From: Cellulomonas sp. Y8
GTDB taxonomy: Bacteria > Actinomycetota > Actinomycetes > Actinomycetales > Cellulomonadaceae
Direction: 5' to 3'
Length of the DNA: 64,000 nt
NCBI RefSeq assembly: GCF_008033115.1
Contig: NZ_CP041203.1
Coordinates: forward strand, 2,728,001-2,792,000
How positions within the stretch are numbered: position 1 is the stretch's first letter; each line of letters opens with the position of its first letter. The notes beneath the pieces were generated by a model. The model was not told the origin of the DNA. It saw only the letters and a list, made by a program, of their open reading frames with translations, and ran no database searches. Made by a program: the position numbers and the translations under genes. Below are positions 1-64,000 of this stretch, in pieces.

Positions 1-625
1 CAAGGACATGTCCTTCGACGACGCGTGCTGGACGAAGGCCGGCGAGGACCTGCAGGACTTCGCGGGCACGGAGCCGTTCAACGACGGCTACCTGACCACG
101 ACCGCGCAGCAGGGCGCCGGCTCGTCGGCGGGCCTCATCGCGAACCACCAGGCCGCGATGGAGCTCATGGGCGCGTGGGACCCGGGCGTCATCGCCTCGC
201 TCACGCCGGACCAGCAGCCGCTGGCCGACCTCGGCTGGTTCCCGTTCCCGGCGGTCGACGGCGGTGACGGCGACGCCACGGCCATGATGGGCGGCGTCGA
301 CGGCTTCACCTGCTTCGTGGACGCGCCGGCCGCGTGCGCCGACTTCCTCAACTTCATCGCGGAGAAGGAGAACCAGGAGGGCTACGCCGAGGCGTTCGTC
401 ACCCTGCCCGCGAGCAAGGACGCGCAGTCGGTCGTGACCGACCCGGCCCTGCAGGACGTCCTGGCGTCCTACAACGACGCGGCCTACGTGTCCGTCTGGC
501 TCGACACGCTGTTCGGCCAGAACATCGGCAACGCGCTCAACACCAGCGTGGTCGAGATGCTCGCCGGCAGCGGCAGCCCCGACAAGATCGTCGAGGCTGT
601 CAACGCCGCGGCGGCCAAGGAGTAG
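1..625 (+). CDS. ABC transporter sugar-binding lipoprotein, C-terminal part (partial)
   Basis: C-terminal part of a family 1 extracellular solute-binding protein; the reading frame is open to the left edge, so start and signal peptide are outside the window. About 207 residues are present. It is recognised by the late-SBP pattern (a Gly/Met-rich segment, a region scanning for missing helper subunits, a closing helix rich in Ala and Lys) and above all by two MalF/MalG-type permeases directly downstream. It should bind an oligosaccharide outside the membrane and hand it to the permeases. The downstream GH3, GH43 and CE7 genes suggest xylo-oligosaccharides or a similar hemicellulose fragment, which is inference from context. 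No ATPase gene is seen; such systems often share an MsiK-type ATPase encoded elsewhere. Confidence 0.85.
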   Translation, partial: KDMSFDDACWTKAGEDLQDFAGTEPFNDGYLTTTAQQGAGSSAGLIANHQAAMELMGAWDPGVIASLTPDQQPLADLGWFPFPAVDGGDGDATAMMGGVDGFTCFVDAPAACADFLNFIAEKENQEGYAEAFVTLPASKDAQSVVTDPALQDVLASYNDAAYVSVWLDTLFGQNIGNALNTSVVEMLAGSGSPDKIVEAVNAAAAKE

Positions 626-632
626 CAGCACC

Positions 633-1652
633 ATGAGCGACTCGCAGGGCGTGGGCCCGCTGGTCATCTCGTCGCCCGAGGGTCGCTCGGCGACCGGGGG
701 CGGTGCCGTCGCGGCACCGTCCCCGGCGCCCCGCCCGCGCCGGCGGCGCGGGAGCTGGCGTCAGCGGCTCGAGATCGGCCTCCTGTCCGGGCCGGCCATC
801 CTGGTCTTCCTGGCGTTCGTCATCTTCCCCGTGGTGATGGCGGCGTACTACGGCTTCTTCAAGTGGAAGGGCTTCGGCCCGCCCACCGACTTCGTCGGGC
901 TCGACAACTACGTCGCGATCCTCAAGGACCCGACGTTCCACGACGCGCTGCGGCACAACGGGTTCATCGTCGTGATGTCCCTGGTCCTGCAGGGGCCGGC
1001 GGCCGTGATCCTGGCGCTGCTGCTCAACCGCAAGATCCGAGGCCGCTCGCTGATCCGGGTGCTGATCTTCGTGCCCTACGTGATCTCCGAGGTCATCGTC
1101 GGCACCGGCTGGAGCCTCATGCTCCAGACCACGGGCGCCGTGAACGACCTGCTCGAGAAGATCGGGCTCGGGGGCTGGGCGGTCGACTGGCTGTCCGACC
1201 CGAAGATCGCCATCTGGTCGCTGATGCTCATCATCACCTGGAAGTACATCGGCTTCGCGGTGATCCTGTTCCTCGCGGGCCTGCAGTCGATCCCCGAGGA
1301 GCTGCACGAGGCCGCGGCCATCGACGGCGCGTCCTACTGGCAGGCCCAGCGCGCGATCACCCTGCCGCTGCTCGGCCCGACCATCCGGATCTGGGCGTTC
1401 CTGTCGATCATCGGCTCGCTGCAGCTGTTCGACCTCGTCTACATCATCTGGGGGCAGTACGTCTCCGCCACCGCCGGGACGTCGACGATGGCCACCTACA
1501 TGGTGTCCAACGGGCGCCTGGCCGGGAACTACGGCTTCGGCAACGCCGTCGCGGTCGTGCTGTTCCTCATCTCGCTGGTCATCGCGCTGACCTACCAGCG
1601 CTTCGTGCTCCGCCGGGACACCGAGGGCGCGCTCACCGAGAGGAAGAAGTGA
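633..1652 (+). CDS. ABC sugar transporter permease, MalF/UgpA type
   Basis: Inner-membrane permease of a carbohydrate ABC importer, 339 residues. The first ~48 residues are a basic, Pro/Arg-rich cytoplasmic tail; the first membrane helix follows (about residues 49-73), with five more across the protein. The EAA loop that docks the ATPase is clear around residues 220-240 (EELHEAAAIDGASYW), close to the canonical EAA---G pattern. The ATG lies 7 bp after the binding-protein stop, and the stop overlaps the next permease start by one base, so the three genes are one transcriptional unit. The substrate cannot be read from the permease; neighbours point to hemicellulose oligosaccharides. Confidence 0.93.
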   Translation: MSDSQGVGPLVISSPEGRSATGGGAVAAPSPAPRPRRRRGSWRQRLEIGLLSGPAILVFLAFVIFPVVMAAYYGFFKWKGFGPPTDFVGLDNYVAILKDPTFHDALRHNGFIVVMSLVLQGPAAVILALLLNRKIRGRSLIRVLIFVPYVISEVIVGTGWSLMLQTTGAVNDLLEKIGLGGWAVDWLSDPKIAIWSLMLIITWKYIGFAVILFLAGLQSIPEELHEAAAIDGASYWQAQRAITLPLLGPTIRIWAFLSIIGSLQLFDLVYIIWGQYVSATAGTSTMATYMVSNGRLAGNYGFGNAVAVVLFLISLVIALTYQRFVLRRDTEGALTERKK

Positions 1653-2542
1653 TGGCCGCCACCGCGCTCCAGGCGCCGCCGCTGCCCGCCTCGCGCCCCG
1701 AGCCCCGCCGTCGCCGCGGCCGCTCGCTCGAGCGCGTCAACCCGCTGGTCTACGTCGTCGCGTGGCTGCTCGTCGGGATCTGCATCGGCCCCGTCGCGTA
1801 CATCGTGCTCGGCGGCCTGCGGACCAACTCGCAGATCACGGTCGACCCGTCCGGCTTCCCGACGACGTGGGAGTTCGGCAACTACGTCGACGTGCTGACC
1901 AGCTCGCTGTTCTGGCAGCAGTTCGCGAACTCGGCGATCTGCGGCATCGCGACCACGATCGGCGTCGTCATCCTGGGTGTCATGGCCAGCTTCGTCGTCG
2001 CCCGGTACGAGTTCCGGGGCCGCGGCGCGATGTACTCGCTGTTCGCCGCGGGGCTCATGTTCCCGATGACGGTCGCGATCACGCCGCTGTACATCATGAT
2101 CCGCCAGCTCGGGCTGATGAACAGCCTGGCCGGCATCATCCTGCCGCAGATCGCGTTCGCGCTGCCGACGACGATCATCATCCTGGTGCCGTTCCTGCGG
2201 GCCATCCCGAAGGAGCTCGAGGAGGCCGCGTCGATCGACGGCGCCAGCCGGCTCGGGTTCTTCTTCCGGATGGTCGTGCCGCTGTCCGTCCCGGGCGTCG
2301 TGACGGTCGGCATCCTCGCGTTCGTCGCGAGCTGGAACAGCTACATGCTGCCGCTGTTCATCCTGAACGACGAGGGGCAGTACACGCTGCCGCTCGGCGT
2401 CCAGGCGTTCGCCTCGCAGTACTCCGTCGACACCGCCCGGGTGCTGGCGTTCACGTCGCTGTCGATGATCCCCGCGCTGATCTTCTTCTCGCTCTTCGAG
2501 CGGCGGATCGTCGGCGGGCTCACCGGCGCCGTCAAGGGCTGA
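1652..2542 (+). CDS. ABC sugar transporter permease, MalG type
   Basis: Second permease subunit, 296 residues, with a basic N-terminal tail, a first membrane helix near residues 30-55 and about six helices in total. The EAA loop (KELEEAASIDGASRLG) sits near residues 186-201. The ATG shares its A with the TGA of the upstream permease (TGATG), implying translational coupling and equal subunit amounts. The same frame stays open far upstream, but residues before this ATG overlap the MalF gene and have shadow composition, so this start is preferred. It forms a heterodimer with the preceding permease. Confidence 0.93.
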   Translation: MAATALQAPPLPASRPEPRRRRGRSLERVNPLVYVVAWLLVGICIGPVAYIVLGGLRTNSQITVDPSGFPTTWEFGNYVDVLTSSLFWQQFANSAICGIATTIGVVILGVMASFVVARYEFRGRGAMYSLFAAGLMFPMTVAITPLYIMIRQLGLMNSLAGIILPQIAFALPTTIIILVPFLRAIPKELEEAASIDGASRLGFFFRMVVPLSVPGVVTVGILAFVASWNSYMLPLFILNDEGQYTLPLGVQAFASQYSVDTARVLAFTSLSMIPALIFFSLFERRIVGGLTGAVKG

Positions 2543-2546
2543 GGCC

Positions 2547-2580
2547 GGCGGCGGGGCGCCCCCTGCGCCGCCCCGCCGCC
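2547..2580 (+). other. GC-rich intercistronic hairpin
   Basis: A 12-bp perfect stem (2547-2558 with 2569-2580, loop of 10 nt) follows the permease stop by 5 bp, before the GH3 gene. It has no U-tract. In sugar operons such stems often stabilise the upstream transporter mRNA or partly attenuate downstream genes. Which applies here is not known. Confidence 0.45.
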
Positions 2581-2621
2581 CCGCCCGCCACCCGTACGTC
2601 CCCGAACAGGAGCACCCCCGC

Positions 2622-5129
2622 GTGTCCGACACCACCGGCACCGCCGCCCCGGCTGCGGCGCCCGCCTCCGCCCGCCCCGACGCCGCGCCCGCGCCCGCCG
2701 CCCCGCCCGTCCCCGCGATGCCCGTCGTCTCCGACCGGGTCCGCGACCTGCACGCCCGGATGACGCTCGAGGAGAAGCTGGCCCAGCTGGTCGGCTACTG
2801 GCTCGACCAGAACGGCACCGTCGCCCCGATGCAGTCCGAGATGGCCGCGGGCCAGAAGGACTCCGGGCAGCTGCCGGAGATCACCCGGCACGGCCTGGGC
2901 CACTACACCCGGGTGTACGGCACCCGCCCGGTCGACCCGGTGGAGCGCGCCGCCTGGCTCTGGGCGGAGCAGCGACGGCTGCAGCGGGAGACCCGGCTCG
3001 GCATCCCCGCGCTGGTGCACGAGGAGTGCCTGACCGGCCTCGCCGCCTGGCAGGCCGCGACCTACCCGACCCCGCTGGCGTGGGGCGCGTCGTTCGACCC
3101 CGAGCTGGTGCAGGAGGCCGCCCGGGCGATCGGCGACTCGATGCGCGAGCTCGGGATCCACCAGGGCCTGGCGCCGGTGCTCGACGTGGTCGGCGACCCG
3201 CGGTGGGGCCGCGTCGACGAGTGCATCGGCGAGGACCCGTACCTGGTCGGCACCATCGGCACCGCCTACGTGCGCGGGCTCCAGGAGGCGGGGGTGCACG
3301 CCACCCTCAAGCACTTCGTGGGCTACTCGGCGTCGGCGGCCGGCCGGAACCACGCCCCGGTGAGCGCCGGGCCGCGGGAGCTGCTCGACGTGTACCTGCC
3401 GCCGTTCGAGATGGCGGTCCGGGACGGCGGCGCCCGCTCGGTGATGAACTCCTACGTCGACGTGGACGGCGTCCCGCTGGCGGCGAGCGCCGAGTACCTC
3501 ACGGACCTGCTGCGCGAGCAGTGGGGCTTCGACGGCGTCGTGGTCGCCGACTACTTCGCCGTGGCGTTCCTCGAGGTCATGCACCGGGTCGCGGCCGACC
3601 GCGGCGAGGCGGCGGCGCTGGCCCTGGAGGCCGGCATCGACGTCGAGCTGCCGACCGGCGACGCGTACCTGGAGCCGCTGATCGAGCGGCTGCGCGCGGG
3701 CCTGACCGACGAGCGGCTGGTCGACCGCGCCGTGCTCCGGGTGCTGGCGCAGAAGGAGGAGCTCGGCCTGCTGGACCCGGACGCGTTCGCGGACGAGCCG
3801 CCGGCCGAGGTCGACCTCGACTCGCCCCGGCAGCGCGAGCTCGCGCGGCGGCTGGCGCAGGAGTCGGTGGTGCTGCTGGCGAACGACGGCGTGCTGCCGC
3901 TCCCGCCCGCGGGCGCCCCGGGTGCACCACGACGGGTCGCCGTCGTCGGCCCGAACGCCGACCGGCCCGAGGCGCTGATGGGCTGCTACTCGTTCGCGAA
4001 CCACGTGCTCGCGCACCACCCCGGTGTGCCGCTGGGCTTCGAGATCCGCAGCGTGCGCGAGGCGCTCGCGGCGGCGTTCGCGGGCGGAACCGACGGCGCC
4101 GACGGCGCCGAGGTCGTGCACGCCGAGGGCTGCGCCGTGGAGGGCGACGACACCTCCGGCTTCGCGGCGGCGGTCGAGGCGGCGACGGGCGCCGACGTGG
4201 CGGTCGTCGTGGTCGGCGACCAGGCCGGGCTGTTCGGCCGCGGCACCGTCGGCGAGGGCAACGACGCCGAGTCCCTGGAGCTCCCCGGCGTGCAGCGGCA
4301 GCTGGTCGAGGCCCTGGTGGCGACCGGCACCCCGGTCGTGCTGGTGCTGCTGACCGGCCGCCCGTACGCGATCGGCTGGGCGCTGGACGGCGAGGGCCCC
4401 CGCCCGGCCGCGGTGCTGCAGGCGTTCTTCCCGGGCGAGGGCGGCGGCGACGCGATCGCCGACGTGGTCACCGGCGCGGTGAACCCGTCCGGCCGGCTGC
4501 CGGTGTCGCTGCCGCGGTCCGCGGGCACGCAGCCGTACCGCTACCTGCACCCGGTGCTCGGCGGGCCGTCCGACGTCACGTCGACCGACCCGACCCCGGT
4601 GCGGCCGTTCGGCTTCGGGCTCGGCTTCACCGACTTCGCGTACGGGGACCTCGCCGTGGACCCGTCCGTCGACTCGGCGGGCTCGTTCGAGGCCGCGGTG
4701 ACCGTGACGAACGTCGGTGCGGTCGCCGGCACGGAGACCGTCCAGCTGTACGGCCACGACGTCGTCGCGACGGTGACCCGCCCGGTCGCGCAGCTGCTCG
4801 GCTACGCGCGGGTCGACCTCGCGCCGGGGGAGTCGCGCCGCGTGACGTTCCGGGTGCCGACGACGCGGCTCGCGTTCGCCGACCGCCGGCTGACCCGGGT
4901 GGTCGAGCCCGGCGACGTGCAGGTGTGGGTGGCGTCGCACGCCGAGGCGGCGGCCCGCTCGGCCGAGGTCGCCGGCACCAACGGCGCGATCCGGATGGCC
5001 CGCGCCCGCGCCGAGCGCGCGGTCGCCGGCACCGCCACGGAGCGTCGCGCGGTCGCCGTGACCGGCGGCGTGCACGAGGTGACCGCCGCCGACCCGCGCG
5101 TCGTCGAGGTGAAGGTCACCGCCCCGTGA
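2622..5129 (+). CDS. Glycoside hydrolase family 3 (beta-xylosidase/beta-glucosidase)
   Basis: Exo-acting retaining beta-glycosidase of 835 residues, the usual three-part GH3 length. The N-terminal TIM-barrel contains the substrate-binding KHFVGYSASAAGRNHAP segment and the nucleophile motif GFDGVVVADY (Asp near residue 310). The alpha/beta sandwich follows (about 400-620), and a fibronectin III-like domain near residues 680-760. The first ~35 residues are Ala/Pro-rich and not a signal peptide, so the enzyme should be cytoplasmic and act on imported oligosaccharides. GTG start with an AGGAG-type site about 10 bp upstream. It overlaps the GH43 start by 3 bp. The GRNHAP variant and GH43/CE7 neighbours favour beta-xylosidase, but beta-glucosidase activity cannot be excluded. 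Confidence 0.9.
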   Translation: MSDTTGTAAPAAAPASARPDAAPAPAAPPVPAMPVVSDRVRDLHARMTLEEKLAQLVGYWLDQNGTVAPMQSEMAAGQKDSGQLPEITRHGLGHYTRVYGTRPVDPVERAAWLWAEQRRLQRETRLGIPALVHEECLTGLAAWQAATYPTPLAWGASFDPELVQEAARAIGDSMRELGIHQGLAPVLDVVGDPRWGRVDECIGEDPYLVGTIGTAYVRGLQEAGVHATLKHFVGYSASAAGRNHAPVSAGPRELLDVYLPPFEMAVRDGGARSVMNSYVDVDGVPLAASAEYLTDLLREQWGFDGVVVADYFAVAFLEVMHRVAADRGEAAALALEAGIDVELPTGDAYLEPLIERLRAGLTDERLVDRAVLRVLAQKEELGLLDPDAFADEPPAEVDLDSPRQRELARRLAQESVVLLANDGVLPLPPAGAPGAPRRVAVVGPNADRPEALMGCYSFANHVLAHHPGVPLGFEIRSVREALAAAFAGGTDGADGAEVVHAEGCAVEGDDTSGFAAAVEAATGADVAVVVVGDQAGLFGRGTVGEGNDAESLELPGVQRQLVEALVATGTPVVLVLLTGRPYAIGWALDGEGPRPAAVLQAFFPGEGGGDAIADVVTGAVNPSGRLPVSLPRSAGTQPYRYLHPVLGGPSDVTSTDPTPVRPFGFGLGFTDFAYGDLAVDPSVDSAGSFEAAVTVTNVGAVAGTETVQLYGHDVVATVTRPVAQLLGYARVDLAPGESRRVTFRVPTTRLAFADRRLTRVVEPGDVQVWVASHAEAAARSAEVAGTNGAIRMARARAERAVAGTATERRAVAVTGGVHEVTAADPRVVEVKVTAP

Positions 5130-6712
5130 CGGCCGTCGCCAACCCGGTGCTCCCGGGCTGCCACCCGGACCCGTCGGTGTGCCGGGTGGGCGACGACTAC
5201 TACCTGGTGACGTCGACCTTCGAGTACCTCCCCGGCCTGCCGGTGTTCCGCAGCCGCGACCTGGCGCACTGGGAGCCGGTCGGGCACGCGGTGCGGCGCC
5301 AGCTCGACCTGTCCGGGCTGCCGTCGTCGAGCGGGCTGTACGCGCCGACGATCCGGCACCACGACGGGCTGTTCTGGGTCGTCTGCACGCTCGTGGACCA
5401 GCGGGCCGACGGCGCGGCGGCCGACGAGCGGCGGCCCGGCCTCGGCCACTTCCTGGTGACCGCGGCCGACCCGGCCGGCCCGTGGTCCGAGCCCGCGTGG
5501 CTGGGCGGCGACGGCATCGACCCGTCGCTGTTCTTCGACGACGACGGGCGCGCCTGGGTGCTGGCCACCCGCCCCGCGCGGGAGCCGGAGTGGCCGGGCC
5601 AGACCGAGGTGTGGCTCCGGGAGCTCGACCCCGTGGCCCGCGCGCTGGTCGGCCCCGAGCACGTCATCTGGACCGGGGCGGTGCGCGGCGCGGTCTGGGC
5701 CGAGGGCCCGCACCTGTACCGGGTCGGCGGGGAGTACCTGCTGGTCGCCGCCGAGGGCGGGACCGAGGTGCACCACGCGGTGTGCGTCGCGCGCGCCGAC
5801 ACGGTCGAGGGCCCGTACCGGGGGAACCCGTCGAACCCGGTGCTCACCCACCGGCACCTGGGTCGGGGCGTCGACGTCGTGGCGGCCGGGCACGCCGACC
5901 TGGTCGAGGCGCCCGACGGGTCCTGGTGGGCGGTGCTGCTCGCGATGCGCACCTCCGGCGGGTACCACTACCCGCTCGGCCGGGAGACGTTCCTGGTGCC
6001 CGTGGCCTGGGAGGACGGCTGGCCCGTGCTCGCGCCCGGCGTGGGCCGGATCCCGCCGGTGGTCGACGTCCCGGCAGTCCCGGGCTGGCCGGGCGACCGG
6101 GTGGTCTCCGGCCGGCAGTCCGGGCCGGTGCCGCCCGGCGACCTCCGGTGGACGGCCGTGCGCGCGCTGCCCGAGGACGTCGCGACGCCGGCCGGCGACG
6201 GCTGGCACCTGCCCCTGCGCCCCGCGACCCTCGCCGACCTCGACGTGCCCGCCTACCTCGGGCTGCGGCTCGAGCACCCGGACGCCGACCTGGCGGTCCG
6301 GGTCGCGGCCGACCTCGTCGAGGGCGAGGAGGTGGCGCTCGCGGTCCGGCAGTCGGAGAAGGACCACGTGCTGCTCGCGGTGACGGCCGGTCCCGCGGGT
6401 GCGCGGACCGCGCGGGTGCGGCACGTGCGGGGCGGCGCCGCGGAGCGCGTGCTCGGCGAGGTCGCGCTCGACGGGGCGGCCGACGCCGACCTGACGCTCC
6501 GGCTGGAGGCCCGCGGGCCCGAGCTGCGGCTGCTGGTCGCCGCCGGGGACGACGCCCCGGTGCTCGTCGCCACCGCGGACGCCCGGACCCTCGACAGCGT
6601 CGCCACCGGCGGGTTCCTCGGGCTCTGGGCGGGCGTGCTCGCCACCAGCGCGGGCCGGGCGACGACGACCGTGGCGCACGTGCGGTCCGTGGTGTACTCG
6701 CCCGTGCGCTGA
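5126..6712 (+). CDS. Glycoside hydrolase family 43 (beta-xylosidase/alpha-L-arabinofuranosidase)
   Basis: Inverting five-bladed beta-propeller glycosidase of 528 residues that releases xylose or arabinose from xylo-oligosaccharides. The N-terminus carries the GH43 signature NPVLPGCHPDPS with the catalytic-base Asp near residue 15. A second acidic motif, DGIDPSLFFDDDG, comes near residue 130, and the general acid lies in AEGPHLY (Glu near 193). After residue ~330 there is a beta-sandwich accessory domain, as in XynB-type GH43 enzymes. GTG start inside the end of the GH3 gene (GTGA overlap). The same frame is open upstream but only as a GH3 shadow. No signal peptide is seen, so it is cytoplasmic. 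Confidence 0.92.
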   Translation: MTAVANPVLPGCHPDPSVCRVGDDYYLVTSTFEYLPGLPVFRSRDLAHWEPVGHAVRRQLDLSGLPSSSGLYAPTIRHHDGLFWVVCTLVDQRADGAAADERRPGLGHFLVTAADPAGPWSEPAWLGGDGIDPSLFFDDDGRAWVLATRPAREPEWPGQTEVWLRELDPVARALVGPEHVIWTGAVRGAVWAEGPHLYRVGGEYLLVAAEGGTEVHHAVCVARADTVEGPYRGNPSNPVLTHRHLGRGVDVVAAGHADLVEAPDGSWWAVLLAMRTSGGYHYPLGRETFLVPVAWEDGWPVLAPGVGRIPPVVDVPAVPGWPGDRVVSGRQSGPVPPGDLRWTAVRALPEDVATPAGDGWHLPLRPATLADLDVPAYLGLRLEHPDADLAVRVAADLVEGEEVALAVRQSEKDHVLLAVTAGPAGARTARVRHVRGGAAERVLGEVALDGAADADLTLRLEARGPELRLLVAAGDDAPVLVATADARTLDSVATGGFLGLWAGVLATSAGRATTTVAHVRSVVYSPVR

Positions 6713-6762
6713 CGCACCCGGACGACCGCACCGCCGCGCCCCGGACCACCGACAGGAGACCC

Positions 6763-7734
6763 GTGTTCCAGGACCTGCCCGAGCCCGCCCTCTGGGACCA
6801 CGCGAGCGCGCTGGTGGAGCCCGCCGACCTCGACGAGTTCTGGGCCCGCACCCTCGCGGAGAGCCGCCGGCACGACGCGCCGCCCGTGCTCGTCGCGGAG
6901 CCGACGCCGCTGACCACGCTCGACGTCTGGGACGTGACGTTCCCCGGCTTCGGCGGCGACCCGGTGCGCGCCTGGTACCGGCGGCCCGCCGGGGTCGTCG
7001 GCCCGCTGCCGGTCGTCGTGCAGTACGTCGGCTACGGCGGCGGCCGCGGCGCGCCGTGGGAGAACCTGCTGTGGGCGTCGGCCGGCTTCGCGCACCTGCA
7101 GATGGACACCCGCGGCCAGGGCTCCGGCTGGAGCCGCGGCGAGACGCCCGACCCGTGGGGCACCGGCCCGCAGGCGCCCGGCGTGATGACCCGGGGGATC
7201 GAGGACCCCGAGACCTACTACTACCGGCGGCTGCTCACCGACGCCGTGCGCGCCGTCGACGCGGCCCGCGCCCTGCCCGGCGTCGACCCGGACCGGGTGG
7301 CGGTGGTCGGCGGCAGCCAGGGCGGCGCGATGGCGATCGCGGCCGGCGCGCTCGCCGACGTCTCCGCCGTCGTCGCCGACGTGCCGTTCCTGTGCGACGT
7401 CGCCCGGGCCGTCGGGATCACCGACAACCGGCCGTTCGCGGAGGTGGTCGAGTACCTGCGGGTGCACCGCGGCGCGGAGGACCGGGTGCTGCGCACGCTG
7501 TCCTACGTGGACGGGGTCGGCCTCGCGCGGCGCGGGCGGGCCCCGGCGCGGTTCTCGGTCGCGCTGATGGACGTGATCGTGCCGCCGTCGACCGTCGTCG
7601 CGGCGCACCGCGCGTGGGGCGGGCCGAAGGAGCTGCGGGTCTGGCGGTACAACGGGCACGAGTCCGGCGGGCCGGAGCAGGACCGCGAGGCCGTCGAGTT
7701 CGTGGCGCGGGAGCTGGGCGCCGGGCCACACTGA
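6763..7734 (+). CDS. Acetyl-xylan esterase, CE7 (AXE1/cephalosporin-C deacetylase) family
   Basis: Alpha/beta-hydrolase of 323 residues, the normal CE7 length, predicted to remove acetyl groups from xylo-oligosaccharides. The N-terminal region FQDLPEPALWDH...DLDEFW is typical of the family. The RGQG-like strand (DTRGQGSGWSRG), the nucleophile elbow GGSQGG (Ser near residue 185), an Asp in LMDVIVPPST and the His in NGHESGG give a full triad. GTG start with GACAGGAGAC upstream. No signal peptide is visible, so deacetylation would occur inside the cell, letting the neighbouring GH43/GH3 enzymes reach decorated chains. Confidence 0.92.
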   Translation: MFQDLPEPALWDHASALVEPADLDEFWARTLAESRRHDAPPVLVAEPTPLTTLDVWDVTFPGFGGDPVRAWYRRPAGVVGPLPVVVQYVGYGGGRGAPWENLLWASAGFAHLQMDTRGQGSGWSRGETPDPWGTGPQAPGVMTRGIEDPETYYYRRLLTDAVRAVDAARALPGVDPDRVAVVGGSQGGAMAIAAGALADVSAVVADVPFLCDVARAVGITDNRPFAEVVEYLRVHRGAEDRVLRTLSYVDGVGLARRGRAPARFSVALMDVIVPPSTVVAAHRAWGGPKELRVWRYNGHESGGPEQDREAVEFVARELGAGPH

Positions 7735-7739
7735 GCGCC

Positions 7740-8276
7740 ATGCCCACGCGCGCGATCGTGTTCCACGGCACCGGCGGCAACCCCGAGAACGTCTGGTACC
7801 CGTGGCTGGCCGACCGGTTGGAGGCCCGCGGCTACGCCGTCGAGCGCCCCGCGTACCCGGCGCTCAACGTGGAGCCCGTCGCGACGTTCCTGCCGCGGGT
7901 GCTCGCGGCGCACCGGTTCGACGCCGACACCGTCCTGGTCGGGCACTCCGGGGGAGCGGCGCTGCTGCTGGCCCTGCTGGAGCACCTGGACGCCCCCGTG
8001 GCGCAGGCGGTGCTGGTCGCGGGGTACTGGCGGCGGCCGGACGACGCCGAGGAGCCGGTGCTGCAGGAGACGTACGACTGGGACCGGATCCGCGCGCACG
8101 CCGGCGACCTGGTCTACGTGAACTCGGTGGTCGACCCGTACGGCTGCGACGCGACCCAGGGGCGCGAGCTCCTCGACCGGCTGGGCGGCACCCTCGTCGT
8201 CCGCGACGACGGGCACTTCGGGGACTGGGACCAGCCCTACCCGGAGTTCGGCCTGCTGGAGCGTCTGGTGCTCTGA
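7740..8276 (+). CDS. RBBP9/YdeN-type alpha/beta hydrolase
   Basis: Small serine hydrolase of 178 residues, matching the RBBP9/YdeN family. It starts with RAIVFHGTGGNPENVWYPWL (oxyanion-hole strand), has the nucleophile elbow GHSGGA (Ser near residue 70) and ends with a DDGHFGDW segment carrying the likely catalytic His. Substrate is unknown for most members. It begins 5 bp after the CE7 stop and may belong to the same operon, perhaps as another side-chain esterase; that role is a guess from position. The start is the first ATG in frame. Confidence 0.8.
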   Translation: MPTRAIVFHGTGGNPENVWYPWLADRLEARGYAVERPAYPALNVEPVATFLPRVLAAHRFDADTVLVGHSGGAALLLALLEHLDAPVAQAVLVAGYWRRPDDAEEPVLQETYDWDRIRAHAGDLVYVNSVVDPYGCDATQGRELLDRLGGTLVVRDDGHFGDWDQPYPEFGLLERLVL

Positions 8277-8294
8277 CGCGGGCGGCGCGCGGTT

Positions 8295-8341
8295 CGCGGG
8301 TGGCCGCGCGGCCGGTGCGCGGCCCGCGGGTGGCCGCGCGG
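8295..8341. repeat. 17-bp direct repeat, 30-bp period
   Basis: CGCGGGTGGCCGCGCGG occurs at 8295-8311 and 8325-8341, directly after the hydrolase gene; flanking bases are also partly repeated. It looks like a local two-unit duplication in the intergenic region. No function is evident. Confidence 0.7.
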
Positions 8342-8369
8342 TGTCCGGGGGATGGCGGTTCCGGGGCGG

Positions 8370-8385
8370 CTGGGTGCCAGCACCC
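8370..8385. promoter_or_regulatory. Palindrome CTGGGTGCCAGCACCC, copy 1
   Basis: Palindromic 16-mer (GGGTG-CCAG-CACCC core), about 90 bp after the alpha/beta hydrolase stop and 76 bp before the small gene at 8461. The same 16 bases recur at 54703-54718, upstream of flgB. It could be an operator for an unknown regulator, or a terminator-like hairpin, since both copies follow + strand stop codons. Confidence 0.45.
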
Positions 8386-8391
8386 GGACAC

Positions 8392-8420
8392 GCGGCGCGG
8401 ACCGCTCACATCCGCGCCGC
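8392..8420 (+). other. Leader hairpin upstream of small Cys protein
   Basis: A perfect 10-bp stem (8392-8401 with 8411-8420) around a 9-nt loop, 40 bp before the ATG at 8461. Together with the palindrome at 8370 it makes a structured region before a very small gene. A cis-acting RNA element is possible but unproven; no known riboswitch core is recognised. Confidence 0.35.
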
Positions 8421-8460
8421 GGCGGTCGAACATGGCGGTCGACACCCACTGGAGGCCACC

Positions 8461-8625
8461 ATGACCGCGACCCTCGCGCGCCGCCCGCTGCACCCGCTCG
8501 ACCCCGCCGAGCACGCGCCGTCGTGCACCCGCCCCGGCTGGCACCTCGACACGAGCCCGCTGCGGTTCGGGATGGTCGTCGCGCGCTGCACGCTGTGCGG
8601 TGCGGTGGAGTGGCGCGAGCGCTGA
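8461..8625 (+). CDS. Small hypothetical protein with CxxC pair
   Basis: 54-residue protein, not recognised. It begins MTATLARRPLHPLDP and contains one Cys-x-x-x-x-x-His cluster (CTRPGWH) and a closing CTLC pair near residues 42-45, so it could bind a zinc ion. Start chosen at the ATG because a strong GGAGG site lies 5-9 bp upstream; the upstream open frame has no recognisable content. Separate from the xylan operon by a 184-bp gap with repeats and hairpins. Coding is supported by the ribosome site and normal amino-acid use, not by homology. Confidence 0.55.
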   Translation: MTATLARRPLHPLDPAEHAPSCTRPGWHLDTSPLRFGMVVARCTLCGAVEWRER

Positions 8626-8653
8626 GCCGCCTGCGCGTCCCGGGCACGAAGAA

Positions 8654-8688
8654 GCCCTCGGCCGCGCAGGGGGCAGGCGACCGAGGGC
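8654..8688. terminator. Hairpin between convergent genes
   Basis: GCCCTCGG at 8654-8661 pairs with CCGAGGGC at 8681-8688 between the small gene (+) and the SnoaL-like gene (-). The AAGAAGCCCTCGG context resembles actinobacterial terminators. There is no long U-tract. Confidence 0.5.
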
Positions 8689-8766
8689 GCTGCCCACTCT
8701 AGCCAGGTCCGGCGGCCGGGGCCAACCGGCTCACCCGATCGGACGCCAACGATCCCGACCGGTGGG

Positions 8767-9138
8767 TCAGCCGTCGCTCGCGGTGAACGACTTCCCCGGC
8801 CAGTACGCCCACTCCTCGAAGTGCTCGGCCCGTCCGCCGGCGGCGAACCGCAGCACCCACAGGTCCCGGTACTCCTGCGGCTCGTCGCCGCCGTACCGCA
8901 CCTCCGCGCGCACGACGGCGTCCGCGCCCTCGACGGCGACTACCTGCGCGTCCAGCGTGAACGGGGTCGGGTCGGGCCAGAACTCCTGCACCGCCGCCAG
9001 CCCCTCGAGCGCCGGCTCGTAGGGCGAGCGCAGGTACCGCACGCCGTCGGTGAACAGCGTGCCGAGCGACCCGGCGTCGTCCTCCCGCCACGCCCGCTCG
9101 TAGGCGGCGACCCAGCCCATGACGTCGGCGCGGTCCAT
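8767..9138 (-). CDS. SnoaL-like / NTF2-fold protein
   Basis: 123-residue protein of the nuclear-transport-factor-2 fold, SnoaL-like subgroup. Typical parts are the N-terminal helices (VMGWVAAYERAWREDD), FTDGVRYLRSPYEP, and strands ending YRDLWVLRF and EEWAYWPG. Such proteins are small enzymes or ligand-binding modules; the exact role cannot be predicted. The ATG lies about 100 bp downstream of the two-component response regulator stop on the same strand. As sequenced, the response-regulator frame runs without a stop into this frame because of the frameshift there, but this ATG gives a full-length NTF2 domain. Confidence 0.75.
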   Translation of the reverse strand: MDRADVMGWVAAYERAWREDDAGSLGTLFTDGVRYLRSPYEPALEGLAAVQEFWPDPTPFTLDAQVVAVEGADAVVRAEVRYGGDEPQEYRDLWVLRFAAGGRAEHFEEWAYWPGKSFTASDG

Positions 9139-9236
9139 GCGTCCCCCTCGTGGTCGGTGCAGCCGGACCATCGTGCGCCGCGGTGCGGGGCGGCGTCGAG
9201 GGGGCAGGGGCGAGGCGGGCGGCGGTGGCGCGGTCC

Positions 9237-9909
9237 TCAGGAGACGGGGCCGGTCTCCTCCAGCAGCCGCAGCGCGGCCGTGACCCGGGGGTTGCGCGAC
9301 GGGTCCGCGTCGATGCCCAGCGTCGCGTAGATGCCGTTGATGTGGTTCTGCACCGACTTCTCGGTGATCCGCAGCGCCTCGCCGATCCCGGCGTTGGACA
9401 GGCCCTGCGCCAGGAGGCGCAGCACGGCGTACTGCCGGTCGGTGAGCCGCGAGACGGCCGAGCCGGCGCGCGGCGCGACCCGGTCGAGCAGCGCGGGGTC
9501 GAGCGTCGTGCGCCCCTCGGCCGCGGCCCGGACGGCGGCGACCAGCGTGGCCGCGTCGGTCGACGAGGTCTTCGACAGGTACGACCAGCCGGCCGCGACA
9601 TCCGGGGGCAGGTCGAGGAGCAGGTCCATCGCGTCGTGCGCGGACAGCAGCAGGATGCCGAGGTCGGGCTGGTTCCGGCGCAGCGTCACGCCCAGCGCGA
9701 TGCCGTTGCCGTCGGGGAGGTCGATGTCGAGCACGGCGACGTCGGCGGCACCGGGCCGCAGCGCGGCGGCGCCCTCCTTGACGGGTGCCCACGGAGGCGA
9801 CGACGCGCACGTCGTCGGCCGCCCCGAGGGTGAGCTCGAGCATCGACCGGAACAGGGGCTGGTCCTCGACGACCACCACGCGGGTCGTTCGGGCTGCGGA
9901 ATCGGACAT
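9237..9909 (-). pseudogene. NarL/LuxR-family response regulator, single-base frameshift
   Basis: Two-component response regulator in two frames. The first ~42 residues (MSDSAARTTRVVVVEDQPLF...VVASVGT) start a receiver domain. The rest (KEGAAALRPGAADVAVLDID, then a NarL-type HTH ending LRLLEETGPVS) continues one frame over. Deleting one base in the GGG run at 9783-9785 (+ strand) restores VVASVGTVKEGAAAL and a ~223-residue protein with phospho-acceptor Asp in VLDIDLPDGNG. A TACTGT -10 box at 9920-9915 lies 5 bp before the ATG, so the gene may be nearly leaderless. The divergent kinase is its probable partner and is also frameshifted. It may be intact in the real genome. Confidence 0.8.
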
Positions 9910-9914
9910 CGCGG

Positions 9915-9920
9915 ACAGTA
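9915..9920 (-). promoter_or_regulatory. -10 box (TACTGT), near-leaderless response regulator promoter
   Basis: TACTGT on the minus strand fits TANNNT, 5 nt before the ATG at 9909. No -35 box is obvious. Confidence 0.4.
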
Positions 9921-9996
9921 TGGTGGCCCGGCCCGCGGAGCGGGCGACGGCACGCGGACGACCCGCGCCCGGACGACCGCGGGAGGACCGCACGCG

Positions 9997-11161
9997 ATGC
10001 CCACGGCCCTGACGCGGGACGCCGCCGCGGTCCGCGCCGACCGCCGCACGCTGCTGCTGGCGGCGGGCACGATCATGACGGTGTTCGCGATCGGGGCGGC
10101 CGCGCAGACCGCCTGGGTGTACGGCAACCAGGGCGGGGTGGTGCCGGTCGGCACCCGGATCCTCGCCAACCTGACGGCCGTCGCGTCGATGCTCGTGATC
10201 CTGGCGGTGACCGGGGTGTCCCTGCCCCAGCGCGGGCCGCTCGCCGTCGTCGTCGGCGTGCTGAGCGCGGGGGTGACGGCGTCCGGCGTGCGGTTCGCGT
10301 TCCAGCTGCTGCTCGACGTCTACGTGGACCCCGTCCCAGCAGGTCATCAGCGCCGAGCTGGCCAGCGGGGCCGTCGTCGCGTGGATCGCGGCCACGATGG
10401 GGCTGGTGGCGATGCTGTCCCAGCGCCGGCTGCGCACGGAGGTCGCCGAGCGCGCACAGGCGCGGCTGCAGATCGAGCTGGCGCTCGCCGCGCTGCAGCA
10501 CGAGGAGGTGCGGGTCCGGCGCGAGGTCGCGGAGGGCCTGCACGGCAGCATGCAGCAGCGGCTGGTCCTGGTGGTCGCCCGGCTCGACGCGCTGGTCGCG
10601 GAGCTCGGGGAGGCGGGCGACCGGCGCGCGGTCACCGCCGAGGACGTCGCTCTGCTGCGCGAGGTCCGCGAGCAGATCGAGACCGTGCGCGAGGCCGACG
10701 TCCGCACCACCAGCCGGATGCTCTACCCCGAGCAGCTCGAGGTCGGCATGGTCCCCGCGATCCGCGCGCTGCTCGGGCGCATCCCCCGGAGCGTCAACAC
10801 GCGGCTGGGCGTCTCGGACGAGGTGCGGGTCGTCGACGACCCCGCGGACCCGCGGCTGACCCGCAGCGAGCGGCTGCTGGCCGTCCGCGTCGTCGAGGAG
10901 GCGATCAGCAACGCGCTGCGGCACGGCCAGGCGGAGGTGGTCGACGTGCGCGTCTCGCTGGTCGGCGACGCGCTCGAGGTGCGGGTCTCCGACGACGGCC
11001 ACGGCTTCGGCGAGGACGCGGGGACGCCGTCGGGGACCGCCCGGCTGGCCGACCGGCTGCGGCTGGTGGGCGGCGACCTCCGCGTCACCTCCGTGCCCGG
11101 CGACGGCACCCAGGTGGTCGCTCACCTTCCGGTGGAATCGATCCGGGACGCGGCGCTCTGA
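9997..11161 (+). pseudogene. NarL-type sensor histidine kinase, single-base frameshift
   Basis: Sensor kinase split over two frames. From the ATG, ~110 residues encode membrane helices (TLLLAAGTIMTVFAIGAAAQ, then LPQRGPLAVVVGVLSAG) ending DVYVDP. Removing one base of the CCCC run at 10329-10332 joins DVYVDPSQQVISAELASG to the rest. That part holds a coiled linker, a HisKA_3 dimerisation helix (EVAEGLHGSMQQRL with the phospho-His) and an ATPase domain with EEAISNALRHG and DDGHGFGE. The restored product is ~387 residues. It diverges from the frameshifted response regulator, giving a two-gene system. Signal unknown. Confidence 0.8.
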
Positions 11162-11414
11162 CCTGGGGGGTTCTGTTTTTCACCCACCCGGTTTGTCCGA
11201 TTCGTCCTGCTAAATGTTGCAAGGTCGGTGTTGACGTGCAGTCACGGGGGTGCTGCCACCCAGGAAGCGCGTTCCAGGGGGTGCTGCGGCGGCCCTAGTG
11301 TGCGCGAGCCGCGACCGCCGGGACCCCCTGCTCCGACGACGCGGACCAGCGCCCCCGCCTCCCGGCTCCGCGGGCCGCGCCGGACCCGCCGAGCCGCGCC
11401 CGTCCAGGAGTGCC
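11162..11414. other. AT-richer intergenic region before secreted protein
   Basis: About 250 bp without a gene, clearly more AT-rich at 11170-11235 than its surroundings, which suggests a promoter region for the gene at 11415. No confident -35/-10 pair was found. Repeated GGGGGTGCTGC-type words occur near 11245-11290. Confidence 0.4.
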
Positions 11415-11885
11415 ATGTCCGTCGCCACCGCCCCCGCCGTCGCCCCGGCCGCCCCCGCCGCCCCGCGCCGCTCCGTGCGCCGCAAGGTCGTCGCCCTGAC
11501 CGTCGCCGGCCTCGGCATCGCCGGCCTGGGCCTCGCGTCCGCCGCGCAGCTCAACCTGACCGCCGGCGCGCTCGGCGCGGGCACCACCGTCGTGGCGTCC
11601 TGCGACTCCAACGGCGTGGCCGTCGCGTTCACCAACGCGTTCACCGCGTCGGTCAAGGGCTACACGGTCAGCCAGGTCACGCTGAACGACGTCGCCGCCG
11701 GCTGCCAGGGCCAGACGATCGGGATCGACCTGCTCAACACGGACCCGACCGACGGCTCGACCGGCGCCTCGGTCAGCCACCTCACCGGCACCGTCCCCCA
11801 GGGCGGCGGCAGCGTCACCCTCTCCGTCACCGGCTCGGTGAAGGCGGCCGACGTCAAGGGCGTCGCCGTCGTCATCGCGGGCTGA
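11415..11885 (+). CDS. Secreted protein, probable SipW-type peptidase substrate
   Basis: 156-residue exported protein of no assigned family. A long Ala/Pro-rich N-terminus ends in a basic patch (RRSVRRK), followed by a hydrophobic core (VVALTVAGLGIAGLGLASA) and AAQLNL. This layout resembles SipW-dependent signal peptides, which have an extended n-region. The mature part has two Cys residues (ASCDSN and AGCQGQ) and a beta-rich, Thr/Ser/Gly-rich body, suggesting a disulfide-bonded beta-sandwich. RBS CAGGAG lies 5-10 bp before the ATG. A signal peptidase of the SipW type starts 78 bp after its stop, pointing to dedicated processing. It may form a surface layer or fibre like TasA/camelysin; that is inference. 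Confidence 0.65.
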   Translation: MSVATAPAVAPAAPAAPRRSVRRKVVALTVAGLGIAGLGLASAAQLNLTAGALGAGTTVVASCDSNGVAVAFTNAFTASVKGYTVSQVTLNDVAAGCQGQTIGIDLLNTDPTDGSTGASVSHLTGTVPQGGGSVTLSVTGSVKAADVKGVAVVIAG

Positions 11886-11963
11886 CGCGAGCGCACCATC
11901 CACGACCGGCCCGTCGAGGCGGCCGGCGCGGGCAGCACACCTGCCCCGCGCCGGCGCCTCGGC

Positions 11964-12638
11964 GTGCCCGCGGGCATCCTCCGGCCGCGCCGGCCCGCGC
12001 CCGGGGAGCGGGCCCCGCGGAGCCGGCGCGAGCGCGCCCGGAGCGTGCTCGGCTGGGCCGGCACCGCGGTGCTCGTCGGGGTCCTGGTCTGGTTCGGCTG
12101 GCCCAGCACCCTGGGCGGCTGCACGACCCTGACCATCGTGTCCGGCCACTCGATGGAGCCCACGTACTACACGGGCGACCTCGTGGTCTCCCGCTGCGGC
12201 ACGCCCGCCGCCGGCGACGTCGTCGTCTACACCCCGCCCGGGCTCGAGCGCGGCCGGATCATCCACCGGGTGGTCGGCGGCGACGCCGACGACGGCTGGG
12301 TGATCCAGGGCGACAACAACGACTTCCTCGACCCGTGGCGGCCGCACGCGGCGGACGTGCTCGGCATCGCCCGGCTGCACGTCCCGGGGCTCGGCCGGGT
12401 GGCCTCGATCCTGCTCGACCCGTGGGCGTGGGCGTCGCTGCTCGTCGTCGCCGCGGGGGTGCTGCTGTGGCCGTCGCGCCCGGAGCCGGTCGACGCCGCG
12501 GGAGCGGACGCGGTGGCCGTGGGCGGCGCGGACGCCGACGGCGCGAGTGCGGACGCCGTGACCGCGGACGCGGGACCGGCGGCCGACGACGTGCCGACCG
12601 CCGAGGGCGCGCGCACGCCCGCGGGGGCGACCCCGTGA
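11964..12638 (+). CDS. Signal peptidase I, S26B (SipW-like) type
   Basis: Membrane-bound signal peptidase, 224 residues. A basic N-terminus leads to a membrane helix (about residues 28-48). The nucleophile motif SGHSMEPTYYTGDLVV follows, and then GRIIHRVVGG, where His replaces the usual lysine base, the mark of the archaeal/ER-like SipW class. A second membrane helix (about 150-168) and an Ala/Asp-rich tail follow; the tail is atypical. The GTG is the only plausible start between the upstream in-frame TGA and the first helix. The gene overlaps the next by GTGA and sits among three secreted-protein genes, the presumed substrates. Confidence 0.85.
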   Translation: MPAGILRPRRPAPGERAPRSRRERARSVLGWAGTAVLVGVLVWFGWPSTLGGCTTLTIVSGHSMEPTYYTGDLVVSRCGTPAAGDVVVYTPPGLERGRIIHRVVGGDADDGWVIQGDNNDFLDPWRPHAADVLGIARLHVPGLGRVASILLDPWAWASLLVVAAGVLLWPSRPEPVDAAGADAVAVGGADADGASADAVTADAGPAADDVPTAEGARTPAGATP

Positions 12639-13723
12639 GCCCCGCCGCCCGGCGCGCCGCGGCCCCCGTCGTCCTGGTCCTGGCGGTCGTCGCCGTGCTG
12701 GCCGCCCTCGCGCTCGCCCCGGCGAGCGCCGCCGGCCTCGCCGTGCGCGGCCCCTCCGTCACGACCGGCAGCGCCGCCCCGTGCGCGGCCACGGCGCTCG
12801 CCGCCGCCGCCGGCACCGCGACCGCGTCCGGCACCGCCACCCAGGTGGTGCTGTCCGGCGTCCCGGCGGCGTGCCGCGGCCAGGTCGCCACGCTGCGGCT
12901 CTACGCCGCCGACGGCACGGCGCTGGCCACCACCGACGCCTCCGCGACGCTCGCCGCGTCCTCGACCACCGCCGTGGCCGTCCCCTCCTACGCCGCCACC
13001 CGCGTGGCGGGCGTCGCCGTCACCGTCGGCACCTGGTCGCTGCCGGTGACCTGGACCGCGCCCGCCGGCACCGCGAGCGGCCCGGTGACACCCGGCTCGG
13101 GCACGACCTTCGGCACGCTCACCTGGTCCCAGCTGGCGTCGTCCGGGACCCAGGCCTGCGTCACGGTCGACGTCTCCGGGGCCTCGGGCACCTCCTGGCG
13201 GATCGACCTGCACCTCCAGCAGCGGCCGTTCAACGGGGTCGTCTCGGGGTCCGGCCTCTCGGTCAGCCCGTGGTGGGCCGGGGTGCTCGACCCGACGCCC
13301 GTCGACGGCGTGGTCTCGGTCGGCGCCCGGCCCGCGCAGGCGGCGTTCGCGACGGCGTCCGCGACCGTGACCATCTGCCACTACGCCCTGCCCGCGCCCG
13401 CGTACGACCCGGCCCTCACGTACACCCAGACCGCCGGCGCGGTCACCGGCACGGGCGCCTGGGCGTGCCAGAGCACCACGGTCCGCGTCGCCGGGACCTC
13501 GCAGTTCTACGCGGGCTGGCGCGCGGACGTGGACGTCGCGCCGCTGGTCGCCTGGTTCACCGCCCGCGGGATGCGGGCCGACCTCACGACGCTGACCCCG
13601 CAGGGCAACTACGCGCTCGCCACCCAGGGGGGCACGACGTACCGCGTCACCCCGACCGCCTGGGACACCTGGGGCGTCCGCGACGACACCCCGCGCACGT
13701 TCCAGCTCTGCGCCCGCACCTGA
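12635..13723 (+). CDS. Secreted hypothetical protein with Cys pairs
   Basis: 362-residue protein with an N-terminal membrane segment (APVVLVLAVVAVLAALALAP followed by ASA), a likely signal peptide. The mature part is Thr/Ser/Ala-rich with spaced Cys residues (APCAAT, PAACRGQ, TQACVTV, TICHY, WACQST, FQLCART), suggesting repeated disulfide-bonded beta domains. Two segments, CVTVDVSGASGTSWRIDLHL and the later CQSTTVRVAGTSQFYAGWRA, are roughly alike, so it may hold two related domains. GTG start overlaps the peptidase stop (GTGA), which implies co-translation. No family is recognised; a cell-surface role is inferred. Confidence 0.6.
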   Translation: MSPAARRAAAPVVLVLAVVAVLAALALAPASAAGLAVRGPSVTTGSAAPCAATALAAAAGTATASGTATQVVLSGVPAACRGQVATLRLYAADGTALATTDASATLAASSTTAVAVPSYAATRVAGVAVTVGTWSLPVTWTAPAGTASGPVTPGSGTTFGTLTWSQLASSGTQACVTVDVSGASGTSWRIDLHLQQRPFNGVVSGSGLSVSPWWAGVLDPTPVDGVVSVGARPAQAAFATASATVTICHYALPAPAYDPALTYTQTAGAVTGTGAWACQSTTVRVAGTSQFYAGWRADVDVAPLVAWFTARGMRADLTTLTPQGNYALATQGGTTYRVTPTAWDTWGVRDDTPRTFQLCART

Positions 13724-13771
13724 CCCCGCGCGCACCTGACGCCGCCCGCACCTGACCCCACGCGCACCTGA
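13715..13771. repeat. 16-bp tandem repeat across a stop codon
   Basis: The unit starting CGCACCTGAC begins at 13715, 13731, 13747 and 13763, exactly 16 bp apart; three complete units and a partial fourth. The first contains the stop codon of the secreted protein gene, so each later copy repeats the Arg-Thr-stop end in shifted frames. Slippage is the simplest origin. Confidence 0.85.
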
Positions 13772-14170
13772 GGCCGGGCGCGCGCCCGACCGCCGCGAGC
13801 GACCTCGTCCGCGCGCGTCGACAGCCCCGCCGCGCCGCCGGCACCCCTGACCGCCGCCACCGCGAGTGGGTAACCGACACCTCGAGAGGGCATCCAGGGG
13901 ATAGGCGCTCGACGTGTCGGGTACTCACTCGGCGCGACGGGGTGCGCGCGACGGGGTGCGCGCGCGGGTCCGGGCGAGGGGAGCGCGCGGTGCGGGGCGC
14001 CGGTGGCGGGGCGCCGGGTGCGGCGGCGCGGCGGGCGGGTGAGCCGGGCGCCGGGCGTTCGCCCGTCCGGGTGGAGCGCCGCCCCGGATGCTCAACCGCG
14101 CGCCCCGCCCGACGATGGGGGCGCCACAGGTCGACGGATCGACCGGGGCACGTCCACGGAGGGGGCGCCG
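13772..14170. other. Repeat-rich intergenic region
   Basis: About 400 bp with no supported gene. It holds the 13863-13931 inverted repeat, a 14-bp tandem duplication (CGCGACGGGGTG at 13933-13944 and 13947-13958) and an extreme GC tract to 14110. A GGAGGGGG ribosome site (about 14159) serves the next gene. Confidence 0.6.
13863..13931. repeat. Imperfect 23-bp inverted repeat
   Basis: Arm 13863-13885 (begins CGAGTGGGTAACCGACAC) matches the reverse complement of 13909-13931 at 20 of 23 positions, around a 23-nt centre. It resembles an extragenic palindromic element or the ends of a small non-autonomous element. No ORF lies inside. Confidence 0.65.
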
Positions 14171-14608
14171 ATGGCGCACGAGCACGTCCGGGCCCGCCGC
14201 GCGGCGGGGGTCACGCTGGCGTGGCTGGGCTGCGCCGGCCTCGCCGTCTCGATGGCGCGCGCGATGACCTGGGAGGGCGGCGACGACGCCCCCGCGGGCG
14301 CGTGCGTGGTCAGCCGGATCTCGGTGGACTACGACGTCGACTACGTCCCGGGCCTCGGCGGCTACGGCGTCGTCGCGACGTCGCTCTCGGACGTGCCGGA
14401 CGACTGCGCCGGGCGGGAGGTCGCCGTCACGCTGCACGGGTCGGACGACGCGGCGCTCGCGGAGGCGCGCGCGCCGGTGACGGCCCCGACGACCACCGTG
14501 CGGGTGCCGGGCGATCCGGTGCCGGTCGAGCAGCTGGGCGGGGTGTCGCTCGCGCTGGTCACGGACGGCGACGCCGGACCGGGCGCGGGGCTGCTGCCCG
14601 CCGGCTGA
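14171..14608 (+). CDS. Secreted/anchored hypothetical protein
   Basis: 145-residue protein starting MAHEHVRARRAAG with one hydrophobic segment (VTLAWLGCAGLAVSMARA, about residues 13-30), then ACVVSRISVDYDVDY and a beta-rich body with a second Cys (DDCAGR). The two Cys and the Thr-rich strands echo the proteins at 11415 and 12635, so it may be a third member of this secreted set. A purine-rich GGAGGGGG site precedes the ATG. The tail ends GAGLLPAG. The function is unknown; confidence in coding is moderate to good because codon bias is strong and the RBS clear. Confidence 0.6.
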   Translation: MAHEHVRARRAAGVTLAWLGCAGLAVSMARAMTWEGGDDAPAGACVVSRISVDYDVDYVPGLGGYGVVATSLSDVPDDCAGREVAVTLHGSDDAALAEARAPVTAPTTTVRVPGDPVPVEQLGGVSLALVTDGDAGPGAGLLPAG

Positions 14609-14633
14609 CGGTGCGCGCGCCGGCGCCCGGGCC

Positions 14634-15512
14634 TCAGACCTCGGTCAGCGTCGGCAGCTTCGCCCGCCGGGTGTCGCCGGAGGAGGTGCCGCGCAGGCGC
14701 CGGGTCGCCCACGGGTAGGCGTACAGCCGCAGCCACTGCGCGTCCTGGCGCGCCTGCACGGCCCGGGACGGCCGGGGGAGCGGCGTGAGCGGGGAGTCCC
14801 AGCCCGGGTCGTCCGGCTCGAGCCCGAGCGCGACCAGCGCCCCCTGCGCGACGCGGGCGTGCGCCTCGGAGGTGAGGTGGATCCGGTCCGGCGCCCACAT
14901 CCGGATGTCGTGCAGGTGCCGCATGCCCCACAGGTCGAGCACGTGCGCGCCGTGCCGCCGGGCGATGGACCAGATGTGCGCGTTGTAGACGCCGACCCGC
15001 GGGCGGGTGGTGGAGACGATCGGCGAGCCGGACGCGTCGAAGCCGGTCGCGAGCAGCACGTCGGCGCCGGTGGCGCGGATCCGGGCGACCGCCTGCTCCA
15101 GGCCGTGCGCGAGCCGGTCCGGGTCCGCCGTCGGCCGCAGGATGTCGTTGCCGCCGCCGACGAGGCTGACCAGGTCGGGCTCCATCTCGAGCGCCTCGGG
15201 CACCTGGTCGACGACGATCGGCCGCAGCAGCCGGCCGCGGATCGCGAGGTTCGCGTACTGCAGCGGCTCGGCCCCCGCGGCCCGCCGGCGCTCGGACAGC
15301 AGCCCGGCGAGCACGTCGGCCCAGCCGCGCACCGGCCCGTCCTCGCCGTGCGGGGTGTCCCACAGGCCCTCGGTGAACGAGTCGCCCACCGCGACGTACC
15401 GCCGCCACGGCGGGGCGCCGGCCGGGTCGGGCGTCGTGCCGCCCGGCGTGCTGCGGTGCTGCGTGCTGTCCTGCGTCGGGGCCGTCGCCCCGGCCCCCTC
15501 GTGCGTCGTCAC
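14634..15512 (-). CDS. SGNH/GDSL-family hydrolase
   Basis: 292-residue esterase/lipase-like protein. Block I is AVGDSFTEG (nucleophile Ser near residue 45), a Gly in ANLAIRGR forms block II, GGGNDI block III and DRIHLT block V, which gives the Asp-His pair. So all four SGNH residues are present. No signal peptide: the first 35 residues are Thr/Pro/Gly-rich and polar, so a cytoplasmic place is likely. Substrate is unknown; carbohydrate-ester or lipid-ester hydrolysis is typical. The tail ~50 residues after the last block is basic. Convergent with the gene at 14171. Confidence 0.88.
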   Translation of the reverse strand: MTTHEGAGATAPTQDSTQHRSTPGGTTPDPAGAPPWRRYVAVGDSFTEGLWDTPHGEDGPVRGWADVLAGLLSERRRAAGAEPLQYANLAIRGRLLRPIVVDQVPEALEMEPDLVSLVGGGNDILRPTADPDRLAHGLEQAVARIRATGADVLLATGFDASGSPIVSTTRPRVGVYNAHIWSIARRHGAHVLDLWGMRHLHDIRMWAPDRIHLTSEAHARVAQGALVALGLEPDDPGWDSPLTPLPRPSRAVQARQDAQWLRLYAYPWATRRLRGTSSGDTRRAKLPTLTEV

Positions 15513-15567
15513 CCCCGCAGTGTGCCCCCGCCGCGGCCCGCGGTTCCAGGGAGATCCCCGGCAGGCG

Positions 15568-16245
15568 TCAGGGAAGCGACCAGTCGACCGGCTCCGCGCC
15601 CTGCTCGACGAGCAGCGCGTTCACGCGCGAGAACGGGCGGGAGCCGAAGAACCCGCGGCTCGCGGACAGCGGGCTGGGGTGCGGGCTCGCGACCACCGGG
15701 ACGTCGCCGAGCGCGGGGGTCAGGGACTGCGCGTCCCGGCCCCACAGCACGGCCACCAGCGGCCCGCCCCGGGCGACCAGGGCCGCGATCGCCCGGTCCG
15801 TGACGGCCTCCCACCCGCGGCCGCGGTGCGACGCGGGCTCGCCCGGCCGCACCGTGAGCACGCGGTTGAGCAGCATGACGCCGCGGTCCGCCCAGGGCGA
15901 CAGGTCGCCGGTGCTCGGCTGCGGCACGCCGAGGTCGGCGCGCAGCTCGGTGAAGATGTTCGCGAGCGACCGCGGCACGGGGCGCACGTCGGGCTGGACG
16001 GAGAACGACAGCCCCATCGGGTGCCCGGGGGTGGGGTAGGGGTCCTGCCCGACGACGAGCACGCGCACGTCGGCGAGCGGCCGGGTGAACGCGCGGAGCA
16101 CGTCCGGGCCGGCCGGCAGGTAGTCGCGGCCGGCGGCGACCTCCGCCCGCAGGAACTCCCCCGCGGCGTGCACCAGGGGCTCGACCGGGGCGAGCGCCTC
16201 CGCCCAGTCGGGGGCCACCAGCTCGGACAGGGGTGCGGACGTCAC
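15568..16245 (-). CDS. ung: Uracil-DNA glycosylase, family 1
   Basis: DNA-repair enzyme of 225 residues that removes uracil from DNA. The water-activating loop [16 protein letters not shown] places the catalytic Asp near residue 68, and the DNA-intercalating loop [13 protein letters not shown] is complete. The start is the GTG at 16245: a TAGCCT -10 box lies 8 bp before it, which makes a leaderless message likely, and the product has normal UNG length. The frame is open further upstream, but that stretch is unrelated to UNG. Confidence 0.96.
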
Positions 16246-16253
16246 GGGGCCCG

Positions 16254-16259
16254 AGGCTA
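16254..16259 (-). promoter_or_regulatory. -10 box (TAGCCT), leaderless ung promoter
   Basis: TAGCCT on the minus strand, 8 nt before the GTG of ung. It fits TANNNT and puts the transcript start at or next to the start codon. Confidence 0.55.
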
Positions 16260-16403
16260 GCGGACCCCGGCGGGCGCCCACCGGGGCCCGAGCGCCACCC
16301 AGGAGGGTCGCGGGACACCGCCCGGCGAGGAATGACACGCCTGTGATTCCGGCCGTACGATGGCGCCGCACGGACGACGGGCGAGCGGGAGGAACGGGCA
16401 CCG

Positions 16404-16730
16404 ATGGACGCGACGGCTGAGCGCACTGCCGACCGGCCCGCCCTGGTGGCGGTCGAGGGCGGCGCGGACGACGCGGCGACCGGGCTGTCCGAGCGCGACC
16501 GCGAGGTGCTGGCGTTCGAGCGGCAGTGGTGGAAGTACGCGGGCGCCAAGGAGCAGGCGATCCGCGAGCTGTTCGACATGTCGGCGACCCGGTACTACCA
16601 GGTGCTGAACGCCCTGATCGACGCGCCCGCCGCGCTCGCGCACGACCCGATGCTGGTCAAGCGGCTGCGCCGGATGCGGTCCACCCGGCAGCGCGCCCGC
16701 AGCGCCCGCCGGCTCGGCACCGACGCCTGA
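16404..16730 (+). CDS. DUF3263 family protein
   Basis: 108-residue actinobacterial protein. The family core [29 protein letters not shown], then [16 protein letters not shown], forms a helix-turn-helix-like unit, followed by a basic tail ([18 protein letters not shown]). It probably binds DNA, but no target is known. ATG with a GGGAGGAA site. It lies ~80 bp upstream of the LytR_C protein, a pairing commonly kept in actinobacteria. Confidence 0.88.
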
Positions 16731-16800
16731 CCGGCCGGTGACCGGCCGGTGACCGGCACCGCGGCGCGCCGTGCGTGCCGGGGTGGACAGGCCGAGCCGT

Positions 16801-16806
16801 TAGCCT
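16801..16806 (+). promoter_or_regulatory. -10 box (TAGCCT), leaderless promoter
   Basis: TAGCCT followed by 7 nt and then the GTG at 16814. This is the classic actinobacterial leaderless arrangement. Confidence 0.6.
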
Positions 16807-16813
16807 GTCCGCC

Positions 16814-17443
16814 GTGACCAAGGCGAGCGACCGGTACCCCGAGGACGAGTTCGACGCCGAGCCGGCGCCCGACGCGCCGATCGGCGTGCACCGTGCACCC
16901 CGCACCTGGTGGAGCCGGTGGTGGCCCTTCGTCGCGGTGGTCGTCCTGGTGCCCGCCGTCACGGTCGGCCTCGTCGCGTGGGCGTCGTCCTGGGACGGGC
17001 GCCTGCCGGGGTTCGGCGACTCGACGGAGCCCGCCGCCGCGGCGCCGAGCGAGCCGGAGTCGTCCGCCCCCGCCGAGGAGACCCCGGCCACCGAGGACCC
17101 CGGCGCCGAGGCCCCGGTGGAGACCGAGGAGCCGCCGGTCGAGGAGGAGCCGGCCCCCACGGCCGACCTCACCACGGACGTGCGGGTGCTCAACGCGTCG
17201 AACCGCTCGGGCCTCGCGGCCGGTGCCGCGGGCGACCTCGAGGACGCCGGGTTCACCGCCGTCACGACCGGCAACGGCAACGCCGGCGGGCTGCAGCAGA
17301 CGACGGTGTTCTACGGGAGCGCCGACCTCGCGCCGACGGCGCAGCAGGTCGCGGACTCGCTCGGCATCACGAACGTGGTCGAGGACGCGGGGACCGCGCC
17401 CGAGGGCGTCGTCGTCCTCCTGCTGGCGGACTTCGGGCGCTGA
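16814..17443 (+). CDS. LytR C-terminal domain membrane protein
   Basis: 209-residue envelope protein: acidic cytoplasmic start, one membrane helix (about residues 37-57, PFVAVVVLVPAVTVGLVAWA), a long extracellular Pro/Glu/Ala linker (about 65-118), then a LytR_C domain starting DVRVLNASNRSGLAAGAAGD. LytR_C domains are found in cell-wall polymer-attachment proteins, but here the catalytic LCP domain is absent, so a structural or wall-binding role is likely. GTG chosen because it sits 7 bp after a TAGCCT box. Confidence 0.85.
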   Translation: MTKASDRYPEDEFDAEPAPDAPIGVHRAPRTWWSRWWPFVAVVVLVPAVTVGLVAWASSWDGRLPGFGDSTEPAAAAPSEPESSAPAEETPATEDPGAEAPVETEEPPVEEEPAPTADLTTDVRVLNASNRSGLAAGAAGDLEDAGFTAVTTGNGNAGGLQQTTVFYGSADLAPTAQQVADSLGITNVVEDAGTAPEGVVVLLLADFGR

Positions 17444-17470
17444 CCCCTTCCGCAGGTCGGGGGGCGGGGC

Positions 17471-17476
17471 TAGTGT
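17471..17476 (+). promoter_or_regulatory. -10 box (TAGTGT) of cold-shock gene
   Basis: TAGTGT, about 87 nt upstream of the csp ATG, would give a leader of ~80 nt, the kind that cold-shock mRNAs use for temperature control. No clear -35. Confidence 0.35.
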
Positions 17477-17562
17477 CGGCCGCGTCGCGGTGACCGCTCT
17501 CCAGAACCGGGGGAGGCCACGGCCCCTGCGTCGCACCGATCACGCCTTCTTCAGGAGCACGC

Positions 17563-17766
17563 ATGTCGCAGGGAACCGTCAAGTGGTTCAACGCCGAGAA
17601 GGGCTACGGGTTCATCACCCCGGCCGACGGCGGCCAGGACCTGTTCGTCCACTTCAGCGCCATCCAGACCAACGGGTACCGCAGCCTCGAGGAGGGGCAG
17701 TCGGTGGAGTTCGAGGTCGGGCAGGGCACCAAGGGCCCGCAGGCCGAGCAGGTCCGCCCGCTCTGA
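17563..17766 (+). CDS. cspA: Cold-shock protein CspA family
   Basis: 67-residue single cold-shock domain that binds single-stranded RNA/DNA. Both RNP motifs are exact (KGYGFI and LFVHF), after the start [14 protein letters not shown]. Full length for the family. Strong ribosome site (CAGGAGCACGC). An ~80-nt leader follows a TAGTGT box. Confidence 0.97.
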
Positions 17767-17792
17767 GCCGGTCCGCGCGCTGAGGCGCCGCC

Positions 17793-17823
17793 GCGGGACC
17801 GGGGCACGCCGTCCCGGTCCCGC
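17793..17823. terminator. Strong hairpin between convergent genes
   Basis: GCGGGACCGGG (17793-17803) pairs perfectly with 17813-17823 around a 9-nt loop, 27 bp after the csp stop and before the convergent gene end at 17848. Likely works in both directions. Confidence 0.7.
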
Positions 17824-17847
17824 GCCCGTCTCCCGGCGCGCGCGGCG

Positions 17848-19137
17848 TCAGCCGTCGAGCGCCGCCACCGCGAGGACCACGCACGCCGCGGTCCAGGCGA
17901 GCGGGGCGACGGCCGCGGGCGACCCGTCCGCGAGCACCTTCTCCGGCAGCGCGCCCATCGTGGTGCGGTGCGCGTCCAGCCAGGTGAGGCGGGCGTGCGC
18001 CTGGACGTCGTCGCCGGCGGCGGCCGCGGTCAGCGCGTACAGCGACGTCTGCGGCGTCCACGAGATGCCGTCCTGCCGCCAGCCCGCGCCCGGGGCCAGG
18101 CCGCCCGCGGGTCGCGCCATCGCCGCCGCCGACGCCCGCCAGGCGTCCTCCGCCCCGTCGAGCGCCGTCGGCTGGAACGGCGGCAGCACGAACGCGCTCG
18201 CCGCGTCGGCCACGCTGCTGCTCGCGTACCGGCCGTAGTCCGAGTCGTCGCCGAACTCGCGCTCGACCGCCGCCCGGGTCCGCTCGGCGGCGTCGCGCGC
18301 GTCCTGCGCGGCGGCGTCGTCGCCCAGCAGGTCGAGCACCGGCCCCGCGGCCTCCAGCCCGGCCAGGAGGGGCGCCACCGTGCCGAGGGTCAGCTCGTCC
18401 TCGGCGACCTCCCAGTAGTCCGGCGACGCCGGCGGCAGCCCGTCGCCCGCGACCAGCGCGACCGCGTGGGCGGCGCCCCGTCGGACCAGCGGCGCGAGCT
18501 CGGCCGCCACCGCCGCCTGCTCCGCCTCGGGCGCGGCGGCCACCACCTGGCCCGCCGCCCACAGCGACCAGCCGGTGCCGTCCGTCTGCGGCGCCCGGTC
18601 GTCCGGCACGGCCCCGGAGCCGTCGGGCAGGTACCGGGCCTCGAAGGACCCGTCCGCGGCCTGCACGCGGGTCAGGAATCCCAGGACCTCGCGCGCGTCG
18701 GCCAGGTGGCCCGTCCGGGCGAGGGCGACGGCCACGAACGACGCGTCCCGCGGCCACACGTACCGCCAGTACGGCGTCCAGGCCGCGACGGCGGCGCCGC
18801 CGTCCTGCACGAGCGTGCGCAGGTCCAGCAGCGCGTCGGTGACCATGCCGGCGTAGGGCCCGTCCGCGCCGGGCACCGTCCCCGCGGCGAGCCACGCGCG
18901 CTGCTCGGCGGCGAGGTCGTCGTCGGCGGTCGTCGCGGGGTCGACCTCGACGCGGGTGCCCTCGTGCAGCAGCGGCTGCCCGCCGGCCGGGACGAGCTCC
19001 GGGCCGGCCGGCGTCGCGACGACGCCCTCGCTGTACAGGTCGATCGTGCGGGTGCGCGGACCGGTCGCGCCCCAGGCGACCAGCCCCGCCGCGAGGGACG
19101 CCAGCACGACGGCGGCGACGAGGGGGCGGCGGTGCAT
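17848..19137 (-). CDS. GH15/glucoamylase-like secreted protein
   Basis: 429-residue protein with an N-terminal signal/anchor (PLVAAVVLASLAAGLVAWGA) and a six-hairpin (alpha/alpha)6-type body. The hallmark YWRYVWPRDASFVAVAL near residue 125 matches the first conserved block of GH15 enzymes, and QTDGTGWSLWA near residue 185 the second. DYWEVAEDELTLGTVAPLLA supplies a Glu in the zone of the general acid. It is shorter than classic glucoamylases because the N-terminal beta-sandwich is missing. Activity on alpha-glucans is likely but not certain. A TAGCCT box 7 bp before the ATG implies a leaderless mRNA. Confidence 0.78.
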   Translation of the reverse strand: MHRRPLVAAVVLASLAAGLVAWGATGPRTRTIDLYSEGVVATPAGPELVPAGGQPLLHEGTRVEVDPATTADDDLAAEQRAWLAAGTVPGADGPYAGMVTDALLDLRTLVQDGGAAVAAWTPYWRYVWPRDASFVAVALARTGHLADAREVLGFLTRVQAADGSFEARYLPDGSGAVPDDRAPQTDGTGWSLWAAGQVVAAAPEAEQAAVAAELAPLVRRGAAHAVALVAGDGLPPASPDYWEVAEDELTLGTVAPLLAGLEAAGPVLDLLGDDAAAQDARDAAERTRAAVEREFGDDSDYGRYASSSVADAASAFVLPPFQPTALDGAEDAWRASAAAMARPAGGLAPGAGWRQDGISWTPQTSLYALTAAAAGDDVQAHARLTWLDAHRTTMGALPEKVLADGSPAAVAPLAWTAACVVLAVAALDG

Positions 19138-19144
19138 GCCCGGC

Positions 19145-19150
19145 AGGCTA
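19145..19150 (-). promoter_or_regulatory. -10 box (TAGCCT), leaderless promoter
   Basis: TAGCCT on the minus strand, exactly 7 nt before the ATG of the GH15-like gene. Confidence 0.55.
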
Positions 19151-19213
19151 TCCGGCCGGGCGCCGGGGGCGGCCGCGGGTCCGGCGGGCGGCTGTCCGCC
19201 GAGGGCGGAGCGC

Positions 19214-19240
19214 CTTGCACTCGATGGGGTCGAGTGCTAA
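19214..19240. promoter_or_regulatory. CIRCE operator 1 (HrcA site)
   Basis: CTTGCACTC, 9 nt, GAGTGCTAA: the right arm is perfect, the left arm matches 7 of 9 to the TTAGCACTC-N9-GAGTGCTAA consensus. It is the site for the heat-shock repressor HrcA. TTGCAC within it could also be the -35 box. Confidence 0.88.
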
Positions 19241-19248
19241 CCATGTGC

Positions 19249-19275
19249 TTAGCACTCTCGGGTCGAGAGTGACAG
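19249..19275. promoter_or_regulatory. CIRCE operator 2 (HrcA site)
   Basis: TTAGCACTC, 9 nt, GAGTGACAG: left arm perfect, right arm degenerate at its outer end. It starts 8 bp after the first operator, so the two are on nearly the same helix face spacing (35 bp between starts). Confidence 0.85.
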
Positions 19276-19387
19276 AATGACAACCCAGGCCGACCCGGTG
19301 AGGTCCGCCGCCCGACGGGACATGACCGCCGGGCCGGCGCGGCCGTCCGTCGCGGGCACCGACCGGCCGAACCACGAGCCAGAGTGA

Positions 19388-21028
<1,641 letters not shown>

Positions 21029-21070
21029 GTCCCGCCGCAGCGGGGCGCGTGAGCGCTCCGCACCGCGCCT

Positions 21071-21108
21071 GAACGGGCCGGTCACCCTCCGGGGTGACCG
21101 GCCCGTTC
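21071..21108 (+). terminator. groEL terminator
   Basis: Perfect 16-bp stem (21071-21086 with 21093-21108), 6-nt loop, followed by CTGCATC. It lies 43 bp after the groEL stop. Confidence 0.85.
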
Positions 21109-21143
21109 TGCATCCACGCGCCGCTCGCCGCGCGCCGCCACCC

Positions 21144-21209
21144 CGCCGAGATGGCAACTCTCGGCTGTGCCGACCCGCACCCGCACAGCCGAGAGTTGCC
21201 ATCTCGGCG
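21144..21209. repeat. 27-bp perfect inverted repeat with nested palindromes
   Basis: Arms 21144-21170 and 21183-21209 are exact reverse complements around a 12-nt loop. Each arm itself contains a small inverted repeat (CCGAGA, 7 nt, TCTCGG), so a cruciform with side hairpins is possible. Looser copies of parts (GAGTCGG, ACTGTGCG, GAGAGTCGGCGAA) follow up to about 21275. It looks like an extragenic palindromic element rather than a second terminator. Confidence 0.85.
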
Positions 21210-21311
21210 AACCTGCAGAGTCGGACTGTGCGCGACGGGTCGCGCGCAGGCGCACGGTGGAGAGTCGGCGAAGGAGGCTGGCGGGGCGCGGGGGCGCGCG
21301 GGTGCGCGCGG

Positions 21312-21590
21312 TCAGTGCGTGTGGCGCGGGCGGGCGTGGGCCGGGATGCGCAGGCCGCTCGCGCGCAGGCGGCGGATGAGCTCGCCGGCCGACACCGGGA
21401 CCGCGCCCAGCGCGACGAGGTCCGCGTGCATCTCGTCCGGGACGTCGTAGTGGTCCAGGTCGAACGCGCGGCGGGGGAGGCCGGCGCGCTCGGCGAACGC
21501 GTGCAGCTCGGCCAGCGAGGCGTCGCTGACGAGGTGCGACCAGGACCGGCCGTGCCGGGGCCAGAGCGGCGGGTCGACGAGGACCGTCAC
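21312..21590 (-). CDS. DUF4031 family protein
   Basis: 92-residue protein of the DUF4031 family. The pattern VTVLVDPPLWPRHGRSWSHLVSDAS, then ELHAFAERAGLPRRAFDLDHYDVP, is diagnostic. Function is unknown. GTG start within the end of the HD-domain gene (GTGA, 4-bp overlap), so the two are translated together. The His-rich tail (RIPAHARPRHTH) may add metal affinity. Confidence 0.88.
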   Translation of the reverse strand: MTVLVDPPLWPRHGRSWSHLVSDASLAELHAFAERAGLPRRAFDLDHYDVPDEMHADLVALGAVPVSAGELIRRLRASGLRIPAHARPRHTH

Positions 21591-22405
21591 GCCCCGGGCC
21601 GGACGGGGTGCCGCTCGGCGGGCTGCGCGGGCCGGGCGCTCCCGGGCGCGTCGGACGGGCCGGGCGGCTCGGTCGGCGAGGTCGCGGGACCCTCGCCCGG
21701 ACCCTCGCCCGCCGCGTCGAGCTCCGCCAGCACCTTCTCCAGCTTGTGCAGCTCGGCGCCGAGGTTCTGCCGCGCGGGCTCCTCCCACGCCGCGCCCAGC
21801 GGGCTGACGAACAGGCTGGGCCGCTTGAGCAGCTTGCGCACGATCCGCTCCCGGGCGCGCAGGTAGTCCTGCACCGGGATGTCGGCGTACTCCTCGCGCA
21901 CGTCGTGCAGGTACGCCTTGTAGCGCTGCGGCTCGGCGGCCAGCATCGCCAGGTCGGCGTCGCACAGCACCGCGCAGTCGAAGTCGGTCGGGTCGGCGAC
22001 GTGCCGCACCAGGGCGATGACCATCTGGTGCACGCGCTCGACGCGCCCGGCGGGGACGCCGAGGTCGGTGAGCTGCTCGCGCGCCAGCCGGGCCGAGGCG
22101 ACCTCGTCCTCGCCGCCGCGGTTCGCGTACGCCGCGACCTGCCGGCCGTCGAAGACGGCGCCGTGGTACCAGGCGGCCAGCCGGACCAGGTCGGGCTCGT
22201 GGGTCTCCTCGGCGAGCTCGTCCACCCGGGCCAGCACGTCGGTCAGGTGCCGGAGGTTGTGGTACGTCCGGCCGGGGCCGGTCCAGCGCTCCACGAGGTC
22301 CGAGCCGACCGCCCGGACCGCGTCCTCGGGCGCGGTCGCTCCCGCCCCCTTCGCGCTGCGGACGAACGCGGACAACAGCCACTGTGGCGCGTCGTAGACG
22401 CCCAT
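21587..22405 (-). CDS. HD-fold predicted metal-dependent phosphohydrolase
   Basis: 272-residue protein of the actinobacterial HD-like group. The segment GRTYHNLRHLTDVL gives the first His, and WYHGAVFDGR lies where the HD pair of classical enzymes (WFHDAVYD) sits, with Gly in place of Asp. A late DADLAMLA block supplies acidic ligands. The last ~55 residues are a Pro/Gly/Ala-rich tail with low order. Start chosen at MGVYDAPQW (22405); an in-frame extension upstream lacks homology. A TACGAT box at 22455-22450 may be the promoter. Substrate unknown; activity is uncertain because of the altered motif. Confidence 0.75.
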   Translation of the reverse strand: MGVYDAPQWLLSAFVRSAKGAGATAPEDAVRAVGSDLVERWTGPGRTYHNLRHLTDVLARVDELAEETHEPDLVRLAAWYHGAVFDGRQVAAYANRGGEDEVASARLAREQLTDLGVPAGRVERVHQMVIALVRHVADPTDFDCAVLCDADLAMLAAEPQRYKAYLHDVREEYADIPVQDYLRARERIVRKLLKRPSLFVSPLGAAWEEPARQNLGAELHKLEKVLAELDAAGEGPGEGPATSPTEPPGPSDAPGSARPAQPAERHPVRPGA

Positions 22406-22490
22406 GGGAACAGCCTCACTGCGACAGACGACCCTGCTCGGACGCGCCATCGTAGACCCATCCGGACGGGGTTCCGCCACGCGGTCGCCG

Positions 22491-24131
22491 TCAGCCGACC
22501 GGGTGGTCCTCGGCCGCGTCCGACGGCGCCGTCCCGCCCGGTCCGCCACCCGTCGCGGGCAGCGAGACCCGGATCGTCGCCCCGCCGCCGGGGGTCTGCG
22601 TGATCGCGACGTCGCCGCGGTGCGCCTCGACGATCGCCGCGACGATCGCCATCCCGAGGCCCGCGCCGCCGCCGGTGCCGTCGCCCTCGCGGGTGCGGCT
22701 GGCGTCCACCCGGTAGAACCGCTCGAACACGCGCGCGGCGTGCTCGGGGGCGATGCCGGGACCGTGGTCGCGGACCTCGAGGACGACGCGGTCGCCGACG
22801 CGGCCCACGCCGAGCTCGGCCGGCGTGCCGGCGGGGGTGTGCCGGGCGACGTTGCCGACGAGGTTCGCGACGACCTGGCGCAGCCGTGCCTCGTCGCCGG
22901 GGACGACCGTGGCGGGCTGGGCGCCGTCGGGGCTCGGGGCGGCCCCGTCGGGCAGCGGACCCACCCGCACCTCCCGTGCGGGGTCGATCGCCCGGAGGTC
23001 GTGCGCGGCGTCGGTCGCGAGCACCGCGAGGTCGACCGGCTCCGTGCGGGCGGGCCGGTCGGCGTCCAGGCGGGCGAGCGACAGCAGGTCCTCGACCAGA
23101 CCGCCCATCCGGGTCGCGGACTGCTCGATGCGCCGCATCGTGTCGTCGACCTGGTCCTTCTCGGTGAGCGCGCCCATCCGGTACAGCTCGCCGTAGCCGC
23201 GGATCGCGGCCAGCGGGGTGCGCAGCTCGTGCGACGCGTCGGCGACGAACCGGCGCATCCGCTCCTCGGACCGGGTGCGGGCGTCGAAGGCGGTCTCGAT
23301 CTGGGCGAGCATCGAGTTCAGCGCCGCGCCCAGCCGGCCGACCTCGGTGGTCTCCGGGGCGGGCGGGACGCGCTGCGACAGGTCGCCGGCGGCGATCTGG
23401 GCGGCGGTGCCCTCGATCTCGCGCAGCCCGCGCAGCGAGCGGCGCACGGCCCAGGTGCCGACGACGGCGCCGATGACGAGGATCGCGAGCGCGCTGGTCC
23501 ACAGCAGGAACGCCGCCTGCCGGACGGTCTTCTGGACGTCCGCCAGCGGCTCGGCGTACATCACGTACCCGATCGTCGTCCCGTTCAGGCGCATGGGCGC
23601 CACGGCGACCCGCCAGGTCGCGCCCCGCTCCGAGCTGCCGACGGTGGTCGTCGTGGTGTGGTCCAGCGCGTCCAGGTCGACCGCCGGGAGCCGCGGCGAG
23701 CCCTCCGTGTCGAGCGTCGTGCCCTGCGGGGTGAACGTGGTCGACGACCCGAGGATCCGGACGGCGAGGGCGAAGTCGCGGTCGCCCCAGGACTGCAGGG
23801 TGACGCCGTCGAGGCTGTTGCCGCCCTCCTGGTAGGCCTTGTACAGGCCCTCGCGGGACGTCTCGGCCTGCACCCGCAGGCGGTCGTCGACCTGCTCGAC
23901 GAGGAAGCCGGACAGCGACGTCGTGGTGATCGCGCCCGCGAACGAGAGACCCAGGGCGAGCAGCGCCGTCGTGATCCCGACGAGCCGCGCGAGCAGGGGC
24001 GTCCGCGTCCAGACGTCGCGGACCCGGCGGACCACGCCGTCGGCGAGGCCCTGCCGCGGGAGCCCGGTCTCCGCCGGGGCGTCGTCCCCGGGGCGCTCGG
24101 ACGTCGCCTGCTGCTCCGACGTCGTCGTCAC
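22491..24131 (-). CDS. Sensor histidine kinase (HAMP, TrcS/MprB-like)
   Basis: 546-residue membrane sensor. A polar N-terminus (~45 residues) leads to the first membrane helix (about 53-73). An extracellular sensor domain of ~120 residues follows, then the second helix (AALAILVIGAVVGTWAV region), a HAMP linker (EIEGTAAQIAAGDLSQRV), HisKA with ASHELRTPLAAIRG (His near residue 301) and HATPase_c with N-box ANLVGNVARH, G1 DHGPGI and a Gly-rich G2. GTG start overlaps the regulator stop by GTGA. With the downstream-encoded regulator it forms a complete OmpR-class system; signal unknown. Confidence 0.93.
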   Translation of the reverse strand: MTTTSEQQATSERPGDDAPAETGLPRQGLADGVVRRVRDVWTRTPLLARLVGITTALLALGLSFAGAITTTSLSGFLVEQVDDRLRVQAETSREGLYKAYQEGGNSLDGVTLQSWGDRDFALAVRILGSSTTFTPQGTTLDTEGSPRLPAVDLDALDHTTTTTVGSSERGATWRVAVAPMRLNGTTIGYVMYAEPLADVQKTVRQAAFLLWTSALAILVIGAVVGTWAVRRSLRGLREIEGTAAQIAAGDLSQRVPPAPETTEVGRLGAALNSMLAQIETAFDARTRSEERMRRFVADASHELRTPLAAIRGYGELYRMGALTEKDQVDDTMRRIEQSATRMGGLVEDLLSLARLDADRPARTEPVDLAVLATDAAHDLRAIDPAREVRVGPLPDGAAPSPDGAQPATVVPGDEARLRQVVANLVGNVARHTPAGTPAELGVGRVGDRVVLEVRDHGPGIAPEHAARVFERFYRVDASRTREGDGTGGGAGLGMAIVAAIVEAHRGDVAITQTPGGGATIRVSLPATGGGPGGTAPSDAAEDHPVG

Positions 24132-24859
24132 GACCCGCTCGGCCGGCGCAGCATGTACCCCACGCCGCGCTTCGTCTGGATGAGGGCGTCCACCTTGGAG
24201 CCGTCGGGGCGCTCGACCTGGTCGACCTTGCGCCGCAGGTAGGAGATGTACGACTCGACGATGTTGGCGTCGCCGCCCCAGTCGTACTGCCACACGTGGT
24301 CGAGGATCTGCGCCTTGGACAGCACGCGGCCGGGGTTGAGCAGCAGGTAGCGCAGCAGCTTGAACTCGGTGGGGGACAGGTCGACGACCTGCCCGGCCCG
24401 GCGCACCTCGTGGCTGTCCTCGTCGAGCTCGAGGTCCTCGTAGGACAGCACGCTGGCGGACGCGACCTCGGCCTGGGTGCGGCGCAGGATCGCCCGGATC
24501 CGCGCGACGACCTCCTCCAGGCTGAACGGCTTGGTGACGTAGTCGTCGCCGCCGACGGTCAGGCCGGTGATCTTGTCGGCGGTGTCGTCGCGCGCGGTGA
24601 GGAACAGCACCGGGACGTGCTGGCCCTTGTCGCGCAGCCGCCGGGTGACGGTGAACCCGTCCATGTCGGGGAGCATGACGTCGAGCACCAGCAGGTCGGG
24701 CTGCACCTGCTTGGCGAGGCGGAGCGCGGCGCCGCCGTCGGCGGCCGCGTGCACCTCGAAGCCGGCGAAGCGCAGCGAGGTGGCGAGGAGCTCGCGGATG
24801 TTCGGCTCGTCGTCCACGACGAGGAGCGTCGCCTCGGGGGTGCGGTCTGCTGCGGTCAC
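24128..24859 (-). CDS. OmpR-family response regulator
   Basis: 243-residue regulator. Receiver domain with DDEP (acidic pair), phospho-acceptor Asp near residue 60 (LLVLDVMLPDMDG), Thr in FLTAR and Lys in VTKPF. The winged-helix output domain contains SPTEFKLLRYLLLNPGRVLS and ends KRGVGYMLR. It is close in layout to TrcR/MprA-type regulators. GTG start; the kinase follows with a 4-bp overlap. It is divergent from the amidotransferase gene, with ~80 bp between, so both may share a control region. Confidence 0.95.
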   Translation of the reverse strand: MTAADRTPEATLLVVDDEPNIRELLATSLRFAGFEVHAAADGGAALRLAKQVQPDLLVLDVMLPDMDGFTVTRRLRDKGQHVPVLFLTARDDTADKITGLTVGGDDYVTKPFSLEEVVARIRAILRRTQAEVASASVLSYEDLELDEDSHEVRRAGQVVDLSPTEFKLLRYLLLNPGRVLSKAQILDHVWQYDWGGDANIVESYISYLRRKVDQVERPDGSKVDALIQTKRGVGYMLRRPSGS

Positions 24860-24924
24860 GGTCCCAGTGTGCCCCTCGACCCTGGAGGATTCCTGGGAGC
24901 GAACTGGTCGTGCCGGGTTCGCGG

Positions 24925-24930
24925 TACCGT
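24925..24930 (+). promoter_or_regulatory. -10 box (TACCGT), leaderless promoter
   Basis: TACCGT, 8 nt before the GTG at 24939, fits TANNNT and the leaderless spacing seen at ung. Confidence 0.45.
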
Positions 24931-24938
24931 ACCGCCCC

Positions 24939-25709
24939 GTGAGTGCAGCCGATTCTCCCACCGGTTCCCTGACGCCCGTCGTGACCGTCGTCCAGCTCGA
25001 CGCCGCGGTGCCGCTCGACCGGTTCGCCGACCACCTCGACGGGGTGGACGTCCGCCTGGTCCGCGCGTACGCGGGCGAGGAGCCGGGCGCCGCCGACCGC
25101 CTCGACGGCCTGATCGTCCTGGGCGGGAACATGTCCGCCCACGACGAGCACGAGCCCGGCATCCCCGCGACCCGCGCCCTGCTCGCCGACGCCGCGCGGA
25201 CCGGCGTGCCGACGCTCGGCATCTGCCTGGGTGCGCAGCTGCTCGCGGTCGCCACCGGCGGCCGGGTCGACGTCGCCGCCCCTCCCGGGCGCGAGGCCGG
25301 GGTCGTGGACGTGCGCTGGCGCCCCGAGGCCGTGGCCGACCCGCTGCTCGGCCCGCTGGCGGCGGACGCGGAGCGCGCCGGGACCCGCAGCACCCCGATG
25401 CCGACCATGCACGCGGACGCGGTCGTCGACCTGCCGCGGGACGCCACCTGGCTGGCCGCCTCGCGCGTCTACCCGTACCAGGCGTTCCGGATCGGCGACT
25501 CCGCCTGGGGCGTGCAGTTCCACCCGGAGGCCTCGCCCGAGCTGATGGACGCCTGGTCCGCGGACGCGGGCGACGCGCCGGAGGAGCGGGCCGCGATCGC
25601 CGAGGCCGTCACGGCCGCCGACGAGGTCGTCCGCGCCGAGGGCGCGCGGATCGCGCGGGCGTTCGCCGGCCTGGTGGCCGTGCGCTCCGTGGAGCGCACC
25701 GCCGCCTGA
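24939..25709 (+). CDS. Class I glutamine amidotransferase (GATase1-like)
   Basis: 256-residue single-domain amidotransferase-like protein. The nucleophile elbow GICLGAQLLA has Cys near residue 96, and the end motif WGVQFHPEAS has His near 195 followed by Glu, so the Cys-His-Glu triad is complete. The early LIVLGGNMSAHDE replaces the usual GGPMS oxyanion loop. Lacking a synthetase domain, it may be a stand-alone enzyme such as gamma-glutamyl hydrolase-like or GuaA-N-like. The product is not predictable. GTG start supported by a -10 box 8 bp upstream. Confidence 0.88.
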   Translation: MSAADSPTGSLTPVVTVVQLDAAVPLDRFADHLDGVDVRLVRAYAGEEPGAADRLDGLIVLGGNMSAHDEHEPGIPATRALLADAARTGVPTLGICLGAQLLAVATGGRVDVAAPPGREAGVVDVRWRPEAVADPLLGPLAADAERAGTRSTPMPTMHADAVVDLPRDATWLAASRVYPYQAFRIGDSAWGVQFHPEASPELMDAWSADAGDAPEERAAIAEAVTAADEVVRAEGARIARAFAGLVAVRSVERTAA

Positions 25710-25722
25710 CCCCCCGACGACG

Positions 25723-25762
25723 CGACGGCCCGGCACCCTGCGAGCGGGGTGCCGGGCCGTCG
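25723..25762. terminator. Bidirectional terminator
   Basis: A perfect 16-bp stem (25723-25738 with 25747-25762, loop of 8) between the convergent amidotransferase and pspA genes. Confidence 0.85.
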
Positions 25763-25776
25763 TGCGTGCGCCGGGC

Positions 25777-26541
25777 TCAGGCCTCGATCTGCGGCGTCAC
25801 CGGGGTGCTGCCGAGCTGCTGCGGCTGGCCGCCGCCCTTGAGCGCGGCGAGCCGGGCCTCGATCTCGATCTGCGCGCCGTCGGCCTCGAGCTCGGCGAAC
25901 TGCGAGTCGAGCGAGGACGCGGCGATCTCCGCCTGGCCCATCGCGAGGGCCTCCTCGCGGCGCACCTTCTCCTCGAACCGGGCGAGCTCGCTGGTCGGGT
26001 CGAGCACGTTGATCGACGAGATCGCGGTCTGCACCGTCTGCTGCGCCTGGGCAGACTTCTGCCGGGCCACCAGGGTGTCGCGGCGCTGCTTGAGCTGGCC
26101 GAGCTTGTCCTTCATCTGGGCCAGGCCGGACTTGAGCTTGTCGACCGTCTCGCGCTGCGAGGCGATGAGCGGCTCGGCGTCGCGGACCTCTCCCTCGGCG
26201 GTGATCTGCTTGCCGAGCGCGACCTTGGCCAGGTTGTCGAACTTGTCGGCGTTGGCGGCATCGCCGGCCTGGCGGTACTGGTCGGCGCGCGCGGACGCGG
26301 CGAGGGCCTTGCTGCCCCACTCGCGGGCCGCGGCGACGTCCTCGTTGTAGTCCTGCTCGGCGAGGCGCAGGTTGCCGATCGTCTGCGCGATGGCCTTCTC
26401 GGCCTCGGCGATCGAGTTCGTGTAGTCCCGGACGAGCTGGTCCAGCATCTTCTGCGGGTCCTCGGCCTGGTCCAGCAGGGCGTTGATGTTCGCCCGCGCG
26501 AGCTGGGTGATCCGGCCGAAGATGCTCTGCTTCTCGGTCAT
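25777..26541 (-). CDS. pspA: PspA/IM30 (ESCRT-III-like) membrane-stress protein
   Basis: 254-residue coiled-coil protein of the PspA/IM30 family that coats and repairs stressed membranes. Start MTEKQSIFGRITQLARANIN, then ALLDQAEDPQKMLDQLVRDY, is the amphipathic helix-1 region; long charged helices follow (about 30-220), and a short Gly/Gln-rich tail. The ATG at 26541 is chosen because GAGAGG lies ~9 bp upstream and the family begins here. An ATG at 26580 would add 13 residues and cannot be excluded. It follows the TPM-domain gene closely, a common actinobacterial pair. Confidence 0.93.
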   Translation of the reverse strand: MTEKQSIFGRITQLARANINALLDQAEDPQKMLDQLVRDYTNSIAEAEKAIAQTIGNLRLAEQDYNEDVAAAREWGSKALAASARADQYRQAGDAANADKFDNLAKVALGKQITAEGEVRDAEPLIASQRETVDKLKSGLAQMKDKLGQLKQRRDTLVARQKSAQAQQTVQTAISSINVLDPTSELARFEEKVRREEALAMGQAEIAASSLDSQFAELEADGAQIEIEARLAALKGGGQPQQLGSTPVTPQIEA

Positions 26542-26583
26542 CGCCTGGTGCCTCTCTCGTGTCTTGCGTCTGCCGAACATGTC

Positions 26584-28695
26584 CTAGAAACCGCCCCCGC
26601 GGCCACCGCCGCCGAAGCCGCCACCGCCGCCGAAGCCGCCGCCGCGACCGCCGCCGCCGAAGCCGCCGCCACCGCCGCCCCAGCCGCCGCCGTGCGCGCC
26701 GCCGCCGCCCCAGCCGCCGCCACCGCCGCGCAGGATCGAGTCGATGAGGATGCCGCCGAGCACCATGCCGCCGATGTCGCCCAGCCCGCCACCGCCGCCG
26801 CGGTTGCCCGGGCCGCCGCGCCGCTGCTGGTCGTACCAGTCGACGTCGCGCTGGGCGAGCTGCTGGGCCTCCCGCACGAGCCGGTCGGCCTGCTGCGCCT
26901 GGCCGAGCGCGGCCTCGGGGTCGGTGTCCCGCTGGTCGACGGCGGCGCGGAACATCCGGCCCGCCTCCGCCAGCCGGGTGCGCGCCTCGGGGCCGACGGC
27001 GCCGCGCCGGGTCTCGATGTAGTCGGTGGTGCCGCGCAGCGCGGAGTCGACCCGGCCGAGCGTCTGGTCGAGCAGCTGGCGGGCGCGGCCCGCGCGGTCC
27101 TGCGCCTCGCGCATCGGGGCCAGCGCGCGGTCGATCGCGGCCTCGGCGTCGGTGAGCCCGGCCAGGGCGGCCAGCGGGTCGCCGTCGCCGGCGCGCGCGG
27201 CCCGGCCGGTGGCGATCGCGGCGCGCGCGGCCTCGGCGCGGGCGGACACCTCGGGGTGCCGCGGGGCGAGCCGCTGGGCGTCGTCGACGTCAGAGGAGAT
27301 GGACGCGATCGCCGCGTCCAGCCGCGAGCCGATCGTGGCGAGCTCGGTGCCGGCGCGGTCCACGGCGTCGAGGAGCTTCGTGACCTGACCGAGGGCCTCC
27401 TCGGCGGCGCGGGCGTACCGGACGGCGACCCCGCGGTCCCCGCCCGCGACGGCCGCGCGCCCCTGCTCGATCGCGGTGCCGACCTCGGCCAGCAGCGCGA
27501 GCGCCTGGTCCGGGTTGCCCTGCACCGAGGTGAGCGCGTCCGCGGGGTACTGCGCGGCGAGCGTGCCCAGGGTGGTGCGGGCCGCCTCGACCCGGGCGCG
27601 CAGCTCCGTCGCGGTCCGCTCGTGCGCGTCCAGGGCCTCGCCGGCGCGGGACTCGACGTCGCGCAGCCGGTCGAACGCGTCCTTCTGGGCGTCGAGCGCC
27701 GCCGAGGCGGAGCCGACCATGTGCAGGATCCGGGTCGCGGTGTCCCGGACCTGCGGCTCGGTGTCCGGGACGTCGTCGTCGAGGGTCTGCCGCAGGCGGA
27801 ACGCCTCGGTCACGTCCGCCTTGGCGCGGGTGAGCACCTGCTCGAACTCGCGGGTGGCGTCCGGCCCGAACTGCGCCTGGGCGAAGCCGAGCTCCTGCTC
27901 CGAGGCGCGCAGCGCGTCGTCGATCCCGACCAGCGCGGAGGCCGAGCGGCGGTCGAGCTCGGCGGTCGGCAGCGCGGCGAGCGCGCCGGCCGGGCCGCCG
28001 GGGACCTGCGGGCCGCCCGGGAACCGGCCGGGTGCGCCGGCGGCGATCGTCTGCCGGGACGCGCGGCGGCGCGACGACGCCCAGGCCACCGCGGTGATCG
28101 CGGCGATCACGACCAGGCCGCCGACGAACAGCCAGCCCAGTGCGGAGCCGCCGCCCCCGCCGGTCGCGGCCTCGCGGACCCCGTCGGCGGCGGTCACCGC
28201 GGCGCCGGCCCAGTCGTCCTCGCTCAGGTGGTCCTCGACGTCCGCGGCGATCCGGTCCAGGTCGCCGCCCGACAGGCCGGGGACCTCCTGCGGGGCGAGC
28301 ACGTAGGACCGCTGGTCCGTGGCGACGGCGAGCACGAGGTCGTTCGAGCCCAGGCCCGTCAGCTCGGCGGTCTGGTCCACCCAGGAGATGCGCTCGGTGC
28401 TGAACTCGTCCACGTACACGACGTACAGCTGGTACTGCGTCTCGTCCGACAGCTGGTCCAGCGCCGCCTGCACGGTCGCCTCGTCGCCGCCCGACAGCGC
28501 GCCGACCTGGTCGGTGATCTCGCCGGTCAGGGCCTGCGGGTCGGCCGCGGGCAGCGGCGTCGCGGCGGGCGCGGAGGCCGGCACCGCGGCCGGCGCGGCG
28601 GCCACCGCCGGGGCGGCCCCGGCGAGCAGCGGGGCGGCGAGCAGCGCGGAGAGGAGCGGGACGGCGGCTGACCAGCCACGGGACGACGACGGCAC
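26584..28695 (-). CDS. TPM-domain membrane protein with Gly-rich tail
   Basis: 703-residue envelope protein. A signal peptide (about residues 1-35) leads to a TPM (DUF477) domain, recognised by SDETQYQLYVVYVDEF and by GSNDLVLAVATDQRSYVLAP. A membrane helix follows near residue 185 (LGWLFVGGLVVIAAITAVAW). A long helical coiled region (about 240-630) and a tail made almost only of Gly with Trp/Phe/Arg (repeats of GGGGFGG/GRGGGF) close the protein. TPM domains occur in membrane-protein quality control, and the PspA gene directly downstream supports an envelope-stress role. GTG start with AAAGGATC upstream. Confidence 0.9.
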   Translation of the reverse strand: MPSSSRGWSAAVPLLSALLAAPLLAGAAPAVAAAPAAVPASAPAATPLPAADPQALTGEITDQVGALSGGDEATVQAALDQLSDETQYQLYVVYVDEFSTERISWVDQTAELTGLGSNDLVLAVATDQRSYVLAPQEVPGLSGGDLDRIAADVEDHLSEDDWAGAAVTAADGVREAATGGGGGSALGWLFVGGLVVIAAITAVAWASSRRRASRQTIAAGAPGRFPGGPQVPGGPAGALAALPTAELDRRSASALVGIDDALRASEQELGFAQAQFGPDATREFEQVLTRAKADVTEAFRLRQTLDDDVPDTEPQVRDTATRILHMVGSASAALDAQKDAFDRLRDVESRAGEALDAHERTATELRARVEAARTTLGTLAAQYPADALTSVQGNPDQALALLAEVGTAIEQGRAAVAGGDRGVAVRYARAAEEALGQVTKLLDAVDRAGTELATIGSRLDAAIASISSDVDDAQRLAPRHPEVSARAEAARAAIATGRAARAGDGDPLAALAGLTDAEAAIDRALAPMREAQDRAGRARQLLDQTLGRVDSALRGTTDYIETRRGAVGPEARTRLAEAGRMFRAAVDQRDTDPEAALGQAQQADRLVREAQQLAQRDVDWYDQQRRGGPGNRGGGGGLGDIGGMVLGGILIDSILRGGGGGWGGGGAHGGGWGGGGGGFGGGGRGGGFGGGGGFGGGGRGGGF

Positions 28696-28714
28696 CCGAC
28701 GATCCTTTCTCAGG

Positions 28715-28745
28715 GCGTGCACCCCTCGCAACGAGGGGCGCACGC
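28715..28745 (-). terminator. Hairpin after XPB helicase gene
   Basis: A 14-bp stem with one mismatch (28715-28728 with 28732-28745) and a 3-nt loop, downstream of the XPB stop (28766) on the minus strand. It separates the helicase pair from the TPM/PspA pair. Confidence 0.6.
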
Positions 28746-28765
28746 GCCGGGTTCCCGTCAGCGCG

Positions 28766-30460
28766 TCAGGCCGGCTCCTCCGTCGCCTGCTCGAGGTCCT
28801 CCGCGTCGACGATCCGGTACGCGTATCCCTGCTCCGCGAGGAACCGCTGCCGGTGCGCCGCGAAGTCCTGGTCGACGGTGTCCCGCGCGACCACGGCGTA
28901 GAAGTGCGCGGTGCGGCCGTCGCCCTTGGGGCGCAGCAGCCGGCCGAGGCGCTGGGCCTCCTCCTGGCGGGAGCCGAACGACCCCGACACCTGGATGGCG
29001 ACCGACGCCTCGGGCAGGTCGATCGAGAAGTTCGCGACCTTGGACACCACGAGCGTCGAGATCTCCCCGGCGCGGAACGCGTCGAACAGCCGCTGCCGCT
29101 CGGTCACGGACGTCCCGCCGGTGATGACGGGCGCGTCGATGTCCGCGGCCAGCTCCTCGAGCTGGTCGATGTACTGGCCGATGACCAGCAGCGGCTCGCC
29201 GCGGTGCTTCGCCACCAGCCGCTTGACCACCTCGGTCTTGCCCGGCGCGCTGGCCGCGAGGCGGTACTTGTCCTCCGGCTCGGCGGTCGCGTACAGCATC
29301 CGGTCGCGCTCGGGCAGGGTCAGGCGCACCTCGACGCAGTCGGCGGGCGCGATGTAGCCCTGCGCCTCGATGTCCTTCCACGGGGCGTCGTACCGCTTCG
29401 GGCCGATCAGGCTGAACACCTCGTCCTCGCGGCCGTCCTCGCGCACCAGGGTGGCGGTGAGGCCGAGGCGGCGGCGCGCCTGGAGGTCGGCGGTCATCCG
29501 GAAGATCGGCGCCGGCAGCAGGTGCACCTCGTCGTAGACGATCAGGCCCCAGTCGCGGGCGTCGAGCAGCTCGAGGTGCGGGTAGATCCCCTTCCGCTTG
29601 AGCGTGAGGACCTGGTACGTCGCGATCGTGACCGGCCGGATCTCCTTGCGGGAGCCCGAGTACTCGCCGATCTCGTCCGGGGTCAGCGAGGTGCGCCGGA
29701 TCAGCTCGTCCCGCCACTGCCGCGCGGACACGGTGTTGGTGACGAGGATGAGCGTGGTGGTCTTGGACCGGGCCATCGCGGCCGCGCCGACGAGCGTCTT
29801 GCCCGCGCCGCAGGGGAGGACGACGACGCCGGAGCCGCCGTGCCAGAACCCGTCGGCCGCCTCGGCCTGGTACGGCCGCAGCTGCCACGGGCGCGGGGCG
29901 CCGTCGGTGCCGACGTTCGACTCGCCGGACGTGTCGAGGTCGATCGGGTGCGCCTCGCCGTCGACGTAGCCCGCCAGGTCCTCGGCGGGCCAGCCGAGCT
30001 TGAGCAGCGCCTGCTTGAGCGTGCCGCGCTCGGAGGCGTGCACCACGACGTCGTGCTCGTCGATCCGCTCGCCGACCAGGCCGGCGGTGCGCTTGGACCG
30101 CAGCACCTCGGCCATCACGGCGGCGTCGAGGGCGTGCAGCACCAGGCCGTGCACGGGGTGCGCGACGAGCTGCAGCCGCCCGTACCGGGACATGGTCTCG
30201 GCGACGTCGACCAGCAGCGCGTGCGGCACCGGGTACCGCGAGTACTCCAGCAGCGTGTCGACGACCTGCTCGGCGTCGTGCCCGGCGGCCCGGGCGTTCC
30301 ACAGGCCCAGCGGGGTCAGCCGGTAGGTGTGCACGTGCTCGGGCGCGCGCTCCAGCTCCGCGAACGGGGCGATCGCGCGGCGGCAGGCCTCCGCCTGGTC
30401 GTGGTCGACCTCGAGCAGGAGGGTCTTGTCGCTCTGGACGATCAGGGGTCCGTCGGTCAT
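28766..30460 (-). CDS. XPB-type DNA repair helicase
   Basis: 564-residue SF2 helicase of the XPB/Ssl2 class found in actinobacteria. The N-terminal damage-recognition-like part (LLLEVDHDQAEACRRAIAPF) is followed by Walker A LPCGAGKTLVGAA, the DEVH box (VYDEVHLLPA), TATLVREDGRE (thumb/RED motif), and motif VI QRLGRLLRPKGDGR. It should be a 3'-to-5' helicase acting in DNA repair or transcription; the bacterial role is not settled. The ATG overlaps the partner gene stop (ATGA), so expression is coupled. Confidence 0.95.
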   Translation of the reverse strand: MTDGPLIVQSDKTLLLEVDHDQAEACRRAIAPFAELERAPEHVHTYRLTPLGLWNARAAGHDAEQVVDTLLEYSRYPVPHALLVDVAETMSRYGRLQLVAHPVHGLVLHALDAAVMAEVLRSKRTAGLVGERIDEHDVVVHASERGTLKQALLKLGWPAEDLAGYVDGEAHPIDLDTSGESNVGTDGAPRPWQLRPYQAEAADGFWHGGSGVVVLPCGAGKTLVGAAAMARSKTTTLILVTNTVSARQWRDELIRRTSLTPDEIGEYSGSRKEIRPVTIATYQVLTLKRKGIYPHLELLDARDWGLIVYDEVHLLPAPIFRMTADLQARRRLGLTATLVREDGREDEVFSLIGPKRYDAPWKDIEAQGYIAPADCVEVRLTLPERDRMLYATAEPEDKYRLAASAPGKTEVVKRLVAKHRGEPLLVIGQYIDQLEELAADIDAPVITGGTSVTERQRLFDAFRAGEISTLVVSKVANFSIDLPEASVAIQVSGSFGSRQEEAQRLGRLLRPKGDGRTAHFYAVVARDTVDQDFAAHRQRFLAEQGYAYRIVDAEDLEQATEEPA

Positions 30461-32961
30461 GCGGTGTCCGTCCTCCGGGGGTCGGCTGCTGCGTCGTCGT
30501 CGGCGGCCGGCTCGGTACCCGCCGCGTCGACCGGGGTGACCGCGGCGACGCGGTGGGCCGCGACCACGATCTCGGCGTCCCGGGCGGTGTCCACCACGCG
30601 CACCCGTCCGCCGTCGACCCGGACCGGCAGCACCCGCCGCCGCTCCAGGGCGCCGCGCGAGCCGACCACGTCGAGCCACACCTCGGTGTGCCCGGCGGCC
30701 GCCTCGCGCAGCAGCCCCAACGCCTCGGCGGGGTCGGCTGTTCCCGCGGCGGGGCGCGGGCCGCCGCGGGTCCCGGTCGTGGGGCGGTCCGCGCGCGCGG
30801 CCGCGGTGGCCGCGGCGACGCCGGAGGCGCGGTCGCGCAGCGTGGGGGAGCCGTCGGCCTCGGCCCGCGCCGCGGCCCCCGCGACCTCCGCCGCCGCTCC
30901 GCGCACCACGGCTCCCGCGCCGCCCGTCGACCCGCCCGCGGCCCGCGCCTCCTCGGCCCGGCGCAGCACGCCCACGAGCGCCGCCGCCCGCTCGGCCGGC
31001 GGCTGCGCCCCGCGCCCGCCGTCCTCCGGGGCGAACCGCGGCCGCGCGGCCGCGACCCGGCGCACGGTGGGTGCGGCGTGCAGCACCTGGCCGTCCGGCG
31101 TCTCGGCGACCGGCGCCAGCCCGTGCGCCCGCAGCGCGGCGAGCAGCTCGTGCAGCGGCGCCTGCGCGGCGAGCACGGTCGGCGCGAGCCGGACCAGCCC
31201 GAGGTCGGCGTGCCGCGGGTCCTCGGCGAGCCCGGCCAGCAGCGCGGGGTCCTCGGTGCGGACGTAGGACGACGCCGCGCCGGTGCGCAGCCGGCCGTGC
31301 CGGCGGGCCGCGTCCCGGACCAGGTACTCCAGCGGCTGCGGCACCCCGCCGCGGGCGTGCGAGGCGAGGTCGGCGAGCAGGTCGTCGGCGGTGGAACCGG
31401 CGTCCAGCGCGTCCCGGACCGACTCGGGCGTGAACCGGACGGTGACGGCGCCGCCGCGGGACTCCACCCGGGCGGACGCGTCGAGCAGCGCCTCGAGCTC
31501 CTGGCTCGGGCGGCCGGGGACGATGCCCGTGAGGTCCGCCTGGAGCAGCAGGTCGTCGACGGCGGGGGGGAGCGCGGCGCCGAGGCCGGCGGCCAGCGCG
31601 GGGCGGGGGTCGGTGTCGGGGTCCAGCAGCGCGCGGCCGGCGACCGGCAGGGCGCCCGCGCCGAGCACGCCGAGCCAGCCCGCCTCGCGCAGCACCGCGG
31701 CGACCGCCTCGAGCGGCGGCACCGACCGGGGCGTGCGCCAGGCCAGGCCCGCGCGCACCGCGGCGGCGTCCGGCGCGGCGCCCGGCCCGGCGTCGGCGAG
31801 CAGCCCCAGCACCACGTGCCGCAGCCGCGGCGCCCACGGCCGGCCGAGCTCGGGGCCGAGCGCGGGGCGCACCGCGCCGCGCTCGTCGCGGGTACCCACC
31901 AGGGCGGGCCACCGCGGGGTGGCGGCCCACCAGGACGCGAGCCGCGCCCACCGGTCGGCGAGGTCCAGCGCCAGCCACTCGTCGGCGAGCGTGGTCGGGA
32001 CGTGGTGCGGCGACTCCTCGCCGTCGTCCCGGACCAGGGCGCCCACGCCGGCCAGCTCGACGACGAACGCCGCCTCCTGCTCGGTGACCTCCAGGGCGCT
32101 CGCGGTGCGCCGGAGGTCGCGGACGCCGAGCCCGCCGGCGCGCAGCACGGGCGGCGGGGCCTGGCCCCACAGCCGCAGCAGCCCCGCGACCAGCCGGACG
32201 GCGCGCTCCGCGCCCGCGGCGTGCTCGGCCTCGACCAGCGCGGCGTCCCGGCGCGGCAGGTCCTCCGGCGCGGGCGGCGTGGCCGGGGCGCGGTGCGTGC
32301 GGCCGTCGCGCAGCGCGAGGGCGACCGTGCGGGGGAGGACGACGTGCCGCTCGTCGGCCCGGACCAGCAGCCCGGCGCGGACCAGCTCCGTGACGGCCTC
32401 CGCCGCGGGCCCGGACGCCGGGCGCACGCCGACGGGCGGCCCCCAGGTCAGCGCGTCCAGCACGGCGCGGCCGGCGGCGGGGGCGTCGGCGAGCAGCCCG
32501 GGGACGGCGGCGGGGTCGGGGTCGTGCGGCGCGGGGGCGGCCAGCCCCGCGGTCGCGGAGCCGAGCAGCTCGGCGACGCCGGGCGCCGGGCGCAGCAGCG
32601 GGTCGGCGGCGCGCCCGCCCGCGGGGTGCACCAGGGCCAGGTCGGTGGCCGTCGCCAGCGCCGCGCGGACCGCGGGGGCCTCCGGGCGTCCGGCGCCGAC
32701 CGCGGCCACCACGTCGCGCGCGCGCACCCCGGTCGCCGGGTCGGACGACCCCGCCAGCAGCGCGACGACGGCCTCGACCGCCTGCAGCACCGCCGCGTCC
32801 ACCCCGGCGAGCGCGCGCTCGAGGCTCGGCCGGCTCGTGGCGCGGGCGGCGAGGGAGGCGAGCGTGGCGGGCGACGGGTGCGCGAGGTCGGGGCGCCGCA
32901 GCAGCAGGCGCACCAGCTCGTCGTCCGACCTGCCGCGCAGGTGCTCGCTGAACGTGGCCAT
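30457..32961 (-). CDS. Helicase-associated (XPB partner) protein
   Basis: 834-residue protein made almost only of helices, with a start MATFSEHLRGRSDDELVRLL, LRRPDLAHPSP that marks the actinobacterial helicase-C-terminal/XPB-partner family. It has many winged-helix-like stretches (for example LRRTASALEVTEQEAAFVVEL) but no Walker motifs. The C-terminal part contains a WYL-like beta module (HTEVWLDVVGSRG...RVRVVDTARDAEIVVAAHRV). An Ala/Arg-rich low-order linker spans about 655-755. It is translated before and coupled to the XPB gene, suggesting a complex. A TATCGT box 7 bp before the ATG implies leaderless mRNA. Confidence 0.82.
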   Translation of the reverse strand: MATFSEHLRGRSDDELVRLLLRRPDLAHPSPATLASLAARATSRPSLERALAGVDAAVLQAVEAVVALLAGSSDPATGVRARDVVAAVGAGRPEAPAVRAALATATDLALVHPAGGRAADPLLRPAPGVAELLGSATAGLAAPAPHDPDPAAVPGLLADAPAAGRAVLDALTWGPPVGVRPASGPAAEAVTELVRAGLLVRADERHVVLPRTVALALRDGRTHRAPATPPAPEDLPRRDAALVEAEHAAGAERAVRLVAGLLRLWGQAPPPVLRAGGLGVRDLRRTASALEVTEQEAAFVVELAGVGALVRDDGEESPHHVPTTLADEWLALDLADRWARLASWWAATPRWPALVGTRDERGAVRPALGPELGRPWAPRLRHVVLGLLADAGPGAAPDAAAVRAGLAWRTPRSVPPLEAVAAVLREAGWLGVLGAGALPVAGRALLDPDTDPRPALAAGLGAALPPAVDDLLLQADLTGIVPGRPSQELEALLDASARVESRGGAVTVRFTPESVRDALDAGSTADDLLADLASHARGGVPQPLEYLVRDAARRHGRLRTGAASSYVRTEDPALLAGLAEDPRHADLGLVRLAPTVLAAQAPLHELLAALRAHGLAPVAETPDGQVLHAAPTVRRVAAARPRFAPEDGGRGAQPPAERAAALVGVLRRAEEARAAGGSTGGAGAVVRGAAAEVAGAAARAEADGSPTLRDRASGVAAATAAARADRPTTGTRGGPRPAAGTADPAEALGLLREAAAGHTEVWLDVVGSRGALERRRVLPVRVDGGRVRVVDTARDAEIVVAAHRVAAVTPVDAAGTEPAADDDAAADPRRTDTA

Positions 32962-32968
32962 CCGCACC

Positions 32969-32974
32969 ACGATA
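32969..32974 (-). promoter_or_regulatory. -10 box (TATCGT), leaderless promoter
   Basis: TATCGT on the minus strand, exactly 7 nt before the ATG of the XPB-partner gene. It drives the two-gene helicase operon. Confidence 0.55.
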
Positions 32975-33033
32975 CGTTCCGGCGGGTCCGGCGCGGGGCC
33001 GGGTCCGCCGGGGCGAGCCGCCGGGAGGCAGCG

Positions 33034-34365
33034 ATGGCACGGGTGCGCAGGGCACGGGTCGTGGTGGCGAGCACCGCGGGGATCTTCGTCGAGTCGCTGG
33101 ACTGGACCATGTACGCGCTGCTCGCGCCGTACTTCGCGGGGCAGGTGTTCCCGGGCGACGACCCGGTGACCCGGGTGCTCGGCGCGTACGTCGTGTTCGC
33201 GGTCGGCTTCGTGGTCCGGCCGCTGGGGTCGTACGTCATGGGCCGGATCACGGACACGAAGGGCCGGCGCACCGGCCTGCTGGCGTCGGTGTCGCTGATC
33301 GCCCTGGGTGCCGCGGTCATCGCCGCCGCCCCGACCTACGCCGTCGCCGGCTGGTGGGCCGCGGTCGTGGTCGTGCTCGCCCGGATGCTGCAGGGCATCG
33401 CGATGGGCGGCGAGGTCGCCACGGCGGCGACCTACGTCGTCGAGGTCGCCCCGCCGGAGCGCCGGCACCGGTACGGCGCGTTCGCGTACTCCGGCGACGC
33501 GCTCGGCACGCTCGGCGGCACGGTGGTGCTCGCGGTGCTGCTCGGCGTGCTCGGCCCGGACGGGCTGCGCGACGGCGGCTGGCGGATCGCGTTCGTGATC
33601 GCCGCCCTGTGCGGGCTGCTGGCGCTGTGGATCCGGCGCGGGGTGCCGGAGTCGGAGGTGTTCGAGCGGGCGCGGGACGCCGGGGTCGAGCCCACCGGCC
33701 CGCTGCTCCGCCGGCACGCGGGGCGGATGGCGCTCGCGTTCATGCTCACCATCGGGTCCACGATGGGCGTCTACTTCGGGTCGGTGTACCTGCCGGAGTT
33801 CGCCGGGCACACCGGGCGGTACACCGAGACCCAGGCGGCGTCGCAGCACACCGTGGCGCTGATCTGCCTGCTGGTCGCGATGATCGCCTCCGGGTTCCTC
33901 GCCGACCGGTTCGGGCCGCTGGTGCTGATCCGCACCGGGTTCACCGCCGCGGCCGTGCTGGTCGTCCCGCTGATGCTCGGGCTGGCGGCCGGCGCCGTGC
34001 CGTACCTGGTGGCCGCGCCGCTGTTCACGATCTGCGTCGGCCTGCAGCTCGGCGTCACCCCCGTCGCCGGTGCGCGGCTGTTCCCGGTGCCGATCCGGGC
34101 CGTCGCGCTGGGCGTCCCCGCGGGCGCCGCCATCGCGCTGTTCGGCGGTACGTTCCTGTTCGTGGCCGAGTGGCTGATCTCCCGCGACGCGCTGCGCCTG
34201 GTCCCGGTGTGGGCCGCGGCGGGGCTGACGGTGTCCGCCGTCGGCTCGTGGCTGGTGGGCGAGCGGCTGCTCTACCCCGTCGAGACGCTCGCGGGGACCC
34301 GGGCCGAGCCGTCCCCGGCGCCGCGCCCCGCCGGCCCGGCAGCACCGCACCCCACGGAGGTCTGA
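33034..34365 (+). CDS. MFS transporter, metabolite:H+ symporter type
   Basis: 443-residue permease with 12 predicted helices. The first loop RPLGSYVMGRITDTKGRR matches the RPxGxxxxGxxxDRxGRR signature of the metabolite:H+ symporter group (ProP/ShiA-like), and LQGIAMGGEVATAATYVVE is the typical helix-4 motif. Such proteins import organic acids, betaines or aromatic acids. The amidohydrolase starts 1 bp after its stop, so the imported compound may be an N-acyl amino acid or similar amide; that link is inference. ATG with GGGAGGCA ribosome site. Confidence 0.93.
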   Translation: MARVRRARVVVASTAGIFVESLDWTMYALLAPYFAGQVFPGDDPVTRVLGAYVVFAVGFVVRPLGSYVMGRITDTKGRRTGLLASVSLIALGAAVIAAAPTYAVAGWWAAVVVVLARMLQGIAMGGEVATAATYVVEVAPPERRHRYGAFAYSGDALGTLGGTVVLAVLLGVLGPDGLRDGGWRIAFVIAALCGLLALWIRRGVPESEVFERARDAGVEPTGPLLRRHAGRMALAFMLTIGSTMGVYFGSVYLPEFAGHTGRYTETQAASQHTVALICLLVAMIASGFLADRFGPLVLIRTGFTAAAVLVVPLMLGLAAGAVPYLVAAPLFTICVGLQLGVTPVAGARLFPVPIRAVALGVPAGAAIALFGGTFLFVAEWLISRDALRLVPVWAAAGLTVSAVGSWLVGERLLYPVETLAGTRAEPSPAPRPAGPAAPHPTEV

Positions 34366-34366
34366 C

Positions 34367-35584
34367 ATGCCGCTCGACCACCCCGCCCTGGACGCCCTGC
34401 GCGCCGACGCCCGGGCGCTGCTGCCCGACACCGCCGCGCTCCGGCACGCCCTGCACCGCACCCCGGAGATCGGGCTCGACCTGCCCCGCACCCAGGCGCT
34501 CGTGCTCGAGGCGCTGGAGCCGCTCGGCCTGGAGGTCCGCACCGGCACCGGCCTGTCGTCGGTGGTGGCCGTGCTCCGCGGCGCGCGCCCCGGGCCGGCG
34601 GTGCTGCTGCGGGCCGACATGGACGCGCTGCCCGTGACCGAGGAGACCGGCGAGCCGTTCGCCAGCGAGGTGCCGGGCGCGATGCACGCCTGCGGCCACG
34701 ACCTGCACGTCGCCGGCCTGGTCGCCGCCGCCCGTCTGCTGGCCGCCCGGCGCGAGGAGATCGCCGGCTCGGTCGTGCTGATGTTCCAGCCCGGCGAGGA
34801 GGGCGACCACGGCGCGCGCCTCATGATCGAGGAGGGCGTGCTCGACGCCGCGGGGGAGCGGGTCGTCGCGGCGTACGGCCTGCACGTGCTGTCCGCGATC
34901 CTGCCCACGGGGGCGATCACGAGCCGCCCCGGCACGCTGCTGGCCGCCGCGGACACCGTGCACGTCACGGTGCACGGGCGCGGCGGGCACGGGTCGATGC
35001 CGCACCTCGCGCAGGACCCGGTGCCGGTCGCCGCCGAGATCGTGCTCGCGCTGCAGGCGATGGTGACCCGGCAGTTCGACGTGTTCGACCCGGTCGTCGT
35101 CACCGTCGGCAGGATCGAGGCGGGCACGACCGACAACGTCATCCCCGCCGAGGCGCGGATCGAGGCCACGGTGCGCACGTTCTCCGAGGCGGTGCACGGC
35201 GTGGTGCCCGAGCGGATCGCGCGGGTGTGCGAGGGCGTCGCCGCCGCGCACGGGCTGTCCGTCACCGTCGACTACCGGCGGGGGTACCCGGTCACGTCGA
35301 ACCGGCCGGAGGAGGTCGCGCGCCTGGCGCGGCTGGCGGCCGGGCTGTTCGGCGAGCGGTCCTACGTCGACGCGCCGCAGCCGCTCGCGGGCTCCGAGGA
35401 CTTCTCCTACGTGCTGCAGGAGGTGCCCGGCACCTACCTGGGCGTCGGGGCGACGCCCGCCGACGCCGACCCGCGGACCGCGCCGTACAACCACTCCGCG
35501 CAGGCGCGGTTCGAGGACGGGGCGCTCGCGGTCGGGCCGGCGGTGCTCGCGGCGCTGGCGCTGGACCGGCTCGCGGAGGGCTGA
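34367..35584 (+). CDS. M20D-family amidohydrolase
   Basis: 405-residue metallo-amidohydrolase (carboxypeptidase/IAA-amino acid hydrolase type). Catalytic motifs are LRADMDALP, HACGHDLHVAG and FQPGEEGDHGARLM; the dimerisation domain has HGRGGHGSMPHLAQDP, and a late AGSEDFSYV segment closes the metal site. It cleaves N-acyl amino acids, hippurate-like amides or peptides. Translational linkage with the MFS permease suggests uptake plus hydrolysis of one class of amide. Confidence 0.94.
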   Translation: MPLDHPALDALRADARALLPDTAALRHALHRTPEIGLDLPRTQALVLEALEPLGLEVRTGTGLSSVVAVLRGARPGPAVLLRADMDALPVTEETGEPFASEVPGAMHACGHDLHVAGLVAAARLLAARREEIAGSVVLMFQPGEEGDHGARLMIEEGVLDAAGERVVAAYGLHVLSAILPTGAITSRPGTLLAAADTVHVTVHGRGGHGSMPHLAQDPVPVAAEIVLALQAMVTRQFDVFDPVVVTVGRIEAGTTDNVIPAEARIEATVRTFSEAVHGVVPERIARVCEGVAAAHGLSVTVDYRRGYPVTSNRPEEVARLARLAAGLFGERSYVDAPQPLAGSEDFSYVLQEVPGTYLGVGATPADADPRTAPYNHSAQARFEDGALAVGPAVLAALALDRLAEG

Positions 35585-35652
35585 GACGCGCCCTCCCGAC
35601 ACCCGATCGGGTCCGGATCCCCGCCTGATCAGCGGCTCCACCCGCCCGAGCG

Positions 35653-35678
35653 CTCAGGTCCGCTTCACCTGTGCCGAT
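35653..35678 (+). promoter_or_regulatory. FliA-type (sigma-28) promoter of EAL-HDOD gene
   Basis: CTCA at 35653-35656, 16 nt, GCCGAT at 35673-35678. Same spacing as four flagellar promoters in the window. The start codon is ~60 bp downstream. Confidence 0.75.
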
Positions 35679-35736
35679 GACAGGTCTCGACGCGCCCGTG
35701 GGCGGGCGCCCGCGCTCTCGAGCCGAAGGGACACGC

Positions 35737-37014
35737 ATGTCGATCACGGCGGGGCACCTGCCCCCGGCCACGCGCGAGGTGTGCGTCGCGCGCCAGGGCA
35801 TCTACGACGTGCTGAGCCGGCCCATCGGGCACGAGCTGCTGTTCCGGGCCAGCCCGGACGCCCTCGAGTCCGGCGTCCGGCCCGGGATCGACGACAACCG
35901 CGCCACCGCGACCGTCATCGTCGCGACGCTCACGGAGTTCGGCGTCGAGGACCTGGCGGGCAACGGCGACCTGTTCGTCAACGTCCCTCGGTCGTTCATC
36001 GTCGACGAGCTGCCGGTGGCGCTCGACCCGCACCGCGTCGTGCTGGAGGTCCTGGAGAAGGTCCCGGCCGACGAGGAGGTGGTCGCGGGCGTCGAGCGGC
36101 TGCGCCGGCTCGGGTTCGGCATCGCGCTCGACGACTTCGTGCCCGGGGACCAGCGCTGGGACCTGCTCCCGCTGTGCGACTACGTCAAGGTCGACATGTC
36201 CGACGTCGGCGACCGGCTCGCCGAGTTCGCCGACGAGCTGCGCGCGGTCGCCCCGCACGCCGCGCTCGTGGCGGAGCACGTCGAGGACGAGGCCGACTTC
36301 CTCGCCGCCCAGGACGCGGGCTTCGACCTGTTCCAGGGCTACCACTTCCGCCGGCCGACCGTGCTGACCCGGCCCGCGCTCGCGCACCACGCGATGGTCG
36401 CGGGCCGGCTGCTCGTGCAGCTGGGCGACCCGCAGGTGTCCTACCGCCGGCTGGCCCGGCTCACCGCCGCCGACCCGGCGATCGCGCTCAAGGTGTTCCG
36501 GGTCGTGAACTCCGTGTCCGGCGCCGGGCGCACCGTGCGCAACCTGCACCAGGCGCTGGTGCTGCTCGGGCGCGAGCGGTTCCGCGCGATGCTCGTGCTC
36601 GAGGTGCTCGCCACCGCGGGCCACCACGACGACGAGATCCCGCTCATGGCCCTCGCCCGCACCCGCGCCGCCGAGATCCTCGCGCCGCAGGACCCGCTGG
36701 AGGCGTCCACCGAGGCGCTGGTCCGCATCGTGTCCGAGCTGCTCGACGTGCCCGTGTCCGAGCTCGACCCCGAGCTGCACCGGTCCCAGCCGAGCGCCCG
36801 CGTGGTCGCGGCGTGCGACGTGCTCGACGCGTACCTGGACGCCATCGCGGAGGAGGCGGTGCCGTCGATCCGGTCGCCGTACTCCGCGCTGCACGTGTCG
36901 CTCGTCTACCTGACCGCGCTGCGCGAGGCGCGGGCCCTGCTCGCGACCGTCTACCAGCCCGTGCCGCGGCTGCAGGCCGTGCCGGGCGGGGTCCAGGACG
37001 TGGCGTTCGGCTGA
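35737..37014 (+). CDS. EAL-HDOD signalling protein (YuxH family)
   Basis: 425-residue protein: an EAL domain (about 15-210) and an HDOD domain (about 215-420). The EAL part keeps the usual catalytic positions: Glu in HELLFR, Asn in FVNVPRS, Glu in LEVLEK, the pair in ALDDF, Lys in VKVDM, Glu in AEHVE and FQGYHF. It might therefore hydrolyse cyclic di-GMP, although most YuxH relatives have not been shown to. HDOD is seen in RLARLTAADPAIALKVFRVVN. A FliA-type promoter puts it in the motility regulon, 8 kb from the flagellar locus. Start chosen at the ATG with GAAGGGA upstream. Confidence 0.88.
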   Translation: MSITAGHLPPATREVCVARQGIYDVLSRPIGHELLFRASPDALESGVRPGIDDNRATATVIVATLTEFGVEDLAGNGDLFVNVPRSFIVDELPVALDPHRVVLEVLEKVPADEEVVAGVERLRRLGFGIALDDFVPGDQRWDLLPLCDYVKVDMSDVGDRLAEFADELRAVAPHAALVAEHVEDEADFLAAQDAGFDLFQGYHFRRPTVLTRPALAHHAMVAGRLLVQLGDPQVSYRRLARLTAADPAIALKVFRVVNSVSGAGRTVRNLHQALVLLGRERFRAMLVLEVLATAGHHDDEIPLMALARTRAAEILAPQDPLEASTEALVRIVSELLDVPVSELDPELHRSQPSARVVAACDVLDAYLDAIAEEAVPSIRSPYSALHVSLVYLTALREARALLATVYQPVPRLQAVPGGVQDVAFG

Positions 37015-37086
37015 GCCGGGCGCGGCGGGGTCCCGGGAGGGGTTCGCCGGCCGCGGAGCGGCGCGCTGCGCGGGCGGTGCGACCGG

Positions 37087-37092
37087 TAGCCT
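37087..37092 (+). promoter_or_regulatory. -10 box (TAGCCT) of cold-shock-domain gene
   Basis: TAGCCT, 52 nt before the GTG at 37145, so this gene has a leader of ~45 nt, unlike the leaderless neighbours that use the same box. Confidence 0.45.
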
Positions 37093-37144
37093 GGTGACGT
37101 GCGGCGCGACGCCGCGCGAGTTCCGACGAGCACAGGGGATCGCA

Positions 37145-37528
37145 GTGCCCACCGGCAAGGTCAAGTGGTTCGACACCGATCGCGGCTTCGGCTTCATCGC
37201 CGCCGACGACGGCACCGAGGTGTTCCTGCACGCGTCCGCGCTGCCCGCGGGGATCGGCACGCCCAAGCCCGGCACCCGGGTGGACTTCGGCGTGGCCGAC
37301 GGCCGCCGCGGCCCGCAGGCGCTCGCGGTCAAGCTGCTCGACCCGGTGCCCTCGGTCGCCGCGGTCCAGCGCAAGCCGGCCGACGACATGGCCGTCATCG
37401 TCGAGGACCTGATCAAGGTGCTCGACCGGGTCGGCAACGACCTGCGCCGCGGCCGCCGCCCGGAGAAGTCCCGCGCCGAGCAGGTCGCCACCCTGCTGCG
37501 CGCCGTCGCCGACGACCTCGAGGCCTGA
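37145..37528 (+). CDS. Cold-shock-domain protein with C-terminal extension
   Basis: 127-residue protein: a cold-shock domain (residues 1-65; VKWFDTDRGFGFIAADDGTEVFLH) with an altered second RNP motif (VFLHA for VFVHF), then a helical, basic extension (~60 residues, LRRGRRPEKSRAEQVATLLR). Extended CSD proteins are typical of actinobacteria and probably bind RNA or DNA. GTG start with AGGGGA ~8 bp upstream. It begins a short cluster with DUF3027 and the ATPase. Confidence 0.9.
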   Translation: MPTGKVKWFDTDRGFGFIAADDGTEVFLHASALPAGIGTPKPGTRVDFGVADGRRGPQALAVKLLDPVPSVAAVQRKPADDMAVIVEDLIKVLDRVGNDLRRGRRPEKSRAEQVATLLRAVADDLEA

Positions 37529-37530
37529 GC

Positions 37531-38403
37531 ATGGCGACCGCGACCCAGGACGCCGTGCTCGGCGGCGCCGTCGACCTCGCCCGCGAGGCCGCCCTCGAGC
37601 TGGCCGAGCACCCCCAGGACGTCGGCGAGCACCTCGGCTGGACCGTGGACGCGGACCGGCTCGTCTCGCACCGGTTCGCCTGCACCGCCAAGGGCTACCG
37701 CGGCTGGGTGTGGACCGTGACGCTGTCCCGGGTGCCGCGCGCCCGGAAGGCGACCGTCTGCGAGGCCGTGCTGCTGCCCGGCGACGACGCCGTCCTCGCG
37801 CCCGCCTGGGTGCCGTGGGACGAGCGGCTGCGCCCGGGCGACCTCGGCCCCGGCGACGTGCTGCCGTTCCGCGCGGACGACCCGCGCCTGGAGCCCGGCT
37901 TCACCCCGACCGGGGACCCCGAGGTCGACGAGGTCGCGATCGGCGAGCTCGCGCTGGCCCGCAACCGGGTGCTGTCGCCCGTGGGGATCTCCGAGGCCGC
38001 CGAGCGCTGGTACCGCTCGAAGCAGGGCCCGGCGTCCGCCGGCGCCGTCGCGTCCGCCGAGCCGTGCATGACCTGCGGGTTCCTGGTGCCCCTGCAGGGC
38101 GCGCTGGGCACCGTGTTCGGCGTGTGCGTCAACGCGTGGTCCCCGGACGACGGCAAGGTCGTCGCGCTGGAGCACGGCTGCGGCGCGCACTCCGAGACCG
38201 ACGTCGAGCCGCGGCCGTCCGAGTGGCCGGACGTGCCGGTCGCGCGGGAGCTGGACGTGCTGCCGACCGCCGAGGTCGTCGGGTCCGGGGCGGTCGACGC
38301 GCCGGCGCAGGACGCGCCGGTCGCGGAGGTGGCCGAGGACGAGGTCGCGACCGACGACGCGGCGCAGGACGCGCCGCCCGCGGAGGACGAGCCCCGGTCG
38401 TGA
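37531..38403 (+). CDS. DUF3027 family protein
   Basis: 290-residue actinobacterial protein of unknown function. The core GYRGWVWTVTLSRVPRARKATVCE matches the family, and the CMTCGFLVPLQGALGTVFGVC block with later HGCGAHSE provides four Cys and two His that could bind zinc. The last ~60 residues are acidic and low-order. ATG starts 2 bp after the CSD stop; its stop overlaps the next start by GTGA. Thus CSD, DUF3027 and the ATPase are co-expressed. Confidence 0.9.
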   Translation: MATATQDAVLGGAVDLAREAALELAEHPQDVGEHLGWTVDADRLVSHRFACTAKGYRGWVWTVTLSRVPRARKATVCEAVLLPGDDAVLAPAWVPWDERLRPGDLGPGDVLPFRADDPRLEPGFTPTGDPEVDEVAIGELALARNRVLSPVGISEAAERWYRSKQGPASAGAVASAEPCMTCGFLVPLQGALGTVFGVCVNAWSPDDGKVVALEHGCGAHSETDVEPRPSEWPDVPVARELDVLPTAEVVGSGAVDAPAQDAPVAEVAEDEVATDDAAQDAPPAEDEPRS

Positions 38404-41400
38404 CCGGCGACGTCTTCGGCACGCGCGCGCTGCGCGAGCGGGTGCTGGGGACGTGGCGCGCCGACCCGGCGCGCCTGCGCGAGGACGCGAACACCGAGGA
38501 GGACCACGCCCGCGGCTACTACCGCGACCGGGTGGTGGTCGAGCTCGCGCAGAACGCCGCCGACGCCGCGGTGCGCGCGGGGACGCCGGGGCGGCTGCTG
38601 CTGCGGCTGACGACGGCGGGCGCCGCGGAGGCGGGCGGCGACGGCCCGGGCGTCGCCGGGGGCGGCGCGGCGGCGCCGGGTGGCGCGGTCCTGGTCGCGG
38701 CGAACACCGGCGCCCCGCTGGACGCCGCCGGCGTGCACTCGATGGCGGCCATGCGCGCCTCGGCGAGCCGGGACTGGCCCGGCCACGACGGCGCCGGGGC
38801 CGGCGGCCCGGGCCTGGTCGGCCGGTTCGGCGTCGGCTTCGCGGCCGTGCGGGCGGTGTCGGACGACGTCCGGGTGCTGTCCACGTCCGGCGCGGTGCGG
38901 TTCTCGCTCGACGACACCCGCCGGGACCTCGCGCTCGCCGCCGGGGACGAGCCGCGGCTGGCCGACGAGGTCGCCCGCCGCGAGGGGTCGCTGCCCGCGC
39001 TCCGGCTGCCCCGGGAGGACGAGGGACGCCCGCCGGGCGGGTACGACACCGCCGTGGTGCTCGCGCTGCGCGACGACGCGGCGGTGGACGCCGTGCGGTC
39101 GATGCTCGCCCAGGTCGGCGACGCGCTGCTGCTGGCGCTGCCGGGGCTGACGGAGGTGGTGGTCGAGGACGACCTCGCCGGCCACCGCCGCCGGGTCGCC
39201 GACGTCGACCGCCGCTGGCGGCGCCTCACCGTCGAGGGCGAGCTCGACCCCGCGCTGGTCGCGGACCGCCCCGTCGAGGAGCGGTCCCGCCGCCGCTGGC
39301 GCGTGACGTGGGCGCTGCCGGTCCGCGGCGACGGGCCCGACGACCGCACCGGGGCCGCCGGGGACCTGTTCGCCGCGCTCACCGGGGCTGCCGGCGGCGA
39401 GGCGGCCTGGGCGCGGGTGCTGCACGCGCCCACGCCCACCGACGACGCCCTCGACCTGCCGGCGCTGCTCGTCGCGACCGTCCCGCTCGACCCGACCCGG
39501 CGGCGCGCCGCCCGCGGCCCCGCGACCGACGCGCTGCTCGACGTCGCCGCCGAGGCGTACGCCCGGCTCGCCGCCGCGTGCGCCGTCGACGGCGACGACG
39601 CCCTGCGGCTGGTCCCGCTCGGGCTGCCGGCGGGCGACCTGGACGCCGCGCTGCGGGGGCGGCTGGTCGAGGCGCTGTCCCGCACGCCGCTGCTGCCGCC
39701 CGCGCACGCCGCCGCCCCCGCCGGAGGCGCCCCGGCCGACGACGTGCCGGACCCCGACCGCGGGGACGACCGAGCGGCCCCGGACGACGACCGCCCTGCC
39801 GCGCCGGACGCCGCCGACCTCGTCGAGCCGCACCGCGCCGTCGCGCTCGCCGGCCCGCACGCGCCCGAGCTGACCCGCGCCCTCGCCCCGTGGTTCGCCG
39901 GCCTCGTCGTGCTGCCCGAGGGCCGCCTCGCCGCGGCCCGCGCCCTGGGCGTCGAGGTCCGGGAGGCCGCCGAGTACGTCGAGGAGCTGCCCGCCGCCTC
40001 CGGCCTGCCGCCCGCGCGGTGGCGCGCCCTGTACGCCGCGCTCGCCCCGGCCGCGGGCGACCCGCTCGCGCGCGAGGCCCTCGCGGCGCTGCCGGTCCCG
40101 CTGGCCGACGGCCGGGTGGTCCGGGGCGCCCGTGGCCTGCTGCTCCCGGTGGCGGGGGCGCTCGACGCCGCGGGCCCGGTGGCCGGCGCGCTGGCAGTCC
40201 TCGGCCGGTGGGGCGTGCGCCTGGTGCACCCGGCCGCCGCCCACGAGGTGCTGGAGCGGCTCGGTGCGGCGCCCGCCGACCCCGCGGCGCTGCTCGCGCA
40301 CCCCGGCGTGCGGCAGGCCGTGCTCGACCAGGCCGACGAGGACGACGTCGCCGTGGCGGAGCAGGTCAGCGACGCGGTGCTCGCGCTGGTGCACGCGGCC
40401 GTGGCGGACGGGTCGGTCGCGCCGGACGGCGAGCCGGTCGCGCCCGGGCGGGCCGTCCTCGGGCTGCTCACCCTGCGCGCGGCGGACGACGAGCCGACGC
40501 CCGCGCACGGCCTGGTGCTGCCGGGCTCGCGCGCCGAGCGGCTGCTCGACCCGCGCGTGCTGGCCCCGGTCGCCGCGGACGCCGTCGAGCGGTGGGGCGC
40601 CGACGTCCTCGCCGCCGCGGGCGTCCGCGCGGACCTGGTGCCGCTGCTGCTCACCGACGTCGCGGCGGCGCCGGACGACCCGTACGCAGACGACGACGCC
40701 GACCTGGTCACCGAGGCCCTGGACGGCTGGGACGCCTGGATCGCCGAGGTCGCCGCGGTCGTCGGGGAGGGGGAGACGCTGCCCGAGGTCCTGGCGGTCG
40801 CCGACCTCGACGCCACGGACCCGGGCGCCTGGCCCGCCGTGCTCGCCCGGCTCGCCGAGCCCGGGCCGCTGCGCCGCGCGCTGCTCGACGAGGTGCGCGG
40901 CCCCGCCGGGCGCCGCGCCCCCGGGTACACCGCGTGGTGGCTGCGGCACCGGTCCGGGCTGCCGCTGGCGGCGCGGTTCGCGGTCGACGGGGCGGAGCCC
41001 GCGGTCGCCCGGCTGCTGCCGCCGCCGCCCGCGGAGGTCTCCGGGCTCGACCCCGCCGCGCAGGCGGCGCTGGGCGGTGTCACGACCCTGGCCGCGGTCC
41101 CGCCGGGCGCATGGGACGCGCTGCTGCGGGCCGCCGCGCCGGTGGGCGGGCGCGTCGACCTCGACCTCGCCGCGGCGGTGTGGTCCGCCTGGGCCGGGCT
41201 CGCGGCCGCGGACGCCGACGCGGACGCGCTGCCCGACCTCGACGTGCTGCCCGCCCTCGTCGCGCCCGACCGGGTCGTCCTGGTGCACGCGGAGGACGCC
41301 GCCGTCGCCCCGGCGCCGATGTGGTGGCAGCGCACCGACGTCGCCGCGATGGTGCCGGTGACCGGTCCGGCGGACCCGGAGGACCTGGCCGAGCTGCTCG

Positions 41401-41765
41401 GCGTCCCCGTGGCGGGCGACCTCGCGGACGGCGTCGTCGACGAGCGGGACGGCGACGACGCCGGCACCCTGTCCGCGACCCCCGACGCGGTGCGGGTGCT
41501 GCTGCCCGGGGCGCCGGACACCTGGATCGAGCACGAGCAGCTGCGGGTGGACGGCGTCCCGGTCGACTGGTGGGTGGACGGCTCCGGGCCGGACGCGATC
41601 GTGCACGCCACCCACCTGGCCGGCCTCGCGCGCGGGCTGGCGCAGGCGTGCGGCGCGTGGCGGCTCCGGCACGCCGCCGAGCTCGCCCTGGTGGAGCCGG
41701 CGCGGGCCGCCGAGCTCGCCGTGGAGCAGGTCGCCGACGACGGGGGCATGATGGACGGCCGATGA
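38400..41765 (+). CDS. Sacsin-like GHKL ATPase, large
   Basis: 1121-residue protein. Near residues 35-50, DRVVVELAQNAADAA is an N-box of the Hsp90/histidine-kinase (GHKL) ATPase fold; GLVGRFGVGFAAVRAV near residue 140 is the Gly-rich lid loop. Both match the N-terminal domain of sacsin-type proteins. The rest is a long repetitive Ala/Asp/Leu-rich body with no further known domain, ending shortly after WLRHAAELAL-like helices. Probably a chaperone- or signalling-like ATPase. GTG start overlaps DUF3027, and it overlaps the MFS gene by ATGA. Confidence 0.8.
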   Translation: MTGDVFGTRALRERVLGTWRADPARLREDANTEEDHARGYYRDRVVVELAQNAADAAVRAGTPGRLLLRLTTAGAAEAGGDGPGVAGGGAAAPGGAVLVAANTGAPLDAAGVHSMAAMRASASRDWPGHDGAGAGGPGLVGRFGVGFAAVRAVSDDVRVLSTSGAVRFSLDDTRRDLALAAGDEPRLADEVARREGSLPALRLPREDEGRPPGGYDTAVVLALRDDAAVDAVRSMLAQVGDALLLALPGLTEVVVEDDLAGHRRRVADVDRRWRRLTVEGELDPALVADRPVEERSRRRWRVTWALPVRGDGPDDRTGAAGDLFAALTGAAGGEAAWARVLHAPTPTDDALDLPALLVATVPLDPTRRRAARGPATDALLDVAAEAYARLAAACAVDGDDALRLVPLGLPAGDLDAALRGRLVEALSRTPLLPPAHAAAPAGGAPADDVPDPDRGDDRAAPDDDRPAAPDAADLVEPHRAVALAGPHAPELTRALAPWFAGLVVLPEGRLAAARALGVEVREAAEYVEELPAASGLPPARWRALYAALAPAAGDPLAREALAALPVPLADGRVVRGARGLLLPVAGALDAAGPVAGALAVLGRWGVRLVHPAAAHEVLERLGAAPADPAALLAHPGVRQAVLDQADEDDVAVAEQVSDAVLALVHAAVADGSVAPDGEPVAPGRAVLGLLTLRAADDEPTPAHGLVLPGSRAERLLDPRVLAPVAADAVERWGADVLAAAGVRADLVPLLLTDVAAAPDDPYADDDADLVTEALDGWDAWIAEVAAVVGEGETLPEVLAVADLDATDPGAWPAVLARLAEPGPLRRALLDEVRGPAGRRAPGYTAWWLRHRSGLPLAARFAVDGAEPAVARLLPPPPAEVSGLDPAAQAALGGVTTLAAVPPGAWDALLRAAAPVGGRVDLDLAAAVWSAWAGLAAADADADALPDLDVLPALVAPDRVVLVHAEDAAVAPAPMWWQRTDVAAMVPVTGPADPEDLAELLGVPVAGDLADGVVDERDGDDAGTLSATPDAVRVLLPGAPDTWIEHEQLRVDGVPVDWWVDGSGPDAIVHATHLAGLARGLAQACGAWRLRHAAELALVEPARAAELAVEQVADDGGMMDGR

Positions 41766-43006
41766 ACCGCAGCCTGCTCACCTCGGCCTACCTGCCCGCC
41801 CTGCTCTACGAGACCGGCCTCGGTGCCGTCACCCCGGTCGTCGCCCTCGTGGCCGCGGGGATGGGGGCCCGGCTCGACCAGGCCGCGCTGATCGTGGCGC
41901 TGGTGGGCGTCGGCCAGATCCTCGGCGACGTGCCCGCGGGCGCCCTCGCCGCCCGGGTCGGCGACCGGCGGGCCATGCTCGTCGCCGCGCTGGTGGCCTG
42001 CGTCGCGCTCACGATCGGCGCGCTGGCCCCGACCCTGCCGGTGCTCGCGGTCGGCGTCCTGCTGACCGGTGCCGCGTCCGCGGTGTTCCACCTCGCCCGG
42101 CAGGCCTACCTGACCGAGGTGGTGCCGGTGGTGAACCGGGCGCGGGCGCTGTCCACCCTGGGCGGGGTGTCCCGGATCGGCGTGTTCCTCGGGCCGTTCC
42201 TCGGCGCGGCGGTCCTGCACGTGGCGGACCTGCGCGCGGTGTTCTGGCTCGCGGTCGGCACCACGGTCGCGGCCGCGGCGGTCGTGGGGCTGGCCCGGGA
42301 CGTCGACGACCGGCACCCCGCCCCGCGGGGCCGGCCCCGGGTGTCGACCGCCGGGCTCGTGCGCCGGCACCGGCGGCTGCTCGCGACCCTCGGGCTCGCG
42401 GTCGTGCTGGTCGGTGCCGTGCGGGCCACCCGGCAGGTCGTCCTGCCGCTCTGGTCCGAGCACCTGGGCTTCGCCCCCGCGACCACGAGCCTCGTGTTCG
42501 GCATCTCGGGCGCCGTCGACATGCTGCTGTTCTACCCGGCGGGCAAGGTCATGGACCGGCGGGGTCGGCTGTGGGTCGCGGTGCCGTCGATGCTGGTGCT
42601 CGGCGGCGCGATCGCGGTGCTGCCGCTGACGTCGACGCTCGGGGGCCTGGCGGTCGTGGCGATGGTCATGGGGTTCGGCAACGGCATCGGATCCGGCATC
42701 CTCATGACGCTCGGTGCCGACGTCGCGCCGCCGGACGCCCGGGCGCAGTTCCTCGGGGTGTGGCGGGTGTTCCAGGACTCGGGGGCCGCGGCCGGTCCGC
42801 TGGTGGTGTCGGCGGTCGCCGCCGCGGGCAGCCTGGCGGCGGGGATCGTCACGATGGGCGCGGCCGGCCTGCTGGCGGCGGGCGCCCTCGCGGCGACCGT
42901 GCCGCGCTGGTCCGAGCACGCCACTGCCCGCACCCGGGCCCGCGCGGCCGCGGCCCGCGCAGCCGCCGCGCGCGCCGGGGCGACGGACCCGCCGAGCGGG
43001 CAGTAG
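41762..43006 (+). CDS. MFS transporter (drug-efflux-like)
   Basis: 414-residue permease with 12 helices. A2-type loop ARVGDRRAMLVAALVA after helix 2, and GPFLGAAVLHVAD after helix 5 suggests the efflux antiporter groups; the C-terminal half has a matching KVMDRRGRLWVAVPS loop. The tail (about 390-414) is Arg/Ala-rich. Substrate unknown. It shares the ATGA overlap with the ATPase gene, which would link transport to the cluster, but it may simply be a passenger. Confidence 0.9.
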   Translation: MNRSLLTSAYLPALLYETGLGAVTPVVALVAAGMGARLDQAALIVALVGVGQILGDVPAGALAARVGDRRAMLVAALVACVALTIGALAPTLPVLAVGVLLTGAASAVFHLARQAYLTEVVPVVNRARALSTLGGVSRIGVFLGPFLGAAVLHVADLRAVFWLAVGTTVAAAAVVGLARDVDDRHPAPRGRPRVSTAGLVRRHRRLLATLGLAVVLVGAVRATRQVVLPLWSEHLGFAPATTSLVFGISGAVDMLLFYPAGKVMDRRGRLWVAVPSMLVLGGAIAVLPLTSTLGGLAVVAMVMGFGNGIGSGILMTLGADVAPPDARAQFLGVWRVFQDSGAAAGPLVVSAVAAAGSLAAGIVTMGAAGLLAAGALAATVPRWSEHATARTRARAAAARAAAARAGATDPPSGQ

Positions 43007-43068
43007 ACGTCGCTACCGCGGCCCGGGTGGGGACGTCGAGTGTCCGCTCGGCGGAGGAGGTGCCGGGT

Positions 43069-43311
43069 TCAGCGGCCCGGGCGACGGCGGGTCCAGGCGA
43101 GGCCCAGCCCGCCCAGCGCGGCGCCGGTGACGCACGCCCAGACGCCGTGCGGGCCTGCGGCGTCGGTCAGCCACAGCACGACGGCGACGACCAGGGCCAC
43201 CAGCCACGCGGCGATGCCCACCAGGAACACCGGCCGCATGCTCACCGGCACCGGCTCCGGGGCGGGCTTGCGGCTCTCCGGGCGCAGGGCGAGGTGGATG
43301 AACGACGGCAC
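43069..43311 (-). CDS. DUF2530 small membrane protein
   Basis: 80-residue protein with two membrane helices (about residues 28-46 and 52-68), in the DUF2530 family (PVPVSMRPVFLVGIAAWLVA; GPHGVWACVTGAALGGLGL). Function unknown. The GTG at 43311 is preferred since a TAGGGT box lies exactly 7 bp before it (leaderless); two further GTGs at 43317 and 43320 would add 2-3 residues. Convergent with the MFS gene. Confidence 0.8.
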   Translation of the reverse strand: MPSFIHLALRPESRKPAPEPVPVSMRPVFLVGIAAWLVALVVAVVLWLTDAAGPHGVWACVTGAALGGLGLAWTRRRPGR

Positions 43312-43318
43312 GGCCACC

Positions 43319-43324
43319 ACCCTA
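43319..43324 (-). promoter_or_regulatory. -10 box (TAGGGT), leaderless promoter
   Basis: TAGGGT on the minus strand, 7 nt before the GTG at 43311. Confidence 0.5.
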
Positions 43325-43354
43325 TGCGCTCCGGTGGAGCCCGGAACCGGGCGG

Positions 43355-44605
43355 TTACTCGCCGAAGGCGAGGGCCGTCGCCGTCGCCAGGGCGCTCGGG
43401 ACCGCGGCGAGGTACGCGTGCGCGACGTCCCACGGCTCCAGGCCGGTGGCCGCGACGGCCGCGGTGTCGTTCTCCTCGTGCGCGAGCACGGCGGCCAGCA
43501 CCTGGCCCAGCCGGCCCTCGCGCCGCAGCAGCGCCGAGCTCAGCGCGTCGGAGACGCCCGTGCGCGCGACGAGCTCGGTGAGGTCGATGCCCTGCTGGGC
43601 GGCGACCGCGGACAGCAGTCCGACGGTGTACCCGGCGTCGTCCGCGGCGATCGTGTGGCAGGTCATGGCGCGGGTCAGGATCGACCACAGCGTGCCGACC
43701 GAGGCGGGCTTGGCGTCGATGAGCGACGCGATGGCGAGCGCGTGCAGCTGCCGCGGGCCGACCAGGACGACGGCCTGCAGCACCGAGTCGATCTCGCGCC
43801 GCAGCCCGAACGCCGAGGAGTTCACCAGGTGCAGCACCCGCATGGACAGCTCGGGGTCGGAGGCGACGGTGCGCACGACGGTCTGCTGGTCGACCTGCTC
43901 CTCGGACAGCACGCGCAGCAGCTCGAGGCACTGCAGCTCGCCCGCGGAGAACGACCGGCGGGTGACCGGGGGGTCGCGGTGGAACATCGGGCCCTGGAGC
44001 AGGTCGGCGCCGATGGACTGGGCGATCTCGAGCCGCTCGGTGGTGTCGGTGTGCTCGGCGACGACCGTCGCGCCGGCGGCGTGCGCGCGGGCGACCAGCT
44101 CGGCGCAGTGGTCGGCGCCGCGCTGCAGGTCGACCTTGACGATCTGCACCCGGTCCAGGAGCCGGTCCTGGGCGAGGGAGCCGTCGTAGTCGGCGAGCGC
44201 GAGCCGGCTGCCGCGGGCCGTGGCGGCGGCGAGCAGCTCGTCGACGTCGGGGCGCCGGGCGAGCGACGGGGTGATCTCGAGCATCAGCCGGTCGGCGTCG
44301 TACCAGACGGCCGCGGTGCCCGACAGCAGCCCGGCGGTCGCGCGGAGCAGCACGGGCTTGTCGCCCGCGAGGCCGGTCAGGTCGAGGCGCCGGTAGGCGG
44401 CCTCGACGGCCACCTCGGTGCTCTCGTCCGGCAGCGACGCGCCGGTCGGCCCGCTGACCAGGACCCGCACGGCGTAGCCGTACACGGAGCGGTCGTGGTG
44501 CACGACCGGCTGCCGCAGCACGGTGGTCTCGCCGCCGCCGATGGGGATCGGGCTGCCGCTCGCGGCGCGCGGGGACCCGGCGTCGGCACCGAGGGTCGAG
44601 GTCAT
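43355..44605 (-). CDS. EAL-HDOD signalling protein, degenerate EAL
   Basis: 416-residue protein with the same two domains as the gene at 35737. Its EAL part has lost key residues: VYGYAVRVL in place of the EAL motif, LLRATAGLL lacking the Asn, and LADYDGS where DDF should be. VKVDLQ and AEHTDT remain. It probably binds rather than cuts cyclic di-GMP, or neither. The HDOD domain is intact (TVVRTVASDPELSMRVLHLVN). It is the last gene of the flgN-flgK-flgL-fliW arm. Start at the ATG with GGAG 6 bp upstream; a GTG one codon earlier is also possible. Confidence 0.85.
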   Translation of the reverse strand: MTSTLGADAGSPRAASGSPIPIGGGETTVLRQPVVHHDRSVYGYAVRVLVSGPTGASLPDESTEVAVEAAYRRLDLTGLAGDKPVLLRATAGLLSGTAAVWYDADRLMLEITPSLARRPDVDELLAAATARGSRLALADYDGSLAQDRLLDRVQIVKVDLQRGADHCAELVARAHAAGATVVAEHTDTTERLEIAQSIGADLLQGPMFHRDPPVTRRSFSAGELQCLELLRVLSEEQVDQQTVVRTVASDPELSMRVLHLVNSSAFGLRREIDSVLQAVVLVGPRQLHALAIASLIDAKPASVGTLWSILTRAMTCHTIAADDAGYTVGLLSAVAAQQGIDLTELVARTGVSDALSSALLRREGRLGQVLAAVLAHEENDTAAVAATGLEPWDVAHAYLAAVPSALATATALAFGE

Positions 44606-44636
44606 CACGATCTCCAGGTCGGGTCGGGGCGAGGGG

Positions 44637-45062
44637 TCAGGCGGCCGGCGCGAGCGGTGCCCGCAGCGGCCAGTCCTCGGTGAGGACGGTCTGCACGGCG
44701 GCGCCCGTCACCGGGTCGACGACGAGGGGGGCCAGCAGGTTCGCGGTGGGCGGCTCGCCGCCGTCGGCCGGGCGCACGACGACCAGGCGCACGGCGTGCT
44801 CGCGGTCGGCGCCGATCGCGGCGAGGACGTCGCCGGCGATCGCCGGGGCGTACTCGGGGAAGAACGCGTCGGGGTCGACGACGAACAGCCGGACCGGGCG
44901 GGCGCCCGCGGGCTCGGCGCGCAGCGCGTACAGGACGCCGACGTCGTCCAGCGGGGTGAGCGTGAAGTCCTCGTACCCCGCGAGGCCCGGCATGGGCGCG
45001 CGCAGGTGGAGGTGCTCGGGCAGGTGGGTGCGACGCGGGGCGTCGGCGAGCTCAGCGGTCAT
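44637..45062 (-). CDS. fliW: Flagellar assembly factor FliW
   Basis: 141-residue FliW, the protein that binds flagellin and antagonises CsrA. Recognised by GLAGYEDFTLTPLDDVGVLYALRA, LFVVDPDAFFPEYAPAI and the TANLLAPLVVDPVTG segment. The ATG overlaps the flgL stop by ATGA. No csrA gene follows, as it does in many genomes; only an EAL-HDOD gene. Confidence 0.93.
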   Translation of the reverse strand: MTAELADAPRRTHLPEHLHLRAPMPGLAGYEDFTLTPLDDVGVLYALRAEPAGARPVRLFVVDPDAFFPEYAPAIAGDVLAAIGADREHAVRLVVVRPADGGEPPTANLLAPLVVDPVTGAAVQTVLTEDWPLRAPLAPAA

Positions 45063-45976
45063 CGGAGGAAGTCCAGGAGAGTCGGCTGGAGGACCTTGGC
45101 GCCCGCGGCGAGGGCGCCCTTGTAGGCGACCTCCTGCGCACCGAGGTCCAGGATGATCTGGGCGAGGTCGATGTCCTGCACCGCGCTGAGCCGCGTGGTC
45201 GCGGTCAGCGTGCTCTGCGAGATGAGGTCCTGGGCGGCGTCGATCTGGTTCTGCCGCGCGCCGACCGAGGCGACCTCGGTCGTCATCGCGTCGAGGTGGC
45301 CGTCGATCGCGTCCAGCTGGTCCGACGGGTCGCCGCCGGCGCGGAGCGTGGCCGCGATGGAGTCCAGCAGCGCGAACACGGAGTCCGTGCCCTCGCCGAA
45401 CACGGCCGCCCCGGAGGAGTCGACCCGGATGTTCGTGCCGCTGGCGACCGTGCGGGTGACCGTGCCGTCGACGCCGGCGCCCGAGAACGTGTACGCGGGG
45501 TCCGGGGCGCCGACCGGCGTGGTGCCGTCGGTGAACGCGGTGCCCGCGGTCGTCCCCGCGAACACGGAGCGCCCGAGGTAGGTGGTGTTGGCCTGGGCCA
45601 GCAGGTTGTCCCGCAGGCCCTCGATCTCCTGGGCGAGCGCGACCCGCGAGTTGATGCCGAGCGCGCCGTTGCCGCCCTGGACCGTGAGGTCGCGGGCCTT
45701 GCGCAGCGTGGACAGCGAGGTGGTGAGCGCGTCGTTGATCGTCGTGAGCCACGCCTCGCCGTCGGAGGCGTTCCGGTCGTACTGCGCCAGCTGGCGCTGC
45801 TCGCCCTGCAGGCGGAGCACGTCCGCGGTGCCGGACGGGTCGTCGGACGCGGCGTTGATCTTCTTGCCGGAGGACATCTGCGCCTGCAGGTCCGCCATCC
45901 GCTGCAGGTTGCCCTGCACGTTGTTGAGCGTCGAGTTCCGCACCGTGAAGTGCGTGACGCGGCCGATCGTGGTCAT
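45059..45976 (-). CDS. flgL: Flagellar hook-filament junction protein FlgL
   Basis: 305-residue HAP3. N-terminal helix RVTHFTVRNSTLNNVQGNLQ, then QMSSGKKINAASDDPSGTA, is typical of the flagellin-like D0/D1 start, and the C-terminal helix carries QDIDLAQIILDLGAQEVAYK. It forms the last junction ring between hook and filament. Overlaps flgK (ATGA) upstream and fliW downstream. Confidence 0.96.
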   Translation of the reverse strand: MTTIGRVTHFTVRNSTLNNVQGNLQRMADLQAQMSSGKKINAASDDPSGTADVLRLQGEQRQLAQYDRNASDGEAWLTTINDALTTSLSTLRKARDLTVQGGNGALGINSRVALAQEIEGLRDNLLAQANTTYLGRSVFAGTTAGTAFTDGTTPVGAPDPAYTFSGAGVDGTVTRTVASGTNIRVDSSGAAVFGEGTDSVFALLDSIAATLRAGGDPSDQLDAIDGHLDAMTTEVASVGARQNQIDAAQDLISQSTLTATTRLSAVQDIDLAQIILDLGAQEVAYKGALAAGAKVLQPTLLDFLR

Positions 45977-47409
45977 CGGCCCACCACCCCCGTCCGGTTG
46001 ATCAGCGTGTCGAGCATCTCGTCGACGGCCGTGAGCACGCGGGCCGCCCCCTCGTAGGCCCGCTGGAACGCGAGCATGTTGACGGTCTCCTCGTCGGTGT
46101 CGACGGAGGTCTGCGCGAGCTGCGCGGCGGACGCGGTGGACCGCGCCGCCTCGGCGACGGTGGCCCGCGAGGAGGCGCTGGCCGACTGGACGCCGAGGTC
46201 CACCACGAAGGCGGCCCAGGTGGCGTCGGCGCCGGAGGTGGACTTCGCCAGCGCGGCCAGCTCCCGGCCGACGCTGCTGTCGTGCGCGCCCTTGCCGGCC
46301 GCGGCGACCGCGACGCCGGCGGGGTCGGTGATGGCGACGGCCAGGCTGCGGGCGGGGTTCGTCGTGTCGTACGTGAAGAAGGCACCGCCCGTGGTCGGGC
46401 CGCCGTAGCCGTCGATCGTGTAGCCGGTCGTGTGGATCTTGTTGACCGAGTCGGCGAGGGTCTGGGCGACGGCGTCGACCTGCGCCGCGGCGCTGGTGAG
46501 CACGCCGCCCTCGCTCTGCGGGGCGAGCGTCGTCAGCAGGCCCGCGACACGCCCGCCCTCGATGCCGGCGGGGTTGTCGTTGCGGGCCCAGACGATCGAC
46601 ACGGGCTCGGCGCCGGCCTTCATCGCGTCGCCGAGCGACGCGGGGCTCTTGCCCGAGACGGCGAGCTGGTTGGCGGTGCTCCCGGAGACCAGGGCGTTGC
46701 CGGCGACCATGACGTCGACGGAGCCGTCGTCGCGGATCCGCGCGGAGGCCCCGACCAGGCCGGACAGCTGCGTGACGAGCTGGTCGCGCTGGTCCATCAG
46801 CTCGTTCGCCGAGCCGCCCGCGTTGGTGATCGCGAGGATGCGGGTGTTCAGGTCCGCGACGTTGGCCGCGGTGGTGTTGACCTGGGTCACGAGCGCCGAG
46901 GTGGTGGTCAGCGCCTGCTGCCACTGGGTGCCGATGTCCTGGTGCATCGTCGAGAGCCGGTCGGCGACGGCCTTGCCGCGCTGGAGCAGCACGGAGCGCG
47001 CGGAGTCGGAGGTCGGGTCGTTCACGACGTCGGACCAGGAGCTCCAGAAGGCCGACAGGTCCTTGGAGAAGCCCGTGGCGCTCGGCTCGCCGATCGTGGT
47101 CTCGAGCGTCTTGTACTCGGTGGCCACCGCGGCGAGCCGCGAGGCGCCGGACGTCTCGTTGCGGACGCGGGCGTCGAGGAACGCGTCCCCGAGCCGGTCG
47201 ATGCCGGTCACGGCGGTGCCGATGCCGACGCCGTTGCTCGTCGAGAACATCGACGGCACGGTGGCGGCCGGCAGGGAGGCCATCGCGGCGCGCTGCCGGG
47301 TGTACCCGACGGTGTTCGCGTTCGCGATGTTCTGCCCCGACACCTCGAGCGCCTGGCGCTGCGCGATCAGGGAGCTGAGGGCGGTGCCCAGTCCGGAGAA
47401 GGTGCTCAA
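45973..47409 (-). CDS. flgK: Flagellar hook-associated protein FlgK
   Basis: 478-residue HAP1. Begins STFSGLGTALSSLIAQRQAL, EVSGQNIANANTVGYTRQ, the rod/hook N-terminal signature; the C-terminus EETVNMLAFQRAYEGAARVL matches the D0 helix. The start codon is TTG at 47409, unusual in this window, with GAGGAAGAGG upstream; no ATG or GTG would keep the conserved N-terminus. It forms the hook-side junction. Confidence 0.96.
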   Translation of the reverse strand: MSTFSGLGTALSSLIAQRQALEVSGQNIANANTVGYTRQRAAMASLPAATVPSMFSTSNGVGIGTAVTGIDRLGDAFLDARVRNETSGASRLAAVATEYKTLETTIGEPSATGFSKDLSAFWSSWSDVVNDPTSDSARSVLLQRGKAVADRLSTMHQDIGTQWQQALTTTSALVTQVNTTAANVADLNTRILAITNAGGSANELMDQRDQLVTQLSGLVGASARIRDDGSVDVMVAGNALVSGSTANQLAVSGKSPASLGDAMKAGAEPVSIVWARNDNPAGIEGGRVAGLLTTLAPQSEGGVLTSAAAQVDAVAQTLADSVNKIHTTGYTIDGYGGPTTGGAFFTYDTTNPARSLAVAITDPAGVAVAAAGKGAHDSSVGRELAALAKSTSGADATWAAFVVDLGVQSASASSRATVAEAARSTASAAQLAQTSVDTDEETVNMLAFQRAYEGAARVLTAVDEMLDTLINRTGVVGR

Positions 47410-47458
47410 CGGGTCCTCTTCCTCGGGTGTCTCAGGTCGGGTGGCCTAGGCGGCCGGG

Positions 47459-47944
47459 TCAGAAGGACCGGTCGAGCAGCTGCGCGCTGCGGTCGGCCTC
47501 GGCCGTGGTGTGGCCCTGGGGGTCGTACGTCTGCACCGACTCCTGCAGCGACATGAGCGTCTCCTGCGTGGCGCGGTGCGACATGGCGAGCAGCTCGCGG
47601 TTGCCGTCAGCCAGCTGGCCGATCTCGGTGGTGAGCTGCACGAAGGCGTCGCGGTGCGCCTGCAGCAGGTCGTCCCACGGGCTGGGGGCGTGCTCGGCGA
47701 GGGTCCGCAGCGTGGCGCCCGGCTCCAGGCCGAGCTCCAGGGCGACGGCGTCGGCCTCGACGGAGCGGCCGAGCTCGGCGTCCCGGATCTGCTCCAGGAC
47801 CGTCTCGACCTCCCGCGTGGCGTGGGCCAGCCACCGCGTGCGCCCGCTGGTGAGCACGAGCTGCTCCTCCTCGAGCTTGAACAGCAGCAGCTCGAGCAGG
47901 CGGCGCTCGGTCCACAGGACGTCGGACAGCTGGCTCAGGGCCAT
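47459..47944 (-). CDS. flgN: FlgN-family flagellar chaperone
   Basis: 161-residue all-helical protein beginning MALSQLSDVLWTERRLLELL, LFKLEEEQLVL, which fits the FlgN family that holds FlgK and FlgL before export. Position directly before flgK supports it. It is the first gene of the leftward arm and follows a FliA-type promoter by ~80 bp. Confidence 0.9.
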   Translation of the reverse strand: MALSQLSDVLWTERRLLELLLFKLEEEQLVLTSGRTRWLAHATREVETVLEQIRDAELGRSVEADAVALELGLEPGATLRTLAEHAPSPWDDLLQAHRDAFVQLTTEIGQLADGNRELLAMSHRATQETLMSLQESVQTYDPQGHTTAEADRSAQLLDRSF

Positions 47945-48025
47945 CGGGCGTTCCCCCTTCGAAGCAGCGGTGGTGCGGTCGGGACGCCCGGCTCGGGGTG
48001 CCGGCCGCGGCGTGATGCCTCTCCT

Positions 48026-48051
48026 ATCGGGACGGGGCGGGGGGTCCTGAG
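48026..48051 (-). promoter_or_regulatory. FliA-type (sigma-28) promoter of flgN arm
   Basis: On the minus strand CTCA (48051-48048), 16 nt, CCCGAT (48031-48026). Drives flgN-flgK-flgL-fliW-EAL/HDOD. Confidence 0.78.
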
Positions 48052-48103
48052 CGAAACCGGACACCTCGTGGTCACCCGCGCGTCGCCGCCCCGGCGGGCC
48101 GGG

Positions 48104-48132
48104 TTGAACCGACTGGTCAGTCCGTGTATCTG
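48104..48132 (+). promoter_or_regulatory. Possible sigma-70 promoter
   Basis: TTGAAC (48104-48109), 17 nt, TATCTG (48127-48132). Reasonable match for a housekeeping promoter toward fliA, but the CRP box would then lie downstream of the start. Confidence 0.3.
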
Positions 48133-48153
48133 ACAGGACAGCGATGTCCAGAG

Positions 48154-48169
48154 TGTGACGTGTGTCACA
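48154..48169. promoter_or_regulatory. CRP/GlxR-type operator
   Basis: TGTGA, 6 nt, TCACA: a perfect match to the CRP/GlxR consensus. If fliA uses the CTATGT/TATGTC box at about 48191-48197 as -10, the site would be centred near -41.5, the class II activator position. Confidence 0.72.
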
Positions 48170-48320
48170 ACTCCTCATCTGTGGCCGGAACTATGTCGGC
48201 GGATGTCCGATTTGTCTTTCCGGTACGTCCGAAATGGCCGCGGAAGTCGCATAGATCGGGTCCTCAGGAACTTCAGAACAAAGGCTCAAGCCGGGTTTCA
48301 CCCCCGCCGAGAACCGGTTC

Positions 48321-49196
48321 GTGAACAGCTCTGCAGCCACCCCCGCCGCCGACGACCTCGTCGTCGCGCACATGCCGATCGTGGGGTACCACGTGAGCGA
48401 GGTCCTCTCCCGGGTCCCCGCCACCGTCAGCCGGGAGGACCTCGTGTCCGCCGGCCACCTCGCGCTGGTGCTCGCCGCCCGCGCGTACGACCCGGAGACG
48501 GGCGTCCCCTTCCCCCGGTACGCCGCGCTGCGCATCCGCGGCGCGCTGATCGACGAGCTGCGCTCGATGGACTGGGCGTCCCGCGGCGCCCGGCACCGCG
48601 CCCGCGAGCTGTCCGCGGCGAGCGACCGCCTCACCGCGACGCTGGGCCGGACCCCGACCCGCGAGGAGCTGGCGAGCGCGCTGGGCACCGACCTCGCCGC
48701 GGTGGACCAGGCCCGCCAGGACGCCGAGCGCCGCGTGCTGTCGATGGACGCCACCGTGCACCCGGTCGCGGACCTCGTCCGCGACGAGGCGCCCGGCCCG
48801 GAGGACAACGTGATCATCGGCGAGCGGCTGCGCTACCTGCGCGCCGCGGTCGACACGCTGCCCGACCGGCTGCGCACCGTCATCGAGGGCCTGTTCCTGC
48901 AGGACCGGTCGGTCGCGGAGCTGGCCGACGAGCTGGGCGTCACCCAGTCCCGGATCAGCCAGCTGCGCACCGAGGGCCTGGCCCTGATGCGCGACGGGCT
49001 GAACGCCAGCCTCGACCCCGAGCTGGTCCCGGTCGCCGAGCGCCCGGACGGTGTCGCCGAGCGTCGCCGCCGGACCTACTTCGCCGCGGTCGCCTCGCGC
49101 GCCGCCATGACCGCCGCCGGCCACCGCGCCGAGGAGGCCCGGACCGTCCCGACGCCGTTCGAGGGCTCCGACCGCATCACCACCGCCGCGGTCTGA
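48321..49196 (+). CDS. fliA: Flagellar sigma factor FliA (sigma-28)
   Basis: 291-residue RNA polymerase sigma factor. Region 2 is seen as EDLVSAGHLALVLAARAYDP, PFPRYAALRIRGALIDELR; region 3 as GRTPTREELASALG; region 4 as LPDRLRTVIEGLFLQDRSV, AELADELGVTQSRISQLRTEG. Ile-Arg-Gly-Ala and Asp-Glu-Leu-Arg pattern is of the FliA/WhiG class. A ~40-residue tail follows region 4. GTG start after a GAGAACCGGTTC stretch; ribosome site weak. Expected to read the CTCA-N16-SCCGAT promoters in this window. Confidence 0.93.
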   Translation: MNSSAATPAADDLVVAHMPIVGYHVSEVLSRVPATVSREDLVSAGHLALVLAARAYDPETGVPFPRYAALRIRGALIDELRSMDWASRGARHRARELSAASDRLTATLGRTPTREELASALGTDLAAVDQARQDAERRVLSMDATVHPVADLVRDEAPGPEDNVIIGERLRYLRAAVDTLPDRLRTVIEGLFLQDRSVAELADELGVTQSRISQLRTEGLALMRDGLNASLDPELVPVAERPDGVAERRRRTYFAAVASRAAMTAAGHRAEEARTVPTPFEGSDRITTAAV

Positions 49197-49253
49197 GACC
49201 GCCCGCGCGCCGGGCCGCCGGCGCGCAGCAGCAGCAGCACGTTCACGCACGCC

Positions 49254-49290
49254 CGAGGGCGCCGTCCGCAGCACGCGGGCGGCGCCCTCG
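49254..49290 (+). terminator. fliA terminator
   Basis: Perfect 11-bp stem (49254-49264 with 49280-49290), 15-nt loop, ~60 bp after the fliA stop and before the next FliA promoter. Confidence 0.78.
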
Positions 49291-49334
49291 TCGCGTCCGG
49301 GGACCGCCGGGGCCGGGCGTGCCCCGTCCGAACG

Positions 49335-49360
49335 CTCAGGAGCCGCGTGACGGCGCCGAT
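49335..49360 (+). promoter_or_regulatory. FliA-type (sigma-28) promoter of glycosyltransferase
   Basis: CTCA at 49335-49338, 16 nt, GCCGAT at 49355-49360, 33 bp before the ATG. Confidence 0.78.
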
Positions 49361-49392
49361 CGGCAGGGCAGTCACCCGACCGGAGGAACGTC

Positions 49393-50946
49393 ATGCCTGC
49401 ACGCCCCACCGTCTCCGCCGTCCTCATCGTCAAGGACGAGGAGGCCGTGCTGGACGAGTGCCTCGCGTCCGTCGCCTGGGCCGACGAGGTCGTCGTCTAC
49501 GACACCGGCTCCTCGGACCGCACCGTCGAGATCGCCCGGCGGCACACCGGCGTCGTCGTCGAGGGCTACTGGGACGACGACTTCGGCGCCGCGCGCAACC
49601 GCGCGCTCGCGCACGCGACCGGCGACTGGGTGCTCTCCGTCGACGCGGACGAGGTGGTGACGGGCGACGCCGAGGCGTTCCGCGCCGCGCTCGGCCGGGA
49701 CGGCGGGGTGGCGCACACCGTGCTGATCCGGAACCTGGCCGCGGGCCCCGCGCTGCCGCTCGGCCTGGGCGCGGCGGACACCGTGCTGGCCGGGTCCCGC
49801 GTGTTCCGGCGCGACCTGCACGCCTGGGCGGGCCGACTGCACGAGCAGCCCGTGCTGCTCGCGACGGGGCGCCCCGCCGACGTCCAGCGCCCCGCCGCCG
49901 GCATCGAGCTGCGGCACAGCGGCTACCGGCCTGACGTCGTCGCGGAGAAGGACAAGGGTGCCCGGAACGTCGAGCTCGCCCGCGCGCAGGTCGCCGCGGC
50001 GCGGGAGGCCGGCGACGCCGTCGCGCTCGAGCTGCACCGGGTCGACCTCGCGCGCTCGCTGCAGATGTCCGGGGACCACGCCGGTGCCCTGGCAGAGGCG
50101 GACGCGCTGCGCGCCGCGGGATTCGCCTCCCCGCGCAACGCGGTGCTCCTCGCGCGGTCGGTCTACCTGGCCGGTGTCGTGCTGGGCGACGACGCTGCCG
50201 CGGACCGCTGGCTCGGCGTCTGGGAGGCGAACGACGACAACCCGGCGTTCGCGCTCGCGACCCGCGCGCAGGTGCTGGCGGAGCGCGGGGACGCCGTCGG
50301 CGCGCTCGCCGCGCTCGAGCGGATCCCGACCACCACGGTCAACGGCCACGGCGAACGGGTCGACCGGGCGACTCTGGTGACGACCGAGCTGTGGGCGCGC
50401 ACGGTCACGGGTGACCGCCGGCGCGCGGTCCTCGCGGCGCTGCACGCGATCCGGCGCGGCGTCGCCCCGGGCGCGGCCGGGGGGCTGGTGCGCGTGCTCA
50501 CCCCGGACGAGTGCCGGTGCCTGCTGGCCGAGATGCCCGACGCGATGTGGCGGCAGTACGTGACATGGTGCGCCATGGACGCGACCGCCGAGGCCCGCAC
50601 ATTCCTCGGCTGGATGCAGGAGGTGCGGCCCGGCGACGCCGCCGTGGCGGCCGGCGCGGCGCACCTCGCGCCGACCATGCCGCTCGAGGAGGCGGCCGAG
50701 TGGTCCGCGGACCTGCGCGGCGCCGGCCGGGCCGAGGCGTGCCCGCTGGTGCTGATCGCGGCCGACCCGCAGGGGGACCCGCGCCAGCGCGCGCTGGCCG
50801 GCGCCCTGGCGTACAGCGCCTACGGCGACGAGCGCGGCCTCGCGGGCCTGGAGGACGCCCTCGCGCACGTGCGTGCCGAGGACGAGGCGGAGCTGCTGGC
50901 GGAGCTGCAGATCGTGGCCCCCGGCCTGGTCGGCGCCGCCGCCTGA
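49393..50946 (+). CDS. Family 2 glycosyltransferase (likely flagellin-modifying)
   Basis: 517-residue GT-A enzyme. N-terminus VSAVLIVKDEEAVLDECLAS with DEVVVYDTGSSDRT binds the nucleotide sugar; VLSVDADEVV holds the metal-binding DxD. After residue ~190 comes a TPR-like helical part (ALELHRVDLARSLQMSGDHA, ALAEADALRAAG). The arrangement resembles SunS/WaaE-type GT2 proteins with a C-terminal protein-binding half. Between fliA and fliC and under a FliA promoter, it most likely glycosylates flagellin; that role is inferred from context. Confidence 0.88.
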   Translation: MPARPTVSAVLIVKDEEAVLDECLASVAWADEVVVYDTGSSDRTVEIARRHTGVVVEGYWDDDFGAARNRALAHATGDWVLSVDADEVVTGDAEAFRAALGRDGGVAHTVLIRNLAAGPALPLGLGAADTVLAGSRVFRRDLHAWAGRLHEQPVLLATGRPADVQRPAAGIELRHSGYRPDVVAEKDKGARNVELARAQVAAAREAGDAVALELHRVDLARSLQMSGDHAGALAEADALRAAGFASPRNAVLLARSVYLAGVVLGDDAAADRWLGVWEANDDNPAFALATRAQVLAERGDAVGALAALERIPTTTVNGHGERVDRATLVTTELWARTVTGDRRRAVLAALHAIRRGVAPGAAGGLVRVLTPDECRCLLAEMPDAMWRQYVTWCAMDATAEARTFLGWMQEVRPGDAAVAAGAAHLAPTMPLEEAAEWSADLRGAGRAEACPLVLIAADPQGDPRQRALAGALAYSAYGDERGLAGLEDALAHVRAEDEAELLAELQIVAPGLVGAAA

Positions 50947-50974
50947 CGAACTTCGGATCCGTCGCGGAAAACTT

Positions 50975-51000
50975 CTCAGAGGTCCCGGCGGGCATCCGAT
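50975..51000 (+). promoter_or_regulatory. FliA-type (sigma-28) promoter of fliC
   Basis: CTCA at 50975-50978, 16 nt, TCCGAT at 50995-51000, 60 bp before the ATG. T instead of G/C at the first box position is the only change. Confidence 0.8.
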
Positions 51001-51059
51001 GACCAGGGTGTGCCCACGGACGGGCCGCCCCTGAGCCCACTCACGGAGGAAGAACCATC

Positions 51060-52235
51060 ATGGCTCTCTCGATCAACCAGAACATCGCGGCGCTGAACTC
51101 GTACCGCAACCTGTCCAACACGCAGAACGACCTGAGCAAGTCGCTCGAGAAGCTGTCGAGCGGCCTGCGCATCAACCGCGCGGCGGACGACGCTGCTGGT
51201 CTGGCGATCTCCGAGGGCCTGCGTGCCCAGATCGGCGGCACCAAGCAGGCCGTGCGCAACGCCCAGGACGGCATCTCCGTCGTCCAGACCGCTGAGGGCG
51301 CGCTCACCGAGACGCACTCGATCCTGCAGCGCATGCGGACCCTGTCCGTGCAGGCGGCGAACGACGGTGGCCTCTCCGAGACCGCCAAGGGCAACATCCA
51401 GGACGAGATGGACCAGCTCAAGACCGAGCTGACCCGCATCTCCGACACCACGCAGTTCAACGGCACCAAGCTGCTGGACGGCAACTACTCGGGCACGTTC
51501 CAGGTCGGCGCCAACACGTCCGACCAGGACAAGATCACCGTCGACCTCAAGCGCACCGGCGGCCTGTCCGCCACGGGCCTGGACGTCAACGGCATCGACG
51601 TGACCGCTGTCGCGACGGACGCGAGCTCGGCCGTCGTGACCAACGCGGTCGTCGGCACCGCCGGCTCGGTCGCCGTCACGGCCGACCCGACCGACCTGGA
51701 GGCCCTGAAGGCGCTGAACGGCACCGTGACGGTCGGCTCCAAGTCCTTCGACCTGGCCTCGGTGGACTACACCGGCGTCACGGACGCGGCCGGTGCGCTG
51801 ACGAAGATCACCGCCGCGGCGGCCAAGGTGTTCGGCACCTCGGTCACGGTGGCGGCCGCCGGCACCACCGGCGTCTCCTTCACGGGCCAGACCCCGGCCA
51901 CCGGGGCCACGGCCTCCGAGGTCGCGGCGGCGTCCCCGGTCTTCAGCCAGAAGTCCGGTGCGACCGAGGCCATCCAGAAGATCGACGCGGCCATCACCGA
52001 CGTGTCGAAGGTGCGTTCGCAGCTCGGTGCGGTCCAGAACCGCTTCGACCACACCATCAACAACCTCAACGTGGCGGTCGAGAACCTGACCTCCTCGGAG
52101 AGCCGGATCCGCGACACCGACATGGCGTCCGAGATGGTCTCGTTCACCCGGGCGCAGATCCTCTCGCAGGCCGGCACGGCGATGCTCGCGCAGGCCAAGT
52201 CGATCCCGCAGAGCGTGCTCCAGCTCCTCCAGTGA
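51060..52235 (+). CDS. fliC: Flagellin
   Basis: 391-residue filament protein. Conserved N-terminal D0/D1 (SINQNIAALNSYRNLSNTQN, LEKLSSGLRINRAADDAAGL) and C-terminal D1/D0 (LNVAVENLTSSESRIRDTDM, AQAKSIPQSVLQLLQ). The variable centre is short and Thr/Ala/Val-rich (about residues 170-300), with many Ser/Thr open to O-glycosylation. Excellent ribosome site (GGAGGAAG). A FliA promoter and a stem-loop bracket it as a single transcript. Confidence 0.98.
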   Translation: MALSINQNIAALNSYRNLSNTQNDLSKSLEKLSSGLRINRAADDAAGLAISEGLRAQIGGTKQAVRNAQDGISVVQTAEGALTETHSILQRMRTLSVQAANDGGLSETAKGNIQDEMDQLKTELTRISDTTQFNGTKLLDGNYSGTFQVGANTSDQDKITVDLKRTGGLSATGLDVNGIDVTAVATDASSAVVTNAVVGTAGSVAVTADPTDLEALKALNGTVTVGSKSFDLASVDYTGVTDAAGALTKITAAAAKVFGTSVTVAAAGTTGVSFTGQTPATGATASEVAAASPVFSQKSGATEAIQKIDAAITDVSKVRSQLGAVQNRFDHTINNLNVAVENLTSSESRIRDTDMASEMVSFTRAQILSQAGTAMLAQAKSIPQSVLQLLQ

Positions 52236-52247
52236 GCCGTCCGGCTC

Positions 52248-52280
52248 CGGCCCGTCCACCCTCGCGGTGAGCGGGCCGGG
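52248..52280 (+). terminator. fliC terminator hairpin
   Basis: CCGGCCCG (52248-52255) pairs with CGGGCCGG (52273-52280); the loop can fold further (CCACC with GGTG). It starts 12 bp after the stop. Confidence 0.7.
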
Positions 52281-52429
52281 GTCGGCGTCCCGCCGAGGGC
52301 GCACGTGAAGCAGGACCAGCACGACCGACCCGGGCGGTGGTGGACGCACCGTCCACCGCCGCCCGCGTCGCATCTCGGCCCCGATCCCCGGGGCACCCGC
52401 AGGACCCCGCACCAGGAGGACACCCCCCG

Positions 52430-53785
52430 ATGGCCGGCATCACCTTCAGCACCGGGCTGATCAGCAACTTCCCCACGGCAGACCTGATCGACTCCACCAT
52501 CGCGCTGGAGGCCAACCAGCAGACGCTGCTCTCGAAGAAGAAGAGCACGCTGTCGTCGCAGTCCACCGCGCTGCAGGCCCTCAACACCAAGGTCGCGTCG
52601 CTGACCGCCGCCGCCAAGGCCGCGGCGACCGCCTCGTCCTGGGAGGCCGTCAAGGCGAAGTCCTCCGCCGAGTCGGTCACCGCGACCACCACCTCCGACG
52701 CCCGCCCGTCGAGCGTCTCGTTCCGGGTCGACTCGGTCGCGGCGTCGCAGTCGACGCTGTACACGCTGCCGACGGCCTACTCCTCGGACACCCCGACCTT
52801 CACGCTGACCGGTGCCGACGGCGAGACCGTCTCGGTCAAGGCGCTGAGCAGCAACATCGGCGACATCGTCGCCGCCTTCAACGCCGAGGGCACCGGCGTC
52901 AAGGCGTCCGCCCTCAACGTCGGCACCGCCGCCGCGCCGGAGTACCGGCTGCAGCTGACCGGGACCGAGACGGGCAAGGGGAACACCTTCAGCATGACGG
53001 TGGACAACGCCGGGTCGGACACGACGTTCGAGGAGAAGACGATCCGCCCCGCCTCGGATGCCGAGATCGTCCTGTGGCCCGGCAGCGGCGCCGAGCAGAA
53101 GGTGAAGTCGTCCAAGAACGTCTTCGAGAACCTCGTCACCGGCGTCAACGTCACGGTGACCGCCAAGACGACCGACCCGGTGACCGTCGACGTGACCCGG
53201 GACGACTCCAAGCTGTCCGCGCTCGCGCAGGCACTGGTGAACAACCTCAACGCCGTGCTGGGCGACATCACGTCCTACACGACCAGCAAGACCGGGACGA
53301 ACGACGAGGGCACCGCGATCGTCACCGCGGGTCTGTTCTCCGGGAACGCGACGGTGCGCGCCCTGCAGCAGTCGCTGCTGGCCGCCGGGTCGAACTCCGC
53401 GAGCAACACCTCGCTGGCCGGCATCGGCATCTCGCTCGGCAAGGACGGCACCTTCGCGTTCGACGCCACCGTGTTCCAGACGGCGCTCACGAACGACCCC
53501 GACGCGGTGAGCAAGGCCGTGCAGGGTGTCGCCGGCTCGCTGCAGAAGATCGGCGAGGTCGCGTCCGACTCCGCCAAGGGCACGCTGACCCTGCAGGTCC
53601 AGAGCTACGACAGCGAGGTCAAGGACCTCACCGACCGCATCGCCGACTGGGACATCCGGCTGGAGGCGCGACGCGCCTCGCTGACCCAGATGTACGCGGC
53701 GATGGAGGTCCAGCTGTCGAACCTGAACTCCCAGTCCGACTACCTGACCACCCAGCTGAAGCAGCTCTCGGGCTCCTCCGACTGA
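52430..53785 (+). CDS. fliD: Flagellar filament cap protein FliD
   Basis: 451-residue HAP2. N-terminal ISNFPTADLIDSTIALEANQ, SSQSTALQALNTKVASLTAA is the FliD_N coiled part; the C-terminal helix region (QSYDSEVKDLTDRIADWDIR, LEARRASLTQMYAAMEVQLS) is FliD_C. It caps the filament for flagellin folding. Strong AGGAGG ribosome site. First gene of fliD-fliS-fliT-like; no FliA motif was found just upstream. Confidence 0.95.
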   Translation: MAGITFSTGLISNFPTADLIDSTIALEANQQTLLSKKKSTLSSQSTALQALNTKVASLTAAAKAAATASSWEAVKAKSSAESVTATTTSDARPSSVSFRVDSVAASQSTLYTLPTAYSSDTPTFTLTGADGETVSVKALSSNIGDIVAAFNAEGTGVKASALNVGTAAAPEYRLQLTGTETGKGNTFSMTVDNAGSDTTFEEKTIRPASDAEIVLWPGSGAEQKVKSSKNVFENLVTGVNVTVTAKTTDPVTVDVTRDDSKLSALAQALVNNLNAVLGDITSYTTSKTGTNDEGTAIVTAGLFSGNATVRALQQSLLAAGSNSASNTSLAGIGISLGKDGTFAFDATVFQTALTNDPDAVSKAVQGVAGSLQKIGEVASDSAKGTLTLQVQSYDSEVKDLTDRIADWDIRLEARRASLTQMYAAMEVQLSNLNSQSDYLTTQLKQLSGSSD

Positions 53786-53810
53786 CCCGAGCCCTGCAGG
53801 AAGGACCGCC

Positions 53811-54254
53811 GTGTACGACGCCCGGACCCGGTTCCTCGCCGACGCGGTCGCGACCGCGGGACCGGCGAAGCTCCTCACCATGCTGTACGACCGGCTGCTG
53901 CTCGATCTGGAGCGCGCGGAGGTCGCGCTCCGCGCGGGCGACCGCGCCACGGGGACGCAGCAGCTGGCCCACGCGCAGGAGATCGTCGCGGAGTTCATCG
54001 CGAACCTGAACGTGGCCGAGTGGGAGGGCGGCGACCGGCTGCTCTCGGTCTACACGTTCCTGCTCTCCGAGATGATCGGCGCGAGCATGGCCGGCGACGC
54101 CGACCGCGCCGCCGCGTGCCGCGGCCTGGTCGCGCCGCTGGCCGACGCCTGGCGCGAGGCCGCGCTCACGGTCGCGAACGACGTCCCGACGCAGCGTCGC
54201 GCCCCCGCCTTCGACACGGCCGAGACCGGCACCGGGGTGCTCGGTGTCGGCTGA
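53811..54254 (+). CDS. fliS: Flagellin chaperone FliS
   Basis: 147-residue helical chaperone that keeps flagellin unfolded for export. The family pattern is present: GPAKLLTMLYDRLLLDLERA, then AHAQEIVAEFIANLN and VYTFLLSEMIGASMAGD. GTG start after GGAAGGA. It overlaps the following gene by 11 bp. Confidence 0.94.
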   Translation: MYDARTRFLADAVATAGPAKLLTMLYDRLLLDLERAEVALRAGDRATGTQQLAHAQEIVAEFIANLNVAEWEGGDRLLSVYTFLLSEMIGASMAGDADRAAACRGLVAPLADAWREAALTVANDVPTQRRAPAFDTAETGTGVLGVG

Positions 54255-54687
54255 CACGGCGGTCGCGCCCGTCGAGCGCAGCACCGCCGGGACCGCCCTC
54301 GACGCCGACGGCCGGTCCGCGCAGCACGCGGCCGACCGCGAGGCGCCCGACCCCGGACGCGCCGGCCGCGAGGCCGCCTGGGTGGCGGCGCTCGCCGAGA
54401 TGGAGCTCGAGGCCGAGCGCGCCGAGGTCCTGCTGGCCGGCGCCCAGAGCGCGGAGGCCCCCACGGAGGCCGACGTCGCCCTCACCGCGCCCTGGCGCAC
54501 CCCCCGCGGGCTCGGCCCGCTGCCCGTCGCGCTCGCGCCGCGGGCCGCCGCGCTGGTCGAGCGCCAGCGCGACCTCGTGCGCCGGACCGCCGACCAGCTC
54601 GCCGAGCACCGCCGCCGGCTGCGCACCGCCGACGGGCTGCGCACGCGCCCGGCCCCGGCCCCGGCCTACCTCGACGTCGAGGGCTGA
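54244..54687 (+). CDS. FliT-position hypothetical flagellar protein
   Basis: 147-residue protein with no sure family. It is helical with Ala/Arg/Glu-rich stretches (AAWVAALAEMELEAERAEVL; LVERQRDLVRRTADQLAEHR) and a Pro-rich end. FliT chaperones are small helical proteins encoded just after fliS, so the position suggests a FliT-like role for FliD export. GTG start inside fliS (11-bp overlap) implies coupling. Confidence 0.62.
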   Translation: MSADTAVAPVERSTAGTALDADGRSAQHAADREAPDPGRAGREAAWVAALAEMELEAERAEVLLAGAQSAEAPTEADVALTAPWRTPRGLGPLPVALAPRAAALVERQRDLVRRTADQLAEHRRRLRTADGLRTRPAPAPAYLDVEG

Positions 54688-54702
54688 GACCGGCCCGCGG
54701 GC

Positions 54703-54718
54703 CTGGGTGCCAGCACCC
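54703..54718. promoter_or_regulatory. Palindrome CTGGGTGCCAGCACCC, copy 2
   Basis: Second exact copy of the 16-mer at 8370; with one more base it becomes TGGGTG-CCAG-CACCCA (54704-54719). It lies 16 bp after the FliT-like stop and ~95 bp upstream of the flgB promoter. A small hairpin (GCCGGA-CATTC-TCCGGC, 54728-54744) follows. Terminator or operator, undecided. Confidence 0.5.
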
Positions 54719-54812
54719 ACAAAGGCCGCCGGACATTCTCCGGCAAATTCGGACAACCCGTTCGAATCGCGTCCGCCGCGCGAGTGATCCGCGACATTTC
54801 TCGGGCGCACGC

Positions 54813-54838
54813 CTCAGCACGACCCGCGCCCCGCCGAT
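54813..54838 (+). promoter_or_regulatory. FliA-type (sigma-28) promoter of flgB operon
   Basis: CTCA at 54813-54816, 16 nt, GCCGAT at 54833-54838, ~80 bp before flgB. It may drive the whole basal-body operon. Confidence 0.78.
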
Positions 54839-54920
54839 GGGACGCGTGAGCACGGATCGCTCGCGCAGCAGGCCACGGATTAGGCCGACCAGGACCAACC
54901 TCGGGTGAGGGTGACCCTGC

Positions 54921-55268
54921 ATGGGCATGTTCGACTCCGTCAGCTACGTCGCGATCAACAGCGCGCTCGACGGCCTGGCCGCGCGCCAGCGCGCCATCGC
55001 CGAGAACGTGGCGAACATCCAGACCCCTGGCTACCACGCCAAGAAGGTCCAGTTCGAGGACGCCCTCGCCCGCGCGGTCTCCGCCGGCACCGGCGCCGCG
55101 TCGGCCACCACGGCCCGCTCCCTCGAGCCCACCCGCCTCGACGGCAACAACGTCAACCTCGACGAGGAGACGCTGCTGAACGTCGACACCCAGCTGCGCT
55201 ACCAGCTCGCGACCCAGGCCGTGGACGGCACGTTCTCCGGCGTCCGCACCGCGATGAGGACCTCCTGA
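54921..55268 (+). CDS. flgB: Flagellar basal-body rod protein FlgB
   Basis: 115-residue proximal rod protein. [36 protein letters not shown] is the standard rod signature. ATG chosen at 54921, ~10 bp after GAGGGTG; a second in-frame ATG two codons later is less well placed. TGATG overlap with flgC. Confidence 0.95.
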
Positions 55269-55672
55269 TGACGACGTTCGGGGCGATCGGCATCGCCAGC
55301 ACCGGCATGACCGTGTACCGCAAGTGGATCGACGCGGTCAGCGACAACCTCGCCAACATGAACAACGCGACCGCCACCTCGGAGGCCGCCTACCAGGCCA
55401 AGTACGTCGTGGCGTCGGAGATCTCCTCCGCGAACGGCGGTGGCGCGCAGGTGTCCGGCATCGCGCTCGGCCCCGCCGAGGGCCGCGTGGTCTACGAGCC
55501 GACCAACCCGCTCGCGGACGAGGACGGCTACGTGCGGTACCCCGAGGTCGACATGGCCTCCCAGATGACGCAGCTGATCATGGCGCAGCGCGGCTACCAG
55601 GCGAACGCGGCGGTCGTGGACCGCGCGAAGTCGTCCTACGAGGCGGCGCTGCAGATCGGACGGAACTCGTGA
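55268..55672 (+). CDS. flgC: Flagellar basal-body rod protein FlgC
   Basis: 134-residue rod protein: [30 protein letters not shown] at the start, and [38 protein letters not shown] at the end. Coupled to flgB (TGATG) and to fliE (GTGA overlap). Confidence 0.96.
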
Positions 55673-56010
55673 GCATCCAGCCCGTCAGCGGGGTGTCCGG
55701 CGTGACCGGACCCTCCTCCCTCTCCGAGCTGTCGGACCTCGCCGGCCTGCAGGGCCTCGGCGCGACCGGCGCGACCGGCACCGCCGGGGCCGACGGCGGG
55801 TTCGCCGCGGCGCTCGGCGCCGTCGACCACGTCCAGCAGCTCCAGTCCACGAGCCAGGCGCTCGCCGTCCAGGCCGTCACCGGCGACCTCGACGACGTGC
55901 ACGACTACACGATCGCGTCGTCCGAGGCGAAGCTCGCCCTCGAGCTCACCGCCGCCGTGCGCAACAAGGCCGTCGACGCGTTCACCGAGATCATGAGGAT
56001 GCAGGCCTGA
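55669..56010 (+). CDS. fliE: Flagellar hook-basal body protein FliE
   Basis: 113-residue adaptor between the MS ring and rod. The Gly/Ala-rich first half is variable; the C-terminal helix [38 protein letters not shown] is the diagnostic FliE end. GTG start overlapping flgC; TGATG overlap with fliF. Confidence 0.94.
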
Positions 56011-57608
56011 TGCCCGCCCAGGTGAAGTCCCTGTTCGGCCGCATGAGCGGCGCGGTGAAGCAGTTCTCGCTCCCGCAGAAGACCTTCGCGATCATCGCTG
56101 TCGCCGCGATCCTGCTCGGCGGGTTCGCGATCTACTCGTGGGCCTCGAAGCCCACGCTGGCCCCGCTGTTCTCCGGGCTGTCCGCCACCGACGCGTCGGC
56201 CGTGGTCGACCAGCTGTCGGCCGAGGGCGTGTCCTACGAGCTGACCGACGGCGGCGGCACGGTCATGGTGCCGCAGGACAAGCTGTACTCGATGCGGCTC
56301 AAGCTCGCCGCCGCGGGGCTGCCCGCCAACGCCGAGGGCGACGGCTACTCGCTGCTCGACGGGATGTCGATGACGTCCAGCGAGTTCCAGCAGCAGACCA
56401 CCTACACCCGCGCCCTGGAGGGCGAGCTCGCGAAGACGGTCGGCGCCATGTCCGGCGTCGAGGCCGCCACGGTCAAGCTCGCGCTGCCCGAGGACTCGGT
56501 GTTCGTCTCGCAGCAGCAGGACCCGACGGCGTCGGTGTTCGTGCGCACCAAGACCGGCACCCAGCTCAGCAACGACCAGGTCGAGGCGATCGTCCACCTG
56601 GTGTCGGCCGGCATCGAGGGCATGAAGGCCACCGACGTGGCCGTCGTCGACTCCACCGGCAAGGTGCTGTCCGAGGTCGGCACCGGGCTCACCGGCGGCA
56701 CCGGCGACGAGGCCACCTCGGCCTACGAGCAGCGGGTCACCGGCGCCGTGCAGGCGCTGCTGGACCAGGTCGTCGGCGCGGGCAAGTCCGCCGTGACCGT
56801 CACCGCCTCGCTGAACCAGGACCAGACCCAGCGCACCTCCGAGGAGTTCTCGGCCACCGAGAACACCCCGCCGCTCGTGTCCTCGACGACGACCGAGGAG
56901 TACACGGGCTCGGGCTCCGGCACCGCCACCGGCGTGCTCGGCCCGGACAACATCGCGGTGCCCACGGGCGAGGGCGACGGCACCGGCTCCTACACGAACA
57001 CCACCGAGGACGTCAGCAACGCGGTGAACAAGGTCACCGAGGTCACCACGGTGGCCCCGGGCACGGTCGAGAAGCAGTCGCTCGCGGTGCTGGTCGACCA
57101 GAACGCCGCGGCCGGCATCGACCTGAACCAGCTCACGGCGACCCTGACCGCCGCCGCGGGCATCGACACGACGCGCGGCGACACCATCGCGGTGCAGGCC
57201 ATGGCCTTCGACACCACGGGCGCCGACGCCGCGGCGGAGGCCCTCGCGGCCGCCGACGCCCAGGCCGAGGCCGACCGCCGCGCGGACCTGCTCCGGCAGG
57301 CGGTGATCGCCGGCGCCCTGCTGCTGGTCGTGATCGTGGTCGCGATCGTGCTGGCCCGTCGCTCGCGGCGGAGCAAGCGCGAGGCGCTGGACATCGGCGA
57401 GCTCCCGCTGATGGACGGCCCCGACCCGGCCGCCGAGCTCGACGAGCTGCCCGAGATCCCGCCGGCCCTGCCCGGGCCCGCCGAGATCGACCCGGTCGCC
57501 GAGTCGCTCGCGGTCAAGCGCGCCGAGATCGCCGCGCTCGCCGACGAGCAGCCCGAGGAGGTCGCGGACCTCCTGCGCGGCTGGCTGACCCCCGCCGGGC
57601 GGCGCTGA
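56010..57608 (+). CDS. fliF: Flagellar MS-ring protein FliF
   Basis: 532-residue ring protein. First membrane helix about residues 29-48 (FAIIAVAAILLGGFAIYSWA), then the ring-building motifs (GLSATDASAVVDQLSAEGVS), a Thr/Gly-rich periplasmic part with Asn/Val repeats, second helix near 431-450 (AVIAGALLLVVIVVAIVLAR), and a cytoplasmic tail that binds FliG (SLAVKRAEIAALADEQPEEV, ADLLRGWL). TGATG coupling on both sides. Confidence 0.97.
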   Translation: MPAQVKSLFGRMSGAVKQFSLPQKTFAIIAVAAILLGGFAIYSWASKPTLAPLFSGLSATDASAVVDQLSAEGVSYELTDGGGTVMVPQDKLYSMRLKLAAAGLPANAEGDGYSLLDGMSMTSSEFQQQTTYTRALEGELAKTVGAMSGVEAATVKLALPEDSVFVSQQQDPTASVFVRTKTGTQLSNDQVEAIVHLVSAGIEGMKATDVAVVDSTGKVLSEVGTGLTGGTGDEATSAYEQRVTGAVQALLDQVVGAGKSAVTVTASLNQDQTQRTSEEFSATENTPPLVSSTTTEEYTGSGSGTATGVLGPDNIAVPTGEGDGTGSYTNTTEDVSNAVNKVTEVTTVAPGTVEKQSLAVLVDQNAAAGIDLNQLTATLTAAAGIDTTRGDTIAVQAMAFDTTGADAAAEALAAADAQAEADRRADLLRQAVIAGALLLVVIVVAIVLARRSRRSKREALDIGELPLMDGPDPAAELDELPEIPPALPGPAEIDPVAESLAVKRAEIAALADEQPEEVADLLRGWLTPAGRR

Positions 57609-58615
57609 TGTCCACCGCCACGCTGACCGGCACCCAGAAGGCCGCCATGCTGCTGCTGCAGCTCGGCCGGGAGCGCGCCGCCAAGGTCATGGCCAAGCTC
57701 GAGACCGCCGAGATCGAGGAGCTCACCGCCGAGATCATGCGGCTGGAGCGCGTGGACGCGACGGTCGCGGACGAGGTCGTCGAGGAGTTCTACGCCGCGT
57801 CGGCCATCGGCCCGAGCGTCAACGGCGGCCTCGGCTACGCCACCCAGCTGCTGGAGGGCGCCCTCGGCCGCGACGAGGCCGCGGGCATGATCGAGCGCCT
57901 GCAGACCTCGATGGCCGGCCAGCCGTTCGAGTTCCTGCAGCACGCCGACGCCCGCCAGGTGCTGTCCCTGCTGAACGGCGAGCACCCGCAGGCCGTCGCG
58001 CTGGTGCTCGCGCACCTGCGCCCCGAGCACGCGTCCGCGATCCTGGCCGGCCTGCCGTCGGACCAGCAGTCCGAGGTCGCGCACCGCATCGCCCTGATGG
58101 AGCGCGCGTCCCCGGACGTCGTCGCGGTCATCGCCGAGTCGATGCAGCGCAAGGCCTCCACCGTGCTGACCCCGAACGAGCTGTCCGCCGTCGGCGGCGT
58201 GCAGCCGCTGGTCGAGATCATCAACCGCGCCGACCCGACCACCGAGAAGCTCATCCTCGAGGGGCTGCAGAGCCGCGACGAGGCGCTGGCCGACGAGGTG
58301 CGCAGCCGGATGTTCGTCTTCGGCGACATCGTGCTGCTCGAGGACCGCGCGATGCAGCTGGTGCTGCGCCAGGTCGAGACCAACGAGCTGTCGGTCGCCC
58401 TGAAGGGCGCGTCGCCCGAGGTGCGGGACAAGATCCTGCGCAACCTGTCCGAGCGCGCCCGGGAGAACCTCGAGGAGGAGATCGAGCTGCTCGGCCCGGT
58501 CCGCCTCTCGCAGGTGGAGGAGGCCCGTGCGGGCATCGTCCAGGCGATCCGCCGCCTCGAGGAGTCGGGCCAGATCGTGATCCGGCGCGAGGGCGAGGAC
58601 GAGTATGTCTCCTGA
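57608..58615 (+). CDS. fliG: Flagellar motor switch protein FliG
   Basis: 335-residue switch protein. N-terminal domain GTQKAAMLLLQLGRERAAKV, middle EHPQAVALVLAHLRPEHASA, and the C-terminal torque helix with RSRMFVFGDIVLLEDRAMQL, VLRQVETNELSVALKG. Charged torque residues are kept. fliH begins 11 bp before the stop. Confidence 0.97.
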   Translation: MSTATLTGTQKAAMLLLQLGRERAAKVMAKLETAEIEELTAEIMRLERVDATVADEVVEEFYAASAIGPSVNGGLGYATQLLEGALGRDEAAGMIERLQTSMAGQPFEFLQHADARQVLSLLNGEHPQAVALVLAHLRPEHASAILAGLPSDQQSEVAHRIALMERASPDVVAVIAESMQRKASTVLTPNELSAVGGVQPLVEIINRADPTTEKLILEGLQSRDEALADEVRSRMFVFGDIVLLEDRAMQLVLRQVETNELSVALKGASPEVRDKILRNLSERARENLEEEIELLGPVRLSQVEEARAGIVQAIRRLEESGQIVIRREGEDEYVS

Positions 58616-59291
58616 GCCCCGCACCTTCACGCAGGCGTTCGGCGGCTCCGCGGCCGGGCTCGCGACGGCCGAGCCGTCGCGCGCCGAGGGCTACGCCGCG
58701 GGGTACGCGGCCGGCTACGCCGCGGGCGCCCGGGAGGCCGCCCGTGCCGCCGAGGCCCAGGCGGCCCGCGTGCAGCGCGAGCGCGCCGAGGCCGACGCGC
58801 GGCGCGCCGCCGAGCACGCCGACGCCCTCGCCGTGCTGGCCCGGAGCGCCCGGGCCGCGGCCGACCGCAGCGCGCCGGTGCTCGCGTCCGCCGAGCACGC
58901 GCTGCACGCGGCCGCGCTCGACCTGGCCGCGGCCCTGCTCGGCGCCGAGCTGTCGGACGCGCCGACGTCCGCCGCGGCGGCGCTCGCCCGGGTCCGCACG
59001 CTGGACCCGGCGCGGGAGGTGCACACCGTCCGGCTGCACCCGCGGGACCTCGCGGTGCTGCGCGCGGCGCTCGTGGGCGGGCTCCCGGAGGGCGAGGCCC
59101 CGGCCGGCGGCGACGTCCTGGCCGGGCTGCCCGACCTGACCGGCGTCGAGCTCGTCGCGGACCCGTCGCTCGCGCCCGGCGACGCCGTGGGCGAGTTCCC
59201 CGACGGCTACCTCGACGCGCGCCTCGGCGCGGCGCTCGACCGCGCCCGGGCGGCCCTCGCCGCCGGCGCCGGGGAGGCCGGAGCCGCATGA
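58605..59291 (+). CDS. fliH: Flagellar assembly protein FliH
   Basis: 228-residue regulator of the export ATPase. An N-terminal stretch with YAAGYAAGYAAGAREAARAA (GxxxG repeats) is a FliH hallmark; a V-ATPase-E-like C-terminal domain follows (VRTLDPAREVHTVRLHPRDL; DGYLDARLGAALDRARAAL). ATG inside fliG; stop overlaps fliI by ATGA. Confidence 0.93.
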   Translation: MSPEPRTFTQAFGGSAAGLATAEPSRAEGYAAGYAAGYAAGAREAARAAEAQAARVQRERAEADARRAAEHADALAVLARSARAAADRSAPVLASAEHALHAAALDLAAALLGAELSDAPTSAAAALARVRTLDPAREVHTVRLHPRDLAVLRAALVGGLPEGEAPAGGDVLAGLPDLTGVELVADPSLAPGDAVGEFPDGYLDARLGAALDRARAALAAGAGEAGAA

Positions 59292-60739
59292 GCACGCCCA
59301 CCGCCGCCGCCGTGCTGCCGACCCCGCGCGACGGGGCCGCCGCGCCCGCGGCCGCCGCGCCCGGGACCGCCGGCACCGCGCCGGTCGTCGCCCCGGCGCC
59401 CGCCGCGCACGACGCCGCGCTGCTGCGCACCCCCGCGTGGGGCGCGGCGCTCGGCGCCGCCCGGCCGGAGCGCGTCGGCACCGTCCGCGGCGTCGTCGGC
59501 CTGACGGTCGAGGTCGCCGGCACCGGTGCGGCCGTCGGCGAGCTCGTCGCCATCGACCCGGGCGACGGCACCGAGGTGCCCGCCGAGGTCGTCGCGACCG
59601 GCCACGGCTCCGCGCAGGCGATGCCGCTCGGCCCGACGCACGGCCTGCGTGCCGGGATGCCGGTGCGCCCGCGGGGCACCGCGCTGACGGCGCCGGTCGG
59701 CCCCGGCCTGCTCGGCCGGGTGCTCGACGGGCTCGGCCGGCCGATCGACGGCAAGGGCCCGCTGCTGGGCGTCGGCGCCGCCGAGGTGACGGGGCACGCC
59801 CCGCACCCGCTGGCCCGCGCCCGCGTCGCCCAGCCGCTCGACCTCGGCGTGCGGGTGCTCGACACCCTGGTCACCGCCGGCCGCGGTCAGCGCCTCGGCC
59901 TGTTCGCCGGCTCCGGCGTCGGCAAGTCGTCCCTGCTGTCGATGATCGCCCGCGGCACCGACGCGCAGGTCTCCGTGATCGCCCTGGTCGGCGAGCGCGG
60001 GCGCGAGGTGCGCGAGTTCCTCGAGGACGACCTCGGCCCCGAGGGCCTGGCCCGGTCGGTCGTCGTCGTGGCGACCTCCGACGAGCCGCCGCTCGTCCGG
60101 CTGCGCTCCGCGTTCGTCGCGACCCGGATCGCCGAGTGGTTCCGCGACCGCGGCGACGACGTCGTGCTGATGATGGACTCGCTGACCCGCGTCGCCATGG
60201 CGCAGCGCGAGATCGGTCTGTCCGTCGGCGAGCCCCCGGCCACCCGCGGCTACCCGCCGAGCACGTTCGCGCTGCTCGCCCAGCTGCTGGAGCGCGCGGG
60301 CACCGGTGCGACCGGCTCGGTCACCGGCCTGTACACCGTGCTGGTGGACGGCGACGACCACAACGAGCCGATCGCCGACGCCGCGCGGTCCATCCTCGAC
60401 GGCCACGTCGTGCTGGAGCGGTCGCTCGCGGTCGCCGGGCACTTCCCGTCCGTCGACGCGCTGGCCTCGATCTCCCGCGTCGCCTCCCGCGTGACCGGCC
60501 CGGACCAGAAGGCCGCCGCCACCCGGCTCCGCCGCGTGATGGCCGCGCGCCGCCAGGCCCAGGACCTGCTCGACGTCGGCGCCTACGTCGCCGGGTCGAA
60601 CCCGCTGGTGGACGCCGCCGTCGCGCACGGCGCGGACATCGACGCCTTCCTCCGGCAGGGCATGGACGAGCGCGCGCCGTCGGCCGACTCCTGGGCGCGG
60701 CTCGGTGCGCTCGTCGCCGCGATGGGGGACCTGCCGTGA
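59288..60739 (+). CDS. fliI: Flagellum-specific ATPase FliI
   Basis: 483-residue type III export ATPase. A ~45-residue Ala/Pro-rich leader precedes the usual start. Walker A LFAGSGVGKSSLLS lies near residue 205-218, GERGREVREFLEDDLG follows, Walker B is VVLMMDSLTRVAMAQREIGL, and the EPPATRGYPPS segment is typical of F1-beta relatives. Start ATG in the fliH stop; stop overlaps fliJ by GTGA. Confidence 0.97.
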   Translation: MSTPTAAAVLPTPRDGAAAPAAAAPGTAGTAPVVAPAPAAHDAALLRTPAWGAALGAARPERVGTVRGVVGLTVEVAGTGAAVGELVAIDPGDGTEVPAEVVATGHGSAQAMPLGPTHGLRAGMPVRPRGTALTAPVGPGLLGRVLDGLGRPIDGKGPLLGVGAAEVTGHAPHPLARARVAQPLDLGVRVLDTLVTAGRGQRLGLFAGSGVGKSSLLSMIARGTDAQVSVIALVGERGREVREFLEDDLGPEGLARSVVVVATSDEPPLVRLRSAFVATRIAEWFRDRGDDVVLMMDSLTRVAMAQREIGLSVGEPPATRGYPPSTFALLAQLLERAGTGATGSVTGLYTVLVDGDDHNEPIADAARSILDGHVVLERSLAVAGHFPSVDALASISRVASRVTGPDQKAAATRLRRVMAARRQAQDLLDVGAYVAGSNPLVDAAVAHGADIDAFLRQGMDERAPSADSWARLGALVAAMGDLP

Positions 60740-61183
60740 GCCGCGCCTTCCGGCTGGCCGGGCTGCTGCGCCTCCGCGCGCTCGCCGAGGAGCAGGCCGC
60801 CGCCCAGCGCGCGACCAGTGCCCGCGGCCGCGACGCCGCCGTGGCGCGCGCCGCCGCGACCGAGGCCGCGCTCGGCTCCGCGGTGTTCCCGCAGGGCGCC
60901 GACCCCCGCGGCGTGCAGGCCGTCGTCGCCAGCCGGCTCGCGCTGTCCGCGCTGCTGGTCGACCGGCGCGCGCAGGTGCTCGTCGCGCAGGACGAGGTCG
61001 CCGCCGACGCGGCGTGGTCCGCCGCGCGCACGCAGACCCGCACGCTCGAGAAGCTGCAGGAGAAGCACGAGACGGTCGTCCGCGCCGAGGAGCAGCGGGG
61101 CCGAGCAGGTCGTGCTGGACGAGGTCGCCGGCCGCCGCCGCGCCGCGGTGCCCGCCGGGGCCGACGCGGAGGGGGACCGGTGA
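60736..61183 (+). pseudogene. fliJ: Flagellar FliJ protein, single-base frameshift
   Basis: Coiled-coil FliJ (export ATPase stalk) in two frames. GTG start, FRLAGLLRLRALAEEQAAAQ, and helices to EKLQEKHETVVRAEEQR are normal. A GGGG run at 61097-61100 then shifts the frame; with one G removed it reads on as AEQVVLDEVAGRRRAAVPAG to a stop at 61183, giving a ~148-residue FliJ. As written, frame 1 has no stop and would fuse FliJ to the NlpC/P60 protein downstream. The real genome may well have an intact fliJ. Confidence 0.8.
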
Positions 61184-61998
61184 CCGGGGGAGTGGCGGCG
61201 GTGCAGGCCCGCATCGCGGAGATCCGCGCGTACGTGGAGCCGGCGGCAGTGGCGGTCGCGTCGACGTCCTCGACGGCGTCCTCGGCGACGTCGGCCTCCG
61301 GGTCCGTGACCGCCGGCACCGACTTCGCCACCGCGCTCGCGCAGCTCACCGGCGCCGCCGGCGCCGACCTCGGCACCGTGCCCAAGAACGCGCTGTCCAC
61401 GACGGTCACCGGCCAGGACCTGGTCGAGGCCGCGAAGAAGTACCTCGGCACGCCCTACGTCTGGGGCGGCGAGTCGCTCGCGGAGGGCGGCCTGGACTGC
61501 TCCGGGCTGGTGCTCCGGTCGCTCGCCGACCTCGGCATCACCTCCGGGGTGCCCCGGGTCGCCCGCGACCAGGCGACCCTCGGGGAGTCGGTGCCGTCGC
61601 TCGACCAGGCGCTCCCCGGGGACCTGGTCGTGCTCAACGGCGGGAAGCACATCGGCATCTACGTCGGCGACGGGAAGATGATCGACGCCCCGAAGCCGGG
61701 GAAGTCGGTGACCATCCGCGACGTGTACGCCGAGCCGACCACGATCCGGCGGGTCCTGCCGCAGGCCGCCGCCACCCCGACGGCCGCCCCGGCCTCCGCC
61801 GCGCTGTCCTCCGCGCTCGCGAGCACCGCCGCCGGGCAGAACGCGCTGGCGCTGCTCACCGGCTCCGCCGGCTCGACCGCCGCGTCGGGCGCGACCGGCT
61901 CGCTCACCCAGGCGCTCGGCGCCCTCGGCTCCGGCTCGGCCGGCGCCGGCACCTCGACCTCGTCCCTGCTCACGTCCCTCTGGGGGGCCGCCTCGTGA
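61180..61998 (+). CDS. NlpC/P60 (C40) peptidoglycan hydrolase in flagellar operon
   Basis: 272-residue secreted-type cysteine peptidase. Helical start VQARIAEIRAYVEPAAV, then a linker and the NlpC/P60 domain (about residues 80-190): KKYLGTPYVWGGESLAEGGLDCSGLV with the catalytic Cys, and later GDLVVLNGGKHIGIYVGDGK with the His. An Ala/Ser/Thr-rich tail follows. Probably cuts peptidoglycan so the rod can pass, doing the work of FlgJ. GTG start (GTGA overlap with fliJ). No standard signal peptide; it may leave through the flagellar export gate. Confidence 0.85.
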   Translation: MTGGVAAVQARIAEIRAYVEPAAVAVASTSSTASSATSASGSVTAGTDFATALAQLTGAAGADLGTVPKNALSTTVTGQDLVEAAKKYLGTPYVWGGESLAEGGLDCSGLVLRSLADLGITSGVPRVARDQATLGESVPSLDQALPGDLVVLNGGKHIGIYVGDGKMIDAPKPGKSVTIRDVYAEPTTIRRVLPQAAATPTAAPASAALSSALASTAAGQNALALLTGSAGSTAASGATGSLTQALGALGSGSAGAGTSTSSLLTSLWGAAS

Positions 61999-63407
61999 CC
62001 ATCAGCACGCTTCCCGCCGCCCCGGCGCGCGCCGCCGGCGCCGCGTCGGCCGGCGCCGCCGGGCGCTCGGCCTCGACCGGGTTCGACGCCGTCCTGCAGG
62101 GTGCGCTCGCCGCCGGCCCGCAGGACCGGGCCGCGCAGCCGGACCGGTCGTCCGCCGACCGCCCCGCCGCCGACCGCACCGCCGCCGACCGCACCGCGGG
62201 CCGGCCCGCCGACCGCCCGGGCGCCGACCGCGCCGGGGCCGACCGGACGCGCGGCACGGACCGCGCCGGCCGCCCCGATCGCGGGCACGGCACGGACCGC
62301 GCCGACCGCGCCGGCACGGAGCCCGCGACGGACGCCGCCGCGGGACCCGACGCCGGCGCCGAGGCCGACCCGGCCGCCGCCGACGCCGCGACCGTCGTCG
62401 ACCCCGCCGCCGCGACCGCCGCGCAGCCGGTCGTGCTGCCGGCCGCCGCGGCCCCGGCACCGGCCGCCGCGGTCGCCCCCGAGGTCGCCGCCGCGCTCGC
62501 CGCCCAGGCGCCCGCCGCCGCCCCCGCCGACGCCGAGGCCACGCCGGCGCCCGCGGCCACGGCAGGTACCGCGACCTCCGCGGGCCCGGCCCCGGTCGCG
62601 CAGGCCGCCGGCCCGGTCCCCGCGACCGCCCCCGCCGCACCCGCGGCCGCGACGTCCGCCGAGCCGGCCGCCGCCGACGCCGCCCCGGCGAGCCCGGCTC
62701 CCGCCGGTGCCCCGGCGGCCGCGCCCGCCGCGGCCCCCGTGACCCCGGCTCCCGCCGGCCGTCCCGCCGACGCCGCGGCCGCCGCGACGGCCACCGCGCC
62801 CGCCGCACCGGCCGTCGAGACCCCGGCGACCGCGTCGGCCGCCGAGCCCGCCCGCGCCGCCGCACCGGCGGACGACGCGGCCCCCGCGCCGGCGCCGACC
62901 GCCCCCGCGGCCGCCCCGGCGGCGCTGCAGGTCGGCACCGTCCAGCACCGGGTGGCCGCGGCCGCCGCCGCGCCGGCCCCGCTGTCGGACCAGCTGACCG
63001 CCAAGATCGGCGAGCAGCTCCCCGCGCTCCGCGCCGCGGGCAACGGCCAGCACGTGCTCACGCTCCACGTCGACCCGGAGCACTTCGGGCCGGTCAAGGT
63101 CGTCGCGCACATCACGGCCGAGGCCGTGCGCGTCGAGCTGGTCGGCGCGACGGACGCCGCCCGGGACGCGCTCAAGCAGTCGCTGCCCGACCTGCGCCGC
63201 GACCTCGCCGCCACCGGCCTGTCCTCGGACGTCCGGCTCGGCGCCGACGGCGCGGGCTCCGGCGCCGGCGACCGCGCCGGCACCGACGCCGCCGGCCGCC
63301 GCGCGGCGGGCCTGCCGGACGGCGCCCGCCCCGGCGCCCCGGCGGCCGACGTCCCCGCACCCACCCGCACGTCGGCGCACGCCGGCGGCCTCGACCTGCT
63401 CGTCTGA
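61995..63407 (+). CDS. fliK: Flagellar hook-length control protein FliK
   Basis: 470-residue ruler protein. Residues ~50-360 are extremely Ala/Pro/Thr/Asp-rich, including repeated Asp-Arg blocks (about 62130-62340 in the DNA). The folded C-terminal domain starts near QLTAKIGEQLPALRAAGNGQ and includes HVLTLHVDPEHFGPVKVVAH, the diagnostic FliK_C core. GTG start overlaps the peptidase gene. Confidence 0.9.
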   Translation: MTISTLPAAPARAAGAASAGAAGRSASTGFDAVLQGALAAGPQDRAAQPDRSSADRPAADRTAADRTAGRPADRPGADRAGADRTRGTDRAGRPDRGHGTDRADRAGTEPATDAAAGPDAGAEADPAAADAATVVDPAAATAAQPVVLPAAAAPAPAAAVAPEVAAALAAQAPAAAPADAEATPAPAATAGTATSAGPAPVAQAAGPVPATAPAAPAAATSAEPAAADAAPASPAPAGAPAAAPAAAPVTPAPAGRPADAAAAATATAPAAPAVETPATASAAEPARAAAPADDAAPAPAPTAPAAAPAALQVGTVQHRVAAAAAAPAPLSDQLTAKIGEQLPALRAAGNGQHVLTLHVDPEHFGPVKVVAHITAEAVRVELVGATDAARDALKQSLPDLRRDLAATGLSSDVRLGADGAGSGAGDRAGTDAAGRRAAGLPDGARPGAPAADVPAPTRTSAHAGGLDLLV

Positions 63408-63422
63408 CCGGAGGGATCCCCC

Positions 63423-63905
63423 GTGACCGCCATCCCCGTCTCGTACATCGGTGGCTCGACCGCCGACGCGACCGCGGCGACCACCAGCACCCCGAGCAAG
63501 ACGCTCGACAAGGACACGTTCCTCAAGCTCCTGGTCGCGCAGCTGTCCAACCAGGACCCGAGCAGCCCGATGGACACCAGCGACATGATGGCGCAGACCA
63601 CGCAGCTGTCGATGATGGAGTCCCTCTCGGAGATCCAGGCGTCGTCCCGCGAGCAGTTCGGGCTCCAGATGCGGATGGCCGCCGCCGACCTCGTCGGCCA
63701 GCAGGTCACCTGGAAGGACGCCGACGGGAAGACCCAGACCGGCGTCGTCTCCGGCGTCGACTACTCCGCCAGCGTGCCGACCCTGACCGTCGGGAAGACC
63801 CAGCTCCCGCTCGACGCCGTCGCGACCGTCACCCCGGCCGGCAGCACGCCGCCCGCCGCGGACGACGACGCGACCACCCCCACCGACTCCACGACCACCG
63901 CCTGA
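63423..63905 (+). CDS. flgD: Flagellar hook-assembly protein FlgD (short)
   Basis: 160-residue hook cap. TFLKLLVAQLSNQDPSSPMD, TSDMMAQTTQLSMMESL is the exact FlgD N-terminal signature. A small beta domain follows (LVGQQVTWKDADGKTQTGVV), and the usual FlgD_ig/tudor part of ~220-residue versions is missing, with a Thr/Ala tail instead. GTG start with GGAGGGAT. Confidence 0.93.
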   Translation: MTAIPVSYIGGSTADATAATTSTPSKTLDKDTFLKLLVAQLSNQDPSSPMDTSDMMAQTTQLSMMESLSEIQASSREQFGLQMRMAAADLVGQQVTWKDADGKTQTGVVSGVDYSASVPTLTVGKTQLPLDAVATVTPAGSTPPAADDDATTPTDSTTTA

Positions 63906-63941
63906 CCGCGGTCCGGCCCACCCCACCCGAAGGGAACCACC

Positions 63942-64000
63942 ATGCTCCGCTCCCTCTTCTCCGGCATCAGCGGTCTGCGCAGCCACCAGACGATGCTCGA
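63942..64000 (+). CDS. flgE: Flagellar hook protein FlgE, N-terminal part (partial)
   Basis: Only the first 19 residues are inside the window: MLRSLFSGISGLRSHQTML, the standard N-terminal rod/hook helix of FlgE. ATG with AAGGGAA. The gene continues past the right edge. FlgF/FlgG share a similar start, but position after flgD favours flgE. Confidence 0.85.
   Translation, partial: MLRSLFSGISGLRSHQTML

Follow-up and report, generated by a model that had tools for sequence, protein, structure and literature searches.

What switches on the flagellar genes of Cellulomonas sp. Y8, and which protein reads the two-box motif that recurs in front of them? An earlier sequence-only reading of the window, a stretch of 64,000 nucleotides of this genome, had pointed out five sites of the form CTCA-N16-SCCGAT, with T in place of S at fliC, and had proposed that they define a FliA regulon. 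No treatment of FliA promoters of Cellulomonas was found in the excerpts returned by an open literature search. Our analysis indicated that the repeated motif probably marks control points through which a single dedicated protein activates the genes for swimming and chemical sensing. The whole is best explained if FliA, the flagellar sigma factor, uses the motif as its promoter, a reading that is very probably correct.

Five sites in the flagellar cluster

The pattern CTCA-N16-BCCGAT had exactly five exact matches in the window, against a mean of 0.27 and a maximum of 2 in 100 shuffles. All five proposed sites exist, and the T in the second box of the fliC site was seen as described. When one mismatch was allowed, the signal was lost (14 matches versus 9.3 expected). 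All five sites were intergenic, with the end of the -10 box 33-83 nt 5' of the predicted start (59 nt for EAL-HDOD gene A). Profile matches bore out the gene names given earlier: EAL-HDOD (EAL and HDOD Pfam matches), FlgN, glycosyltransferase family 2, flagellin and FlgB (TIGR01396, above its cut-off). Pfam analysis placed flgK, flgL, fliW and EAL/HDOD gene B behind flgN (47944 down to 43355), and the spacing suggests that flgN-flgK-flgL-fliW-EAL/HDOD B form one operon. The glycosyltransferase probably acts on flagellin, as judged from the position of its gene. Because the motif had been picked by eye in this region, its own P value there means little; independent evidence has to come from sites beyond the window and from other genomes.

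Table 1. Features of the flagellar cluster, with positions in the window.
Feature	Position	Strand	Basis
FliA-type promoter, EAL-HDOD gene A (35737-37014)	35653..35678	+	exact match
fliW, CsrA antagonist by homology	44637..45062	-	PF02623, 65.1 bits
FliA-type promoter, flgN and genes behind	48026..48051	-	exact match
CRP/GlxR-type palindrome TGTGA-N6-TCACA, upstream of fliA	48154..48169		sequence and conservation
fliA, sigma factor; -35-reading helix TQSRISQLRTEGL	48321..49196	+	TIGR02479 FliA_WhiG
FliA-type promoter, glycosyltransferase gene (49393-50946)	49335..49360	+	exact match; Pfam
FliA-type promoter, fliC (51060-52235)	50975..51000	+	exact match
GGA-loop hairpin, fliC leader, predicted CsrA site	51012..51025	+	predicted fold; covariation
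Second GGA, in fliC Shine-Dalgarno (CACGGAGG), predicted second CsrA site	51042..51049	+	sequence
FliA-type promoter, flgB and downstream basal-body genes (54921 onward)	54813..54838	+	exact match

Sites across the genome

The whole genome contained 33 exact matches, compared with 10 for the reversed pattern. Sixteen were located between genes and 17 inside predicted genes, an intragenic share close to chance, so the pattern alone lacks specificity as a predictor unless gene context is considered. Eight of the 16 intergenic matches were in or near the flagellar cluster, including those of the EAL-HDOD and glycosyltransferase genes, and four preceded chemoreceptor genes. Of the remaining four, one was upstream of a PAS-GGDEF gene, one was 172 nt from a SpoIIE-type phosphatase gene, one was 16 nt from an ABC sugar-binding protein gene, and one had no predicted gene behind it. 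It had been predicted that mot and che genes would carry the motif, and exact sites were indeed found outside the window upstream of flbD-motA, fliM and cheA, as well as the four chemoreceptor genes; about 0.004-0.012 would be expected by chance for 21 such upstreams. A score matrix trained on the eight cluster sites only gave at least 11.2 upstream of 10 of the 15 scorable chemoreceptor genes, each time 63-135 nt from the start, compared with 1 of 29 TetR control genes; the matrix found no site in the other five chemoreceptor upstreams. Among the scorable GGDEF genes, 5 of 14 reached 11.2, one with an exact, well-placed site and the rest at -24 to -35.

The intragenic matches (17/33) and the roughly chance-level number of one-mismatch matches in the window would suit a motif that is a by-product of high G+C and picking by eye. 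Set against the sites found independently upstream of mot, che and chemoreceptor genes, and the conservation relative to reversed-sequence controls, this explanation is hardly credible. Random occurrence, as common inside genes as elsewhere, had been named as an outcome that would speak against the motif; it was seen in part, in the share of intragenic matches. The proposed regulon kept its five sites and proved wider than five, with the early genes flgB and fliM included.

Conservation in relatives

Upstream regions of orthologues in 21 relatives were scanned for sites scoring at least 11, in the sense direction only, so that orientation is no test there. Such sites were found at the operon heads flgN (19/20), flbD (15/16), cheA (12/14), fliC (16/21), flgB (13/19), fliM (11/16) and cheB (6/8), and before EAL-HDOD gene A (4/7) and the glycosyltransferase gene (5/7), while operon-internal genes and the sequence-reversed control each gave 0 to 2. 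No motif was found upstream of fliA in any of 20 orthologues. Among the five fliC upstreams below 11, three retained CTCA with GTCGAA or GCCGAA, and two (G005 and G036) diverged in the -35 box. All six flgB misses and four of the five fliM misses came from other families of the order; control of these early genes appears to be well supported only within the genus. For eight of the 11 fliM sites the position relative to the predicted start was between -26 and -36, a closeness that may reflect a wrong start call. A stricter pattern yielded 123 matches versus 59 control matches in 25 flagellin-bearing genomes and 27 versus 32 in 14 genomes without flagellin (contrast, Fisher P 0.003). The sites predicted outside the window and their conservation backed the proposal of a FliA regulon. 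Two sets of candidates were left out: CTCA matches in Acidimicrobiales and Thermoleophilia loci, which mostly had near-identical spacers and looked by eye like conserved coding sequence, and a site in G031 (L402) considered as an EAL-HDOD promoter, behind which there was no EAL-HDOD gene.

Promoter class

In 130 distinct sites, whose base frequencies are flattered by their choice by score, the G of CCGAT and the C directly before it were invariant, the A was present in 129, the T in 128 and the first G in 101. The third base of the -35 box was C in 128 of the 130, and the spacer was 16 in 125 of 136 sites. The -10 box GCCGAT and the placement before flagellar and chemotaxis genes were both those of sigma-28 promoters; the sigma-28 -35 box TAAA was absent, and CTCAN occupied the same register. 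The motif is best interpreted as a promoter of the sigma-28 (FliA) class in which a putative -35 box CTCAN takes the register of CTAAA, and transcripts would start 5-9 nt past the -10 box. The fixed spacing of the two boxes could also suit a dimeric regulator, for which there was nothing direct. A binding site for a transcriptional activator or repressor, instead of a promoter, is a very unlikely reading of the motif: the boxes are not repeats of each other, the second is the sigma-28 -10 core, and 14 of the 16 intergenic exact matches are followed in the sense direction by a predicted start no more than 110 nt away.

The sigma factor that probably reads the sites

The best NCBIfam match of FliA was TIGR02479 FliA_WhiG (166.3 bits, below the curated cut-off of 189.6), and sigma regions 2, 3 and 4 were above their Pfam cut-offs, as in group 3 sigma factors. 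FliA scored 106.9 bits against E. coli FliA (6pmi) and 109.9 bits against the WhiG-type factor (6pfv). A second sigma factor of the FliA/WhiG family, WhiG-like and with the helix TESRISQMHTAAML, was found in the genome (G000:C1 504662-505459), and for this reason we can only infer that the sites belong to FliA. The WhiG-like paralogue, a member of FliA's own family, might read the CTCA sites alone or with FliA, and some fliC leaders carried CTCAA in phylum genomes in which only a His-type sigma was found (G114, G116 and G315). This is nevertheless unlikely. The specificity of WhiG is given in parts of PMC8325347 as TAAA / GCCGATAA, but no site of the form TAAA-N14-16-[GC]CCGAT was present in 113 kb around the cluster. 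Furthermore, fliA and not the paralogue was located inside the cluster near fliC, and among ten other phylum genomes with both helix types, six had the Arg-type gene on the same contig as fliC, no more than about 11 kb away. FliA would be the factor that reads the CTCA sites.

In its -35-reading helix, FliA has Arg at the position of His in WhiG and E. coli FliA. The CTCA box had been taken for a GC-rich actinobacterial variant; prediction and conservation upheld the variant, but a high G+C content may explain it only in part, because this helix departs from its counterparts in WhiG and E. coli FliA. An Arg-type FliA helix was encoded in all 32 named loci in which fliC was within reach, and CT[CT]A-N15-17-NNCGA[TAG] was found upstream of fliC in 27 of them and TAAA in none. 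Across the phylum the correlation was soft, and co-variation of helix and promoter is not claimed as the cause of CTCA. Twelve phylum genomes offered both an Arg-type helix and a fliC upstream; only five had CTCA or TTCA (G121, G294, G198, G088 and G046), and neither box was credible in seven (G144, G262, G076, G094, G122, G154 and G272). Where only His-type factors were found, TAAA/CTAAA occurred in G041, G256 and two of the three leaders of G244, the remaining leader of G244 had CTCAA, and the fliC leaders of G328 and G162 had TAAG and TAAT, respectively. A helix that carried Arg at this position but lacked the Glu was also present in G162 and G085, and G254 had CTCAA plus a second odd helix. 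TAAA was also present in G331, G268 and G279; a search of G331 and G268 for the sigma factor gave no match. In many distant families, neither version of the -35 box was seen.

Possible control above and below FliA

The anti-sigma factor FlgM (PF04316), on which a gated hierarchy would depend, was matched in none of 39 genomes and in 3 of 14 control genomes, a family so short and variable that a divergent FlgM could escape the search. This result agrees with excerpts of PMC4255298 and PMC10746217. Since flgB and fliM bear the motif, early genes should be transcribed by FliA along with late ones; since fliA itself lacks it, fliA is probably switched on from above. The palindrome before fliA was exact in 12 of 14 genus members (own genome counted) and had one mismatch in the other two; TGTGA-N6-TCACA occurred at 7 places in the genome, compared with none for the reversed control. 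A CRP-type protein was also found (CRP model, 100.6 bits, below the curated cut-off of 266). Palindromic site and protein together point to a possible role of CRP in fliA control, and a CRP/GlxR-type regulator would most likely be the activator of fliA.

Without a detected FlgM, the transition from hook to filament is probably guarded at the level of translation. Both csrA (PF02599, 83.6 bits, L032:13029-13325) and fliW were found, and the fliC leader combined a GGA hairpin with a GGA at the Shine-Dalgarno sequence. A covarying GGA-loop hairpin, the architecture of a CsrA site, was present in 57 of 57 fliC leaders scored, and a GGA was found within the last 25 nt in 25/25 and 32/32 leaders. 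Covariation was computed over 46 distinct leaders, with 2 stem pairs changed on both sides versus 0.7; this count is not decisive, as 53 of 500 shuffles reached it. In single fliC leaders the hairpin often failed to reach significance against shuffles (P from 0 to 0.2), and the whole leader fold was no more stable than shuffles (z -0.53). These features suggest a role of CsrA at the fliC leader.

In the proposed mechanism, FliA-RNA polymerase would read the CTCAN -35 box and the GCCGAT -10 box 16 nt after CTCA. It would transcribe the structural operons beginning with flgB and fliM, flbD-motAB-fliL, flgN-flgKL-fliW and fliC, together with cheA-cheW, cheB-cheR and most chemoreceptor genes, and the neighbouring glycosyltransferase and EAL-HDOD genes would belong to the same single FliA tier; the operon extents are predicted. 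The checkpoint from hook to filament would probably consist of CsrA acting at the fliC leader, with FliW relieving it. We propose tentatively, leaning slightly towards doubt, that this holds for motile unicellular actinobacteria such as Cellulomonas: CRP/GlxR would set fliA, a one-tier FliA regulon without FlgM would express early and late genes together, FliW-CsrA would be the main checkpoint, and the FliA helix (His to Arg, Lys/Gln to Glu) would have diverged from WhiG such that both sigmas coexist without cross-reading.

Comparison with known systems

The kind of system is already known; differing here are a slightly altered signal, the failure to find the usual brake and two further candidate control points. 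The predicted regulon comes as named promoters (eight in or near the cluster, four exact ones before chemoreceptor genes elsewhere and more relaxed ones), and the missing brake and the two candidate control points are directly testable. Sigma-28 of E. coli and Bacillus subtilis (FliA and SigD) has fliC, motA, che and chemoreceptor genes as targets. Cellulomonas FliA shares the sigma family, the -10 core GCCGAT and, by prediction, these targets, but differs in the -35 box (CTCAN versus TAAA), in the promoters also predicted before flgB and fliM, and in having no FlgM match. The FliA-dependent promoters of Actinoplanes missouriensis reportedly have a consensus of about CTCA-N15-17-GCCGAA, whereas T and not A is the usual last base of the -10 box in Cellulomonas. 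In eight fliA loci of Actinoplanes, no fliC was within reach and there were 3 motif matches versus 1 for the reversed pattern, numbers too small to confirm that consensus.

Control of hag by CsrA-FliW in B. subtilis is described in passages of PMC7652899 and PMC6529632. Cellulomonas likewise has fliW and csrA, but here the pair is known from sequence, in a lineage without detectable FlgM. According to parts of PMC8325347, WhiG governs sporulation or, as predicted, type IV pili, and genes for c-di-GMP enzymes are among the predicted targets of the WhiG regulon in Rubrobacter. FliA belongs to the same sigma clade as WhiG of Streptomyces and Rubrobacter and shares its -10 core; in contrast to Cellulomonas FliA, that WhiG has a TAAA -35 box and a His-type helix. 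If the change in the helix alters the reading of the -35 box, it would reveal a way in which paralogous sigma factors from one clade keep their promoters apart.

A probable FliA promoter motif in the genome

The motif CTCA-N16-BCCGAT was present as an exact match at all five sites from which the sequence-only reading had claimed a FliA regulon, and the gene names given there agreed with Pfam and NCBIfam. On the minus strand these families added flgN, flgK, flgL and fliW together with another EAL-HDOD gene, and on the plus strand they identified fliA, a glycosyltransferase gene, fliC, fliD, fliS and flgB. Past the window lay flbD, motA, motB, fliL, fliM, fliN, flhA, csrA, cheA, cheW, four chemoreceptor genes, cheB, cheR and cheX; some genes in between were named from gene order alone. 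An NlpC/P60 gene flanked by the putative fliI and fliK genes had an orthologue in 14 relatives and is a candidate wall hydrolase for rod passage.

Because the motif was derived from the window region itself, tests were drawn from sites and genomes outside it. Genome-wide, 33 exact matches were found against 10 for the reversed pattern, the 64 kb window being contained in a single 4.48 Mb contig. The expectation that exact matches would not be as common inside genes was only partly borne out, since 17 of the 33 lay inside and 16 between the genes predicted by a codon-usage script. Of these 16, eight fell within the flagellar cluster or close to it, upstream of EAL-HDOD A, flgN, the glycosyltransferase gene, fliC, flgB, flbD, fliM and cheA; four preceded chemoreceptor genes elsewhere and one a PAS-GGDEF gene. 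The remaining three were doubtful, lying 172 nt upstream of a SpoIIE-type phosphatase gene, 16 nt upstream of an ABC sugar-binding protein gene, and at a place with no gene downstream. Seven sites outside the window and therefore hidden from the sequence-only reading, before flbD, fliM, cheA and the four chemoreceptor genes, confirmed that the motif precedes further flagellar and chemotaxis genes; a relaxed pattern within the cluster added a periplasmic binding protein gene and cheB. The PAS-GGDEF site was identical along its whole length in two other genomes (G009 and G015), which is odd for a promoter spacer.

A matrix made from eight cluster sites was used to scan 250 nt upstream of genes in three families. 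Among 15 scorable chemoreceptor genes of 16, ten scored at least 11.2, all at -63 to -135 (four exact, the others with one or more changes), and one of the five misses was located behind a binding-protein gene, itself preceded by a site. Among the 14 scorable GGDEF genes of 17, five scored at least 11.2, and only the PAS-GGDEF site was both exact and well placed. In the TetR control (29 scorable among the best 30 of 41), one gene reached 11.2, far upstream at -225.

Coordinates of predicted promoter sites and other features
Feature	Coordinates	Numbering	Strand
FliA site, EAL-HDOD A	35653-35678	window	+
FliA site, flgN	48026-48051	window	-
FliA site, glycosyltransferase	49335-49360	window	+
FliA site, fliC	50975-51000	window	+
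FliA site, flgB	54813-54838	window	+
Sites before four chemoreceptor genes	245636; 2320169; 2439903; 3623436	genome	
Site before PAS-GGDEF gene (locus L004)	627134-627159	contig	
EAL-HDOD A gene	35737-37014	window	
EAL-HDOD B gene	43355-44605	window	
fliA	48321-49196	window	+
TGTGA-N6-TCACA, CRP/GlxR-type palindrome upstream of fliA	48154-48169	window	
GGA-loop hairpin, fliC leader (predicted CsrA site)	51012-51025	window	
Shine-Dalgarno GGA, fliC leader (predicted CsrA site)	51042-51049	window	
NlpC/P60 gene	60736-61998	window	
WhiG-like sigma factor gene (locus L406)	504662-505459	contig	

Conservation of the sites in relatives

In 56 stretches from 21 relatives, own genome excluded, genes were predicted, orthologues were taken as reciprocal best hits, and a score of at least 11 was counted as a site. 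Upstream sites were found for flgN in 19/20 orthologues, flbD 15/16, fliC 16/21, flgB 13/19, cheA 12/14, fliM 11/16, cheB 6/8, chemoreceptor 2 6/8, glycosyltransferase 5/7, EAL-HDOD A 4/7, chemoreceptor 1 3/4, chemoreceptor 3 3/5 and the binding-protein gene 1/6; these counts are not independent, given the closeness of several relatives, three of which have a FliA 90-97% identical. Operon-internal genes (flgL, fliD, flgC, fliE, fliF, fliG, motB, cheW and the like) had 0 to 2 sites, as did any gene in the reversed-sequence control. Two EAL-HDOD genes were linked to the regulon; EAL-HDOD B had its own site in 9/13 relatives, though it lies behind fliW in the own genome. Sites upstream of fliC extended to other families of the order, with FliA identities down to 39-59%. 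These families also accounted for every one of the six misses at flgB and for four of the five at fliM, so that firm support for control of early genes is confined to the genus. Eight of the 11 fliM sites were at -26 to -36 from the predicted start, nearer than at other genes, perhaps owing to wrong start calls. The stricter pattern CTCAG-N15-BCCGATR occurred 123 times against 59 in the control in 25 flagellin-bearing genomes (own included), and 27 against 32, with no excess, in 14 flagellin-less genomes (P 0.003). The motif is real and, as judged from sequence, functional.

The -35 box and the sigma factor

The textbook promoter, TAAA-N15-GCCGATAA, has a 15-nt spacing. CTCA-N16-GCCGAT is equivalent to C-TCAN-N15-GCCGAT, so that TCAN falls opposite TAAA, which PMC8325347 gives together with GCCGATAA. 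The -35 box of the 130 distinct sites read C T C A followed by a free position (G in 62, C in 43, A in 15 and T in 10), counts flattered by a scoring that favours CTCA-type sites.

The fliA gene within the cluster was the best FliA match of the genome, and the closest named FliA found was that of Cellulomonas sp. ACRRI (97% identical), for which reason the organism is taken to be a Cellulomonas. The recognition helix of the own FliA reads SQLRTE, with Arg at the place of the His in SQLHSQ of E. coli FliA and SQIHTK of WhiG; a second family member, WhiG-like with a His-type helix, is encoded elsewhere in the genome. In a survey of 80 named loci, the best of 346 relatives, with one sigma factor per locus and not a census, the helix was of the Arg type in 52 (50 assigned by script, plus L283 and L285 by reading), from Cellulomonadaceae, Demequina, Jonesia, Actinoplanes, Microbacterium and other Actinomycetia. 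It was of the His type in 27 (Acidimicrobiales, Thermoleophilia, other actinobacterial MAGs, Deltaproteobacteria and Nitrospina-type MAGs) and cut off in one. All 32 loci with fliC in reach were of the Arg type; a CTCA-type box was upstream of fliC in 27 and a TAAA box in none. The association of helix and box was mixed in distant families, and a causal role of the helix is thus only a lead. The last ~60 codons of fliA encode a C-terminal extension past this helix, with a stretch like RRRxYFAAVAARAA in most aligned relatives.

Predicted order of expression and candidate control points

The promoter of fliC and cheA is also that of flgB and fliM; early and late genes would therefore be expected to switch on together, in a single FliA tier. 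The FlgM profile PF04316 had no match in 39 genomes, while the E. coli, B. subtilis and T. maritima controls matched; PMC4255298 and PMC10746217 likewise state that FlgM is absent in such lineages. With simultaneous expression a FlgM export checkpoint would make little sense, consistent with this absence, and we infer that one-tier expression may render it needless.

Upstream of fliA itself, none of 20 orthologues had a score of at least 11. The palindrome there, in a region common to fliA and the divergent flgN, was exact in 12 of 14 genus members (own included) and had one mismatch in two. In seven relatives from other families, two of them with a truncated fliA start and thus an uncertain upstream region, the best match had 2 to 4 mismatches. 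It was not found before fliC, cheA, flgB, fliM or flbD (best 2-5 mismatches). The own genome held seven such palindromes, the reversed control none; it encoded one strong CRP-type gene and, in addition, two weak matches over the cut-off. The palindrome is a candidate CRP/GlxR-type control point.

The fliC leaders scored comprised 25 from 24 genomes, the own among them, and another 32 from named loci, with partly overlapping organisms. All 25 and all 32 carried a GGA-loop hairpin 37-63 nt upstream of the start and a GGA within the last 25 nt; two GGA-loop hairpins were visible in one genome (G025). Over 46 distinct sequences, 99.5% of the cells of the four-pair stem were paired and covariation was 0.24, compared with 0.067 after shuffling and no more than 0.053 after sliding, although anchoring on GGA through the choice of the best stem biases toward pairing. 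Changes on both sides (G-C to A-U, U-A or C-G), less easily produced by such anchoring, numbered 11 against 0.8 in shuffles. The consensus CsrA site has GGA within a six-base loop, and B. subtilis hag is repressed by CsrA through two leader sites and relieved by FliW, according to PMC7652899 and PMC6529632. The cluster encodes both csrA and fliW, and the hairpin and the Shine-Dalgarno GGA are predicted CsrA sites. The system is of a known kind; what differs is an altered -35 box and a predicted flat hierarchy, together with two additional candidate control points.
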